From the NCBI GenBank assembly GCA_011087605.1, contig JAALLE010000018.1, positions 1-51,312 on the forward strand: a DNA stretch of 51,312 nucleotides, given 5' to 3'. Positions 1 to 51,312 of the stretch are shown here, piece after piece (position 1 is the first letter of the stretch; each line of letters starts with the position of its first letter). Origin of the DNA: Hyphomicrobiales bacterium. GTDB taxonomy: Bacteria; Pseudomonadota; Alphaproteobacteria; Rhizobiales; Rhizobiaceae. A program made the position numbers and the translations under genes. Under the pieces are notes generated by a model. It saw nothing but the letters and a program-made list of their open reading frames with translations, had not been told where the DNA came from and made no database searches.

Positions 1-49
1 CAAATTGTCGCACCTAATGGCAGCAGAAATAGGGTAGCTGAGTAGTTAC
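1..49. mobile_element. Probable end of an IS66-type insertion sequence (partial)
   Basis: Bases 32-49, read outward from the window interior, give GTAACTACTCAGCTACCC. This matches bases 51261-51278 at the other end in 17 of 18 positions and in opposite orientation. IS66-family elements are known for terminal repeats tipped with GTAA. No transposase is inside the window, so the assignment rests on the tip and on the matching right end. The adjoining DUF218 gene begins exactly at base 50, which supports this being a junction. It could still be a chance match. Confidence 0.42.
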
Positions 50-80
50 GATTTTTCTCCATAAGTTAATTCCAGCAATC

Positions 81-818
81 TTGAGCCCACCCTCGATTGT
101 CTTGATATTGATAATCGTATCCTTGTTGACAAATAGGATTTGGCCACGGGTTCTAGCAGTTGTGATTTTGCTTGTGGCCTCCAATCCATTGGTTGCGAGA
201 TCAAGCCTCGAGTATCTTGAGAAAGACAGTGTGTTCCGCCCAATCGCGCAGTTGGAACCAGCAAATAAAGTGATCGTGCTGAGTGGTATGATTGAAACAG
301 TCGATGGCGGTGGCGATGAAATTCTCTACGAGTTCAACGGCGCTATGGATCGATATGAGGCTGCTATCGAATTACTAAATCAAAACAAAGCTCAAAAGGT
401 CATATTCACGCGTGGGTTGCTTCCCTGGACAAACGGCAAGCCGGAGGGAGAGGTATTGGCTCAACTGGCCAGCGAAAGAGGAATTAAATCCGAAAATATT
501 CTGTTGACCGGGAAAGCGCAAAATACCTCTGGCGAGGCAGTTGCCGTTAAGAAACTGTTGTCTGCAGGAGAAAGACCAATTTTGATCACGTCAGCTATTC
601 ATATGAGTAGGGCACGGTCGATTTTCTCCCGACACGGAATCGAGGTGGATGCATATCCAGTGGATTTCCAGGCTTCTGCGAATAATAGGAGCGTGCTTGA
701 TCTGATGCCAAGTGGGGAGGCCATTTCGTTTACCTCACTTGTCTTGAGGGAATTACTCGGACGCGCCTACTATAGGTTAAAATTTGCTCTGACTGATTGG
801 CTGGCCGAAGCCCGCTGA
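81..818 (+). CDS. DUF218 (YdcF/ElyC/SanA-like) membrane protein, 5' end apparently cut
   Basis: DUF218 proteins are envelope proteins; ElyC and SanA affect envelope integrity, but the reaction is not established. The hydrophobic N-terminus is followed by the family's core: an SGM strand near residue 69, an NTSGEA stretch near residue 148, and a TSAIHMSRA stretch near residue 170. The first usual start codon is TTG 81, with no Shine-Dalgarno sequence. The reading frame is open upstream to base 42, and bases 51-95 encode IFLHKLIPAILSPPS, which is the usual DUF218 N-terminus. If base 50 (G) was the last base of an ATG, the gene was split within its start codon by the element ending at base 49. 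The gene is therefore probably silent or 5'-truncated. Family confidence is good; the functional state is uncertain. Confidence 0.75.
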   Translation: MSPPSIVLILIIVSLLTNRIWPRVLAVVILLVASNPLVARSSLEYLEKDSVFRPIAQLEPANKVIVLSGMIETVDGGGDEILYEFNGAMDRYEAAIELLNQNKAQKVIFTRGLLPWTNGKPEGEVLAQLASERGIKSENILLTGKAQNTSGEAVAVKKLLSAGERPILITSAIHMSRARSIFSRHGIEVDAYPVDFQASANNRSVLDLMPSGEAISFTSLVLRELLGRAYYRLKFALTDWLAEAR

Positions 819-1278
819 GACGATTTTCGATTGCTTCCTGAAAGCCAATTTTGCAGAGCCCGAGCCTCTTTTGAAGTTCAGGGCATCGTTATTATTCCCG
901 TAGCCATCGATATTGGCCGATGCTGCAATCTTATGGCGGTCTGTTGACCGGGGCTGTCTTCGCGAGCTGACACCCATGTTGCAGATTTTGCCTCTGCACA
1001 ATCCCGACGACTCATAAATGCCTGCGGGAGACGGCGACGGTCCGCCACTCAGCCAACATACCAAACCCGCTTGAATGCCCGTGCACCATCGCGATGCATA
1101 AACTGCATCACTGTGCGGCCTTTCTGATGAAACGGTTTGCAACTAAGGTTTCCTGTATTCGGACTCGACGGCTCCGGGTACAAGTCGACAGGCCCCTTTG
1201 CCCTGGCAAAATTCTTGCATTGGCCTTCGCTGCACAAATTTAGCGCCTTGTTCCCAGACCAAGCCCTTTGAGAAATTT
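819..1278. other. 460-bp intergenic stretch, nothing recognised
   Basis: Between the DUF218 gene and the EamA gene I see no convincing gene, terminator or repeat. The open frames here on the minus strand are low in family-like features and are broken by frequent short frames, so they look like non-coding or decayed DNA. Confidence 0.5.
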
Positions 1279-2208
1279 ATGAACGATACACACGTGACTA
1301 CCGGCAGGTGGAAGCTTGGCCTGTTCCTGTCGATTACCGCAGCTCTTATGTGGGGATTGTTGCCGACGCTGTTGAAAATCCTCGTGGCCAATATCGATGC
1401 CGTTGCCATTACCTGGTATCGGCTTGTTTTGGCCTTCGCCATTCTGTTTGTTTTTTTGGCAATAAAACGTCAATTACCAAACTTTCGGCAGCTAAACGTA
1501 CGATACCTCACGCTTTTGATGGTCGTCTGTGTTGGCCTGTGCGTAAACTACATCACCTATATCTGGGGTATTCAAATCGTTGGTCCGGGACCGGCCCAAG
1601 TCATCATCCAAACCAATGTGGTCCTGGTCATTCTTGGCGGTGTCTTTATCTACGGTGAAGGTTTCACCAAAATCCAGACTCTGGGATTGATGGGAATCAT
1701 CACCGGACTGGTGATGTTTTTTCATAGCCGACTGATTGAGATTTTCTCGTCGATTTCCGAATATTCCCTTGGTGTTGGGTGGTTGCTCCTGTCCGCAACT
1801 GCATTGGCAGTTTACGTACTTGCCCAGAAACAATTGCTGGTAAAATTCAATTCTCTTCAAATTTCGATGGTTGTATTCGGCACCGGAGCGGCAATATTGT
1901 TTCCGGTCGCCATCGGGGCCGTTGTTCAAATCGCCCATCTGGATTGGACGAATATTGCATTGCTGCTGCTGTGTGTCGGGACAACATTGGGCGCCTTTGG
2001 AAGTTTTGCTGAGGCACTGCAGCATTGGGAAGCCACCAAAATCACCGCTGTCTTGTCGACGGGGCCATTGATTGCGCTGGCTATTGCCGAGTTCACGGTT
2101 TGGCTTTTTCCTGGAATATTTGAAATTGACCCAATCTCAAGTCTCAGCATGGTCGGTGCCATTGTCGTTGTTGTGGGGTCGTATCTGGTCGCCCGAAAAC
2201 GAGATTGA
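1279..2208 (+). CDS. EamA/DMT-family transporter
   Basis: A predicted inner-membrane carrier of the drug/metabolite transporter superfamily, with about ten hydrophobic helices in two EamA repeats over 309 residues, the usual length. The first repeat starts with TAALMWGLLPTLLKIL near residue 17; the second starts near residue 165 (GVGWLLLSATALAVYVLAQ). ATG 1279 is chosen over an upstream frame extension from 1198 because the extension is not hydrophobic and the family begins just before helix 1. The substrate cannot be read from sequence. It lies just upstream of the first sulfatase on the same strand, so an export or uptake role linked to that region is possible but unproven. Confidence 0.85.
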   Translation: MNDTHVTTGRWKLGLFLSITAALMWGLLPTLLKILVANIDAVAITWYRLVLAFAILFVFLAIKRQLPNFRQLNVRYLTLLMVVCVGLCVNYITYIWGIQIVGPGPAQVIIQTNVVLVILGGVFIYGEGFTKIQTLGLMGIITGLVMFFHSRLIEIFSSISEYSLGVGWLLLSATALAVYVLAQKQLLVKFNSLQISMVVFGTGAAILFPVAIGAVVQIAHLDWTNIALLLLCVGTTLGAFGSFAEALQHWEATKITAVLSTGPLIALAIAEFTVWLFPGIFEIDPISSLSMVGAIVVVVGSYLVARKRD

Positions 2209-2304
2209 CTCTCAGCACCTCAACTGTCGCAACGCAAAGAATATCTCTACTCATGAATTTTGGTTATGGGAGAGGCATCATTCGTGACTGGTTCTTATGC
2301 CTTT

Positions 2305-2326
2305 ACTGCATTATCCAAAATGCAGT
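2305..2326. promoter_or_regulatory. Perfect inverted repeat upstream of the first sulfatase
   Basis: ACTGCATT, a 6-base spacer, and AATGCAGT form an 8-bp perfect dyad that ends 16 bases before ATG 2342. It may be an operator or a hairpin in the leader. No T-run follows, so it is not a normal terminator. The regulator is unknown. Confidence 0.35.
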
Positions 2327-2341
2327 TGGAATTGATGCCGG

Positions 2342-3832
2342 ATGGATCCTATGCCCCGCAAACGGCCAAACATTGTTTGGTACTGCACTGATCAACAGCG
2401 CTACGACACCATTCGTGCGCTTGGTAATCAACACATCAACACGCCGAATATTGACCAGTTTGTTGAAGGCGGCACGGCGTTTACCAATGCCTATATCCAG
2501 AGCCCGATCTGCACCCCGAGCCGTGCGTCTTTCATGACCGGACGGTATCCTGCCAGCAATCACGTTCACCGCAACGGCAATTCTCACTTTCCTGACCATG
2601 AGGTGCTTGTCACCAAATTGCTTACCGATGCAGGCTATAATTGCGGGCTGATTGGTAAACTGCATTTGGCAAGCGCCGCCTCCGGCTCTGAAAAACGCAC
2701 CGATGATGGCTACGGTCTGTTTGAGTGGAGCCATCATCCCATGCCGACGCTGGATCCGGAGTTTCACGCTTATCACCGCTGGCTTAGAGATGAAAAAGGC
2801 GTCGATCCGGTGGAACTCTATTCATCGGTCAACAGTTTTTGCTGCGACGGAGTGCCTGCCGAACTGCACCAATCGACCTGGTGCACCGAAATGGCCATTC
2901 GGTTCATTGACGAGCAAGGCGACCAACCCTGGATGCTGTCGATGAATCCCTTCGATCCGCATCCGCCCTTCGATCCGCCGAAGGAATTTCGTGACCGCTA
3001 CGATCCCGACAAATTGCCGGGGCCGCTATTTCAGAAATCCGATCTGGAACGGCAAAAAATGTTTCGCAACATTTGTCAGCAATCGGTTCACGCCGTTGAC
3101 CCCAATGGAGTTAACGCGGATCCGGCTGAAGGAGAACGGCAGGAAAATACGGCAACCCGCCCCCCCGATAATTTCAATGGCCGTGAGGTCATCGCCGCCT
3201 ATTACGCCATGATTGAACTGGTCGACGAGCAATTTGGTCGTTTGGTTGATCACCTCTCAAATTTGGGTGAATTGGAAAACACTATCATCGTCTTTCACTC
3301 CGACCACGGCGAACTGCTCGGCGACCATGGGCTGCTTTACAAAGGCTGCAGATTCTTTGAAGGTTTGGTCCATGTACCGCTGATGTTTAGTTGGAAGGGC
3401 CAGTATCAGGCCGGCCTGAGAAGCGACGCCCTGGTTGAACTGGTCGACATCGCGCCCACACTGCTGGAAGCGGCAGGCGTGGAAATACCTTATTACATGC
3501 AGGGAAAATCCCTGCACAAGATGCTGTTGGGCAAAGCCGATCCCGGCCATCACAAGGACAGCGTCGTATGTGAATTCAACGACGCATTGGGATCGGCGGA
3601 AGAATCCGTTCCGACCCATGCGACCATGAATTTCGATGGCCGCTATAAGTCGATCGTCTATCACGGCCATGATCTGGGCGAAATTTTCGATCTTCAGGAA
3701 GACCCCGGCGAATTTCACAACCTGTGGCACGAACCGGGCAATCAGGACTTGAAACTGGAACTGCTTCACAAACATCTCGATGCGGTAATGGCAACGAGTT
3801 CGCCCGGCATAGAACGCGTGGGCAGATTTTAA
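2342..3832 (+). CDS. Type I sulfatase 1 (CTPSR)
   Basis: Hydrolyses a sulfate ester, using a formylglycine made from a cysteine. The alkaline-phosphatase-like fold begins at once (RPNIVWYCTDQQR, with metal-ligand Asp17-Gln18). Cys57 in C-T-P-S-R is the residue converted to formylglycine. GKLH near residue 106 and HSDHGELLGDHG near residues 319-330 supply further active-site and metal ligands. There is no signal peptide, so it should act in the cytoplasm. ATG 2351 is an equally possible start. The protein is a close paralogue of the sulfatase at 31121, sharing the CTDQQR start, the CTPSR motif and a C-terminal YHGHDLGE motif. It lies 49 bp upstream of an ABC solute-binding protein gene on the same strand and is probably co-transcribed with the ABC transporter. 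The natural substrate is unknown. Confidence 0.93.
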   Translation: MDPMPRKRPNIVWYCTDQQRYDTIRALGNQHINTPNIDQFVEGGTAFTNAYIQSPICTPSRASFMTGRYPASNHVHRNGNSHFPDHEVLVTKLLTDAGYNCGLIGKLHLASAASGSEKRTDDGYGLFEWSHHPMPTLDPEFHAYHRWLRDEKGVDPVELYSSVNSFCCDGVPAELHQSTWCTEMAIRFIDEQGDQPWMLSMNPFDPHPPFDPPKEFRDRYDPDKLPGPLFQKSDLERQKMFRNICQQSVHAVDPNGVNADPAEGERQENTATRPPDNFNGREVIAAYYAMIELVDEQFGRLVDHLSNLGELENTIIVFHSDHGELLGDHGLLYKGCRFFEGLVHVPLMFSWKGQYQAGLRSDALVELVDIAPTLLEAAGVEIPYYMQGKSLHKMLLGKADPGHHKDSVVCEFNDALGSAEESVPTHATMNFDGRYKSIVYHGHDLGEIFDLQEDPGEFHNLWHEPGNQDLKLELLHKHLDAVMATSSPGIERVGRF

Positions 3833-3881
3833 GGGCAATAAAGCAAAAAACCGAAATACGATTAAACAGGGAGAGAGAGAA

Positions 3882-5441
3882 ATGAAACTAACGGCAAAAA
3901 TCACGATGGTCGCCGCATTTGCGGCGTTCCTCAATAGCTCCGGAGCAGCACTGGCAGATGATGTCTGCCCCAAACGTGGCGGAATTCTTAAAACCGTAGA
4001 CATGCATTATAAATCAGTCGACCCGACCCAACGCGCCAACCCGGTCTACCAAATGCGACTGGTCTATGACGCCTTGCTGGACGTCAATTACGACCTCAGC
4101 ATCGCACCAGGTCTTGCTGAAGCCATGCCGACACAAGTGAACGACACCACCTTCGTCTTCAAACTGCGCAAGGGTGTGAAGTTCCACGATGGCACCGATT
4201 TCAATGCGCAAGCAGTGAAATACAATACCGACCGGTTGATCAAGGGCGAAGTCAAGTCACCCTATACCGGCACCTGGAAACGGTTCCTCAGTGCCATAAC
4301 CGTGGTCGACGACCATACCGTCAAATTCGAATTCAAGGAAAAATGGCCTTCCTTCCTGTGGGAAGCCGCGACATCTCTTCGGTTTGGCTCACCGGCAAAG
4401 ATCGAGGAACTGGGTAAGAGTTACGGCATTAAGGGGGCTGCAGGCACCGGACCGTTCATGTTTAAGTCGTTCAAAGCCAAAAAATCGCTGACACTGGAGC
4501 GCAACCCAAACTACTACCGCACCGGCGAACCCTGCCTGGATGGCTATCAGGCACGAACGATCAAGTCCGGCAGCGTCCGCATTCTGTCGGTCAAGAAGGG
4601 CGACCTGGACGTCATCAACACGTTCCCTGAATCGCAATTCCCTCAGTTTGAAGGTGTAACCAATGTGTCTGTGCAGGAAGGCAAGGCGTCGACCCTGACC
4701 ATTCTGCCACTGAACACCAAACATCCCGCCCTGGCTGACAAACGCGTGCGCCAGGCGATCCAACTGGCCGTCAACGGACGCGTTCTCATCGACAATGTCT
4801 ATGGCGGTGCGGGCGAAGAGATCGAGTCGATCTTCCCGCCATGGCATCCCGGTTTTGAAAAAGCAGAAGATCTGTCCGGAATTCGTCAGGACGTCGAAAA
4901 GGCTAAAAAACTGCTGGCAGATGCGGGCTATGGCCCCGGTGGCAAGAAGCTGACATTGAACATGGAAACCGGTTCAGGTGGCGCGCATGTTCAGCGCGGT
5001 GTGCTGATCCAGGCCCAGATGAAAGCAATCGGCATCGATCTGAATGTGCAAAACATCTCCATGGGTCAGGCCCTGTCGAATATGTATTCAGGCAATTACC
5101 ACATGATCCTGTGGCAAATGCTGGGCGGTCCCAACATGAAGGACTATGCCTGGAACCTGTTTTCCTCCGATGGCACAGGCAACTACACCTACTATAACAA
5201 GGACGGTGGTTACCAGAATGCGCGCGCCAACGAACTCGCCAATGAGATCGTCAAAACGGAAGACCCCGATGCGGTTCGTGCCCAGATCAAGGAACTGCAA
5301 TCGCTCGTCTTTGAAGACGTGCCCTATATTTTCCTCAACTACCGCAACCACAGAACTGCCCGCCAGTCTTACGTGATGAATTTCGAGACCGGCAAACTGA
5401 AAGGTCGTGAAGATCTGCGTCGGGTGTGGCTCGACAAATAA
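3882..5441 (+). CDS. Dpp/Opp-type ABC transporter solute-binding protein
   Basis: Periplasmic binding protein of SBP family 5, 519 residues. Residues 1-25 are a signal peptide ending ALA-D. RGGILKTVDMHYKSVDPTQ near residue 32 and KLRKGVKFHDGTDF near residue 96 are family hallmarks. This family binds peptides, but also oligosaccharides, glycosides and opines. With sulfatases on both sides of this operon, a sulfated or glycosidic ligand is as likely as a peptide. The start has a strong GGGAGAGAGAG ribosome site. A hairpin follows the stop codon and may raise the level of this protein over the permeases. Confidence 0.92.
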   Translation: MKLTAKITMVAAFAAFLNSSGAALADDVCPKRGGILKTVDMHYKSVDPTQRANPVYQMRLVYDALLDVNYDLSIAPGLAEAMPTQVNDTTFVFKLRKGVKFHDGTDFNAQAVKYNTDRLIKGEVKSPYTGTWKRFLSAITVVDDHTVKFEFKEKWPSFLWEAATSLRFGSPAKIEELGKSYGIKGAAGTGPFMFKSFKAKKSLTLERNPNYYRTGEPCLDGYQARTIKSGSVRILSVKKGDLDVINTFPESQFPQFEGVTNVSVQEGKASTLTILPLNTKHPALADKRVRQAIQLAVNGRVLIDNVYGGAGEEIESIFPPWHPGFEKAEDLSGIRQDVEKAKKLLADAGYGPGGKKLTLNMETGSGGAHVQRGVLIQAQMKAIGIDLNVQNISMGQALSNMYSGNYHMILWQMLGGPNMKDYAWNLFSSDGTGNYTYYNKDGGYQNARANELANEIVKTEDPDAVRAQIKELQSLVFEDVPYIFLNYRNHRTARQSYVMNFETGKLKGREDLRRVWLDK

Positions 5442-5453
5442 CGACCAACGCTT

Positions 5454-5478
5454 CCGCCCATTTCTCCCAAATGGGCGG
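5454..5478 (+). promoter_or_regulatory. Strong hairpin between binding-protein and permease genes
   Basis: CCGCCCATTT pairs with AAATGGGCGG across a 5-base loop, giving a 10-bp perfect stem. A second, weaker stem (GCACC/GGTGC) follows at about 5481-5499. No U-run follows, so this is more likely an mRNA stabiliser or partial attenuator that keeps the binding-protein message abundant than a full terminator. Confidence 0.6.
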
Positions 5479-5543
5479 GAGCACCTGCCCCACCGGTGCG
5501 CTTGACGGCGGCTTGTTTTCCACTTGATGATACGGTCTGAACC

Positions 5544-6491
5544 ATGTTGACAACCGTCATCCTTCGCCGCTTGCTGTTTTCCTTCCCGACGATCCTCGGG
5601 GTGGCAACTCTCGCCTTTCTGCTGGGGCATATGTCACCTGGCGACCCGGCCATCGCTGCGATGGGGCTGGACCTTGATGGCGAATCAATGATCGATCCGG
5701 ACGAATTGGCTCGGGTTCGCGAAGAACTGGGTCTCAACAAACCGTTGATCGTTCAGTATCTACAATGGATCGGGAATGCGCTGCAGGGCGATTTCGGCAC
5801 GTCCTACGTCAGCAGCACCGAAGTCTCTGAAATGGTGTTTGAAGCATTGCCGACCACCATGCTTTTGCTGGTGCTGACTATGTCCACCGCCATAATATCC
5901 GGCATGGCCCTGGGCATCGTGTCTGCGGTATTTCGTGGCCGCAGCATGGATTATGTGGCGCGGATGATCGCCATTATCGGTGTCAGCACGCCGACCTTCT
6001 GGTTTGCACTCGTACTGATGCTGACATTTGCCTTTGCAATTCCGATATTTCCGATGAACGGGCCGGTATCGGAGCATGGGCTGATCGCCATGGCGCTGCC
6101 CACTTTGGCAATTGCCTTGCACCCAGCGGCGCTGATTGCCCGCATGACCCGCTCCAGCATGCTTGAGGTTCTTTCTCAAGACATGATCCGAACTGCCGCC
6201 GCGAAAGGCCTAGGGAAATGGCGCGTGTTCATGGTCCATGGACTACGCAACGCTATTAACCCGGTGATCACGGTCATTGGATTTCAATTTGCCAACCTGA
6301 TGGGCGGCGCTGTTGCAGTTGAATTCATCTTTTCATTGCCCGGACTGGGTAGTCTGCTGATCGAGGGAATTTACGAGAAGGACATTCTTCTTATTCAAGG
6401 GGCGGTGCTGGTTATCGGCGTGGCTTTCGCCTTGTCCAACTTGATCGTTGACCTGCTCTATATGGTCATCGACCCGAGGATACGCGTATGA
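5544..6491 (+). CDS. Dpp/Opp-type ABC transporter permease (DppB-like)
   Basis: Inner-membrane permease, 315 residues, typical of the DppB/OppB type. The N-terminal helix (LRRLLFSFPTILGVATLAFLL) and a PGDPA motif near residue 32 precede the BPD_transp_1 domain with about six helices. The EAA-like cytoplasmic loop is at about residues 218-235 (RTAAAKGLGKWRVF). The stop overlaps the next start by four bases (ATGA), so the two permeases are translationally coupled. Confidence 0.92.
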   Translation: MLTTVILRRLLFSFPTILGVATLAFLLGHMSPGDPAIAAMGLDLDGESMIDPDELARVREELGLNKPLIVQYLQWIGNALQGDFGTSYVSSTEVSEMVFEALPTTMLLLVLTMSTAIISGMALGIVSAVFRGRSMDYVARMIAIIGVSTPTFWFALVLMLTFAFAIPIFPMNGPVSEHGLIAMALPTLAIALHPAALIARMTRSSMLEVLSQDMIRTAAAKGLGKWRVFMVHGLRNAINPVITVIGFQFANLMGGAVAVEFIFSLPGLGSLLIEGIYEKDILLIQGAVLVIGVAFALSNLIVDLLYMVIDPRIRV

Positions 6492-7387
6492 CCGTAACGC
6501 CATCTCCATCGATGATTGAAGGCTCGGCGAGCAAAAACGGTTGGACGCTGTTTAAAGAGAGTTTCCAGCACTTTCTGGCCAGCAGACTGAACCGCTTCAG
6601 CTTCGGTTTGACGGTCTGCCTGCTGTTGCTGATCGTCATTGCCCCATTTATTGCGATTTACCCGTATGACGAAGTCAACCCGGCGCTTGGCCTGTCTCCG
6701 CCAAGTTGGGCCCACCCGATGGGGACAGATCAGGCCGGTCGCGATGTGTTTTCGCGGGTCATTTATGGTGCGCGCACGTCGCTGTCCATTGGCCTGGTTA
6801 CCGTGTTGTTCGGTCTCCTGACCGGCGTGACTATCGGTGCCGTGTCTGGATATCTGGGCGGCTGGGTTGACGAAATCATTATGCGCATTGTGGAAATTTT
6901 CATGTCGATCCCGGGGATCGTTATCGCACTGGCGCTGGTCAGCGTGCTTGGCCCAAGCCTGCCTTCCATCGTGCTGGCACTATCGATACGCCGGATAACC
7001 CAATTCGCCCGCGTCGCCCGCGGGTCGGTTCTCAGTGTCAAATCGGAAGATTATGTCACTGCTTGCCATGCAATAGGGATGAGCAATTTGCGCATCATCT
7101 TCGTGCATATCCTGCCCAACTGCATTGGCCCAATTATCGTTCTGGCCTCTGTACTGCTGGGCAATGTGATCCTGACGGAATCGACCCTCAGTTTCTTGGG
7201 AATGGGCATTCAAGAGCCGACCCCTAGCTGGGGCACAATGATCGCAAAAGGCAACGAATACCTAACTTTCGCCCCCTGGATTTCGGTTTTTCCGGGGCTT
7301 TTTCTTTTTCTTACAATGATCGCCTTCAATCTACTGGGCGATGGTCTGCGTGATCATCTCGATCCGCGCGGCGGCAGTGTTGTCTAG
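6488..7387 (+). CDS. Dpp/Opp-type ABC transporter permease (DppC-like)
   Basis: Second permease subunit, 299 residues. It has the DppC-type N-terminal helix, then HPMGTDQAGRDVFSRVIYGAR near residue 76, a hallmark of this subunit. The BPD_transp_1 domain follows, with its EAA loop near residues 190-205 (DYVTACHAIGMSN). It pairs with the preceding permease to form the channel. The sulfatase gene begins only 10 bp after its stop, so the sulfatase is inside the transporter operon. Confidence 0.92.
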   Translation: MTVTPSPSMIEGSASKNGWTLFKESFQHFLASRLNRFSFGLTVCLLLLIVIAPFIAIYPYDEVNPALGLSPPSWAHPMGTDQAGRDVFSRVIYGARTSLSIGLVTVLFGLLTGVTIGAVSGYLGGWVDEIIMRIVEIFMSIPGIVIALALVSVLGPSLPSIVLALSIRRITQFARVARGSVLSVKSEDYVTACHAIGMSNLRIIFVHILPNCIGPIIVLASVLLGNVILTESTLSFLGMGIQEPTPSWGTMIAKGNEYLTFAPWISVFPGLFLFLTMIAFNLLGDGLRDHLDPRGGSVV

Positions 7388-7397
7388 AGGAGCACCA

Positions 7398-8930
7398 ATG
7401 ACCAGGAAACCCAACATTTTGCTGATAACGTCCGACCAGCACAGGGGCGATTGCTTCGGGTTTGAAGGCCGCAAAGTCAAAACTCCGCACCTTGACCGGA
7501 TGGCGCGCGAAGGCACGCGGTTTTCCAACTGCATCACGCCCAACGCGGTATGCCAACCCTCCCGCGCTTCCATTCTGACGGGGCTCTTTCCCTGCACCCA
7601 CGGTGTCAGCGACAACGGTATCGACCTGGAGACACCGCTGGGTGAACTGGGGTTTGCACGAACGCTGGAACGGGCCGGTTACAACAGTGCCTTTGTCGGC
7701 AAGACTCACTTCTCCACCCACCACACATTTGAACCAACCGGCACGCCTGAGGATAAATCCACCATTCCCGACCTGCCGGAAGACTGGATGGGGCCTTATA
7801 TGGGCTTTGATCATATGGAGACAATGATCCTGGGGCACTATACCCATGGCCGCCCGGCACCTCCCCCCGACACGCTGCATTATGAAAAGTGGCTGTATGC
7901 CGATGGTCGCGGACCGGAAAAAATGGCCCTCTGGGACACCCACCTGCCGCCGGATGTTGGAGCGCCACAAACGTGGAATTCCGCGCTGCCCTCCGCCTGG
8001 CACCATTCCACCTGGGTCGGCAATCAAACGATCCGCTATCTGGAAAACCACAAGGACGAAAACTTCGTCATGTGGACGTCGTTCCCCGATCCCCATACGC
8101 CCTTTGATTGCCCTGAACCCTGGTGCTATGCGCACCATCCCGACGAGGTCGACGTACCCCATCACATGGAACGCGATCTGGACCGGCGACCCTGGTGGCA
8201 TGCGGCCAGCCTTGAGGGAACGCCGCAGATTGAGGACGCAGTGTTGCGAAAACATCGCGCCACATATTCGCGAGTTGAGCCCCCAAACGAACATCGGTTG
8301 CGGCACACCATCGCCAATTATTACGGCATGATCTCGCTGATCGACCACAATGTGGGTCGTATCCTGACCGTGCTGGATGAACTGGGGCTATCGGACAATA
8401 CAATCGTTATCTTCACCGCCGATCATGGCGAATGGCTTGGTGATCACGGCTTGTTGCTGAAAGGACCGATGCTCTATGATGGCCTGCTGCGGGTTGGCTG
8501 CATTGCGCGCGGCCCGGGAATCAAGCAGCAACAGGTCGTTGACGAGCCTATCTCCACCGTGGATCTGGCACCCACATTCCACGACTATTCCGGCATCTCT
8601 CCAGAATTGCTGCAGCACGGTAAAAGCCTGCGGCCGTTGCTGGAAGGCAAATCCGAGCCAAGGGATTTCGCCCGCAGCGAATGGGATTTGCGGCCATCTC
8701 GCAACGGCGTCAAATTGAATTTGCGCACTGTTCGGACCAAAACCGCGAAATTGACACTGGAGGAAATTTCTGGCGCCGGCGAAATGTATAACCTGCAGGA
8801 TGACCCGCATGAAATGGACAATCTGTTCGACGATTCCGGTTACACAGCGTTGCGAAACGAACTTACCGATATGATCCGTTCGCGACCCGATGACATGATC
8901 GAACCGAAAACCCCCGTTGGCATGGCCTGA
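7398..8930 (+). CDS. Type I sulfatase 2, embedded in the ABC transporter operon (CQPSR)
   Basis: Sulfate-ester hydrolase of 510 residues. It starts directly with the first strand (KPNILLITSDQH; Asp13-Gln14) and has no signal peptide, so it is probably cytoplasmic. Cys52 in C-Q-P-S-R is the formylglycine site. GKTH near residue 98 and TADHGEWLGDHG near residue 358 are metal and active-site motifs. ATG 7398 is chosen because a GAGG ribosome site precedes it; the frame extends upstream only into the permease gene. It sits between the permease genes and the ATPase genes with gaps of 10 and 9 bp, which argues that its substrate comes in through this transporter. Confidence 0.93.
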   Translation: MTRKPNILLITSDQHRGDCFGFEGRKVKTPHLDRMAREGTRFSNCITPNAVCQPSRASILTGLFPCTHGVSDNGIDLETPLGELGFARTLERAGYNSAFVGKTHFSTHHTFEPTGTPEDKSTIPDLPEDWMGPYMGFDHMETMILGHYTHGRPAPPPDTLHYEKWLYADGRGPEKMALWDTHLPPDVGAPQTWNSALPSAWHHSTWVGNQTIRYLENHKDENFVMWTSFPDPHTPFDCPEPWCYAHHPDEVDVPHHMERDLDRRPWWHAASLEGTPQIEDAVLRKHRATYSRVEPPNEHRLRHTIANYYGMISLIDHNVGRILTVLDELGLSDNTIVIFTADHGEWLGDHGLLLKGPMLYDGLLRVGCIARGPGIKQQQVVDEPISTVDLAPTFHDYSGISPELLQHGKSLRPLLEGKSEPRDFARSEWDLRPSRNGVKLNLRTVRTKTAKLTLEEISGAGEMYNLQDDPHEMDNLFDDSGYTALRNELTDMIRSRPDDMIEPKTPVGMA

Positions 8931-8939
8931 TCGCTGACC

Positions 8940-9932
8940 ATGAAACCTGTCCTTGAATTAAAGAACCTGCAGACCCAGTTTGAAACCCGCTCGGGAATTG
9001 TGCGGGCCGTCGATGGCGTGAGTTATCATGTCAATCACGGAGAAACGCTGGGTGTCGTGGGGGAATCGGGTTGCGGAAAGAGCGTTACTTCCCTTTCGGT
9101 TCTGCGACTAATTCCCAACCCGCCCGGCAAAATTGTCGGCGGGTCGGTGATGTTCGAAGGCGAAGATCTGACCCAGGTACCAGACCACCTCATCCGAAAC
9201 ATACGCGGCAAAGAAATCTCGATGATTTTTCAAGAGCCGATGACCTCCCTGAACCCAATGATGACCGTCGGCAATCAGATCAGCGAACCCTTGATCCGCC
9301 ATCTTGGGTTGAGCAAGAAAGACGCGTTGGACCGCGCCCGCGAGATGCTTGATCTGGTGCAGATTCCAGATTCAAAATCCTGGTTGAGCGGCTATCCGCA
9401 TCAGATGTCCGGCGGAATGCGTCAACGGGTTATGATTGCCATGGCGCTCGCTTGTGACCCCAAAGTTCTCATCGCTGATGAGCCGACAACCGCACTCGAC
9501 GTTACGATTCAGGGCCAAATCCTCATACTGATCAAGGAATTACAGGAAAAACTGGGAACTGCAGTCATCATGATCACACACGACCTGGGTGTCGTGGCGG
9601 AAGTCGCTGACCGGGTGGTTGTGATGTATGCGGGGCGCAAGGTTGAGGAAGCCGACATCCACACACTGTTTGAACGGCCCCGTCATCCCTACACGGTCAG
9701 GTTGATGACCGCCATTCCAAGACTTGACCGCATTGCTGCTGCCAATGGAGCCCCTGAGCGATTGACAGAGATACCAGGCACAGTTCCGTTGTTGTCTGAA
9801 TTGCGGTCAGGATGCGCGTTTTTCGACCGATGCGCCTTTGCGTCGGAGCAGTGCGGCAAGGAGGCCCCTGTTCTGGAGGAAAAGAGCAGGGGCCATTGGG
9901 CTGCCTGCTGGAATGAGGCACCATTTCAATGA
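8940..9932 (+). CDS. Dpp/Opp-type ABC transporter ATPase (DppD-like)
   Basis: Cytoplasmic ATPase subunit, 330 residues. Walker A is GESGCGKS at residues 41-48, the signature MSGGM at 156-160, and Walker B LIADEP at 177-182. The C-terminal oligopeptide-transporter extension has clustered cysteines (SGCAFFDRC, then CG and CW), as in family members that bind an iron-sulfur cluster. It overlaps the next ATPase start by four bases. Confidence 0.94.
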   Translation: MKPVLELKNLQTQFETRSGIVRAVDGVSYHVNHGETLGVVGESGCGKSVTSLSVLRLIPNPPGKIVGGSVMFEGEDLTQVPDHLIRNIRGKEISMIFQEPMTSLNPMMTVGNQISEPLIRHLGLSKKDALDRAREMLDLVQIPDSKSWLSGYPHQMSGGMRQRVMIAMALACDPKVLIADEPTTALDVTIQGQILILIKELQEKLGTAVIMITHDLGVVAEVADRVVVMYAGRKVEEADIHTLFERPRHPYTVRLMTAIPRLDRIAAANGAPERLTEIPGTVPLLSELRSGCAFFDRCAFASEQCGKEAPVLEEKSRGHWAACWNEAPFQ

Positions 9933-10915
9933 CAGTTTCGAGCAATTCCGATGCCCCACTATTGCAGGTCAATGAGCTGAAAACTCACTTCCCCATTCGA
10001 AAGGGCGTGTTTTCGCGCATAGGAGGGTATGTTCAAGCCGTAGACGGCGTGTCGCTGACCATAAATCAAGGGGAAACACTGGGTCTGGTGGGCGAAAGCG
10101 GCTCAGGAAAATCAACCTTCGGCAAAAGTGTGATGCGCCTTGTGGAGCCAACCTCGGGCGAGGTCAGGATCGACGGTGTAGACATAACAAAATCAAGCAG
10201 ATCTGAAATGTTCAACCACCGGCGGAAGGTGCAGATGGTGTTTCAGGATCCGTACTCCTCTTTGAATCCACGTATTCCGGTGGGCCGCATTGTTGCAGAA
10301 GCTATCCGCCTCCACGGCATTGCCTCAGGCCGGGAAGCCGAGGACATGGTGGTTGATATATTCCGTCGGGTCGGGTTGCAGCCGTCGCAAACGCGCAATT
10401 ACGCCAACGAGTTTTCCGGGGGACAGCGCCAGCGCATCGGCATCGCCCGCGCCCTGGCCCTCAGCCCCAAGCTGATCATAGCAGATGAACCGGTTTCCGC
10501 CCTCGACGTTTCTGTACAAGCGCAGGTCATCAACCTGTTCTCCGACCTGCAAAAGGATCTGGGGCTTTCCTACCTTTTCATCGCCCACGATCTGGCGGTT
10601 GTGGCGCAGATCAGCCATCGCATTGCAGTGATGTATCTGGGGCGCATCGTGGAAGTCGCTGAGCGCCATGAATTGTTCAAAAATCCACGGCATCCCTACA
10701 CGAAAGCATTGGTTGCTGCGATTCCAACGCCCAACCCCAAGATTAAGCCCTCCGCGGACCGGGCATTAAAAGGCGATATTCCCAGCCCCAGCAATCCACC
10801 TGCCGGATGCCGATTTCACACAAGATGTCCGCTGGCTGAGCCCCGTTGCAAGCAGGAAGTCCCTCAACTCAAAATATCCAGTTCAGGACACGCCGTGGCC
10901 TGCCATCTGGCCTAG
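9929..10915 (+). CDS. Dpp/Opp-type ABC transporter ATPase (DppF-like)
   Basis: Second ATPase, 328 residues. Walker A is GESGSGKST at 55-63, the signature FSGGQRQR at 162-169, and Walker B LIIADEP follows at about 185. The C-terminal GCRFHTRCP motif is typical of the DppF type. It completes a five-part importer (binding protein, two permeases, two ATPases). The operon then meets the leftward sulfatase gene 19 bp downstream. Confidence 0.94.
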   Translation: MTVSSNSDAPLLQVNELKTHFPIRKGVFSRIGGYVQAVDGVSLTINQGETLGLVGESGSGKSTFGKSVMRLVEPTSGEVRIDGVDITKSSRSEMFNHRRKVQMVFQDPYSSLNPRIPVGRIVAEAIRLHGIASGREAEDMVVDIFRRVGLQPSQTRNYANEFSGGQRQRIGIARALALSPKLIIADEPVSALDVSVQAQVINLFSDLQKDLGLSYLFIAHDLAVVAQISHRIAVMYLGRIVEVAERHELFKNPRHPYTKALVAAIPTPNPKIKPSADRALKGDIPSPSNPPAGCRFHTRCPLAEPRCKQEVPQLKISSSGHAVACHLA

Positions 10916-10934
10916 GGGCAGCTGCTTGGCAGTG

Positions 10935-12413
10935 TCATTTGACCAGCCAATTATCTTCCGCCTTTGTTTCCCAACGATATTTGTCAGCAGGTTTCACGCC
11001 CTGTGCCCAGGCCTTCAAAATGGCCTTTTCACCATTTCTGGATTTGATTGTGCTGTCGATTTCGTCGGGATTCCAACCGGTCAAAATCTTTTCCAACAGT
11101 TCAGCCACCACGTCCTGACAGTCCGGATCATCGATCAGGTTGTCCATCTCGTCGGGATCGGCCTCCAGGTCAAACAGCTGATGCGGGCAATTGTGATAGT
11201 AGTTAAACTTCCATTTGCCGCATCTCACCATACGCGATTGCAAAACCCTGCCACCGGACCATGCCAGCAATCCATCAGTGCAATATTCAGAATAGGTTTC
11301 ATTGTGCCAATCCGCATCTTCGTCGATTGCGAGCGGCAATAGGCTTTGCCCATCGGCATTTGGCAATTGTGGACCCTGTCCGGCATCAACGATTGTGGCG
11401 GAAAGGTCTACCAGATTGACCACTTGCGACCGACACTCGCCTTCGGGAATGTGCCCCGTCCACTTCATGATCAGCGGCACTTTCACCGATTCCTCATAGA
11501 AGGTTTGCTTCCACCAAAGATCGCGCTCACCGAGTTGATCACCATGGTCGGAGGCGTAGATGATAAGCGTGTTCTCGTCCAAGCCGAGTTCTTCAAGTTT
11601 GGACAATACTTTGCCAATCTCGATATCGATCGTCTCCACCAAGGCGTAATAGGCAGTGCGAGCGCGGATTTCGTCTTCGACACTGATGTCGTTCAGCCCG
11701 GTTTGTTGGCGCCACCAGGCCAGATATGTGCCCTCCCCTTCGTCGGCTCGCGGCAATCTTGGGGGCGCGATTTTGCCTTCGTAACGGGCATAGATTTCCG
11801 GATCAGCCACATAGGGCTGGTGCGGCAGCATGTATCCCACATTGAGCGAAAATGGCGTTTCATCGCCTGACTGTCGGGACGCCGCAATCTCGTCCAACCG
11901 CTCAAGCGTGCGTCTTGTGACTTCCCGGTCAACCAGTTCATAACTCATCTGCCCGGGGCCAGAGTTCACCAGGCTTTCACGAAATGGCCGTTGCGCCTTG
12001 TCCAAAACCCCCATGGAATAGGGAGTGCCACCGTACCAATCGGTGATGTGATCACCAATGTCACGCTCCGCAAAACCGTGAATCTGATCCGGTCCGATAG
12101 CGTGCATGCGTCCAACCAGAATCGGATGATAGCCAGCCGCACCCAGCGCGTGGGCGGTGGTGGGAATATCCGAGGCCAGGCTGTCGCTGTTCGCCCAGCA
12201 TTGCTGTTTGTACGGATATTGCCCGGTCAAAAGTGACATCCGCGCGGGCACACAGATCGGCGAGGCCGTATAGGCGTTGGAAAACCTGACCCCCTGGCTG
12301 GCTAGCCGGTCCATATTCGGTGTGCGAACAATCTGATCGCCGTAACAGCCCAATATGTTGAAGGCGTGCTGGTCGGATAATATGAATAGGATATTGGGGC
12401 GGGTGGCGGCCAA
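10935..12413 (-). CDS. Type I sulfatase 3 (CVPAR)
   Basis: Sulfatase of 492 residues without a signal peptide. The N-terminal RPNILFILSDQH holds Asp14-Gln15. Cys54 in C-V-P-A-R is the predicted formylglycine site; Ala replaces the common Ser, which FGE accepts in known CxPxR substrates. SASDHGDQLGE-type metal residues (here YASDHGDQLGE) lie near residue 299. The start is TTG, supported by AGGA nine bases upstream on the minus strand. It is the last gene of a leftward series of FGE, LysR and this sulfatase, so the maturation enzyme and this substrate may share a transcript. Substrate unknown. Confidence 0.92.
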   Translation of the reverse strand: MAATRPNILFILSDQHAFNILGCYGDQIVRTPNMDRLASQGVRFSNAYTASPICVPARMSLLTGQYPYKQQCWANSDSLASDIPTTAHALGAAGYHPILVGRMHAIGPDQIHGFAERDIGDHITDWYGGTPYSMGVLDKAQRPFRESLVNSGPGQMSYELVDREVTRRTLERLDEIAASRQSGDETPFSLNVGYMLPHQPYVADPEIYARYEGKIAPPRLPRADEGEGTYLAWWRQQTGLNDISVEDEIRARTAYYALVETIDIEIGKVLSKLEELGLDENTLIIYASDHGDQLGERDLWWKQTFYEESVKVPLIMKWTGHIPEGECRSQVVNLVDLSATIVDAGQGPQLPNADGQSLLPLAIDEDADWHNETYSEYCTDGLLAWSGGRVLQSRMVRCGKWKFNYYHNCPHQLFDLEADPDEMDNLIDDPDCQDVVAELLEKILTGWNPDEIDSTIKSRNGEKAILKAWAQGVKPADKYRWETKAEDNWLVK

Positions 12414-12523
12414 TTGGTGCGATCCTTTTAAAACGGTGTCATCTGCATCATTCCACGGGGAGACCTGTCAAACAATTCACCCCTGTGCCCGGATCGATAA
12501 CCAACGGTAATGGCACTACCACA

Positions 12524-13456
12524 TCAGTTCGACGGCAGGGGCATTACAGTGCCGGCATTAATCATTTCTGCGCTCACCTGTTTGAGTTCCTCGATCAGCA
12601 AAAGGGCGGCGGGGGACAATACGCTATCTCGACGTGTTGTGATGCCGACGGTGCGGGTTAGGGTGATTTCCTCAATCGGAAGAGCCGCCAGACCTGTTTC
12701 ATCGGAATTTCCGATGACCCGTGTTGGATGCCACCCGATCAGATCGCTTCGACGAAGGGCCTGAATGGCAAACACCGTGGAGTTGGTTTCGATGACCGGA
12801 ATCGGAGCCAACAGATTTCGCTTTAGATAAAATGCATCCAGATGCCGCCGACCCAGATTTTCGCTTTTGGGAAGAATCCAGTCATAGGCCTGGCAGTCCT
12901 CTATCGTCAGCGAAGATATCTCCAACAATGAATGCCCCACACGCACCGTTGGATGGGTCTTGTCGACATAGAGTGCTTCGCAGACAATATCGGGATTTGT
13001 ATTGGTTGTCGGGATCATCGACAGGGCAAGATCCAACAACCCGTTTTGCAGATCAGGTATAAGATCATCGTAAAGCTCTCCAACAAGTTCCAATGTCACG
13101 TCAGGATGACGCCGTAGCAGGCGCATTGCAGCTTCCGGCATCAGTTCAATGCGCATCGACGAACCTGCTCCAACAATCACCCGGCCCGAATTGCCATCCT
13201 TCAGGGACGCTATTGCATCCTTTGCACGATTTATTTCTCCGCTTATCAGATTGGCATGCGCCGCCAACGCGTCTCCGAACAAAGTCGGCGCAACGCCGCG
13301 CGGCAGTCGCTCCAGAAGTTTCACCCCCAAATCATCCTCCAGACGCTTTACCGCTTTGGAAAGCGCTGGTTGCGAAACATGTAAGATTTCAGCCGCCCGG
13401 CCGAAACTTCGGTTCTCCAGAGTGGTCAAAAAATACTGAAGTTGCCGAAGATCCAT
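12524..13456 (-). CDS. LysR-family transcriptional regulator
   Basis: A 310-residue activator/repressor. The N-terminal winged helix-turn-helix (residues 1-60: MDLRQLQYFLTTLENRSFGR then AAEILHVSQPALSKAVKRLE) precedes a LysR substrate-binding domain. It lies between FGE and sulfatase 3 on the same strand and probably controls one or more sulfatase modules, responding to an imported or desulfated metabolite. An imperfect dyad (ATGCATTCC with GGAAGCAT, 13458-13485) just upstream of its start could be an autoregulatory site. Confidence 0.92.
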   Translation of the reverse strand: MDLRQLQYFLTTLENRSFGRAAEILHVSQPALSKAVKRLEDDLGVKLLERLPRGVAPTLFGDALAAHANLISGEINRAKDAIASLKDGNSGRVIVGAGSSMRIELMPEAAMRLLRRHPDVTLELVGELYDDLIPDLQNGLLDLALSMIPTTNTNPDIVCEALYVDKTHPTVRVGHSLLEISSLTIEDCQAYDWILPKSENLGRRHLDAFYLKRNLLAPIPVIETNSTVFAIQALRRSDLIGWHPTRVIGNSDETGLAALPIEEITLTRTVGITTRRDSVLSPAALLLIEELKQVSAEMINAGTVMPLPSN

Positions 13457-13603
13457 AATGCATTCCTATTGGTTATGGGAAGCATAGATACTGACACAGC
13501 TACTTATGCCATGCCAAACCGGGGACATCATTTAATTCTGGAGAGCCGGAGAAATGTCGGTTGCGACGCCACCTCACAATTTGTCTGCAGATTGAGGATT
13601 ACA

Positions 13604-14584
13604 TCAAACGTCGAACACGATGCGCAAACCGGTATGTGCGGCAGATGAGTCCGCCCTGACACCTGAGCGAGCGGCTGTTCGGTATCGGGTACAATAGGAC
13701 CGGTGACACAGGAATGAACCTCCCTTGAGCAGCTTCTCCCCCTCTTTCACCGCCTGTTTATTGCGCAGCTTGGCGTTGCGTTTCAGCGAATTCACCTTGA
13801 ACGCGTCGGAGCACCATTCCCAAACGTTTCCAACCATGTTGTAGAGGCCCCACGGATTCGGCGCATAGGCATCAACCGGTGCTGTGGCGGCATATCCATC
13901 TGCAGCGGTATTGGTGTTTGGAAAATCTCCCTGAAAGATGTTGCACCTGTAAGTTTCTTGCTGATCTTGCGGCTCTTCATCTCCCCAGGGATAGCGTACA
14001 TCCCCCTGCCCTGCGCGGGCTGCATATTCCCATTCTGCCTCTCTCGGCAGGCGCCCACCCGCCCATTGCGCAAATGCCTGGGCATCGTTCCACGAAATAT
14101 GGGTGACTGGATGGTCCTCCAGCCCGTCAAGGGTCGAAGAAACGCCTGTGGGATGGTTCCAACACGCACCGTCAACACGAACCCACCACTGCGCATTGGC
14201 AACACGGGGAAGCGCATCCGTTGTCTCCAGATGATCGTGAAACACCACAGACCATCCATATTGCTCAGCGTCAGTTTCATATCCAGTGGCGCTAACGAAC
14301 TGCTCGAACCAAGCGTTGGTTACGGCAAACGGATCGATTTCAAACGCCTGGAGAGAGACCCGCCGTAACGGACTTTCACCGTCCATCGACAGAAGTGGAG
14401 AATTCGTTCCTACCAGCCCCCGCCCGGCCGGTAAGGCGATCAGTCTGGACGGCCTGTCTGCACGACTTTGGCTTTGAGGATGGGACGTTTTTTCCGAACT
14501 CACAGCTCCGGCTGCCGGTTTATCCCCAGAGGCCCCAGGAATGCAGCACGGTGCTTTGTCATCGTCTGGCTGAATTATATTCAT
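13604..14584 (-). CDS. Formylglycine-generating enzyme (aerobic sulfatase-modifying factor)
   Basis: Oxidises the cysteine of CxPxR in sulfatases to formylglycine, using oxygen and copper. The FGE-sulfatase (SUMF1) domain spans about residues 48-325 of 326. Active-site Cys293 and Cys298 are present in C-H-R-S-Y-C, the arrangement of human FGE Cys336/Cys341, followed by the expected RYRTAARSG and SSAAHTGLR. Proteins of this fold that are not FGE lack this cysteine pair, so this should be a true maturase. There is no signal peptide, matching the cytoplasmic sulfatases. The N-terminal 45 residues contain C-C-I-P at 13-16, of unknown role. It is divergent from the first TctC gene. Confidence 0.94.
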   Translation of the reverse strand: MNIIQPDDDKAPCCIPGASGDKPAAGAVSSEKTSHPQSQSRADRPSRLIALPAGRGLVGTNSPLLSMDGESPLRRVSLQAFEIDPFAVTNAWFEQFVSATGYETDAEQYGWSVVFHDHLETTDALPRVANAQWWVRVDGACWNHPTGVSSTLDGLEDHPVTHISWNDAQAFAQWAGGRLPREAEWEYAARAGQGDVRYPWGDEEPQDQQETYRCNIFQGDFPNTNTAADGYAATAPVDAYAPNPWGLYNMVGNVWEWCSDAFKVNSLKRNAKLRNKQAVKEGEKLLKGGSFLCHRSYCTRYRTAARSGVRADSSAAHTGLRIVFDV

Positions 14585-14696
14585 CCTGTTTTATCCCAAA
14601 ATTACTCAACTAAATCCAGCTATTAGGCCCATTTTTCTGCACAGCAGACATCAGAATCCGCAAGGGAACAGCGAGCGATTCAATTCCAATTCAATA

Positions 14697-14709
14697 TTGG
14701 TCTAGACAA
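14697..14709. promoter_or_regulatory. Candidate GntR/FCD operator upstream of the first Tct operon
   Basis: TTGGTCTAGACAA contains the perfect palindrome GTCTAGAC (14700-14707) and resembles the T-N-GT-N3-AC-N-A consensus of FadR-type GntR regulators. It lies 64 bp before ATG 14773 of an operon whose fourth gene encodes such a regulator, which suggests autoregulation. Confidence 0.4.
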
Positions 14710-14727
14710 AATAACAAGCATAATCTA

Positions 14728-14744
14728 AATTGGTTGGGCCAATT
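14728..14744. promoter_or_regulatory. Inverted repeat AATTGG-N5-CCAATT in the FGE/TctC divergent region
   Basis: A perfect 6-bp dyad lies 28 bp upstream of the TctC start, between the divergent FGE and TctC genes. It is a possible operator for either direction; the regulator is unknown. Confidence 0.3.
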
Positions 14745-14772
14745 ATTCAGATGCCCCTGGGAGGGAAAAATC

Positions 14773-15759
14773 ATGACAAAGATGAACAAACGGACTTTAG
14801 CGACAGGAGTTGGAGCATGTGCGCTGCTGCTCGGATCGAGTTTCGGATTGACCACATTTGCTGGAAAAACCGACGCGCACGCAGCCGATTTTCCGAGCAA
14901 GCCGATTGAAGTGGTTGTTCCCTTCAAGCCGGGTGGCAGAACCGACACGGTGGCCCGATTGCTGGGTAAGAAAATTCAGGAAAAAGGTTGGCTTTCCCAA
15001 CCGTTTGTTATTGTCAATGCCGCTGGCGGTGGTGGCGCCAATGCTGTCAGTCGTATGAAACGCGGCGACACAGACGGCCACACGGCGGTGCACTGGCATC
15101 ACCAAATGCTCATTTCAATCGCCATGGGCCTGGGCAATTACGATCTCTCTGCATTCCGTTCACTCGGCTATACTGGTGGTGGTAGCCCTGTTTGGGCAGT
15201 TCGCGCCGATTCACCGTTCAACTCCCTTGAGGATGTGGTCAACCACCTGAAGAAAGAGCCGCGCTCGCTGGTTGAGGCCGTGGGCATTGGGTCAATTCCC
15301 CACTTCGTCGGCGCCATGCTGTCCAAACAGGGAGGATTTGAAACCCGCTATGTGACCGCAAACAGCGGTGCAGATCGCTTGCGCCTGCTGCTGGGTGGCA
15401 CTGCCGATATCGCATTGTTTGCGGCGTCGGAATACACCGCTCAGGGCAAGGGCCTCAAAGCGCTGGTCTATTTCGGTAAGGAGCGGTTGCCTAATCTTCC
15501 AGATCTGCCGACCGCGCTGGAACTTGGCTATGATGTTTCATGGGCCAATCCAAACTGGTGGCTTGTCCCTGCCGGCACGCCAGATGCCGAGGCAGATGCC
15601 ATCTCAGCAGCGTTGGAGAAAGCCATCGCCGATCCTGATATCATCAAGTATTTCAAGGCAAATACGTTGCAACCTTATTGGGTTCCCGGGGCTGCCGCGA
15701 TGGAAGACGCAAAAAAGCAGCTTTCATCTTTGAAACCTATCGCGGAAACCATCAACTAA
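14773..15759 (+). CDS. Tripartite tricarboxylate transporter binding protein (TctC/Bug family), module C
   Basis: Periplasmic binding protein, 328 residues. A signal sequence (about residues 1-37, ending AHA-A) precedes FPSKPIEVVVPFKPGGRTD, the family's opening motif. Bug proteins bind small carboxylates through a conserved loop and waters. ATG 14773 is chosen because GGGAGGG sits just before it. It works with the TctB and TctA proteins encoded next. Because the operon also encodes a sulfatase, a sulfated carboxylate is a reasonable ligand guess. Confidence 0.92.
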   Translation: MTKMNKRTLATGVGACALLLGSSFGLTTFAGKTDAHAADFPSKPIEVVVPFKPGGRTDTVARLLGKKIQEKGWLSQPFVIVNAAGGGGANAVSRMKRGDTDGHTAVHWHHQMLISIAMGLGNYDLSAFRSLGYTGGGSPVWAVRADSPFNSLEDVVNHLKKEPRSLVEAVGIGSIPHFVGAMLSKQGGFETRYVTANSGADRLRLLLGGTADIALFAASEYTAQGKGLKALVYFGKERLPNLPDLPTALELGYDVSWANPNWWLVPAGTPDAEADAISAALEKAIADPDIIKYFKANTLQPYWVPGAAAMEDAKKQLSSLKPIAETIN

Positions 15760-15867
15760 TCTGGTTCCTCCCGCCGGTCATCGATCACGCCATCGCACTA
15801 ATTGTCGCCTAAGGCGCGGTGGCCGGCATTCAAAACTTCGAAAATTCGCTCGCGCAGGAGTGCAGAA

Positions 15868-16362
15868 ATGCCGGTCTCTCAGCAAAAAGCATTGATGCGC
15901 GACGTCTATCTGGCCATCGGCTCACTTCTCCTGGCCGGATTGCTGTTTTACGGCGCAATGGGGCTGCCTGCACCGCGGTTTGAACCCATGGGTTCAGCCG
16001 CGCTTCCCCGAATACTGGGCGGATTGATTGTCTTGCTGGCACTGATGCTGTTGTTCAATGTCTGGCGTAAACTGCGGGCTGCAGGCGTCCCAATTTCTGA
16101 AGCAAAATCGTCGGCTGATGTGCAGGGTTTAGCCAAAATTCGCCCGCTCGGTGTCCCGGCCTGCCTGGCTTTATATGTTGGTGCGCTTGACTTTCTGCAG
16201 GCACCATTTGTGATTTCAACGGTCGTGCTTGTGGTTGTTCTCGGCATGCTGCTGTCAAAACCAACGCTGCGCACCGCAATTATCTTCACACTGTTTGGGG
16301 TGGTGATTTCAGTTTCCATCAATCTGGTCTTTACGCATTTTCTGTTTGTGGATCTGGACTGA
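15868..16362 (+). CDS. TctB-family small membrane subunit, module C
   Basis: A 164-residue protein with about four membrane helices, typical of the poorly conserved small subunit of tripartite tricarboxylate transporters. The LPAPRFEPMGSAALPR segment near residue 33 is the usual TctB signature region. The start at ATG 15868 is supported by CAGGAG. The TctA gene starts four bases after the stop codon. Confidence 0.88.
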   Translation: MPVSQQKALMRDVYLAIGSLLLAGLLFYGAMGLPAPRFEPMGSAALPRILGGLIVLLALMLLFNVWRKLRAAGVPISEAKSSADVQGLAKIRPLGVPACLALYVGALDFLQAPFVISTVVLVVVLGMLLSKPTLRTAIIFTLFGVVISVSINLVFTHFLFVDLD

Positions 16363-16365
16363 ACC

Positions 16366-17862
16366 ATGTGGGAAGCTTTTCAAACGCTGTTTCAGGTCGA
16401 CAATCTGTTCTTTTTGTTTGTCGGAACTTCTGTCGGCATCGTGGTCGGAGCAATTCCCGGCCTGACCGCTTCGATGCTCATCGCGCTGACCCTGCCGCTG
16501 ACCTTTCACATGATGCCGGTCAACGCGGTTACGCTTTTGATCGGCGAGTATGTTGGTGGAATTTCCGGAGGTCTGATTACCGCCATCCTTTTGCGGATGC
16601 CAGGCACACCGGCCTCCATTGTCACAACATTCGACGGCTATCCAATGGCCATGAACGGCCAGCCGCAGCGCGCGCTAGCTCTGGGCATCATGGCCTCGGT
16701 TGTGGGGGGCATCATATCCTGGTTTTTCCTTGCCGGCATGTCACCGCTGCTCGCCAAGTTTGCCCTGCAGTTCGGACCCTGGGAGTATTTCGGTCTGGTG
16801 ATGATGGCGCTGGTCATGTTGGCCGCGCTGACCCAGGGTTCTGTGATCAAAGGACTTCTGGGAGCAGTATTGGGCATGGCGTTTGCCCTGCCGGGAATTG
16901 ATTCAACCACCGGTCGGGGACGACTGACATTTGAAATTGACTCACTGCTTTCAGGATTTGGTCTTTTGCCGGTCCTGATCGGGGCCTTTGCAATCAGCCA
17001 GATCCTGAAGGAGACGGCAGCCCCCATCGCGCCGGGTCCGGGATTCAAACTGCCGAAGGGAAAGCTTCCGGTTTATTGGAAGGACGCGCGCAATCACGGT
17101 GCCAACATGGCCCGTTCCGGTGTCATCGGTACCTGGATTGGTCTATTGCCCGGTATCGGTGGCAACATCGCCGCGCTGGTTTCCTATACAACGACGCGGC
17201 AGCTATCCAAGGAACCGGAAAAATTTGGCAGCGGGCATGAGCCCGGTGTGGTCTCGGGTGAGACCGCCAACAACGCATCGATTGGTGGAGCACTAATACC
17301 TTTGATCACCATGGGCATACCCGGCTCGGTTACCGAAGCCATTCTCATAGGTGCTTTGACAATTCATTCACTGCAACCCGGCCCTTTGCTGTTCCAGAAC
17401 GCCCCGGAAATCGCCTATGGCATCATCGCGGCTTATCTGGTGGCGAATTTATTGATGCTGGCGCTGATGTGGAGCACGGTGCGTTACATCGCCATGATTA
17501 CCCAATTGCCTCGCCCTGGCCTGTTAACTGGCATTTTGGTGTTCTGTGTGGTCGGCTCTTACGCTGTCAACAACAGCTATACAGACGTTTGGGTAATGCT
17601 TGCATTTGGTGCGATTGGACTGGGTCTGGAAAAATGCGGGGTGCCGTTGGGTCCGTTTGTCATTGGCTTTGTGCTGAGTCCCATTTGTGAAGAAAAACTG
17701 CGTGCGGCGCTGATGATGTCGGACGGCAATGTTGCAGATGTGCTGACCAGACCCTATGCGCTTTTGTTTCTTGCTGTTGCCCTGCTTACATTGTGCCTGC
17801 CGCTCTTTGCGTCAGGAAAGAAGGCCGGGCTCGCCCCACCTTCTGAAGAGGGAAAAGCATGA
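16366..17862 (+). CDS. TctA-family large membrane subunit, module C
   Basis: The 498-residue transport channel of a tripartite tricarboxylate transporter, with about eleven membrane helices. The highly conserved GIVVGAIPGLTASMLIALTL near residue 24, PGTPAS near residue 80 and LLPGIGGNIAA near residue 261 are all present. The stop overlaps the start of the GntR gene (ATGA). Confidence 0.94.
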   Translation: MWEAFQTLFQVDNLFFLFVGTSVGIVVGAIPGLTASMLIALTLPLTFHMMPVNAVTLLIGEYVGGISGGLITAILLRMPGTPASIVTTFDGYPMAMNGQPQRALALGIMASVVGGIISWFFLAGMSPLLAKFALQFGPWEYFGLVMMALVMLAALTQGSVIKGLLGAVLGMAFALPGIDSTTGRGRLTFEIDSLLSGFGLLPVLIGAFAISQILKETAAPIAPGPGFKLPKGKLPVYWKDARNHGANMARSGVIGTWIGLLPGIGGNIAALVSYTTTRQLSKEPEKFGSGHEPGVVSGETANNASIGGALIPLITMGIPGSVTEAILIGALTIHSLQPGPLLFQNAPEIAYGIIAAYLVANLLMLALMWSTVRYIAMITQLPRPGLLTGILVFCVVGSYAVNNSYTDVWVMLAFGAIGLGLEKCGVPLGPFVIGFVLSPICEEKLRAALMMSDGNVADVLTRPYALLFLAVALLTLCLPLFASGKKAGLAPPSEEGKA

Positions 17863-18626
17863 TGAACAATATTCTCGACCTGCCCGGTTCTGGCGAGCGA
17901 CGCTATCTTCAGATTGCCAAGAATCTGGCGGGACATATCGACAGCGGGACCTATCCAATGGGAACCAAACTGCCTCCCGAGCGGGAGCTGGCGGCATCCC
18001 TTGAGGTCAGCCGAACCACAGTTCGTGAGGCATTGCTGGCTCTGGAACTGATGCGCTATGTGGAAATTCGCCTGGGTTCAGGGGTCTTCGTCTTGCCCAA
18101 GAGCGATCGACAATCATCTGAGGCCGAGACTGTTCTGGCCGACGAAGTGGGACCCTTTGAAATTGTTGAAATGCGCCGTGTGCTTGAAGGCGGCGTCGCT
18201 GCCAAAGCAGCTGAACGCATAAGTGACAGCGAATTGGACCGTCTGACCCAATGCCATGAACAAATGGCATCTTGTGTTGATGATATCCCGGGCTTCGACC
18301 GGGCCGACCGGGAGTTTCATGCACTGATTGCAGAAGCTTCAGGGAATTCGCTGATGGAACGCTATGTTCGCGAACTTTGGCAAATGCGTGGTGGTGCTCT
18401 TTGGCCGCGCTGGTATGACCAGACCCGCAGCCGCGCCAATCGCCTGCAATCGATTGACGACCATCAACGCATATTGACCGCCCTGCGCCGTCGCTTGCCA
18501 GATGTGGCTGGCACCGCAATGCGGGCTCATATCGATATTCTCGCCGACCGGTTTTTTGAACTGGATCTGGACCCCGACGAAGATGTGCACAACGCCAATC
18601 CCATCAAGAAGGACAACCGCCAATGA
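17859..18626 (+). CDS. GntR-family (FadR/FCD) transcriptional regulator
   Basis: A 255-residue regulator. The winged helix-turn-helix at residues 15-78 includes LPPERELAASLEVSRTTVRE. A C-terminal FCD domain of about 155 residues has the DREFHALIAEASGN helix that carries Asp/His ligands for a metal that often helps bind a carboxylate effector. It overlaps TctA upstream and the sulfatase downstream by four bases each, so it is made with the module it probably controls. The likely effector is the transported acid or its desulfated product. Confidence 0.92.
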   Translation: MMNNILDLPGSGERRYLQIAKNLAGHIDSGTYPMGTKLPPERELAASLEVSRTTVREALLALELMRYVEIRLGSGVFVLPKSDRQSSEAETVLADEVGPFEIVEMRRVLEGGVAAKAAERISDSELDRLTQCHEQMASCVDDIPGFDRADREFHALIAEASGNSLMERYVRELWQMRGGALWPRWYDQTRSRANRLQSIDDHQRILTALRRRLPDVAGTAMRAHIDILADRFFELDLDPDEDVHNANPIKKDNRQ

Positions 18627-20104
18627 GTGCAAGCACTCCATCTGAAAAAACCGGACATGCCGGAAGCAACGACGACCCGGATCGCCCAGACATCATATTG
18701 ATCATGACCGACCAGCAGCGCTTCGACACGATCAACGCGCTGGGTGCCAAACACGTGGATACTCCAAATATCGATGCCCTGGTTGAAAGGGGCGTAAGTT
18801 TCAATAATTGCCACATCACGGCACCCAGTTGCGTTCCCTGCCGCGCCAGCGTTTTTTCAGGACAATACCCCCATACCAACGGGGTCACCGCCAATGGCAT
18901 GGAATGGAGCAAAACATGGGTACCGCGCTTGCAGGACCGGGGTTACCAAACTGTATCGATCGGCAAGATGCACACGATTCCCTATGAGGCACCGGCCGGG
19001 TTCGACGAACGCTTCGTGGTTGAAAACAAAGACCGGTATTACGAGGGGCGTTGGTATCTTGACGAATGGGACAAGGCACTGGCCGCCCACGGCTTGAAAA
19101 AACAGCAGCGCTCACAATATCGCAAACGCGATGACTATCGCGAAGCTCTGGGTGCCTTCACCTGGGAGCTACCCGAACATCTTCACTCCGATGTCTTTGT
19201 CGGAGGCATGGCCCGTTGGTATCTGGAAACCAAGCCGGTCGAAAAACCGCTGTTCATGGTGATCGGCTTTCCGGGGCCTCATCCACCCTATGACCCGACC
19301 CCGGAATATGCCGAGCGATATATGGATCGTGACATTCCACTGCCGAATGTCACGGCCGAAGAACTCGAACAACTGCCGCCCCCGTTCAAGGTGAAGCGCA
19401 CCCATGATGTGGAGGTTGATCACGATTCTGTTGCATGGAGCCTTGACCCAACGGACGAGCAATTACACCGTATGCGCGCATTCTATTGCGCCAATGTGGA
19501 AATGATCGACCGGGAAGTTGGACTGATTATCGACGGCCTGAAAGATGCCGGCCGCTACGACAACTCAATCATCGTATTCTGTTCCGATCATGGAGATTGT
19601 CTGGGAGATCACGGGCTCAGTCAGAAATGGGCGCCCTATGATGAGATCACCCGCGTGCCCCTGATCATCAGCGCCCCTGAAAGGTTTAAAGGCGGGCGCG
19701 TGGTCGACGAAATGGTGCAATTGTTTGATCTTGGACCAAGCATTCTGGAATGGGCCGGAGCAGAACTGGACGAAACCCACGAGGCAATTTCGCTGAATGA
19801 TGCATTGCTCGGCGACCCATTTGCGGGGCGTGAGCATGTCTTTTGTGAGCAGAGCGGAGACGTCAATTTCACCGGTGCCAAATACATGACCATGGTGCGC
19901 TCCAAAACGCACAAACTGGTACATTTCATGGATCATGAATTTGGCCAGCTGTTCGATCTGACATCTGAAAAGGGTGAAACCGAAAACCTCTGGGATGATC
20001 CGGACAAGGCTGAAGTCAAGCAGGAACTGCTGGATGTTCTGCGCGAATGGCACATCTCCAGCGCCTACAACACCCGCGCCGCCCGTCGCGCCATGGTCAA
20101 TTAG
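18623..20104 (+). CDS. Type I sulfatase 4 (CVPCR)
   Basis: Sulfatase of 493 residues with a 20-residue polar N-terminal extension, no signal peptide, Asp30-Gln31 in IMTDQQRF, and SDHGDCLGDHG near residue 319. The formylglycine site is Cys70 in C-V-P-C-R: the fourth position is cysteine, where Ser or Ala is usual. The motif still fits CxPxR, but a second thiol three residues away is uncommon. It ends in TAG within an AGGAGG ribosome site for the next gene. It is translationally coupled to the GntR and TctA genes, tying it to this transporter. Confidence 0.92.
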   Translation: MSASTPSEKTGHAGSNDDPDRPDIILIMTDQQRFDTINALGAKHVDTPNIDALVERGVSFNNCHITAPSCVPCRASVFSGQYPHTNGVTANGMEWSKTWVPRLQDRGYQTVSIGKMHTIPYEAPAGFDERFVVENKDRYYEGRWYLDEWDKALAAHGLKKQQRSQYRKRDDYREALGAFTWELPEHLHSDVFVGGMARWYLETKPVEKPLFMVIGFPGPHPPYDPTPEYAERYMDRDIPLPNVTAEELEQLPPPFKVKRTHDVEVDHDSVAWSLDPTDEQLHRMRAFYCANVEMIDREVGLIIDGLKDAGRYDNSIIVFCSDHGDCLGDHGLSQKWAPYDEITRVPLIISAPERFKGGRVVDEMVQLFDLGPSILEWAGAELDETHEAISLNDALLGDPFAGREHVFCEQSGDVNFTGAKYMTMVRSKTHKLVHFMDHEFGQLFDLTSEKGETENLWDDPDKAEVKQELLDVLREWHISSAYNTRAARRAMVN

Positions 20105-20119
20105 GAGGAGACGACCATT
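20102..20119 (+). promoter_or_regulatory. AGGAGG ribosome site and ATT start codon
   Basis: AGGAGG at 20103-20108 overlaps the sulfatase stop codon and lies 8 bases before ATT 20117. No ATG, GTG or TTG is at a suitable distance in this frame. The next TTG (20186) would cut 23 residues of well-formed protein and lacks a ribosome site. ATT is a known rare start, for example in infC. Confidence 0.6.
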
Positions 20120-21490
20120 ACTTTCGGCATCACCGTTTTACCGGAATGGGCTCAGGCCGAGGGCATTGAACCGCTGCTTGATCGATTGCAGGCGGCCCAT
20201 GTGACAGATATCGCCACAAGCCCCTATGTCATGGAGCCGTCCGACGAAGGAACGCGGGAGCCTCCCGCCGACGCCGAATCAGGCAAGGTGCGGTTGCTTG
20301 ATCGGGAGCTTTGGGGACGGCGCGAGATAAAAGTGCGAACCGCGCCAAGCTTCACGCCCGACAAATCGCTTTATGCAAACACAACCTATCAGCCACCGGA
20401 GCCTGATGGCCTGACCCAGCGCGAAGGCGACACGGTTGCGGCGTTCATATCGGCGGCCAAAAAACGTGGCATGAAGGTCTGGTTTCAGGTTCAGTCGGCA
20501 ATTCCTCCCGGTTACAGAGTTCAGTTTGGCGGCCCAACCGAAAATGATCGCCCTCTGGGTCCTGACGGTGAAGCGGGCCCTCCGCGGGTTGACGCAAACG
20601 CCAGTCTCGCCGCTCCTGATGTCCTTGAATATGGACGGGCCATGATGAAAGATCTGGCCCGCGCCTATCCCGACATTGATGGCATCCGGCTCGACTGGCC
20701 CGAGTATCCGCCCTACCACGCCCACGCATTGTTCTTCGATTTCAGCAATCATGCTCTTAAAGTTGCCCGCTCAATGAACATTGATGTGGATCGAATGCGG
20801 CTGCATGCCGGTCAGGTACAACACTTGCTCAGCAGCGGTTTGCGCGATGAATTGCTGAGGAATTGCCCTGAGTTGAATGAGGATAATCTGACAAGAGCGC
20901 TTGTCCAATATCCCGGTGTGCTCGACCTGATCAGCTTGCGCCGAAAACTTTCTGTTGATCTGTTGACGTCGTTTCGCGCAGCCCTACCCCAAAATATGGC
21001 TCTGGTGCCGCAAACTTTTCCACCACCCTTTCAATTATTGTCGGGCTTCGATCTGGCTGGCGCAGCGCAGCTGGTGCAGGGCATTGGCGTCAAGTTCTAC
21101 ACGATGCACTGGCCAATGATTTTGTCGGATTATGCCAAGGCGATGTCGAAGGGGTCTGCCAGGAGCAGCACGATTGCACAGGCCTTGGTTACCGCATTTG
21201 GTACCGGAGAAAATCCACCTGTCGATAGCGCGCAATTTCACTATCCCGAGCCAGACGAAATACACACCGCATCGAACGATGCCATCAGGCAAAAATTTAC
21301 AACCGCGCAAACAGCCGCCGGTGCCTGTCAGATTTACGCGTTCACCCACGCCTATGGACCAATTGATGATGTCATGCGACGCGCCCGCGCCTGTTGGGAA
21401 ACATCCAACGGCAATATGTGGGTCAATCGCTACGGCTATATGTCGAACGAAAAGATCACCGCGTTTGGTGAGTTGGTGAATCCGGTTTGA
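20117..21490 (+). CDS. Unassigned protein, probable TIM-barrel glycosidase-like, ATT start
   Basis: 457 residues counted from ATT 20117. The N-terminus (TFGITVLPEWAQAEGIEPLL) looks like the first strand and helix of a TIM barrel. KKRGMKVWFQVQS near residue 115 and DIDGIRLDWPEYPPYH near residue 185 resemble the strand ends of glycoside-hydrolase-like barrels, with acidic residues placed where catalytic groups often sit. There is no signal peptide. I do not recognise a specific family or reaction. Coupling to sulfatase 4 suggests it acts on the same small substrate, for example cleaving a glycosidic bond after desulfation; isomerase or lyase chemistry is equally open. Confidence 0.7.
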   Translation: MTFGITVLPEWAQAEGIEPLLDRLQAAHVTDIATSPYVMEPSDEGTREPPADAESGKVRLLDRELWGRREIKVRTAPSFTPDKSLYANTTYQPPEPDGLTQREGDTVAAFISAAKKRGMKVWFQVQSAIPPGYRVQFGGPTENDRPLGPDGEAGPPRVDANASLAAPDVLEYGRAMMKDLARAYPDIDGIRLDWPEYPPYHAHALFFDFSNHALKVARSMNIDVDRMRLHAGQVQHLLSSGLRDELLRNCPELNEDNLTRALVQYPGVLDLISLRRKLSVDLLTSFRAALPQNMALVPQTFPPPFQLLSGFDLAGAAQLVQGIGVKFYTMHWPMILSDYAKAMSKGSARSSTIAQALVTAFGTGENPPVDSAQFHYPEPDEIHTASNDAIRQKFTTAQTAAGACQIYAFTHAYGPIDDVMRRARACWETSNGNMWVNRYGYMSNEKITAFGELVNPV

Positions 21491-21496
21491 TTGATT

Positions 21497-22696
21497 TTAA
21501 GCATTCGGCCCGCCACCACGACTGACTGGGATTTCCAAATCGGAACCTCCTGGCAGGGAATGAATCTCCATTTCCGCCCTTGAAACGATAACTCCCAAAC
21601 CGGGCAAAGACGGAACTTGCAGGTTGCCATCCTGCAAAACGATGGGGGTTTCTATCAGTGCATCATAGATCGGGCTTTCGTTGACCTGCCGCTCGAGGAT
21701 CAGAAAGTCTGGCAAAATCGCAGCCATCTGCACACTCATCGCGTCAAGCAGCGGTCCGGCCGGATTGTGCAGACTGGTCTTTACCCCGTGAGCAGCCGCC
21801 ACATCCAAAATCGAGCGGCCCTGTAATATTCCGGTCTGACGCAGGTCCGGCAACATGACATCCAGGCCATCTTTTCCAAGTAAGGACAGAGCGTCATTCA
21901 TGGTCCAGATATTTTCTCCACCAGCAACCAGAATATCTTTCCCATGGGCAATATCCCGCAGGCGACGCAATTCGACCCCATCTGTGTTTTCGGTGTCCAC
22001 CAGATCTTCAAGCCAAAACGGATTGAACTCACTCAGCATCGCAATCGCTCGCGTTGCCATTTTCATGTCAAACCGCCAGTGGCAGTCAACCAACAGCCGA
22101 CACTGATCACCAATTGCAGCCCGCACTGCTGCAACCCGCGCCACTCCTGCCCGCAACAAGTCTTCGTGCTTTTCGATTTCAGTTTGATCCCACCTCAATC
22201 CGTCAAACGGAGCCATTTTCACAGCCTGGTACCCGAGCCGTTGAGCAGCCAACGCCGCTTCGGCAAAACCTTGGGGCGACCGGTCGAAAACACCGCGATT
22301 GATATTGGCATAGACCGGAACCGAGCGGCGGCGGTTTCCACCCAGCATAACACTCACCGGCAGACCAGCCCGTTGGGCCATGCCAGATAACATGGCCTGC
22401 TCGAGTGCTGACAACAGACTGGACATTGAATGGGAAGTTTTGGGAGTGCTAAATCTGGCCAATGCTGGTTCGAATACGACCAATTTTTCACCAGCAGCAA
22501 CCTTCGAAATGTGGGCGGCATCGGCAACCACGGCGGTTTCATGTCCAAAATAACTTGCTTCCCCAAATCCGATGCTACCATCGGAAAACTCCGCCCGAAG
22601 AAAAAGCCATGTCGTTTTTTTCGAGACTGGAACAACGTCCAGATTGACCGTGGCAATCGCAAGCTCATCGGAGTGCAATTCAGGTAAACTTGGCAT
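21497..22696 (-). CDS. Enolase-superfamily enzyme (mandelate racemase type), likely acid-sugar dehydratase
   Basis: A 399-residue enzyme that should abstract the proton beside a carboxylate using a divalent metal. Metal ligands are Asp204 (LLVDCHW), Glu230 (FWLED) and Glu261 (AGGEN). Likely acid/base residues are Lys160 (YQAVKMAPF) and His310 in SLHNPAGP, a pattern seen in sugar-acid dehydratases and related isomerases. ATG 22696 is chosen because GGAG lies nine bases upstream; the upstream frame extension runs into the LysR control region. It is divergent from that LysR gene and convergent with the unassigned barrel protein gene. The exact substrate is unknown. Confidence 0.9.
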   Translation of the reverse strand: MPSLPELHSDELAIATVNLDVVPVSKKTTWLFLRAEFSDGSIGFGEASYFGHETAVVADAAHISKVAAGEKLVVFEPALARFSTPKTSHSMSSLLSALEQAMLSGMAQRAGLPVSVMLGGNRRRSVPVYANINRGVFDRSPQGFAEAALAAQRLGYQAVKMAPFDGLRWDQTEIEKHEDLLRAGVARVAAVRAAIGDQCRLLVDCHWRFDMKMATRAIAMLSEFNPFWLEDLVDTENTDGVELRRLRDIAHGKDILVAGGENIWTMNDALSLLGKDGLDVMLPDLRQTGILQGRSILDVAAAHGVKTSLHNPAGPLLDAMSVQMAAILPDFLILERQVNESPIYDALIETPIVLQDGNLQVPSLPGLGVIVSRAEMEIHSLPGGSDLEIPVSRGGGPNA

Positions 22697-22753
22697 TGCA
22701 TCTTCTCCGTTGGGAAGTTGGTGATTTGATGTTGTTTGGAGTATGGACATCAA

Positions 22754-22772
22754 ACATTCTGTGGCGGAATGT
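22754..22772. promoter_or_regulatory. LysR-type box (T-N11-A dyad)
   Basis: ACATTC-N7-GAATGT is a perfect 6-bp dyad containing ATTC-N7-GAAT, which has the T-N11-A form typical of LysR operators. It lies between the divergent enolase-superfamily gene and the LysR gene, and so could control both. Confidence 0.5.
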
Positions 22773-22778
22773 AACATC

Positions 22779-23687
22779 ATGGTCGACAACAAGAACAACA
22801 TCGTGTGGCAATATTTTCTGGCAGCCTGCCAGCACCGCAACATGACCACTGCTGCAGCCGAACTGAACATTTCGCAACCTGCCCTCACTCAGGCGATTGC
22901 GCGAATGGAGGATTTGCTTGAGGCCCAACTTTTTGATCGCTCGAAGCGCCCGTTCGTGTTGACCCCCTATGGAGAGGTTGTCCGTGCTCATGCGCTGAAC
23001 ATGGAACGCAGCACCGCCGACATGAAAAAACAACTGAACGCCATGCGGCAGGGTATCGGTGGCAGTTTGCGTTTTGGTTGCGGACCTGACTGGGTCAATG
23101 AAATATTGCCGCTGGCCATATCGCGGATGAACAAAACCGCGCCGGATATTCATTTCGACATGCGCGTCACCCTCAATGATGACCTCCACGCCCTGCTTGA
23201 TTCCGGTGTTATCGACTTCTTCTTTTCCGCGATCAGCGATGCCTTTATCGGTTCGGACTACGATATCGAGATATTGCTTCGCGACAACATGGTGGTGGTC
23301 GCAAGAAGCGATCACCCGCTTTGCAGGCAAGGGCCAATCGATTTGGAAAAAACCACCGAAGCTCAATGGGTGCTGACCGGTGATGGAACTTACGGAAGAC
23401 AATTGTTGACACGGTTGTTTCATCAAAATCGCATCGTCATGCCAAAGCCGAGTGTCGAAACAAACTCCGTGCGGGCGATGGTGAATATTGTACGCAGCAG
23501 CGACATGCTGGGTTTCATGTCAACAACCCATCGCGCGGGGTATCCTGATATTGTGCAGGTACCCATCAAAACCGCAATGCCACCGAGGGCCGTTGGTGTG
23601 ACTTGGCGGAGCGACAAACCACTGCTGCCATCTGCCCGCCAATTAGTTGATGAATGCAGTATCGTTGCCCAATCTCTGCAGAAGTGA
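22779..23687 (+). CDS. LysR-family transcriptional regulator
   Basis: A 302-residue regulator. The winged helix-turn-helix includes WQYFLAACQHRNMTTAAAEL and NISQPALTQAIARME; an effector-binding domain follows. ATG 22779 is preferred over the in-frame ATG 22743: it gives the usual LysR N-terminus, GGCGGA lies ten bases upstream, and the T-N11-A dyad then falls outside the gene. It probably activates the divergent enolase-superfamily gene. Confidence 0.9.
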   Translation: MVDNKNNIVWQYFLAACQHRNMTTAAAELNISQPALTQAIARMEDLLEAQLFDRSKRPFVLTPYGEVVRAHALNMERSTADMKKQLNAMRQGIGGSLRFGCGPDWVNEILPLAISRMNKTAPDIHFDMRVTLNDDLHALLDSGVIDFFFSAISDAFIGSDYDIEILLRDNMVVVARSDHPLCRQGPIDLEKTTEAQWVLTGDGTYGRQLLTRLFHQNRIVMPKPSVETNSVRAMVNIVRSSDMLGFMSTTHRAGYPDIVQVPIKTAMPPRAVGVTWRSDKPLLPSARQLVDECSIVAQSLQK

Positions 23688-23699
23688 TCTGCGCACCAT

Positions 23700-25157
23700 T
23701 CATGGAGCCGCCAGCGCTTTGCTGATATCGCCCTTTGGAGGTTCCGGATAGTGCAGGCCACGTTGTGCTGAAAGGCTCCGATTTTCCGCAGGCGGTAATT
23801 CAGGCGGTGTAAATCCATGCAGCTTGCCTTCGCGGACCCATTCCAAATCGATCCCATAGAGGTGATCGATAAGATGTTTTTCCATCCGATTTCGATCGCT
23901 TTCAAAGTCGGGAACCTTTGACAGGTCACGCAGTTCTTCGGGATCGGTTTCCATGTCGAACAGTTGGACATGATTGCCGGCGGGATACCAAATCAACTTC
24001 ATTTTGCCATCGGTCAACATGCGGGTGGCGCCGGTGTCTTCCATGGCTTCAGCGTAAAAATACTTCCGCCTGGTTCCACTGATCATCGACTTTCCCGTGC
24101 AACTGTCTGGAACATCAATATTGGCCATTTCCAACAGGGTCGGCATAATATCCTGCATGCCGACAAGGCGATCATCGACGCTGCCCGGCGTTGTGGCTTC
24201 GTCGCCTTGCGGCCCCATGATGATCATCGGAACATGTGCAGACCCCCGATACATAAGGCGTTTTGCATAAAGTCCGTTATCTCCCAACATATCCCCGTGA
24301 TCGCTGGTGAATAAAATGATTGTATCGTCGAGCAGCAGATGCTCTCGCAAAGTGCCAATTACCCGGCGAAGTTGGTGGTCAATCTGAGTGCATTGAGCAT
24401 GGAATGCGCGGCGCATGTTCTTGATTTTCTCACTGGTCAGTTCGGGCCAATTTCGCCTGACTTTTTGCAACGCCGGGGGCAAGGCATCGGGATCTTCTGC
24501 CCAGTCCCCCAGGAGAGGTTCGTCCATGCTGCGCGCCCTATATGCATCCAAATAAGCCGCAATGGGTACGATGGGCGGGTGCGGGAAATTGAACGACAAA
24601 TGCCAAAATTGCGGTCGCGTCGGATCGCGGCGCTGGATCATCCGGCACATCTGTCGGGACAGCCAATTGGTCGGATGTTGGGCTTCCGACAAATGCCAGG
24701 GTCTGAATTCATAACCATTGTTTGACATGCCGTGGGCATAGCCGTTGCCAGCTTCACCATGATCAGCGAGATCGATTTCCCAGTCGTCAGGACCACCCAA
24801 TTGAGGGCGCCCCTCCTCAAATGAAACCACTTCCTCAAACCCGATGCGGTTCCGCGCCGGGTAAACATGAAGTTTTCCCACCGCTCCGGTTTGATAGCCC
24901 GCATTTCGAAATGTTTCGGCCAACAGTGGCAGATCGGGCATCACCAAATCGGGGATAAATACCCGGTCGCCATGAGTGCGCGGATCGGTGCCTGTCATCA
25001 TCGACCTTCTGGCTGGAATACAGATCGGACATTCAGAAATGCAATTGCTGAATTGAACCCCGTTTCGGGCCAGTTGATCCAATGTTGGGGTGTCAATATC
25101 GCGCCTTCCGGCAGAGCCGAGCAGATGACCCGGCCACTGATCCACAGAAACGAACAA
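23700..25157 (-). CDS. Type I sulfatase 5 (CIPAR), N-terminus offset by an A7 tract
   Basis: Sulfatase with Cys46 (counted from TTG 25157) in C-I-P-A-R, Asp6-Gln7 in VSVDQW, and SDHGDMLGDNG near residue 288. From TTG 25157 it is 485 residues, but no ribosome site precedes it and the first strand is clipped. A proper start, ATG 25183 with GAGG nine bases before it, is in another frame. A one-base backward slip on the A7 tract (plus-strand T7 at 25165-25171) would give MINDKKNNVLFVSVDQW, the normal sulfatase opening. Either frameshifting or transcript slippage restores the frame, or the seventh A is a mutation or sequencing error. There is no signal peptide. It is divergent from the second Tct operon. 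Confidence 0.88.
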   Translation of the reverse strand: MFVSVDQWPGHLLGSAGRRDIDTPTLDQLARNGVQFSNCISECPICIPARRSMMTGTDPRTHGDRVFIPDLVMPDLPLLAETFRNAGYQTGAVGKLHVYPARNRIGFEEVVSFEEGRPQLGGPDDWEIDLADHGEAGNGYAHGMSNNGYEFRPWHLSEAQHPTNWLSRQMCRMIQRRDPTRPQFWHLSFNFPHPPIVPIAAYLDAYRARSMDEPLLGDWAEDPDALPPALQKVRRNWPELTSEKIKNMRRAFHAQCTQIDHQLRRVIGTLREHLLLDDTIILFTSDHGDMLGDNGLYAKRLMYRGSAHVPMIIMGPQGDEATTPGSVDDRLVGMQDIMPTLLEMANIDVPDSCTGKSMISGTRRKYFYAEAMEDTGATRMLTDGKMKLIWYPAGNHVQLFDMETDPEELRDLSKVPDFESDRNRMEKHLIDHLYGIDLEWVREGKLHGFTPPELPPAENRSLSAQRGLHYPEPPKGDISKALAAP

Positions 25158-25164
25158 AACATTG

Positions 25165-25183
25165 TTTTTTTGTCATTTATCAT
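25165..25183 (-). other. A7 slippery tract and out-of-frame ATG of sulfatase 5
   Basis: On the minus strand, ATG 25183 is followed by ATA-AAT-GAC and seven A residues, then C. A-AAA-AAC, the last seven bases of this run, is a classic -1 slip site. Slipping back one base after the second AAA codon enters the sulfatase frame as AAC-AAT-GTT. Confidence 0.5.
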
Positions 25184-25293
25184 GCTCAAACGCCTCGAAG
25201 ATCGTTGCAAAAAACCAATAATAGTATAATCTAAACCGGCATGAGAAAACAATATAATAAGCTCAGATTATTCTAACATCGTGAGAGGAAATT
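25184..25293. promoter_or_regulatory. Divergent promoter region of sulfatase 5 and second Tct operon
   Basis: TATAAT occurs at 25225-25230 and again at 25253-25258 on the plus strand, so -10 elements for the Tct operon are likely, but no good -35 box is at 17 bp. TAATCTAAA (25227-25235) also occurs upstream of the first Tct operon (14721-14729), a possible shared control element. Confidence 0.35.
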
Positions 25294-26268
25294 ATGAAAA
25301 AACTCCTAGGTATACTCGCTGCTTCAGCTATTGCGTTTACAGGTTCTGCGTCGGCTGCAGGGTGGCCCGAAAAGCCGATTAAACTCGTTGTTCCGTTTAA
25401 GGCTGGAGGCACATCAGATCAGGTCGGACGCGTTTTGCAGGCCGGAATTCAGGAAAACAAAATCCTCGACCAGCCGATCACAATCGTCAATGTCGGCGGT
25501 CATTTTTCGATTGGCGCGCGCCGGGTTAAAGAGGCAACGCCAGATGGATATGAATTCCTGCTGATCCACATTGCATTGATGGGTGGCGAAGGCACAGGGG
25601 CGCTCGACTTCGGCTGGCGTGATTTCAAACCAGTAGCCGGGCTTGGAGAATTCTGCATTGCACCGATGGTGCGCAAGGATTCTGACATTAACTCAATGGA
25701 AGAGCTGCTCGCCAAGGCTAAAAACGAACCCGACACGTTGATTTTTGGTGCCAATCTGGGTGCGATCAACCATCTTGCGGGCCTGATGATTCAGGAATCC
25801 AATCCAGGGTCAAAATTCCGCTTTGTTCAAATTGGTGGCGGAACGGCAAACTACACGGCGCTGACCGGAGCACAAACCAATACAACCGTATTGTCAGGCG
25901 CCGAAGTTGTGCAGTTCACTCAGCTTCCTGATGGCACCGACAACCCGGAATCACAGATCAAACCGCTGGCCTATTCTGGTTCAGAACGGTTTTCAGGCAT
26001 GCCGGATATTCCCACGCTGAAAGAGCTTGGTTATGACGTTCAGTTCTGCATCAATTCATGGGTGTTTGCTCCCAAGGACGCTCCTGCAGAAGCGGTTGAA
26101 GGCATGGCAAATGCGCTTGAAAAATCTGCTCAGACCGACCGCTATAAGGCGTTCATCAAGAAGAAGGGTTTTTCCGACAACTTCCTGAAAGGTGACGCTT
26201 TGCAGGCAAGCATGCAGACAACATGGGACGCTATTGAACCCATCGCTAAACTGGCAAAGAAAAAATAA
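25294..26268 (+). CDS. Tripartite tricarboxylate transporter binding protein (TctC/Bug family), module D
   Basis: Periplasmic binding protein, 324 residues. A signal peptide (residues 1-22, ending ASA-A) precedes WPEKPIKLVVPFKAGGTSDQ, the family motif. It is similar in layout to the module C protein but clearly diverged, so it probably binds a different acid. A GTGAGAGGAAATT ribosome site precedes the ATG. A strong hairpin follows the stop. Confidence 0.93.
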   Translation: MKKLLGILAASAIAFTGSASAAGWPEKPIKLVVPFKAGGTSDQVGRVLQAGIQENKILDQPITIVNVGGHFSIGARRVKEATPDGYEFLLIHIALMGGEGTGALDFGWRDFKPVAGLGEFCIAPMVRKDSDINSMEELLAKAKNEPDTLIFGANLGAINHLAGLMIQESNPGSKFRFVQIGGGTANYTALTGAQTNTTVLSGAEVVQFTQLPDGTDNPESQIKPLAYSGSERFSGMPDIPTLKELGYDVQFCINSWVFAPKDAPAEAVEGMANALEKSAQTDRYKAFIKKKGFSDNFLKGDALQASMQTTWDAIEPIAKLAKKK

Positions 26269-26286
26269 CCTTCCTTTGACGACCAT

Positions 26287-26311
26287 CGCCCGGACATGAT
26301 CTGTCCGGGCG
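26287..26311 (+). promoter_or_regulatory. Strong hairpin between TctC and TctB genes
   Basis: CGCCCGGACA pairs with TGTCCGGGCG across a 5-base loop (10-bp stem). As after the ABC binding-protein gene at 5454, there is no U-run, so it more likely protects the upstream message or partly attenuates transcription than stops it. Confidence 0.6.
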
Positions 26312-26342
26312 GTTCAACTTTGGCGGCTGAGAGGGGATAGCT

Positions 26343-26822
26343 TTGCAACGAAACCCGATTACCGAAATTTTGGTCTGCGGATTTATCGCACTGATTTGTT
26401 TGGTTTTTTTCATCAATGCATGGAGCTTGCCTCCAGGCACTTTTGAACCTTTGGGTTCGGGTCCGGTGCCGCTCGCAACTGCGGCAATTGTCATCATATG
26501 TTGCCTTGTAATCATGATTGGTCAGGCGCGCGCGCTTATTCGAAACGGTCAGGTCGAACGCCAGTTTCGAATGGAATTTATGACGAGATCCCCCTATGGA
26601 CCGCTGATCACGCTTGGCCTCACCGTAGTCTATGTGGCGGCACTCGATCTGAATGTTGCTTCGTTTGGCGTTATCACCTGTGTCTTTTTGACGATATTAA
26701 TCGCGGCTCTGGAGAACTTTAAACTCAAAAGTCTGCTCCCGGCCTTCCTTGTTGCCGTCGTCGTCAGCTTCGGCGTCGAATACATGTTCACCAACGTGTT
26801 CGTCGTCGATTTACCGGCCTAG
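26343..26822 (+). CDS. TctB-family small membrane subunit, module D
   Basis: 159 residues, about four membrane helices, TTG start with GAGAGGGG upstream. The LPPGTFEPLGSGPVPL segment near residue 29 matches the module C TctB. It should form the membrane complex with the TctA protein encoded next. Confidence 0.87.
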   Translation: MQRNPITEILVCGFIALICLVFFINAWSLPPGTFEPLGSGPVPLATAAIVIICCLVIMIGQARALIRNGQVERQFRMEFMTRSPYGPLITLGLTVVYVAALDLNVASFGVITCVFLTILIAALENFKLKSLLPAFLVAVVVSFGVEYMFTNVFVVDLPA

Positions 26823-26832
26823 GAGCGTATCA

Positions 26833-28329
26833 ATGGATCTTGCAGCGCTCTCTACCGCGATACTACAAATTCTGACACCGTGGTCGTTTTTCATGCTTTT
26901 CATCGGCACCCTGCTGGGCATTGTCGTTGGAGCAATTCCGGGTTTGACCGGAGCCATGTTGATCGCTCTGACATTGCCACTGACCTTCTACATGGAGCCC
27001 TTCAACGCAGTGGTTTTGCTGATCTCTATGTATGTCGGTGCGATCAGCGGGGGACTGATTACGGCAACCCTGATGCGTATGCCGGGCACTCCGGCGTCGG
27101 TGATGACAACGTTCGACGGCTATCCAATGGCCCGAAGTGGACGGCCGGGTCGTGCCCTTGGCCTTGGCATAACGGCATCGTTTGTCGGCGGACTGATCGC
27201 CTGGGGTGTCTTGCTGACCGTAACAAAACCGCTGTCCATTCTCGCCACCCGGTTCGGCCCGTTTGAATATTTCACGTTGATCATGATGGCCATGGTGCTG
27301 ATCGCTTCGGTCAGCGAAGGCTCGATGGTCAAAGGGCTGATATCCGGCCTGCTCGGCATGTTGGTTTCAATGCCCGGCGTCGACCCCGCATCCGGCATGC
27401 CGCGTCTGACATTCGACTGGTACCTGCTCAATGGCGGCCTGCAATTATTGCCGGTGTTGATTGGAACATTCGCGGTCAGCCAGATAATAGCCGACACGTT
27501 AGATGTTCAAAACAAACCGGAACGAGCGGAGGTGGCAAATGACAGCGTGCTGATGAGCTTCAGCGACTTGAAAAAGAATGCTGTTAACATGATCCGCTCC
27601 TCCTTTATCGGCACCGGGATCGGAATTCTGCCGGGCATTGGCGCGTCAATTGGCTCGGTGGCGGCCTATACAACTGCCAAAAACGTGTCGAAGTCGCCGG
27701 AGAAATTCGGCACGGGTTCTGAAGAAGGCATCATCGCTTCAGAAGCCGCCAACAATGCCACTGTGGGGGGCGCCCTGATCCCGCTGATCGCAATGGGTAT
27801 TCCCGGCAGCGTGATCGATGCAATCCTGATCGGGGCGTTGACCATCCATTCAATTCAGCCCGGACCGACGCTGTTTTTGACCAATAACGATATTGTCTGG
27901 GCGATGATTGCGACCTGTCTGCTGGCCAATATTTTGATGTTCTTCTTTATGACATCATCGGTCCGTTACATCGCCTCGATGATTTATCTGCCGCGAAGTT
28001 TTGTGCTGCCGGTGGTCGCCGTGTTCTGTGTTGTCGGGTCTTACGCCCTCAACAACACAATGTTCGACGTTTGGGTCATGCTATTGTTTGGCGTGATTGG
28101 CTTCATGCTTGAACGTGCCAAAATCCCGCTTGGACCGTTCGTGATCGGTTTTGTTCTGGCACCGCTGGCAGAGGAAAAATTGCGCAGCGGTCTGATGATG
28201 ACAGCCGGTGATATCAGCCCTGTCGTCACTCGCCCCTTCCCGCTGTTTTTCACAATAACTGCAGTCATCTTGCTGATCTGGCCTTTTTGGACAGAGCACA
28301 AACGCAAGCGTGCCGGCAAGACGGACTAA
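26833..28329 (+). CDS. TctA-family large membrane subunit, module D
   Basis: 498 residues, the same length as the module C TctA and colinear with it. It has GIVVGAIPGLTGAMLIALTL near residue 30, MPGTPASVMTTFDGYPMA near residue 85 and ILPGIGASIGS near residue 265. ATG 26833 has AGGAG eight bases upstream; an in-frame extension from 26749 overlaps the TctB gene and is not family-like. Confidence 0.94.
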   Translation: MDLAALSTAILQILTPWSFFMLFIGTLLGIVVGAIPGLTGAMLIALTLPLTFYMEPFNAVVLLISMYVGAISGGLITATLMRMPGTPASVMTTFDGYPMARSGRPGRALGLGITASFVGGLIAWGVLLTVTKPLSILATRFGPFEYFTLIMMAMVLIASVSEGSMVKGLISGLLGMLVSMPGVDPASGMPRLTFDWYLLNGGLQLLPVLIGTFAVSQIIADTLDVQNKPERAEVANDSVLMSFSDLKKNAVNMIRSSFIGTGIGILPGIGASIGSVAAYTTAKNVSKSPEKFGTGSEEGIIASEAANNATVGGALIPLIAMGIPGSVIDAILIGALTIHSIQPGPTLFLTNNDIVWAMIATCLLANILMFFFMTSSVRYIASMIYLPRSFVLPVVAVFCVVGSYALNNTMFDVWVMLLFGVIGFMLERAKIPLGPFVIGFVLAPLAEEKLRSGLMMTAGDISPVVTRPFPLFFTITAVILLIWPFWTEHKRKRAGKTD

Positions 28330-28359
28330 AGCTCGGTTTTGAATAGGAGCGATCCCCGC

Positions 28360-28443
28360 ATGGATCAAAATGGCCAACCCCCAATGGGCGGCAAAGTCGT
28401 TGTCGCTTTGCTCCTTGTCAACGGCGCTGACACCAGCCGATGA
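28360..28443 (+). CDS. Possible 27-residue leader ORF coupled to the enolase-superfamily gene
   Basis: An ATG at 28360 with TAGGAG ten bases upstream opens a frame encoding MDQNGQPPMGGKVVVALLLV and seven more residues. Its stop overlaps the next start as ATGA. The ribosome site and coupling suggest translation. It matches nothing I recognise. The gene's role may only be to feed ribosomes to the next start, which has no ribosome site of its own. Confidence 0.4.
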   Translation: MDQNGQPPMGGKVVVALLLVNGADTSR

Positions 28444-29582
28444 CAAAGCTGCGCAAAGTTGAAATTTATCACTACCGGCATTCACTGGCGCATCCATTGA
28501 CGACCGTGATGGGACCTGTGACCCATCGTCCTGCCATTCTTGTCTGCGTCGAGGACAGCGACGGCAATCGCGGCTGGGGAGAGATCTGGTGTAATTTTCC
28601 ACCCGATGGAGATTTTCACCGGGCCCGGCTGGCGCTCAACATATTGCCCTCTGCGCTTGGCAGTATCACGCTGGATCGCCCGTTTGAAACATTCGATTGC
28701 TTGCGACGGAAATTTCATCGCCTCGCCCTGCAGGCGGGAGAATTCGGACCCGTCGATCAGATTGCTGCCGGGGCAGATATTGCAGTCCACGATCTTGTCT
28801 CCCGGCGCAACGGTCTATCATTGTCGGCGCATTTGGGTCGGGCAACAACAAGTGTCGCTGCCTATGCAAGCGGCATTGCTCCTGATCTCCACCAAGAACA
28901 AATTGAACGCATGAGAGGATTGGGATATCGCCGGTTTAAACAACGCATCGGTTTTGGACAGGATGATGGGCTGCCCGAATTGGAAGCAGCTGCCGGTAGT
29001 TTGAACCCGGGAGAGCGTATGATTGCCGATGCCAATCAGGCATGGACCCTGGACAAGGCCCGCCGACAAATGGACCGGTTGGTCAATCTGAACCTCGCAT
29101 GGCTTGAAGAACCGCTGCAGGCCGATGCGTCGGATCAAGACTGGTCAGCACTTGCCCAACAGCAGGCAATTCCATTGGCTGCTGGAGAAAACCTTCGAGA
29201 CAGGTGCAGTTTTGATGCTGCCATTAAGACCGGCGCGCTTCGCGTCATTCAACCGGACATCTGCAAATGGGGTGGCCTGTCCGGTTGTCTTGCTGTTGGA
29301 AAGCTCGCCGTTTCAAACGGATTGAGATATTGCCCGCACTTTCTGGGCGGCGGTGTCGGCCTGATTGCATCGGCCCATGTTCTTGGAGCGATTGGCGGAG
29401 ATGGCTGGCTTGAAGTGGACAGTTCGGAAAATCCGCTGCTGTCACACTTTTCAGAAGGCAGAATTGAATTGCAGGAAGGGAGTTTCGCTCTCCCATCAGG
29501 TCCCGGCCTTGGTTACGACCCAGACACTGATGGTGCGGCTGACATGCTTCATTCACATGAAATCAGGGACATAGTTCAATGA
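28440..29582 (+). CDS. Enolase-superfamily enzyme (mandelate racemase/muconate lactonising type)
   Basis: 380 residues. Metal ligands are Asp197 (ADANQAW), Glu223 (WLEEP) and Glu250 (AAGEN). Lys167 in FKQR and His300 in CPHFLGG are likely catalytic bases, as in the mandelate-racemase subgroup. It should act on a hydroxy-acid or sugar acid (dehydration, epimerisation or cycloisomerisation). It overlaps the UxaA-type small subunit start by four bases (29579-29582), so the two enzymes very likely work in one pathway. It is only distantly similar to the other enolase-superfamily enzyme here. Confidence 0.9.
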   Translation: MTKLRKVEIYHYRHSLAHPLTTVMGPVTHRPAILVCVEDSDGNRGWGEIWCNFPPDGDFHRARLALNILPSALGSITLDRPFETFDCLRRKFHRLALQAGEFGPVDQIAAGADIAVHDLVSRRNGLSLSAHLGRATTSVAAYASGIAPDLHQEQIERMRGLGYRRFKQRIGFGQDDGLPELEAAAGSLNPGERMIADANQAWTLDKARRQMDRLVNLNLAWLEEPLQADASDQDWSALAQQQAIPLAAGENLRDRCSFDAAIKTGALRVIQPDICKWGGLSGCLAVGKLAVSNGLRYCPHFLGGGVGLIASAHVLGAIGGDGWLEVDSSENPLLSHFSEGRIELQEGSFALPSGPGLGYDPDTDGAADMLHSHEIRDIVQ

Positions 29583-29872
29583 GCCACGGTCCTTACCAGG
29601 CAATTCTATTAAACCAGAAGGACAATGTTGTGTGCCTGTTGCAGGACATCAGCGCCGGAGAACAGCCAGCGGTTGATGGGGCAAGCTCACCGGCACTTTT
29701 GCAGGACACGTCGCTGGGACACAAAATAGCGCTTACAAAAATAAACCACGGTGCACCCGTGGTAAAATATGGCGCAGTCATTGGCCTGGCGACAAAAGAC
29801 ATTGAACCGGGAGAGCATGTTCACCTGCACAATCTGACCGGACTAAACCATGCCAGGGATAAGGCAAAATGA
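29579..29872 (+). CDS. UxaA-family dehydratase, small (SAF-domain) subunit
   Basis: 97 residues forming a SAF domain, the N-terminal part of altronate/galactarate dehydratases. HKIALTKINHGAPVVKYGAV and the EPGEHVHLHNL end are characteristic. In this family the domain may be a separate subunit, as in SuyA of (2R)-sulfolactate sulfo-lyase. It overlaps the large subunit start by four bases. The reaction would be removal of water, or less likely sulfite, from a 2-hydroxy acid. Confidence 0.88.
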   Translation: MSHGPYQAILLNQKDNVVCLLQDISAGEQPAVDGASSPALLQDTSLGHKIALTKINHGAPVVKYGAVIGLATKDIEPGEHVHLHNLTGLNHARDKAK

Positions 29873-31035
29873 TCGGCGCAGAATTCCAGGGTTTTGCAAG
29901 GACTGCTGGTGCTGCAGGAGTGCGCAACCATTTGCTCGTGCTTGGAACCTGTGGTCTCAATGCTTCGGGAGCCAGAAAGGTTGCCGCATTGCTGCCGGGA
30001 TGCAGACTCGTGGCTTCGCCCTATGGGCGCGGTCAGGTTGGTGAGGACAAATTGTTTCATCAGCACATGCTCACAGGCTTTGCCTGTCATCCCAATGTAG
30101 GTGGCGTGATCATCCTGGCGCCAGACAAGGTGGCGCGGGACTTTTATGCGGAAGCCGTTGAAAGTACTGGTAGATTTTGCTGCGCACTTTCGCTGCAGGA
30201 ATGCGATGAAGATGGCGAACTGATCGTTGAAACTGCCGTCAAACAGGGCCTGCAAATACAAAAATCCCTGAACGCACAACAGCGCCAGAGCGTCCCGGTT
30301 TCTGATCTGATTGTGGCTGCTGAATGCGGACATTCCGACGCGTCTTCTGGAATTATCGCCAACCCTCTGGTCGGCGCTTATGCCGATGCGCTGACCAGCA
30401 AGGGTGGCCGGTTTGTCATCAGTGAAACGTTGGAATGGACCGGAACAGTAGATGCCCTGACAGCGCGGTGCGCGACCGGCGAAATTGCAACGCAACTGGA
30501 GAAAATGTACGCGGCTCGACACCGCATCGCTGCCAGTGCAGGCATTGACATCACATTGGGAAACCCCGGTCCGCAAAACCACGCAGGTGGCCTGACAACT
30601 CTGGAAGAAAAATCATTTGGCGCTGTTATGAAGGGCGGAACCGGCCCCATTGTAGGCGCCCTGGAGCAAGGCCGGTCTATCCCCGAAGTGCCAGGGCTTT
30701 ATCTCATGGATACTCCGACTCTATCGCCAGAATCCATTTCTTCCATGGTGGTGGCAGGAGCCCAGATCGTGTTGTTTACAACCGGACATGGCAATCCTTA
30801 TGGCAGCGCTCTGGCCCCGACGGTCAAGATCACCGCAAATCCAAAATCTGCAACCCGGCTGCCCCGCCAGATCGACTTTGATGCTTCGCGTGCATTTATG
30901 GGTGAAGTCCCTCTCATCGACCTTCTGCCGCCTATGCAAGATCTCATCAACGAAATAGCGAACGGCGCACACACCTGGTCGGAAAAACTGGATGAGGGCG
31001 AAGAATTTATCAGCCGCCAATTCCCCTCAATTTAG
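29869..31035 (+). CDS. UxaA-family dehydratase, large subunit
   Basis: 388 residues matching the catalytic part of altronate/galactarate dehydratase. It has GVRNHLLVLGT near residue 16, AECGHSDASSGIIANP near residue 149 and GGLTTLEEKSFGAV near residue 242. Cysteines in these motifs fit the family's iron-sulfur cluster. Its length and split architecture also match SuyB. In a sulfate-ester cluster with sugar-acid enzymes, a sugar-acid dehydratase is the more natural call, but a sulfo-lyase role is not excluded. Confidence 0.88.
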   Translation: MIGAEFQGFARTAGAAGVRNHLLVLGTCGLNASGARKVAALLPGCRLVASPYGRGQVGEDKLFHQHMLTGFACHPNVGGVIILAPDKVARDFYAEAVESTGRFCCALSLQECDEDGELIVETAVKQGLQIQKSLNAQQRQSVPVSDLIVAAECGHSDASSGIIANPLVGAYADALTSKGGRFVISETLEWTGTVDALTARCATGEIATQLEKMYAARHRIAASAGIDITLGNPGPQNHAGGLTTLEEKSFGAVMKGGTGPIVGALEQGRSIPEVPGLYLMDTPTLSPESISSMVVAGAQIVLFTTGHGNPYGSALAPTVKITANPKSATRLPRQIDFDASRAFMGEVPLIDLLPPMQDLINEIANGAHTWSEKLDEGEEFISRQFPSI

Positions 31036-31120
31036 GCCACCGATCGGAATGTCAAAAAAACCAACGTGTTACGAGACCAATCCAATTAACTCAATACTTC
31101 CAACCCTCGGGAAATAGACC

Positions 31121-32524
31121 ATGGCAAAACGCCCCAACATTCTTTGGTACTGCACCGATCAACAAAGATTTGACACGATCGGTGCCTTGGGAAACCCCCA
31201 CGTACAAACCCCAACACTGGATGGGCTGGTGGAATCAGGAACAGCCTTCACCCATGCCTATTGCCAAAGTCCGATCTGCACTCCCAGTCGATCCAGCTTC
31301 ATGACGGGCATGTATCCCAGTCGGGTGCACAATTGCCGAAATGGCAATGAAGACTTTGCCGGTCACCCTCCCCTGATTTCCAAACTGATAGCGGATTCCG
31401 GCTATGACTGTGGCATGGTCGGAAAATTTCACCTGCAAAGCTCCGGCAAACGAACCGAACCGCGCCTCGATGACGGCTATGGCTTCTGGAAATTCAGTCA
31501 CGCACCACGTGACGATTGGTCTGAAGGACACGACTATGCCGACTGGGTCAAGGAACAGGGAGCCGATCTGGGTAAGCTGCTTGAAGGCGATGAAAACGTG
31601 CCATCACAGTTCCACCAGACCACATGGACCTCTGATCGCGCCATCGAATTCATTTCCCAGGAACGCGACAAGCCTTGGTTTTTAACTCTCAACCCCTACG
31701 ATCCGCATCCGCCGTTCATTCCGCCCAAATCCTATGCCGACCGATTTGACGCCGAAGCCATGCCGGGCCCCTATTTTCGCGAGTCTGATCTGGAACAACA
31801 GAACCAATTGAAAGATATAGATTTTCAGACCCGAGCCCAGCGGCCCGAAGAGTTCAATGGCCGCAAGCAGCAGGCGCTTTATTACGCAATGGTTGCCCAA
31901 ATTGATGATCAACTCGCCCGGATACTCAAGCATCTGGATGATACCGGGCAGCGTGAAAATACGATTATCATCTTCACCAGCGACCACGGTGAATCACTCG
32001 GTGATCACGGCCTGCAGTTCAAAGGCTGTCGGTTCTATGAGGGGCTGGTCCGCGTCCCGCTGATTTTTTCGTGGCCGGGACACATCCAGCAGGATTTGCG
32101 CAGTGCGGCTTTGGTGGAACTTATTGATATGTCTGCGACCCTTCTGGATTGCGCTGGCGTGAAACTCCCTGAACAGATGCAAGGCAAGAGCCTGTTGCCA
32201 ATCTTACAGGGTACAGCCCCACCACAAGAACATAGGGAATTCGTTCGCTGCGAATATTTTGACGCCATCGACAGCAGTTTTTGTCCCGGAGACGGCGATC
32301 AATCATTTGCCACCATGTACCGGGACGCCCGCTTCAAACTTGTTGTCTATCATGGCCATGATCTGGGAGAACTGTATGATCTGCAAAGTGATCCCTGGGA
32401 GTTTGAAAATCTTTGGGACCAACCCGACTTTGCCCATGAAAAGATGCGGTTAATTCAAGCAAGTTTCAACGCTTCGATGCTGCAGTCGATCGATGTGGGC
32501 GCCCGTCGCATAGCCCCGATGTAA
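31121..32524 (+). CDS. Type I sulfatase 6 (CTPSR)
   Basis: 467 residues. Starts with AKRPNILWYCTDQQRFD (Asp13-Gln14) and has no signal peptide. Cys53 in C-T-P-S-R is the formylglycine site; TSDHGESLGDHG is near residue 286. It is a close paralogue of sulfatase 1 over its whole length, including FHQTTW and YHGHDLGE motifs, suggesting related substrates. It follows the UxaA-type genes by 85 bp on the same strand, so desulfation and acid dehydration may be one pathway. Confidence 0.93.
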   Translation: MAKRPNILWYCTDQQRFDTIGALGNPHVQTPTLDGLVESGTAFTHAYCQSPICTPSRSSFMTGMYPSRVHNCRNGNEDFAGHPPLISKLIADSGYDCGMVGKFHLQSSGKRTEPRLDDGYGFWKFSHAPRDDWSEGHDYADWVKEQGADLGKLLEGDENVPSQFHQTTWTSDRAIEFISQERDKPWFLTLNPYDPHPPFIPPKSYADRFDAEAMPGPYFRESDLEQQNQLKDIDFQTRAQRPEEFNGRKQQALYYAMVAQIDDQLARILKHLDDTGQRENTIIIFTSDHGESLGDHGLQFKGCRFYEGLVRVPLIFSWPGHIQQDLRSAALVELIDMSATLLDCAGVKLPEQMQGKSLLPILQGTAPPQEHREFVRCEYFDAIDSSFCPGDGDQSFATMYRDARFKLVVYHGHDLGELYDLQSDPWEFENLWDQPDFAHEKMRLIQASFNASMLQSIDVGARRIAPM

Positions 32525-32589
32525 CTCGGATTTGCAGCGCACGGATTGACCCATCACAATTGAATTAACTGTCCATGCAGCGACGATGA

Positions 32590-33579
32590 TTGTTTGCGGC
32601 GCTTGCCCGATCCATTCTGGTAGTTTTAGGAAATTCACAAATCAACTCAGACCGATTCACTTTTATTCATGCGATTCATGACACCTGGCGTCAGCAATCG
32701 GCAGTATTGCGCGGGGTCGTGTTGATGTGTGTTTCGACCGTGGCGTTTGCCATAATGCACGCCCTGGTCAGATATGTTTCGTCTGAACTGCCGCCATTTC
32801 AAATAGCCTTTTTCCGAAATCTGTTTGGGTTTGTTTTCCTCCTGCCACTGCTTGTTCGATCCAAATTTGAAATGTTCCAAAGTCGTCGCATCGGTCTTCA
32901 TGCATTGCGCGGCGTAGTCAACATTGCAGCCATGCTGATGTTCTTCACGGCTCTGTCGTTAAGCCCCCTGGCCAAAGTTACAGCGCTAAGTTTTACAGGC
33001 CCGATCTTCGTTGCAGTATTGAGCATCGTGGTGCTGGGTGAGCGGTTTCGGCTCTATCGGTGGCTGGCGATCGCGACTGGTTTTCTGGGCATGTTGATTA
33101 TCCTGCGACCGGGCATGGTTGCGCTCGATACCGGAGGGCTTTTAGCGGCGGGCGCGGCCGCATTGTGGGCGGTAGCAATGATCCTGATCAAACTGTTGTC
33201 TCGCACCGAATCCAGCGTGACCATCGTCGGATGGATGGGCATATTCTTATGCCTGTTTTCACTGGGTCCCGCGCTGTTGGTCTGGCAAACGGTATCCGCC
33301 GAAAACTGGATTTGGTTATCGCTTATCGGCCTTAGCGGAACCATTGCACAAATCGCTTTGAGCCAGTCGCTGAAGGAGACCGAGCCAACGGCAGTATTGC
33401 CATTCGACTTTCTAAAGCTGATCTGGACCGCCTTGTTGGGGGTATGGTTCTTTTCTGAAACACCGGATCTCTACACCTGGATAGGAGCGGCGATCATTTT
33501 CTCTTCCGGCCTGTTTATCGCCCACCGCGAACGGCGCAGCAGACGGCAATCTTCAACGAAGATCTCAACGACCAAATAA
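32590..33579 (+). CDS. EamA/DMT-family transporter
   Basis: A membrane carrier with two EamA repeats and about ten helices; the first helix is near residues 44-60 (RGVVLMCVSTVAFAIMH). The start is uncertain. TTG 32590 is the first start codon after an in-frame stop but lacks a ribosome site. AGGA at 32628-32631 would suit an ATC at 32641, and later codons in frame are possible. It is the last plus-strand gene of the sulfatase region and may export a by-product; this is inference. Confidence 0.82.
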   Translation: MFAALARSILVVLGNSQINSDRFTFIHAIHDTWRQQSAVLRGVVLMCVSTVAFAIMHALVRYVSSELPPFQIAFFRNLFGFVFLLPLLVRSKFEMFQSRRIGLHALRGVVNIAAMLMFFTALSLSPLAKVTALSFTGPIFVAVLSIVVLGERFRLYRWLAIATGFLGMLIILRPGMVALDTGGLLAAGAAALWAVAMILIKLLSRTESSVTIVGWMGIFLCLFSLGPALLVWQTVSAENWIWLSLIGLSGTIAQIALSQSLKETEPTAVLPFDFLKLIWTALLGVWFFSETPDLYTWIGAAIIFSSGLFIAHRERRSRRQSSTKISTTK

Positions 33580-33761
33580 ATCACAATTATTACAATTCCC
33601 TATTAAAAAGTTCTGACATCTTGATTCTGCAGCGGATCATGATGACGCCAGGGTCAGCCACCAGATAATCAATGGTCACTCGCGGTATTTGTGGGTAAAG
33701 TCGATTAAAGCCCAACAACCAAATTGACCGAATTCGAAACAATATCCGGGGAGAAATCACC

Positions 33762-34760
33762 ATGCTTGCTACGCGGCTGATCGCGGTCGGCGACATTCGC
33801 ACGATTGAGATAACGATGCCCCAACCAGGGCCTGGTGAAATTCTTGTGCAGGTTGAAGCTGCAGGCATATGTGGCACCGACAGACATCTGTTTAAGGGTG
33901 AATTTCCCTCAGTACCCGGCAAAACATTGGGACATGAATTTTCCGGTATCGTTGTAGACAGCAATGGCACGGACATACCATTGGGCGCTCGCGTAACCTG
34001 CGATCCCAACGATTGGTGTGGCGAGTGCGATCAGTGTCGACGGGGTCGGGTGAATTTATGCGCCAATAATATCGCGACCGGAATTGCTCGTGACGGTGGC
34101 TTCGCGGAATTCTGCGCCTTTCCCGCAGCAAAGGCGCACCAACTTCCAGCAACACTTGATCCATTGCACGGTGCATTTTGTGAACCCCTTGCCTGCACGT
34201 TGCACGGCATGGATCTTGGTGCGGCAAAACCGGGGGAGCGAGTACTGATCATTGGTGGTGGGGTCATCGGTTTGCTGGCGGTTCAACTGGCCAAACTTGC
34301 AGGCTGTGAAGTCATGCTGTTGACCCGAAGTGCAACTAACCAGGAACTGGGGCGTGCTCTGGGTGCGGATCTGGTTGCAGGATCAGAAGACCGGGCGCGG
34401 GTGCAATGGCCCGCTGGTGCTGACCTGGTGGTAGAATGCGCCGGCGTGGCAGCGACTGTTGCAATGTCACCTGGCCTGACCAGAACCGGTGGGCGGATTG
34501 TCATACTTGGGGTTCTGCCCACCGGAGAACACGTGGAGATCGAGCCCTTTGACCTTCTGTTCAGAGAAATCCAGATGCACTTCAGCTTCATTAACCCGTT
34601 CACGCACGAACGCGCGGCTCAGCTAATTGCCGACGGCACAATTTCTGTCGCTCCGCTGGTCACCCGAACAATCTCTCTTCATGAAGCAGCAGATGCCATC
34701 GCCGAGCCTGCACCGGCCGGAGAAGTCCGCGCGATCGTTGTACCTTCAATGCAAAATTGA
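33762..34760 (+). CDS. Zinc-dependent medium-chain alcohol/polyol dehydrogenase
   Basis: 332 residues of the sorbitol/threonine dehydrogenase type. Catalytic zinc ligands are Cys37 (CGTD), His58-Glu59 (GHE) and Glu141 (CEPLAC). Structural zinc cysteines are 86, 89, 92 and 100. The Rossmann motif IIGGGVIG lies near residue 168. It oxidises a secondary alcohol with NAD(P). A CCGGGGAGAAATCACC ribosome site supports the ATG. It stands alone and converges with the sorbitol/mannitol operon, so a polyol substrate is likely. Confidence 0.9.
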   Translation: MLATRLIAVGDIRTIEITMPQPGPGEILVQVEAAGICGTDRHLFKGEFPSVPGKTLGHEFSGIVVDSNGTDIPLGARVTCDPNDWCGECDQCRRGRVNLCANNIATGIARDGGFAEFCAFPAAKAHQLPATLDPLHGAFCEPLACTLHGMDLGAAKPGERVLIIGGGVIGLLAVQLAKLAGCEVMLLTRSATNQELGRALGADLVAGSEDRARVQWPAGADLVVECAGVAATVAMSPGLTRTGGRIVILGVLPTGEHVEIEPFDLLFREIQMHFSFINPFTHERAAQLIADGTISVAPLVTRTISLHEAADAIAEPAPAGEVRAIVVPSMQN

Positions 34761-34858
34761 TCGATGATCGAACGCTGACATCTGAACTCGAACTGGGGTC
34801 AGACCCGACGCGATCCATTCCTGACAGGATCCCTCAAGCCGACGGCTGACCGAACAGT

Positions 34859-36340
34859 TTATTGCTGAGTAAGATATTTCTCCAGCGCCGCTTCAACGCC
34901 CTGCCCTGCAATCATGACATGCCAGTTCGAAAACAGTTCGGCAAAGAGTTCATCATCAGCAAGGTCGCCGTAATATTGGCGCATCTCCAGCCATACCGAC
35001 GGCGTTTGACGCGCTTCTCCCGCAACCCGGCTCAGTTCATCCCAATTTGGATCGTTGGGTTCAATTTCGGCCCCATCTTCGCGTTTGCCTTCACAATAAA
35101 TGCACCAAACAGCGGATATAAGCGCCAGCCCCGAAACGGACACGCCGTTTTCCAATCCATCTCGTATCGAAGGAACCAGAAAACCCGGATGACGGCTTGA
35201 TCCGTCAAAGGCAACACGGCGTGTCGTGTCCTTGATTTCTGCATTGGAAAATCGACGATCAACCAAGTCCAGATATTCGGTCGACGTCATTTCTGGAACC
35301 GGTGTCACATGGGGAGTGATTTCCTCGGTGATAACCTTGCGAAGGAATTCCCGGATCAATGGATGAGCCATGGAACCGGCGATGGTCTCAATGCCCAACA
35401 ATTCGCCAGGCATGGCAATGATCTGATGACCGCCATTGAGGATCCGTAGTTTCATGGCTTCATACAGACCAACTTGTCCGGAAAATGTCGCGCCGACCTT
35501 GTCCCATGCCGGACGACCGGTGCAAAAATCGTCTTCAATCACCCATTGGCGAAAATTCTCGTGGGTGACAGGCACCGTGTCATCAATGCCAAAATTGCGC
35601 GCCAGATTAATTTCATTAGGCCCCGTGGCTGGTACGATGCAGTCGACCATTGAGTTTGGAAAACTACATTGCTCATTAATCCATGCGGCGAGTGATGGAT
35701 CGGTCAGACGGGCGAGGGAGACAATACTGTGCCGCAGGATGTTGCCATTGCCCTGCAGATTGTCGCAACTCAAACCCGTAAAAGGTCCAATACCGCGATC
35801 CCGGCGAACGCGCAGAGCTGCGATCATGGCGCCGAAAGCAGTTCGCGGCGTTTCAGGATGCGCGATATCATGGACAATATCCGGATGGCTTGAATCAAAA
35901 CCGCCGCTCGCCGGATCAATGTAATAGCCACCTTCGGTAACCGTCAGAGATACAATGCGAATGTCTGGTTGGCTCATCCGGTCAATCAACTGGCCATTAC
36001 CCTCTTCGACGGCGATGTAGTCAATCATTGATCCTATGATTTCAGCAGATTTGCCGGACGGATGCAGCTCAATGAGCGTTGTCAGACAATCCTGCGCCAG
36101 AAGCTTTTGTCGTTGCAGGCTGTCGCCGGGTCGCACACCGGCGCCGATGATCGCCCAGTCGCGATCGTGGCCTTTATCGAACAATCGGTGCAGGTACCAT
36201 GCCTGATGGGCGCGGTGAAAATTTCCAAGTCCAATATGCACAATCCCGGCTGTAAGATCGCTGCGCCGATAACCCGGGATGCGAGCACGAGCCGAAAGTG
36301 CCTCAAGGTTCTTGGAAGATAGGGCGATCAACTCATCCAT
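34859..36340 (-). CDS. mtlK: Mannitol 2-dehydrogenase family polyol dehydrogenase
   Basis: 493 residues of the long-chain polyol dehydrogenase family. The N-terminal Rossmann domain starts at AGIVHIGLGNFHRAHQ (residues 31-46). The catalytic K-x4-N-x2-H motif is Lys297, Asn302 and His305. It oxidises mannitol (or arabinitol) to the ketose with NAD. It is the last gene of an operon ordered as in Rhodobacter smoEFGKS-mtlK and overlaps smoS by 13 bp. Confidence 0.92.
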   Translation of the reverse strand: MDELIALSSKNLEALSARARIPGYRRSDLTAGIVHIGLGNFHRAHQAWYLHRLFDKGHDRDWAIIGAGVRPGDSLQRQKLLAQDCLTTLIELHPSGKSAEIIGSMIDYIAVEEGNGQLIDRMSQPDIRIVSLTVTEGGYYIDPASGGFDSSHPDIVHDIAHPETPRTAFGAMIAALRVRRDRGIGPFTGLSCDNLQGNGNILRHSIVSLARLTDPSLAAWINEQCSFPNSMVDCIVPATGPNEINLARNFGIDDTVPVTHENFRQWVIEDDFCTGRPAWDKVGATFSGQVGLYEAMKLRILNGGHQIIAMPGELLGIETIAGSMAHPLIREFLRKVITEEITPHVTPVPEMTSTEYLDLVDRRFSNAEIKDTTRRVAFDGSSRHPGFLVPSIRDGLENGVSVSGLALISAVWCIYCEGKREDGAEIEPNDPNWDELSRVAGEARQTPSVWLEMRQYYGDLADDELFAELFSNWHVMIAGQGVEAALEKYLTQQ

Positions 36341-37101
36341 TGGCCACCATCAACATTGTAGGTTTGCGCGACGATATAATCGGCTTCATCACTGGCCAAA
36401 AACACGGCCATACCGGTCAGGTCTTCCGCTTTGCCCATCCTGCCAAAGGGGACAGCCTCGCCAACTTCCTTTTTCTTTTGCCCAGGTTGTTTGTTTTCAT
36501 GTTTTGCAAAAAATGCGTCGACGCCGTCCCAGTGTTCTCCGTCGACCACTCCGGGAGATATGGCGTTGACGTTGATGCCATGTTTGATCAGGTCGAGGCC
36601 CGCCGACTGGGTCAATGAAATGATTGCTGCTTTTGTCGCACAATAAACCGCAACCAGCGGCTCACCGCGGCGCCCGGCCTGGCTGGCCATATTGATAATC
36701 TTGCCACCTTGCCCACGCTCGATCATGTGTTTGGCAACAGCTTGCAACATGAACAAGGGACCGGCGAAATTGACGGCAAATACATGTTCGTAATTCTTGC
36801 GATCGATTTCAACAATCGGAGCGGCGGTGAACAGGGCGGCATTGTTGATCAAAATGTCGATCTGTCCGAATTCGGCAATCACTTGGTCGACGGCGGCATC
36901 GATGCTGACTTGTGATGTTACATCCAATTTAACCGCAATAGCCGAATCCCCAATTTCCGCTGCGGTCTTTTGGGCTCGCGTCAAATCAATATCAGCAATA
37001 GCCACACGGGCACCTTCGCCAACATAAGCCTTCGCGAATGCGTGTCCAATGCCCCGGGCAGAGCCGGTAATGATGGCTACTTTGCCGTTCAGTCTCTTCA
37101 T
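36328..37101 (-). CDS. smoS: Sorbitol (glucitol/galactitol) dehydrogenase, short-chain family
   Basis: 257-residue short-chain dehydrogenase. The NAD motif TGSARGIG is at 12-19 and the catalytic triad Ser140, Tyr153, Lys157 is intact. GVVDGEHWDGVD near residue 195 and the C-terminal QTYNVDGGQWMS closely match Rhodobacter SmoS as I remember it, which oxidises sorbitol to fructose and galactitol to tagatose. It lies two bases after the smoK stop codon. Confidence 0.93.
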   Translation of the reverse strand: MKRLNGKVAIITGSARGIGHAFAKAYVGEGARVAIADIDLTRAQKTAAEIGDSAIAVKLDVTSQVSIDAAVDQVIAEFGQIDILINNAALFTAAPIVEIDRKNYEHVFAVNFAGPLFMLQAVAKHMIERGQGGKIINMASQAGRRGEPLVAVYCATKAAIISLTQSAGLDLIKHGINVNAISPGVVDGEHWDGVDAFFAKHENKQPGQKKKEVGEAVPFGRMGKAEDLTGMAVFLASDEADYIVAQTYNVDGGQWMS

Positions 37102-37103
37102 CG

Positions 37104-38114
37104 TCAGCTTCCCAACGTGAGTCCTGCAGCATCAAAACGATGAATGCGATCTTCGTCAGGTTTTACCCAACAGGCATCACCGTGCCGCAGCGCATATTCG
37201 CCAATAGCTCGAACTGTCAAAACCCCTTGTTTCCCGGCATTGATGTGGAAGAATGTATCGGAGCCGAGGTGCTCGGAGACTTCAACTTTACCTTCCCAAC
37301 CATCTTTGGTCTGTTTGTTGGACAGGATAAAATGCTCCGGGCGCACGCCAATCGCATGGGCGTCATACTTGGCGGCAGTCTCACCTTCAATAAAATTCAT
37401 TTTTGGCGACCCGATAAACCCGGCAACGAAGCGGTTGGCCGGCGAACTGTAAAGTTCCAGGGGCGAACCAACTTGTTCAATAACTCCAGCCTGCAGAACT
37501 ACAATCTTGTCCGCCATTGTCATGGCTTCGACCTGATCATGCGTCACATAGATCATCGTTGTCGCCAATTCCTGGTGCAGCTCTGAAATTTCCAACCGCA
37601 TGTTTACCCGCAAGGCGGCATCCAGGTTGGAAAGTGGTTCGTCAAACAGGAAGGCTTCCGGTTCACGCACAATGGCTCGACCAATTGCTACCCGTTGCCG
37701 CTGACCCCCGGACAATTGTCCCGGACGACGTTCCAGATAGTCTGTCAGATTCAGCACTTGGGCAGCATCTTCGACTTTCTTCTTGGCAATTTCAGGCTCT
37801 ATGCCTGCCATCTTCAACGGAAAGGCAATATTCTTGCGCACTGACATATGCGGGTACAGAGCATAAGACTGAAAAACCATCGACAAACCACGTTTGGAAG
37901 GCGGTATGTTCGTTGCGTCAGCGCCATCAATCTCAATATGCCCGCTGGTGACATCTTCAAGGCCGGCAATCAGGCGCAACAAGGTCGACTTACCGCATCC
38001 AGAAGGCCCGACGAAGACGACGAACTCACCATCATTAATTTGGAGATCCAGCGGCGGGATAACCTGCGTATCGCCAAAACTCTTGGTGACTTGTTTAAGT
38101 GTAATCGTTCCCAT
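37104..38114 (-). CDS. smoK: Polyol ABC transporter ATPase
   Basis: 336-residue MalK-type ATPase. Walker A is GPSGCGKST at 36-44, the signature LSGGQ at 134-138 and Walker B FLFDEP at 155-160. A C-terminal TOBE regulatory domain starts at about residue 240. It powers the SmoFG permeases. A ribosome site (GGAGG) is visible in the 15-bp gap behind smoG. Confidence 0.94.
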
Positions 38115-38129
38115 AATTTCCTCCGGGCC

Positions 38130-38960
38130 TTACTTGACGGCGCCAAATGTGAGGCCGCGCACCAGCTGTTTTTGACTGAACCACCCCAAAACAAGTATCG
38201 GGGCGATAGCCATAGTCGATGCGGCGGACAATTTTGCATAAAACAAGCCTTCGGGGCTTGAATAACTAGCGATGAATGCGGTCAGTGGCGCGGCTTTCGC
38301 AGCGGTCAGATTCAACGTCCAGAACGCTTCGTTCCAGGCGAGTATGAAGTTTAGAAGTAGGGTTGAGGCGATCCCCGGCACCGCCATCGGCGTGAGGACA
38401 TAGAGGATCTCTGACTTGAGTGAGGCTCCATCCATCCGCGAAGCTTCGAGAATTTCACCGGGGATCTCGCGGAAATATGTGTAGAGCATCCACACTATGA
38501 TCGGCAAATTGATCAACATCAATACAATGGTCAGGCCCAGAACACTGTCGAGCAATCCGAACTTGATGAACAGCAGATAGATTGGATATAGCACTCCAAC
38601 TGCAGGCAGCATCTTGGTTGACAGCATCCACAAAAGAATATCCTTGGTTCTTTTGGAGGGCACAAAAGCCATCGACCAGGCTGCCGGTATCGCGACAATG
38701 ATACCCAGAATGGTCGAGCCGCCCGCGATAAAGATCGAGTTCCACAGGAACCGACCGTAGTTTGAACGCTCCTGCACCACCGAGTAATTTTCCATTGTCC
38801 AGTCGAAAAACAGGAAGACGGGTGGGTCGGCGATCGCTGTGGCTTCGGTTTTGAAGCTGGTAAGGATCGTCCAAAGGATCGGGAAGAAGATCAGCAGGCC
38901 TATGCCCCAAGCAGCAGCGGTATTGATGATCTTGCGGTTGTTTGTAATTTTACGAGCCAT
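38130..38960 (-). CDS. smoG: Polyol ABC transporter permease
   Basis: 276-residue MalG-type permease with six helices. The EAA loop (EILEASRMDGASLKSEILYV, near residue 174) contacts the ATPase. It lies 13 bp behind smoF in a sorbitol/mannitol uptake operon. Confidence 0.93.
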   Translation of the reverse strand: MARKITNNRKIINTAAAWGIGLLIFFPILWTILTSFKTEATAIADPPVFLFFDWTMENYSVVQERSNYGRFLWNSIFIAGGSTILGIIVAIPAAWSMAFVPSKRTKDILLWMLSTKMLPAVGVLYPIYLLFIKFGLLDSVLGLTIVLMLINLPIIVWMLYTYFREIPGEILEASRMDGASLKSEILYVLTPMAVPGIASTLLLNFILAWNEAFWTLNLTAAKAAPLTAFIASYSSPEGLFYAKLSAASTMAIAPILVLGWFSQKQLVRGLTFGAVK

Positions 38961-38973
38961 GGTCAGTTCCTCC

Positions 38974-39840
38974 TCACGCGTCCAGGTTTTTGCCGACGAT
39001 GCGCATCAAAAAGATGGCAACGATATTGGCGAGGATCACGGCGTATATACCGCCTGCGGAGCCAAGCCCGATATTCTGACTCTCCAGCACGCGCTGGAAG
39101 ATCAGATAGGTAAGGGTCTTGGTGCCGAACGCGCCGCCAGTGGTCACGAAAATCTCAGCGAAGATCGACAACAAGAAAATGGTCTGGATCAACACGACAA
39201 TGGTAATGGCGCGCGCCAGATGCGGCAGGATAATGTAGCCGAAGCGCTGCAGCGGTTTTGCACCATCCATCTCAGACGCTTCAAGCTGATCTCCATCCAG
39301 TGACTGGACTGCGGTAAGCAAGATAAGCGTTGCGAAGGGCAACCACTGCCAACTGACGATCATGACAATCGATTGTATAGATGCCTGAGAAAGCCATTCG
39401 ATCGGTGTTGCACCAAAAAACTTCCAAAGGTGGGCAAACAACCCGTTCACAGGATCCATGAAGATGTTTTTCCAGACGAGAGCAGAGACCGTCGGCATGA
39501 CAAAGAACGGGGCGATCACCAGGATGCGGACAATGCCCTGCCCCCACATCGGCTGGTCGAGCAACAGAGCAAGCAGGACGCCAAAAACGACAGTGATGAC
39601 GAGCACACCACCCACGATGATCAAAGTTGTTTGTACGCTGGGCCAGAAAGAACTCGAACTGACAAAACGAACATAATTATCAAGTCCGACCCAGCCTTGG
39701 TCACCACCACGTAGCGGCAGATATTTTCTAAACGAGAACCACAAGGTCATAGTCAACGGCACGAGCATCCAACCAAGAAGCAGGATCACGGCCGGTGCTA
39801 ACATAAGGCGGGCTGCGGATCTGGAATTCTGGGTGGCCAT
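38974..39840 (-). CDS. smoF: Polyol ABC transporter permease
   Basis: 288-residue MalF-type permease; the EAA loop is near residue 202 (QLEASEMDGAKPLQRFGYI). ATG 39840 is chosen over a GTG at 39849 because AGGAGAGG sits eight bases before the ATG and overlaps the GTG. It follows smoE after a 112-bp gap that holds hairpins. Confidence 0.93.
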   Translation of the reverse strand: MATQNSRSAARLMLAPAVILLLGWMLVPLTMTLWFSFRKYLPLRGGDQGWVGLDNYVRFVSSSSFWPSVQTTLIIVGGVLVITVVFGVLLALLLDQPMWGQGIVRILVIAPFFVMPTVSALVWKNIFMDPVNGLFAHLWKFFGATPIEWLSQASIQSIVMIVSWQWLPFATLILLTAVQSLDGDQLEASEMDGAKPLQRFGYIILPHLARAITIVVLIQTIFLLSIFAEIFVTTGGAFGTKTLTYLIFQRVLESQNIGLGSAGGIYAVILANIVAIFLMRIVGKNLDA

Positions 39841-39858
39841 TGGATACACCTCTCCTGT

Positions 39859-39938
39859 AGACGGGAATACCGTCTGAACCGTTTTTACTATTTATGGAGT
39901 ATGTTGGTGGGAGGGGCCACAATTTAACGCAGCCCCTC
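39859..39938 (-). promoter_or_regulatory. Hairpins between smoE and smoF
   Basis: Two dyads lie in this gap: GAGGGGC with GCCCCTC (39911-39917 and 39932-39938), right after the smoE stop, and AGACGG with CCGTCT around a 5-base loop (39859-39875). As at 5454 and 26287, hairpins follow the binding-protein gene and precede the membrane genes. Confidence 0.5.
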
Positions 39939-39952
39939 GAAAGTTGGAGCGC

Positions 39953-41257
39953 TTAGCGGTAGCCAGCAGCTTCCATTGCGTCGTTGGTCAAAGCCTGAGC
40001 TTTAGCCAGTGCTTCTGCCACAGTTTGCTGTCCCGCATAGGCTGCGGAGAATTCTTGGCTGACTTCTGTTGCGATACCGGCAAACTCCGGGATAGCCGCG
40101 AACTGAATACCCACATAGGGGCTTGGATCGACGGTGGAATTGTTCGGGTCAGCAGACAGGATTGAGTCCAGCGTCTTCTGGGCGAACGGAACCGCTTTGT
40201 AGTTCGGGTTCTCGTAAAGTGAGGCACGCGCACCAGGAGGAACGTTGGCCCAACCTTCCTTGGAAGCAACAAGCTCGATATAGCTCGTGCTGGTTGCCCA
40301 TTCAATGAACTGCTTGGCGGCGGCTTCTTTTTGCGTCCCGGCCGGGATGGCCAGAGCCCATGCCCACAACCAGTTGGAGCGTACGCCCATACCATTGTCT
40401 GGTGCCAGGGCAAATCCAACCTTGTCAGCTACAGTTGAGTCTTTTGGATTTGTTACGAAAGATGCAGCAACAGTTGCGTCGATCCACATGCCACATTTGC
40501 CTTGCTGAAAGAGTGACAGGTTTTCGTTAAATCCGTTGGTCGAGAAACCTGGAGGGCCCGAGTCATTCATCATGTTGACATAGAAGTTTAGCGTATCGGA
40601 CCACTCGCGTGTATCGAACTGAGCATTCCAGTTTTCATCAAACCAACGGGCACCGAACGAATTCGACATTGCTGTGATAAAGGCACCGCCCTCACCCCAA
40701 CCAGCTTTACCGCGCAGGCAAACACCGTTGATCTCTTTGTCGCGATCAGTCATCGCGCGGGCCGCCTTGGCAATAAATGACCAGGATGGCGCATCAGGCA
40801 TTTCAAGACCGGCAGCTTTCATCAGGTCGGTGCGGTACATGATCATCGATGATTCACCGTAGAACGGTGCTGCAAACAAAGTGCCGTCATGGGACAGGCC
40901 ACCGCTCATCGCTGGCAGGATATCACCAACATTATATTCAGCAGACAAATCGTTGAGCGGAACCAACCAGCCGTTTTTGCCCCAGATCGGGGTTTCGTAC
41001 ATGCCGATTGTCATGATGTCGAAGGCACCACCCTTGGTAGTGATGTCTGTTGTCACGCGTTGCCGCAGGACATTTTCTTCCAAAGTGACCCACTCAACTG
41101 TGTGGCCGGTTTTCTTGGTAAAGTCATCAGTCAGACCCTGCATTCGGATCATATCACCGTTGTTAACGGTAGCGATTGTGAGTGTATCGGCCAACGCGCT
41201 CGTTGCCACTGTCATGGCTACGGCACTGGACAAACAAAGTAGTTTCTTAGAAAGCAT
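39953..41257 (-). CDS. smoE: Polyol ABC transporter solute-binding protein
   Basis: 434-residue SBP family 1 protein with a signal peptide (residues 1-23, ending ALA-D). It binds sorbitol or mannitol in the periplasm and hands it to SmoFG. ATG 41257 is chosen because GGGAGG precedes it; an in-frame extension to 41320 runs into the promoter. It is the first gene of a leftward operon smoEFGKS-mtlK. Confidence 0.93.
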   Translation of the reverse strand: MLSKKLLCLSSAVAMTVATSALADTLTIATVNNGDMIRMQGLTDDFTKKTGHTVEWVTLEENVLRQRVTTDITTKGGAFDIMTIGMYETPIWGKNGWLVPLNDLSAEYNVGDILPAMSGGLSHDGTLFAAPFYGESSMIMYRTDLMKAAGLEMPDAPSWSFIAKAARAMTDRDKEINGVCLRGKAGWGEGGAFITAMSNSFGARWFDENWNAQFDTREWSDTLNFYVNMMNDSGPPGFSTNGFNENLSLFQQGKCGMWIDATVAASFVTNPKDSTVADKVGFALAPDNGMGVRSNWLWAWALAIPAGTQKEAAAKQFIEWATSTSYIELVASKEGWANVPPGARASLYENPNYKAVPFAQKTLDSILSADPNNSTVDPSPYVGIQFAAIPEFAGIATEVSQEFSAAYAGQQTVAEALAKAQALTNDAMEAAGYR

Positions 41258-41303
41258 CCGGTTTCCTCCCTTGGTATGCTGAACTGGGGGAAAACTAACT
41301 AAA

Positions 41304-41309
41304 ATTATA
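41304..41309 (-). promoter_or_regulatory. -10 element of smoE promoter
   Basis: TATAAT on the minus strand, 47 bp before the smoE ATG. The region where a -35 box would lie overlaps the CGCG palindrome at 41328, consistent with repression by the LacI protein. Confidence 0.45.
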
Positions 41310-41327
41310 CGCGTGGTCAATATATTT

Positions 41328-41341
41328 TTTACGCGCGCAAA
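41328..41341. promoter_or_regulatory. Candidate LacI-family operator at smoE
   Basis: TTTACGCGCGCAAA, nearly palindromic around a CGCG core, as for LacI-family sites. A related copy lies in front of the regulator gene at 42470. TATACGCGTGG at 41306-41316 may be a further half-site over the -10 element. Confidence 0.5.
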
Positions 41342-41358
41342 CTTTTTGCCTGTGGATA

Positions 41359-42390
41359 CTATGCTGATGTACGCATTATCAACTTGCCATCAAACAGTTT
41401 TTCCTGGCGAGACGCAGGACGATTTTGATCCACAATCATGTCAAAAAGCGCCTCTGCACTGCGTTCCGATATCGCTTCATAGTCGTGTGACACGGTGGTG
41501 AGGGGTGGACAGGTGAAGCTCGAAAACGGATGACCATCCAGACCGGCAACGCGAATATCGCAATCTTTCGAAATGCCAACGCGCCGCCCTTTTTGATAGC
41601 AGGCAGCAAAAAACCCGATGGCCAGGCGATCATTACTGCAAAGGATCGTCGATGTTTGCATCTCGCCACTTTCCAGCAGCCGAATACCCTCACGCAAGCC
41701 GATTTCTTCCAACGCCCAGCCCTCGCCCTGCGCTTCGAAAATGTGGGGCTCATGCCCCTGTACCTCCATCGCTTCCAGGTATCCCTGTCGGCGTTTTCTC
41801 GCATTGGGATTTGGCGGTGTTTTCATTTCGAAAAAGCAGGGAGGTTCTCCGGTCCGACACAAATACTGCACCATCATTGAGGTGAATTGGGGGTTGTCAG
41901 ATCCAATAAATACATCACCAATCCCATCAATATTACTATCAAATAGGACGGTCGGCACATCACGACAGAACTGCTCAACAACCTTGCGGTCGGACGAACG
42001 CCCCAAGGGTGCCAGCAAAACTCCGGCTGGTTTCATCGATCTGAGCGTGTCGAGGATTTCGTTTTCCAGTTCCTGCTTACCATGCGAACTGAACAAGGAA
42101 GGAGAAAACCCAGCTTCAATACAATGGGTTTCAAGATACCGGGCGATCTCCGCAAAAAACGGGTCAGCGAGATAGGGTACGACAATGCCGATGTTTTTGG
42201 TCAGTCGGCGGTTTTGATTGACCGCGTAGATATTCGGGCGATAGTCGAAACGCTCCAACGCCTCTTCAATACGTCTGCGGGTTTTGGGACGCACACTGTT
42301 TGGGTCGTTGAAATATTTGGACACCGTTGGTCTGGAAACGCCGCATTTGGCAGCGAACTCTTCCATGTTCTTTATTTTTTCAACACTCAT
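41359..42390 (-). CDS. LacI-family transcriptional regulator
   Basis: 343 residues. The N-terminal helix-turn-helix (NMEEFAAKCGVSRPTVSKYF, about residues 8-27) with the hinge (RPNIYAVNQNRRLTKNIG) is followed by a periplasmic-binding-protein-like sensor domain. It lies directly upstream of smoE on the same strand and probably represses the polyol operon, with the polyol as inducer. Confidence 0.92.
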   Translation of the reverse strand: MSVEKIKNMEEFAAKCGVSRPTVSKYFNDPNSVRPKTRRRIEEALERFDYRPNIYAVNQNRRLTKNIGIVVPYLADPFFAEIARYLETHCIEAGFSPSLFSSHGKQELENEILDTLRSMKPAGVLLAPLGRSSDRKVVEQFCRDVPTVLFDSNIDGIGDVFIGSDNPQFTSMMVQYLCRTGEPPCFFEMKTPPNPNARKRRQGYLEAMEVQGHEPHIFEAQGEGWALEEIGLREGIRLLESGEMQTSTILCSNDRLAIGFFAACYQKGRRVGISKDCDIRVAGLDGHPFSSFTCPPLTTVSHDYEAISERSAEALFDMIVDQNRPASRQEKLFDGKLIMRTSA

Positions 42391-42469
42391 AGTCCAATTC
42401 CGCAGTCAGGTGGCTGATCTAATTCAATATTCGCCGAGTTCTTGCGCTCGGATTGTCGCAACATATTAC

Positions 42470-42483
42470 TTAACGCGCGTAAA
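42470..42483. promoter_or_regulatory. Candidate LacI-family operator upstream of the regulator gene
   Basis: TTAACGCGCGTAAA, matching the smoE site in 12 of 14 positions. It lies 80 bp before the regulator start and upstream of the divergent acyl-CoA ligase gene. TTGCGTAAA at 42485-42493 looks like an extra half-site. Confidence 0.5.
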
Positions 42484-42644
42484 CTTGCGTAAAAGAAATT
42501 GAAAGTAAATTCGCAACCTTGTCAATTCCCGGTCAAACATTTCCGAAAGACTTGGACAATTTTTTGCGGTGGCTCGAGCTTGCCAGATTCGACCTTATCA
42601 GCAAACATGCCTGTTCTTGTTGGGATCTTGGAATATCAAAACTC

Positions 42645-44516
42645 ATGGCTGACTTAGGCGATCAACGCATTTGCACCCGCAACGACCTGCAAAAGTTCGA
42701 AGCAGAAAAGACCTTGGAGCAACGACTGCCCGAACGCAGCGTTTTGGATGTATTTATCGCCAGCGCCGCACGACAAGGTGACGCGACTGCGATCACCATG
42801 CTGATGACCGGCGCTGCCGACGAGGAGCCGCGTCGGGTGTCGTATGATCAGTTGCTTGGAATGATCCGCGCCGCTGCCAATCTGTTTTCCGATCTTGGTG
42901 GTCCATCGCCAGGGGTGGCCTATATGCTGCCGTCTCTGGTTGAAACCCATGTTACCCTGTGGGGAGCTGAAACAGCCGGCTACGCAGTGCCAATCAACTT
43001 CCTTCTGCAGGCCGAGAGCATCGCCGAATTGCTGAAGGCATCGGGCGCAAAAATACTGGTGGCTCTTGGGCCCCATCCGCAACTTGATATTTGGCAAAAG
43101 GCACTGGAATTGCGCGACGCCGTGCCTGACCTCACTCTCGTTCGGGTTTCACCTCCCGGCACGCCCGCTGAAGAGGGCGTGGTCGACTTGGGGACTGCCC
43201 TTATGGCGCAACCTTTCGACCATCTGATCTTTGGTGAATCACGCAGTGGCGACGATGTCGCCGCATATTTTCACACCGGCGGCACCACCGGCATTCCCAA
43301 ACTCGTAGCGCATACCCATCGCGGACAGTTGGTTGCTGCATTTGGTGGCGCGTCAATGTGCGGTTACCAGGAAGATGATGTGCTGACCGCCACTTTGCCG
43401 CTGTTTCATGTTGCCGGAACCATCGCAGCCGGCCTCAGCGCCTTCATGGCGGGAACCGAACTCGTCATCATGTCACCAGCGGGCCTGCGCAATCCGGCTA
43501 TCATTGAAGGATTCTGGCGCCTCGTTGCACAACATAAAGCAACGCTCGTTGGCGGCGTTCCAACGGCGGTTGGAGCGGTGTTGCAGGTTCCCGTGGGTGA
43601 CCATGACATCAGCGCGGTACGTGCGGGCCTGACTGGTGCAGCTCTGTTGCCACCGGCAGTTGGCCAGCGCTTCACTGAAGTCACCGGATGCACTCTGTAT
43701 GAAATTCTTGGCATGACCGAGTCTTCCGGATTGATCAGCATCGACCCTCTCAGCGGACCGGGCGGCGTTAGTTCCGTTGGTTGGCCACTGCCCTACACGC
43801 GGGTTGAGATCTTGCAACTGAATGCAGACGGTGGTTTGGGTGAGGAATGCGCGGTCAATGAAATCGGTGTCATCGCAATCAGCGGAGATCATGTTTCGCC
43901 GGGATATCGCAATCCAGACCACAATGATGGTGTGTTCAGTGATGGCGTACTGAATTCCGGTGACCTCGGCTATAAAGATGAGCAAGGCCGCATCTATATT
44001 GCCGGCCGATCCAAGGATCTTATTATTCGCAGTGGACATAATATCGACCCGGCAATGATTGAAAATGCGTTGAGCACACATCCTGCAGTTGCCCTTGCCG
44101 CTGCGGTTGGTCAGCCCGACTCTTATGCCGGCGAGCTGCCGGTTTGCTTTGTTCAACTGGTTCCCGACAACCAGGTAAGCATTGAGGAATTGATAGCCCA
44201 CGCCCAAAAAGGCATCGATGAACGCCCGGCCTGGCCCAAGGAAATTCATCTCGTAGACGCGATTCCGCTAACGACAGTCGGCAAAATCTATAAGCCCAGC
44301 CTGCGTTGCGACGCGGCCAGACTGAAAATCTCCAATCTGGTTCACGCGGAGCATGGCTTGCCAAATGCGGAAGTCGAAGTGGCCGCCGTCGGTGCGCGCG
44401 GTATGCGTGTTACGGTGACAGTGGATAGTAATGACGAGCCAAGAGTTGCTGCGTTGGAAAAGGAACTTGCAGGCTACTTGTTTGAAGCCGTGGTGCAGTT
44501 GCGAAACGCAGGTTGA
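42645..44516 (+). CDS. Acyl-CoA synthetase (AMP-dependent ligase)
   Basis: 623 residues of the adenylate-forming superfamily. It activates a carboxylic acid with ATP and joins it to CoA. The P-loop-like motif TGGTTGIPK is at 211-219, GRSKDLIIRSGHNIDP marks the hinge, and the C-terminal TTVGKIYKPSLR contains the catalytic lysine. ATG 42645 is preferred to an upstream TTG (42519), since the first 42 residues from TTG are not family-like. Acyl chain type cannot be told. It is divergent from the LacI regulator gene and alone on its strand. Confidence 0.88.
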   Translation: MADLGDQRICTRNDLQKFEAEKTLEQRLPERSVLDVFIASAARQGDATAITMLMTGAADEEPRRVSYDQLLGMIRAAANLFSDLGGPSPGVAYMLPSLVETHVTLWGAETAGYAVPINFLLQAESIAELLKASGAKILVALGPHPQLDIWQKALELRDAVPDLTLVRVSPPGTPAEEGVVDLGTALMAQPFDHLIFGESRSGDDVAAYFHTGGTTGIPKLVAHTHRGQLVAAFGGASMCGYQEDDVLTATLPLFHVAGTIAAGLSAFMAGTELVIMSPAGLRNPAIIEGFWRLVAQHKATLVGGVPTAVGAVLQVPVGDHDISAVRAGLTGAALLPPAVGQRFTEVTGCTLYEILGMTESSGLISIDPLSGPGGVSSVGWPLPYTRVEILQLNADGGLGEECAVNEIGVIAISGDHVSPGYRNPDHNDGVFSDGVLNSGDLGYKDEQGRIYIAGRSKDLIIRSGHNIDPAMIENALSTHPAVALAAAVGQPDSYAGELPVCFVQLVPDNQVSIEELIAHAQKGIDERPAWPKEIHLVDAIPLTTVGKIYKPSLRCDAARLKISNLVHAEHGLPNAEVEVAAVGARGMRVTVTVDSNDEPRVAALEKELAGYLFEAVVQLRNAG

Positions 44517-44567
44517 GTTGTCGAACCAACTCACCAGCAGACGGAAGCTGGATCATCTTCAACCAAG

Positions 44568-45818
44568 CTATGTTATTTCGGCAGCAGCTCCGTTGCCCTC
44601 AAGCAAATAGGTGGTTCTGGGTCTGTGCCCTTTGATTTGAATTTCGCCGCGCTCAGATGTTTGGTAGCGATCCGACAGCAGCTTCCAGGTCTCCGCTGAA
44701 ATCTGGATCTGATCGGCAATACCCTCCGATTCCATTCTGCTGGCCACATTTACAGTGTTACCCCAAAGGTCATAGGAGAATTTCTGTTTGCCGATGACGC
44801 CCGCAATAACTGCCCCTGAATGGACACCAATTCGCAGCTTGAGGTCGACATTATTCTTCCGTCTGAATTCACTAAATGCCTTTTGCATACCCAATGCCAG
44901 ATCAGCAATATTTTCAGCGTGATCTGCAACACTCCCCTTCAGACCGGTCGCAACCATGTAGGCGTCGCCTATGGTTTTGATCTTTTCGGCACCGTGTTTT
45001 TCAACCAGTTTGTCGAAACGAGAAAACAGATCGTTGAGCAGATTGACCAGTTCATCGGCCGACATTTTGCGGGAGATGTCGGTAAAACCGGCCAGGTCAG
45101 CAAACAGGACAGACACGCTTTGGTGTGTGTCGGCCAGTGGTTCTTCCTGCTCCTTGAGTCTGGAGGCAATTTCAGCAGGAAGAATATTGAGAAGAAGCGC
45201 TTCTGAGCGTTGTTTTTCAGCATCCAACTGGCGTTCAAATTGATACGCACGTCGGTTGATGACATCCAACAGATAGGCAAACCCAACGGCAAATCCCACA
45301 CCACCACCGGACCAGGCCAACACATTCATAAGCTCGAAATTGGTTCCACCAAGCAAGGCGATAGTGACGAGGGCGATGATCAATTGAATCACCAAAACGC
45401 AGGCCGCTTGCCATGCACCATTCGTCGTCGCGGGAATGAAAATCATGCCCAACATTATCCCAGCAGCACCGGCAACGAAGCCATCTGGCAACCGTGACAA
45501 TATCATGGCGAACAAAACCATGTAGACAGCATAAGTGTAGACGACAAAGGGCAGCCAAATGCGAGGGTTGCTGTTAATGTCCGGCACGTAGGTTAGCCCA
45601 AAACACAATGCGAAATGCAGAACTGCGGCCAGACGCAGCGGACTGGTTTTGCTGAACGCTTGCGGATCAAGCATCAGATCCCAAAACTGATAGCCGATAA
45701 AAGCGGCTATGCCGATGAACGAGGCCAGCCTCATAAGTGGAATAAACCGAGCCAGCAAATGCTGTGCGTAGGCGTGCTCTACATCTGATTCAAACTTTAT
45801 CGGTAGCCAATTGTCCAC
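44568..45818 (-). CDS. Membrane class III adenylate/guanylate cyclase
   Basis: 416 residues: about six membrane helices (residues 25-195), a short linker, then a cyclase catalytic domain. Metal-binding Asp residues occur in LFADLAGFTDISRKMS and KTIGDAYMVATG; NTVNVASRMES carries the transition-state residues. It makes cAMP (or cGMP) from the nucleotide triphosphate. The GTG start has GGGAGGG upstream. No neighbour suggests its signal. Confidence 0.9.
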   Translation of the reverse strand: MDNWLPIKFESDVEHAYAQHLLARFIPLMRLASFIGIAAFIGYQFWDLMLDPQAFSKTSPLRLAAVLHFALCFGLTYVPDINSNPRIWLPFVVYTYAVYMVLFAMILSRLPDGFVAGAAGIMLGMIFIPATTNGAWQAACVLVIQLIIALVTIALLGGTNFELMNVLAWSGGGVGFAVGFAYLLDVINRRAYQFERQLDAEKQRSEALLLNILPAEIASRLKEQEEPLADTHQSVSVLFADLAGFTDISRKMSADELVNLLNDLFSRFDKLVEKHGAEKIKTIGDAYMVATGLKGSVADHAENIADLALGMQKAFSEFRRKNNVDLKLRIGVHSGAVIAGVIGKQKFSYDLWGNTVNVASRMESEGIADQIQISAETWKLLSDRYQTSERGEIQIKGHRPRTTYLLEGNGAAAEIT

Positions 45819-45964
45819 AGCACCCTCCCTGTCATCCAGGTCGAATCCTACGCCAGTATTGTGAACTTTGCCAAACCGGAATTCTTATTGGCCCGCAAGC
45901 TCGAAGTTGATCAAAATCGCTGCTTTCGCTGCTTTCGCTGCGACCGTCAGGACCTTGTTGCCCG

Positions 45965-47227
45965 TTAAAACTGGCATTCCATAATGAACAATCCGCCATT
46001 GTAGTCATTGCCATAGACCAGGCCATCGGCAGACACCCACACATCGCATGACTGAATGATCAGCGGGCGACCTGGGCGGTGGTCGGCCAGTTTGTTGGGT
46101 GCTGGTGGGACGAATGCGGCTATTTCTCGAGGCTGAAAGGGATCACTTATGTCAGTGACCCGATAGCCGGCATTTTGATAGGTTGAATAGATGATCTGAT
46201 CGCTGACCATGCCGTCTGGACGGTTTTCATAGATATTATGCGGCCCGAAATGTGCACCCTTGGCCTTGTAGTCATGCTCGTCGGGCGTTGGGAATGTCGA
46301 AATGCTGATCGGGTTGGAAGGTTCCCGATTGTCAAATATCCAGGTGTATTTGATGCCATCGGCACAATTGTCCAGCACCGCCTCGTCGGCAACCACCAGT
46401 AGGTCACGGTCGGGCAGCGGCAGGCAATTATGGGTACCGCCGCCAAAAGGTGGCGACCAGTTGCGATGGGTGATCAGACTGGGTGCGGACCGGTCCGCAA
46501 TATCGAGAATGACCATGCCCGCATCACGCCACGCGGCATAGGCCGTATCGCCATGAATGATCGCATGATGCAGACCATTGCGCCGCGTCGGGGCCCAATC
46601 CGGTTCTTCGCCAGCGGCAGTGTTCATGCCGGGCAACCAATAGCGCCCGGCCTCTTTGGGTTGGGCCGGGTCGCTCATATCGATCGTCATGAAGATGTAG
46701 TCGGTAAATCCATCCAGCAAGACCGACGCATAGGCCCACTGCCCACCGACATACCAGATGCGATGAATGCCCCCGCCTTCAACTGACATAAATCCAATTT
46801 CTCGGGGCTCAGCCGGGTTGGCGATGTCGTAAACCGCCATGCCAGCAGTCCAGTCGCGCGGCGCCTCTGCCTTTGCTTCGGCCGTGCCAACCTTCTCACC
46901 CAGCGCACCTTTGTAATATTGCTCTTCGTCCTGGAATTCGGGGGCAGCAAACATGTCCTTGGCATTGATCACCAGAAGCAGATCGCCATGGGATTGCAAA
47001 TGAATGTTCCAGGTATTTTTCGGTGCCTCGATATAATTGACGGGCTTGGGATCGCGAGGATCGCGCACGTCAATCACGCTGAAACCTTTGGAGAACATAT
47101 GCCCGGTTATGGCAAATCCCTTGTTGACCATCAGCTGAACCCCGTCGGGACGACCGCCTTGATCTGAATGCCCAATCAGTTTCATGTTGTTGGCGTATTC
47201 AGGTTTCGGCAAATTTTGACTGGCCAT
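45965..47227 (-). CDS. LVIVD-repeat beta-propeller protein
   Basis: 420 residues with repeated short strands ending in V-D/I-D patterns (FSVIDVRDPRDPKPV, MAVYDIANPAEPREI, MVILDIADRSAPSLI), a propeller of the LVIVD type. Many His and Asp residues (GLHHAIIHGD, GGTHNCLPLPD, HDYKAKGAHFGPHN) might bind a metal, but no reaction is established. There is no signal peptide. ATG 47227 is chosen for the AGGA nine bases upstream. It is the last gene of a leftward redox cluster. Confidence 0.85.
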   Translation of the reverse strand: MASQNLPKPEYANNMKLIGHSDQGGRPDGVQLMVNKGFAITGHMFSKGFSVIDVRDPRDPKPVNYIEAPKNTWNIHLQSHGDLLLVINAKDMFAAPEFQDEEQYYKGALGEKVGTAEAKAEAPRDWTAGMAVYDIANPAEPREIGFMSVEGGGIHRIWYVGGQWAYASVLLDGFTDYIFMTIDMSDPAQPKEAGRYWLPGMNTAAGEEPDWAPTRRNGLHHAIIHGDTAYAAWRDAGMVILDIADRSAPSLITHRNWSPPFGGGTHNCLPLPDRDLLVVADEAVLDNCADGIKYTWIFDNREPSNPISISTFPTPDEHDYKAKGAHFGPHNIYENRPDGMVSDQIIYSTYQNAGYRVTDISDPFQPREIAAFVPPAPNKLADHRPGRPLIIQSCDVWVSADGLVYGNDYNGGLFIMECQF

Positions 47228-47333
47228 ATCGGGTCTTCCTCGGTTCGATTTGTTCAGCCTTGTCCGGTGCAGGCACAAGGTGAATTAGGTAGGTGATGAA
47301 CGTGCTCTGTCCACGCTTTCGGTCATTTCTGCA

Positions 47334-48272
47334 TTATCTGGGGACCTTCAGAACTCGCCTGACATTGGCTGCTGCAACTTCGGCTATTCGTCGGTTGGAT
47401 TCCTGAGTGACCCCCGCGATATGCGGGGTGAGGATCAAATTTTGAACGCCTGAAAATAATTCACACGCCTCGGCATTGATCGGTTCAACATCCAGTGTAT
47501 CCAATGCCGCACCACCCAGGGTTCCTGATTGTAGTGCGGCGGCGCAGGCAGCCTCATTGACAATTCCACCTCTGGCAGAATTGATTAGTATTGCTCCATT
47601 CTTCATTTTAGCAAATTGAGCAGCGTCGATCAGGTTGCGGGTTTCGGGCAGCAGCGGGCAATGCAAAGTGATGACATCTGCCTCCGCAAAAAGACCGTCC
47701 AGATCCATGCGGCGGGCATTGGCCCAGGCTGCAGCATCTTCCGGCATCATCGCGTCATAAGCGACCACATCCATGCCCATGGCGGCGGCCTTTCCCCCAA
47801 CAACCTGACCGATTGAGCCGAAGCCGACCACTCCCATGGTACGCCCCGCCAGTTCGACACCACTACCGAATTTTGGCCGGTCCCATACGCCCGCAGCCAC
47901 ATCCGGCGTGGCATAATAGGCAGGCCCCCGCAACAGGATCATCGCCGTTGCAATGACATATTCAGCGACTGACAGCACATTGGCGCCGATAGCGGGACAA
48001 ACTTCAATATTGCGCGCGCTGCAGGCCTCCAAATCGATATTGTCAAGACCAACCCCCATCCGCGCCACGACCTTCAGATTGGGTGCCGCCGCCAGCAATT
48101 CTTCATCAACCTGCGTTGCATTGCGCACAATGATCGCCCGGATGTCAGCGGCCTGAGACAATAGCTCGTCACGTTTGCCCCAAAGCTCGGTGTCCCAGTG
48201 CACATCATATTCGGCGATCAACTCTTCCGCCGTCGGCCGGTCCATAAACTCACTAATCAACACATCTGCCAT
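47334..48272 (-). CDS. D-2-hydroxyacid dehydrogenase
   Basis: 312 residues. NAD motif G150-x-G152-x2-G155, and catalytic Arg234 (NSARGG), Glu263 (DVEP) and His284 (TPHIAG) are intact. It interconverts a 2-oxo acid and a D-2-hydroxy acid. ATG 48272 gives the typical MADVLISEF start; an upstream GTG at 48302 has no ribosome site. It is in line with the cytochrome b561-like and LVIVD genes. Confidence 0.92.
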   Translation of the reverse strand: MADVLISEFMDRPTAEELIAEYDVHWDTELWGKRDELLSQAADIRAIIVRNATQVDEELLAAAPNLKVVARMGVGLDNIDLEACSARNIEVCPAIGANVLSVAEYVIATAMILLRGPAYYATPDVAAGVWDRPKFGSGVELAGRTMGVVGFGSIGQVVGGKAAAMGMDVVAYDAMMPEDAAAWANARRMDLDGLFAEADVITLHCPLLPETRNLIDAAQFAKMKNGAILINSARGGIVNEAACAAALQSGTLGGAALDTLDVEPINAEACELFSGVQNLILTPHIAGVTQESNRRIAEVAAANVRRVLKVPR

Positions 48273-48320
48273 TGAGGCTGCCTTTCCGAGGCTGTTATTC
48301 ACTGTTCGAAGGGAACGATC

Positions 48321-49034
48321 CTATAGATATTCGCGTTCTTTGTTATAAGGATGCTCAATTCCGTAACCATGCACTGCCCGATATCCATCATAGCGGCGTT
48401 CGTAAAATTCCATGACAATCCAGAAAGCCAAAAAGAAGAACGGGGTAACGATGACGATGGCTGCCATAATGGGCATTGGATATTGCATCAAACCTGATGC
48501 AATCGCACCGGTTGCGCTGAATACCACGAAATAACCTGCCGTCTTGTGATAGGCCTCGAAGATCCGCCGCCTTTTGGTGCGGCTGTAGTGATCGCCCTGC
48601 CAGGTGGACGGGTCATCCAGATCAGCATTGTTGTAATATTTGCCACCATGCGTGCCGCGCAGCATGCCAAACACCACTTGCACAACGGCCATCAGGATCG
48701 TCAGCATGCCAAATAAAGCATGCACAGATCCGCTAAAACCACCACTGACGACAAGCGCCACAGCAAGTCCGCCAAGCGACAGGAATACCGCGGCATAAAG
48801 GCCGTATTTGTGGGTGCTGAACCACCACCATTCCTTGTGCCACAAGCTGACTTTGCGCTGCAGACCCAATTCTGTCGGCCGCGGTTTGCCGTAGCGAATT
48901 ATCGTGATGCAGATCGGCACCCAAAAGAGCCAGATCCCAACCATCAAAATGGCATGATAGTCCCAGTGTATGTTGATCGTTCCCAGGATCGGCAGCGTCG
49001 CTTCAGTTGGGATATGAGATAGTGGTTCATTCAT
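48321..49034 (-). CDS. Cytochrome b561-like membrane protein
   Basis: 237 residues with about five membrane helices. Candidate haem ligands His27, His75, His105 (VHALFG) and His163 (YHKTAGY) match the four-histidine layout of cytochrome b561/ferric-reductase-type proteins, which carry electrons across a membrane. The partner donor and acceptor are unknown. It sits between a glutathione transferase pseudogene and a hydroxyacid dehydrogenase. Confidence 0.8.
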   Translation of the reverse strand: MNEPLSHIPTEATLPILGTINIHWDYHAILMVGIWLFWVPICITIIRYGKPRPTELGLQRKVSLWHKEWWWFSTHKYGLYAAVFLSLGGLAVALVVSGGFSGSVHALFGMLTILMAVVQVVFGMLRGTHGGKYYNNADLDDPSTWQGDHYSRTKRRRIFEAYHKTAGYFVVFSATGAIASGLMQYPMPIMAAIVIVTPFFFLAFWIVMEFYERRYDGYRAVHGYGIEHPYNKEREYL

Positions 49035-49058
49035 ATCGTGCTCTCCACCGGGCCTTAA

Positions 49059-49697
49059 TTACGGCATTGGAATGTCGGTGACGTGTTTGGGAATATCATA
49101 ACCACGCTTGGTTGCAGGTCGGTCGACGATGCGCAAATACCAATCGCGGACATGTGGAAACTCGTTAAGATCAATTTGCTGCCAGTCGTGCCGAGCCATC
49201 CAGGGGAACATCGACATGTCGGCGATGGTGTATTCGCCTCGCCCCTCTCCCGCGACGTAATCGCGCCCCTCGAGACGTTTGTTCAGCACTTTATAAAGTC
49301 GCCGGGCCTCATTGGAATATCGCTCTTCTGCATAGGCCGACTTTCCCTGATTGTATTTCACAAAATGATGTACCTGACCGAGCATCGGACCAAGGCCACC
49401 CATCTGCCACATCAGCCACTCCATCATCCGCCAATAGTCCTGCCCTTCCACCTGGAATTGCTTATGTTTATCGGCGAGCTATAGCATGATTGCCCCGCTC
49501 TCCATCAATGCCAGTCCCGTATCGCGGTCGACGATTGCCGGAATTCGGTTGTTTGGCGCTATTTTTAGAAAATCGGGCGCAAATTGCTCGTCCTTGGAAA
49601 TATCGATCGAATGGACAGTATAGTCGATGCCCAACTCCTCCAGCAGAATTGAAACTTTTCGGCCGTTTGGCGTTGTCCACGTATAGAGGTCGATCAT
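49059..49697 (-). pseudogene. Glutathione S-transferase (YghU/Ure2-like), interrupted by in-frame amber
   Basis: The thioredoxin-fold half ([20 protein letters not shown], then NRIPAIVD and LMESGAIML) and the helical half (from LADKHKQF to the end) are in one frame, separated only by TAG at 49479-49481. Homologues usually have Tyr there, and TAC or TAT to TAG is a single change. Total length would be about 212 residues, normal for this class. Unless the amber is suppressed or is a sequencing error, the gene is dead. It is the first gene of the leftward cluster, so polar effects on cytochrome b561 are possible. Confidence 0.85.
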
Positions 49698-49720
49698 ACA
49701 ATTATATCCTATCCTGATCT

Positions 49721-49864
49721 TTGAGATGTCATCCAGACGCGGAACACCGCGCCGGGCTGCACCATATTGCCGCTGTCACTGTTGTCGCTGCTGTTGCCGC
49801 TTCCGCCGCTCTCGCTACTCTCGCCGCCATCATGGTCTGGTTGGGCAGCAATAACACCGCATAA
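49721..49864 (+). CDS. Possible 47-residue single-helix membrane ORF or gene remnant
   Basis: A frame from TTG 49721 to TAA 49864 has polar N-terminal residues and one long hydrophobic Ala/Val-rich segment (residues 16-40), then LGSNNTA. Third codon positions are mostly C or T, as in real coding DNA. No ribosome site precedes the TTG, so it may be the C-terminal remnant of a longer membrane protein rather than an active gene. Confidence 0.25.
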
Positions 49865-50010
49865 ACCGGCAAATTGGTTCACCTATTATTACAAAATCAA
49901 CCTAGCCCCCTTCCGACTAAGTCAAGATTGTTATGGACTGTTTGGCTTATTTTCAGAAACATTCTTGCCTAGACCAGATTATTGGTCCAAATTAATTGTG
50001 GAAAATATCG

Positions 50011-50024
50011 ATTGGTCGACCAAT
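50011..50024. promoter_or_regulatory. Perfect palindrome ATTGGTCGACCAAT
   Basis: A 14-bp perfect dyad 17 bp upstream of the zinc dehydrogenase ATG. A second dyad, GACCA-N6-TGGTC, is at 49972-49987. TGGTC/GACCA half-sites are typical of FadR-type GntR regulators. It may control the leftward and rightward genes together. Confidence 0.5.
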
Positions 50025-50041
50025 TGGAGTATTAATGCACG

Positions 50042-51238
50042 ATGACTGACCCTGCACCCGCCGTGACAACTGCAAATGCCGACTGGTCGGGTGTGAAGAC
50101 CTCTCCCGACATGCCAGTTCCCGATCAGATGCGGGCATGGGTGCTGGGAGAGCCGGAAGAGCTGACGCTTCAGGACAAGCCGGTTCCGGCACCGGGCAAA
50201 GCTGAAGCACTTGTGCGCATTGACGCGGTCGCGATATGCGCCACCGACCTTGAAATCCTGACCTATGGAACCCCTGCCCTGATCGAAGGTGGCCCACCCT
50301 TCAACAAGGGATTTACGCCCGGCCACGAATATATGGGCACAATTGCGGCTCTTGGTCCCGGGGTTGATGAATTCGAGATTGGTGACCGGGTCACAGTCGA
50401 AATTCATGCAGGTTGCGGACAGTGCAAACGCTGTCGCATGGGCATGTACACCTCCTGCCACAATTACGGTCTCAACTACGGTGATCAGGATAAAGGTCAT
50501 CGTGCAAATGGTTTTACCACCGATGGTGGATTTGCCGAATATGCAGTCAACAACATCAACACGATGATCAAGGTTCCCGACACCATGTCGGACGAGGAAG
50601 CAACGCTTGTCGTAACCGCCGGCACTTCCATGTATGGGCTCACGGAACTGGGCGGATTGGTGGCTGGAGAGAGTGTTGTTGTCATCGGCCCCGGACCAAT
50701 CGGGCTGCTTGCAGTTGCTGTGGCCAAAGCCTTGGGTGCTTCACCGGTCATCTTGGTCGGCACGCGGGAAAACCGAAATGCCATCGGCAAGCAGCTTGGA
50801 GCCGACTACACAATAAACCCGAAAGACGAAGATCCGGTTGCGCGGGTCAAGGAACTCACTGGCAAAGGGGCTGATTATGTTGTCGACTGCGCCGGCAATG
50901 AAACCACCGTCAATCAGTCCGTACATATGACCAATCGCGGCGGACGCATCTGTCTGGCAGCATTTCCAAAGACCGCCGTGGCGTTCGATCTTGGCGCCTT
51001 GGCCGTCAACAATATTTACCTTTACGGCATTCGTGGAGAAGGTCGCTCTGCAACCCATCGCGCCATGGCTTTCATGGCCGAAAAACGGTTTGATGCGCGA
51101 CTGGTTCATACACACACATTTCCTATGGAAGATCTTAATACCGCCCTTCGCTACGCCAAGGACCGGGTCGATGATGCGATCAAGGTCGTGGTGTCGATGC
51201 GTCAGAACAGCAAGGCAGCCGAACAGGCCGCTGAATAA
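50042..51238 (+). CDS. Zinc-dependent medium-chain dehydrogenase
   Basis: 398 residues. Catalytic zinc ligands Cys66 (in CATD, where CGTD is usual) and His95-Glu96 (GHE); structural cysteines 125, 128, 131 and 139; Rossmann motif VIGPGPIG near residue 221. It has an N-terminal extension of about 28 residues. It oxidises an alcohol with NAD(P); the substrate is not evident. It is divergent from the redox cluster and probably co-regulated with it. Confidence 0.9.
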   Translation: MTDPAPAVTTANADWSGVKTSPDMPVPDQMRAWVLGEPEELTLQDKPVPAPGKAEALVRIDAVAICATDLEILTYGTPALIEGGPPFNKGFTPGHEYMGTIAALGPGVDEFEIGDRVTVEIHAGCGQCKRCRMGMYTSCHNYGLNYGDQDKGHRANGFTTDGGFAEYAVNNINTMIKVPDTMSDEEATLVVTAGTSMYGLTELGGLVAGESVVVIGPGPIGLLAVAVAKALGASPVILVGTRENRNAIGKQLGADYTINPKDEDPVARVKELTGKGADYVVDCAGNETTVNQSVHMTNRGGRICLAAFPKTAVAFDLGALAVNNIYLYGIRGEGRSATHRAMAFMAEKRFDARLVHTHTFPMEDLNTALRYAKDRVDDAIKVVVSMRQNSKAAEQAAE

Positions 51239-51260
51239 TTCAAGAAAGAGAAACATTAAT

Positions 51261-51312
51261 GTAACTACCCAGCTACCCCAACCTGATGCTTTTATAGACG
51301 GCCCATCAGACG
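51261..51312. mobile_element. Probable end of an IS66-type insertion sequence (partial)
   Basis: Starts GTAACTACCCAGCTACCC, reading outward, and matches the left end of the window (32-49, opposite strand) in 17 of 18 positions. The GTAA tip fits IS66-family terminal repeats. It begins 22 bp after the dehydrogenase stop codon. The rest of the element is outside the window. Confidence 0.4.

Follow-up and report, generated by a model that had tools for sequence, protein, structure and literature searches.

In Streptobacillus moniliformis, a binding-protein-dependent ABC importer takes up sulfated GAG disaccharides intact in a cluster with a GH88 UGL and a sulfatase predicted to be cytoplasmic, and the accessible part of the source (PMC5430744) reports neither TctCBA nor acid-sugar dehydratases in that cluster. 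Few tripartite tricarboxylate transporters (TTT) have a known substrate according to the available portion of a review (PMC5812351), the ligands on record including sulfolactate, a sulfonated hydroxy acid taken up by the TctCBA-class system SlcHFG of Roseovarius and Chromohalobacter, and galactarate and glucarate, taken up by TctABC of Halomonas; its text also names 'sulfate' as one of the second functional groups that such ligands carry, apparently with sulfolactate in mind. SlcHFG operates without a sulfatase step because its ligand is a sulfonate and not a sulfate ester, and the Halomonas ligands are unsulfated. A third kind of locus, in rhizobia, has an SsuABC importer adjoining a sulfatase of the family here called S4 (for instance L097), and resembles the ats system.

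The locus analysed here lies in a stretch of 51,312 nucleotides from a Hyphomicrobiales bacterium, hereafter the window, and includes six sulfatase genes (S1 to S6), one gene for a formylglycine-generating enzyme (FGE) and three importers, with gene families and operon structure as computed in Table 1. The whole genome carries 16 sulfatases and two FGE-family genes. With regard to a possible mobile island, GC content by 2.5-kb block starts at 0.487 and stays at 0.51-0.56 beyond 2.5 kb, and the Pfam scan of 40 ORFs in the window showed no transposase or integrase. The preliminary description had left out the split SAF and UxaA/GarD-type dehydratase, the two enolase-superfamily proteins (MR1 and MR2) and an orphan barrel protein (UNK).

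Table 1. Genes of the sulfatase-importer island, with positions in the window
Feature	Position	Strand	Family match and remarks
Sulfatase S1 (CTPSR)	2342..3832	+	PF00884 3.8e-46; opens Dpp/Opp run; 50% pairwise identity to S6
SBP5, family-5 solute-binding protein, leader peptide	3882..5441	+	PF00496 2.7e-81; leader-like start
Dpp/Opp permeases (two, 4-base overlap)	5544..7387	+	PF00528
Sulfatase S2 (CQPSR)	7398..8930	+	PF00884 1.8e-45; between permease (gap 10 bp) and ATPase (gap 9 bp) genes
Dpp/Opp ATPases (two)	8940..10915	+	PF00005, PF08352
Sulfatase S3 (CVPAR), choline-sulfatase-like	10935..12413	-	PF00884 3e-46; TIGR03417 328.6 bits (cut-off 433.45)
LysR regulator 1	12524..13456	-	PF00126, PF03466
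FGE	13604..14584	-	PF03781 2.3e-72; FLCHRSYC, both active-site cysteines
TctC1-TctB1-TctA1, tripartite tricarboxylate transporter	14734..17862	+	PF03401, PF07331, PF01970; TctC1 with Bug-type PDB relatives
GntR/FCD regulator	17859..18626	+	PF07729, PF00392; 4-bp overlaps with TctA1 and S4
Sulfatase S4 (CVPCR)	18623..20104	+	PF00884 1.1e-46
UNK, orphan 457-aa predicted glycoside-hydrolase-like barrel	20117..21490	+	frame starts ATT (relative L056: ATC)
MR1, enolase superfamily, acid-sugar-dehydratase-like	21497..22750 (5' end approximate)	-	PF13378 7.9e-44; best NCBIfam gluconate/galactonate dehydratase, below cut-off
LysR regulator 2	22743..23687	+	PF03466 3.7e-34, PF00126 4.9e-19
Sulfatase S5 (CIPAR), start uncertain	23700..25157	-	PF00884 7e-40
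TctC2-TctB2-TctA2	25294..28329	+	PF03401, PF07331, PF01970
MR2, enolase superfamily, dehydratase/isomerase-like	28440..29582	+	PF13378 5.7e-49; PDB 3ddm E 2.9e-89, 4ggb 3.4e-33
SAF-domain small subunit	29579..29872	+	PF08666 1.8e-7
UxaA/GarD-type large subunit	29869..31035	+	PF20629 7.1e-70, PF04295
Sulfatase S6 (CTPSR)	31121..32524	+	PF00884 1.4e-53
EamA transporter, cluster membership unsure	32590..33579	+	PF00892

The identification of six CxPxR sulfatases and of an FGE with both active-site cysteines, made earlier from the letters alone, was confirmed by Pfam and by the motifs in the translations. The cysteine pair of FLCHRSYC is what we take to be the FGE active site. All six sulfatases also carry G[KR]xH, and with PF00884 and CxPxR they have the features of class I (formylglycine) sulfatases and are predicted to be active as such. 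The motifs are retained among relatives, CxPxR in 75/79 and G[KR]xH in 79/79 for S4, 25/26 and 25/26 for S5, 17/18 and 18/18 for S2, and 16/16 and 16/16 for S1/S6. Phosphonate or phosphodiester hydrolases are not favoured, since G[KR]xH, which we assume to mark sulfatases in these proteins, is present in all six, and PehA scores are 152-219 bits against a cut-off of 900. S3 fell short of the cut-off for a true choline sulfatase BetC.

No export leader was recognised on any of the six sulfatases, in agreement with the preliminary description, and neither hydropathy nor the place of the start favours exported enzymes, as judged by a simple scan rather than a dedicated signal-peptide predictor. 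The receptors TctC1, TctC2 and SBP5 scored 1.9-2.4 (leader-like). S3 scored 1.38 because its core strand already starts at residue 5. The longest ORF of S2, starting at 7341, has a hydrophobic start with a score of 2.39, yet it overlaps DppC, and the true start is likely 7398. S5 has no in-frame ATG and its frame slips in an A-run beside the likely start, whereas the start is in frame in the near-identical relative L056; this anomaly may be an assembly error, a real slip or a TTG start. By a scripted rule, a start was found no more than 14 residues from the core in 129 of the 139 sulfatases of the examined loci, the exceptions by the same rule including 5/79 for S4 and 5/26 for S5, among the latter L150, a cut sequence, and L219, which has a Met there that the rule missed.

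The two TctCBA importers proposed before stood, TctC, TctB and TctA of both sets scoring above the Pfam cut-offs, and so did the Dpp/Opp-type ABC importer, which is complete (SBP_bac_5, two permeases and two ATPases with oligo_HPY) and has S2 within its operon and S1 just upstream. TctC1 is homologous to Bug proteins of solved structure, and the tripartite tricarboxylate transporters would by that homology take a carboxylate ligand. Solved relatives of SBP5 include AccA (agrocinopine-binding) and AgaA, these being known by chain names only. The Pfam scan of 40 ORFs in the window gave no NMT1 match, as an SsuA-type receptor would; the importer adjoining S4 in the window is TctCBA, unlike the SsuA-type ABC importer of the rhizobial loci.

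Pairing of sulfatases with importers is conserved in relatives, and linkage to TctCBA extends across genera, far above chance. Tct genes were located within 5 kb of 18/22 S5, 9/10 S2 and 7/14 S1/S6 relatives (all in the order sample) and of 10/12 close S4 relatives, and at all seven S2 loci opened on plasmids, while random placement gives 3-9% per gene, an expectation taken from TctA density in per-genome counts only, among the matches listed and with at most 13 candidates scored per genome. These counts, from which L056 (S4 96% identical) and L125 (split ORF) were left out, rule out chance neighbours. The window S2 sits in a Dpp operon, though its relatives are mostly Tct-linked.

The importer varies beyond these groups. 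Only 3/66 more distant S4 relatives were Tct-linked. Some distant S4 relatives neighbour sugar ABC (L048, L049, L053), Opp (L050) or TRAP-like (L055) genes. The real Tct cases number 13 and not 14 of the 78 S4 relatives: L116, tallied as Tct in the linkage script and in the S4 tree, has an SsuABC set with nothing of Tct but single TctC-type receptors, and in the comparison of sugar-acid enzymes below it is grouped accordingly. Tct was present in only one of the plasmid S5 loci opened (4 of 5 records); of the other three, one had Opp and sugar ABC genes, L155 held none of the importers searched for but has annotated MFS genes, and one lay at a record edge. Opened plasmid relatives of S6 were mostly beside sugar ABC genes (L153, L157, L159) and one beside Tct (L144), and the S1 relatives L241 and L242 had no recognised importer within 5 kb. 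Matching records were opened for locus inspection in 6/8, 2/19, 4/5 and a minority of 15 cases, and the genome-contig scan covers the best 80 of at least 502 relatives. With at most five candidates scored per genome, so that paralogues may be missed, S5 found only itself in the 289-genome class sample at E 1e-120, and 17/297 genomes (its own included) in the order sample at 1e-100. Many relatives come from marine samples. Import followed by desulfation is well supported by the conserved linkage.

The preliminary description had also proposed separate modules, each with its own transporter, sulfatase and regulator. The operon linkage holds, but modules B and C do not stand apart from each other. 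One unbroken block in genome G226 (L162) comprises S4, TctCBA1, GntR, MR1, MR2, the barrel protein UNK, S5, TctCBA2, the UxaA-type subunit and an S3-like sulfatase; Oceaniovalibus (L058) has the majority of these genes in one run with a single TctCBA.

None of the dehydratase-like proteins reached the cut-off of any NCBIfam family in its list of matches; examples are 172.6 bits against 750 for MR1 with NF040790 (gluconate/galactonate dehydratase) and 151.4 against 730.85 for the UxaA/GarD-type subunit with TIGR03248 (galactarate dehydratase GarD). The ORF of MR1 reaches 22888, overlapping LysR2. The split SAF and GD_AH architecture of the GarD type is present in the window, and SAF adjoins the large subunit also in L058 and L163. 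UNK had no match in Pfam, NCBIfam or PHROG, and no plasmid relative at E 1e-5; its best fold matches, from a model of middling confidence in which no catalytic pair is established, are mainly glycoside-hydrolase barrels, and a glycosidase-like barrel is predicted.

Carbon-catabolic genes near Tct-linked sulfatases include dehydratase-like proteins, hydroxy-acid oxidase-type genes and the L-threonate pathway. The last was found in one locus only, L156 of Paracoccus seriniphilus, with the order S5-TctCBA-ltnD-otnK-otnC-otnI; LtnD, OtnK and OtnC score above the equivalog cut-offs of NCBIfam, and OtnI is below its own (274.5 vs 325). The scanned genes of the window showed none of these four; downstream of TctCBA2 they have MR2 and the SAF/UxaA-type pair instead. 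A literature search on ascorbate 2-sulfate or threonate yielded no mention of ascorbate 2-sulfate in the papers listed. Sugar-acid enzymes were near 13/49 Tct-linked, 0/36 ABC-linked and 10/42 sulfatase loci without a recognised importer, a contrast devised after the loci had been seen, with HAO/Otn references taken from Tct loci and loci that are not independent. Sulfated sugar acids are the predicted substrate.

The island is probably catabolic and serves small carboxylates that carry sulfate, sulfated sugar acids being the likeliest; these would be imported whole and desulfated in the cytoplasm. We infer that the imported ligand is also the sulfatase substrate, and that the steps follow in this order: the receptors TctC and SBP5 would capture sulfated acids in the periplasm, TctBA and the Dpp/Opp transporters would carry them inward with the sulfate retained, sulfatases activated by FGE would strip the sulfate, and the freed sugar acids would be dehydrated by MR1, MR2 and the SAF and UxaA-type enzyme, UNK perhaps cutting a glycosidic bond beforehand. 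The earlier proposal of whole import and cytoplasmic desulfation keeps its core, backed by sulfatases with no recognised leader, operon linkage and conservation across genera, and loses module independence. Scavenging of sulfur, in which diverse sulfate esters are imported chiefly for their sulfate, with the carbon skeleton of no importance, has in its favour that the S4 tree, with 79 rows (78 relatives and the window), bears the SsuABC label on 15 of them and that one representative receptor passes the SsuA family cut-off, and the S4 family is thus common to a sulfonate-type importer; it is unlikely, however, since carbon-catabolic genes lie near Tct-linked sulfatases and a GntR/FCD-type regulator stands between TctCBA1 and S4. 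It is less likely still that the transporters take unsulfated acids while the sulfatases serve other esters entering elsewhere, the two being co-located by a shared niche: no sulfate ester appears among the TTT ligands in the table of the review, as far as that source was available, but the linkage far exceeds chance, and does so across several groups of sulfatases and several families of bacteria, with genes often overlapping or nearly adjacent.

A variant of the preferred reading, import of small sulfated acids, is that S3 to S6 form one pathway, not parallel modules, for a multiply sulfated oligosaccharide acid on which the sulfatases act sequentially and which UNK cleaves. The grouping of several sulfatases, UNK, MR1, MR2 and the UxaA-type subunit in L162 and L058 points this way, as would the predicted fold of UNK, whereas the quality of the UNK model and the absence of UNK from most opened Tct-sulfatase loci count against it, leaving the variant possible but rather doubtful. 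Somewhat likelier, though short of probable, is that sugar acids or acidic oligosaccharides with several sulfate groups follow a pathway not described before, in which TTT import the compounds whole, desulfation proceeds stepwise in the cytoplasm, UNK represents a new glycosidase family, and the split UxaA-type and enolase-superfamily dehydratases lead to central metabolism, with a plug-in sulfatase and an exchangeable importer (TctCBA, SsuABC, sugar ABC or Opp) across phyla.

The view that TctCBA and Dpp transporters are not established for sulfated carbohydrates or acids needs partial correction, given sulfolactate and galactarate/glucarate for TTT (PMC5812351) and the published ABC import of sulfated disaccharides (PMC5430744), as far as these sources were available. 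Import of sulfated sugars for cytoplasmic desulfation is then already known, and TctCBA as the sulfatase partner is apparently new, no description of this pairing having been found in the open-licence literature, where a search on cytoplasmic sulfatases in connection with transporters and sulfated compounds likewise yielded no paper. If the proposal is true, part of sulfated organic matter would be eaten as small whole acids, and not only as polysaccharides desulfated extracellularly. A testable ligand class is thereby offered for TTT transporters, and also for sulfatases annotated merely as 'sulfatase-like hydrolase'; the same pairing occurs in other bacteria and is therefore directly testable, the S5-TctCBA-threonate operon of Paracoccus seriniphilus being a concrete first test case.

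The set of genes listed in the preliminary description was borne out by Pfam, and all six sulfatases (S1 to S6) carry both CxPxR and G[KR]xH. S1 and S6 share 50% identity, while the remaining sulfatase pairs share 25-33% over the longest alignment of each pair. The start of S2 was moved from 7341 to about 7398, since an ORF opening at 7341 would overlap DppC. An A-run with a frame slip beside the likely start of S5 leaves that gene with no in-frame ATG; in the near-identical relative L056 the start is in frame. The frame of UNK, an orphan 457-aa predicted glycoside-hydrolase-like barrel, appears to open with ATT at 20117 (ATC in L056) after a ribosome-binding-like stretch, GAGGAG; its longest table-11 ORF opens at a later TTG, cutting a conserved strand. 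The location of a SAF gene (PF08666) between MR2, one of two dehydratase-like enolase-superfamily proteins, and the UxaA/GarD-type dehydratase gene indicates that the latter enzyme has two subunits, an arrangement also found at loci L058 and L163.

Organization of the sulfatase gene set and adjoining genes (FGE, formylglycine-generating enzyme; SBP5, family-5 solute-binding protein; Tct, tripartite tricarboxylate transporter, TTT)
Feature	Position	Strand	Remarks
S1-SBP5-DppB-DppC-S2-DppD-DppF		plus	gaps ≤102 bp, two 4-bp overlaps
S3, LysR1, FGE		minus	Pfam
TctC1-TctB1-TctA1-GntR-S4-UNK		plus	4-bp overlaps around GntR
Start region of UNK	20105-20190
MR1, LysR2, S5		minus, plus, minus	after the TctC1 to UNK run
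A-run at likely S5 start	25130-25200
TctC2-TctB2-TctA2-MR2-SAF-UxaA-type-S6		plus	rightmost run of the set
Polyol-type module	33762-42390		adjoining; alcohol dehydrogenase, mannitol-type dehydrogenase, SDR, sugar ABC importer, LacI
Cyclase-MASE8 fusion	44568-45818		adenylate/guanylate cyclase domain fused to MASE8 domain

Relatives of S4 were collected from genome contigs with a profile of seven S4 proteins, and the best 80 of 502 were kept. Among these, a total of 12 loci at 740 bits or more, L056 being left out, formed the close set, including Chelativorans alearense, Halovulum marinum, Marinovum algicola, and Pseudoponticoccus marisrubri. TctCBA adjoins S4 in 10 of the 12, in the order TctC-TctB-TctA-GntR-S4 in nine of these ten, the tenth contig ending before TctC. 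One further close locus, with GntR present, lies on a contig beginning 0.6 kb upstream of S4, and at L062 UNK is divergent upstream, the 3.8 kb before S4 and the 6.3 kb after it containing no Tct gene. C. alearense also carries a divergent S3-like gene and FGE, in swapped order. In a quick S4 tree the window fell within a set of 13 rows, 11 with Tct and two without importer assignment. The closest named relative, the Rhizobiaceae MAG of L056, has an S4 of 96% identity among the same best 80.

Among 297 sampled genomes of the order, Tct lies within 5 kb of S5 relatives in 18 of 22 cases (three have sugar ABC genes and one contig is too short), and S2 relatives are Tct-linked in 9/10. The S2 result is more independent, since S4 and S5 were picked from Tct-side positions in the window and S2 was not. 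On plasmids, all seven S2 loci examined have Tct (six of eight matching records, plus the Paracoccus seriniphilus locus L156 as a second region of one). The 14 relatives of S1/S6 include seven with Tct, five with sugar ABC genes, and two with neither. TctA occurs in 3-9% of gene neighbourhoods, giving a binomial P below 1e-15 for 18/21, a guide only given the relatedness of the genomes. Pairing with Tct genes recurs among S2, S5, close S4 and half of S1/S6 relatives; counting against it, Tct occurs in only 3/66 of the more distant S4 relatives among the best 80 (L116 having been removed from the count) and in only 1/4 of the plasmid S5 loci examined. Linkage of Dpp/Opp genes to sulfatases also recurs (L142, L050, L098, L099, and L102).

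The three distant Tct-linked loci differ in organization. In Tianweitania aestuarii (L086, 6200-16600), the S4 relative is flanked both by TctCBA with GntR and by SsuABC, along with a second sulfatase, possibly an importer exchange within one locus. An uncultured Roseibium (L070, 8900-16100) has the same parts in different order, FGE // S4-TctCBA-S1-like, and in a planctomycete, a Mariniblastus MAG (L132, 7100-11400), Tct genes adjoin the S4 relative outside Alphaproteobacteria.

The own genome (4.19 Mb, 177 contigs) contains 16 sulfatases, 11 TctA, and two FGE-family genes, and its contig C164 carries a second Opp operon adjoining sulfatases. In the ten sulfatases outside the window, too, a potential start codon lies at or near the beginning of the core; CGASR replaces CxPxR in two (L022, 6128-7753; L025, 403-2127).

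The window had been described as separate modules, each with its own importer. The Dpp genes together with S1 and S2 do form a module apart, but the two TctCBA parts look like one integrated set, because their components occur together elsewhere: MR1-S4-TctABC1-GntR-MR2-UNK-S5 // TctCBA2-UxaA-type-S3-like in G226 (L162), from another family of the order, and S3-like-MR2-SAF-UxaA-type-MR1-UNK-TctCBA-GntR-S4 in Oceaniovalibus (L058). UNK relatives, present in 8 of the 297 genomes including its own, have genes of the window set within 6 kb in five of the seven others; L160 has a weak MR2 match alone in that range, and L164 a sugar ABC set.

As to the ligand, sugar-acid enzymes are encoded no more than 6 kb from the sulfatase in 13/49 Tct-linked versus 0/36 ABC-linked loci (Fisher p 4e-4, ignoring phylogeny and for a contrast devised after the loci were seen), or 7/49 versus 0/36 with the window-derived references MR1, MR2, and UxaA-type alone. 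They also occur in 10 of 42 loci with no recognised importer, chiefly of Caldilineaceae and other Chloroflexota. An annotated alpha-hydroxy acid oxidase directly follows the sulfatase in four of six S2 plasmid records examined (PF01070 in the one tested). The sharpest clue is the P. seriniphilus operon, LysR // S5-like-TctC-hypothetical (TctB position)-TctA-ltnD-otnK-aldolase (OtnC)-TIM barrel (OtnI), on a single strand with short gaps; three of its four threonate genes score above NCBIfam equivalog cut-offs, OtnI reaching 274.5 against 325. On the simplest reading, an O-sulfated tetronate would be imported, desulfated inside the cell, and passed to the known threonate route, of which the product is described as dihydroxyacetone phosphate (PMC12540250). 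The sugar-acid enzymes of the window, none of which reaches the cut-off of any named family, point to longer sugar acids.

Import of sulfated sugars with a sulfatase predicted to be cytoplasmic is reported for Streptobacillus (PMC5430744), and a table in PMC5812351 lists sulfolactate and galactarate/glucarate among the compounds taken up by TTT systems. In the consulted parts of the open-licence literature on TTT with sulfatases, or sulfatases with mandelate racemase (SAR202), no description of TctCBA-sulfatase pairing was found. Altogether, sulfated sugar acids probably enter whole via the importers, and cytoplasmic sulfatases would then remove the sulfate; the ligand is what we infer, and the importer-sulfatase pairing is broad and directly testable.
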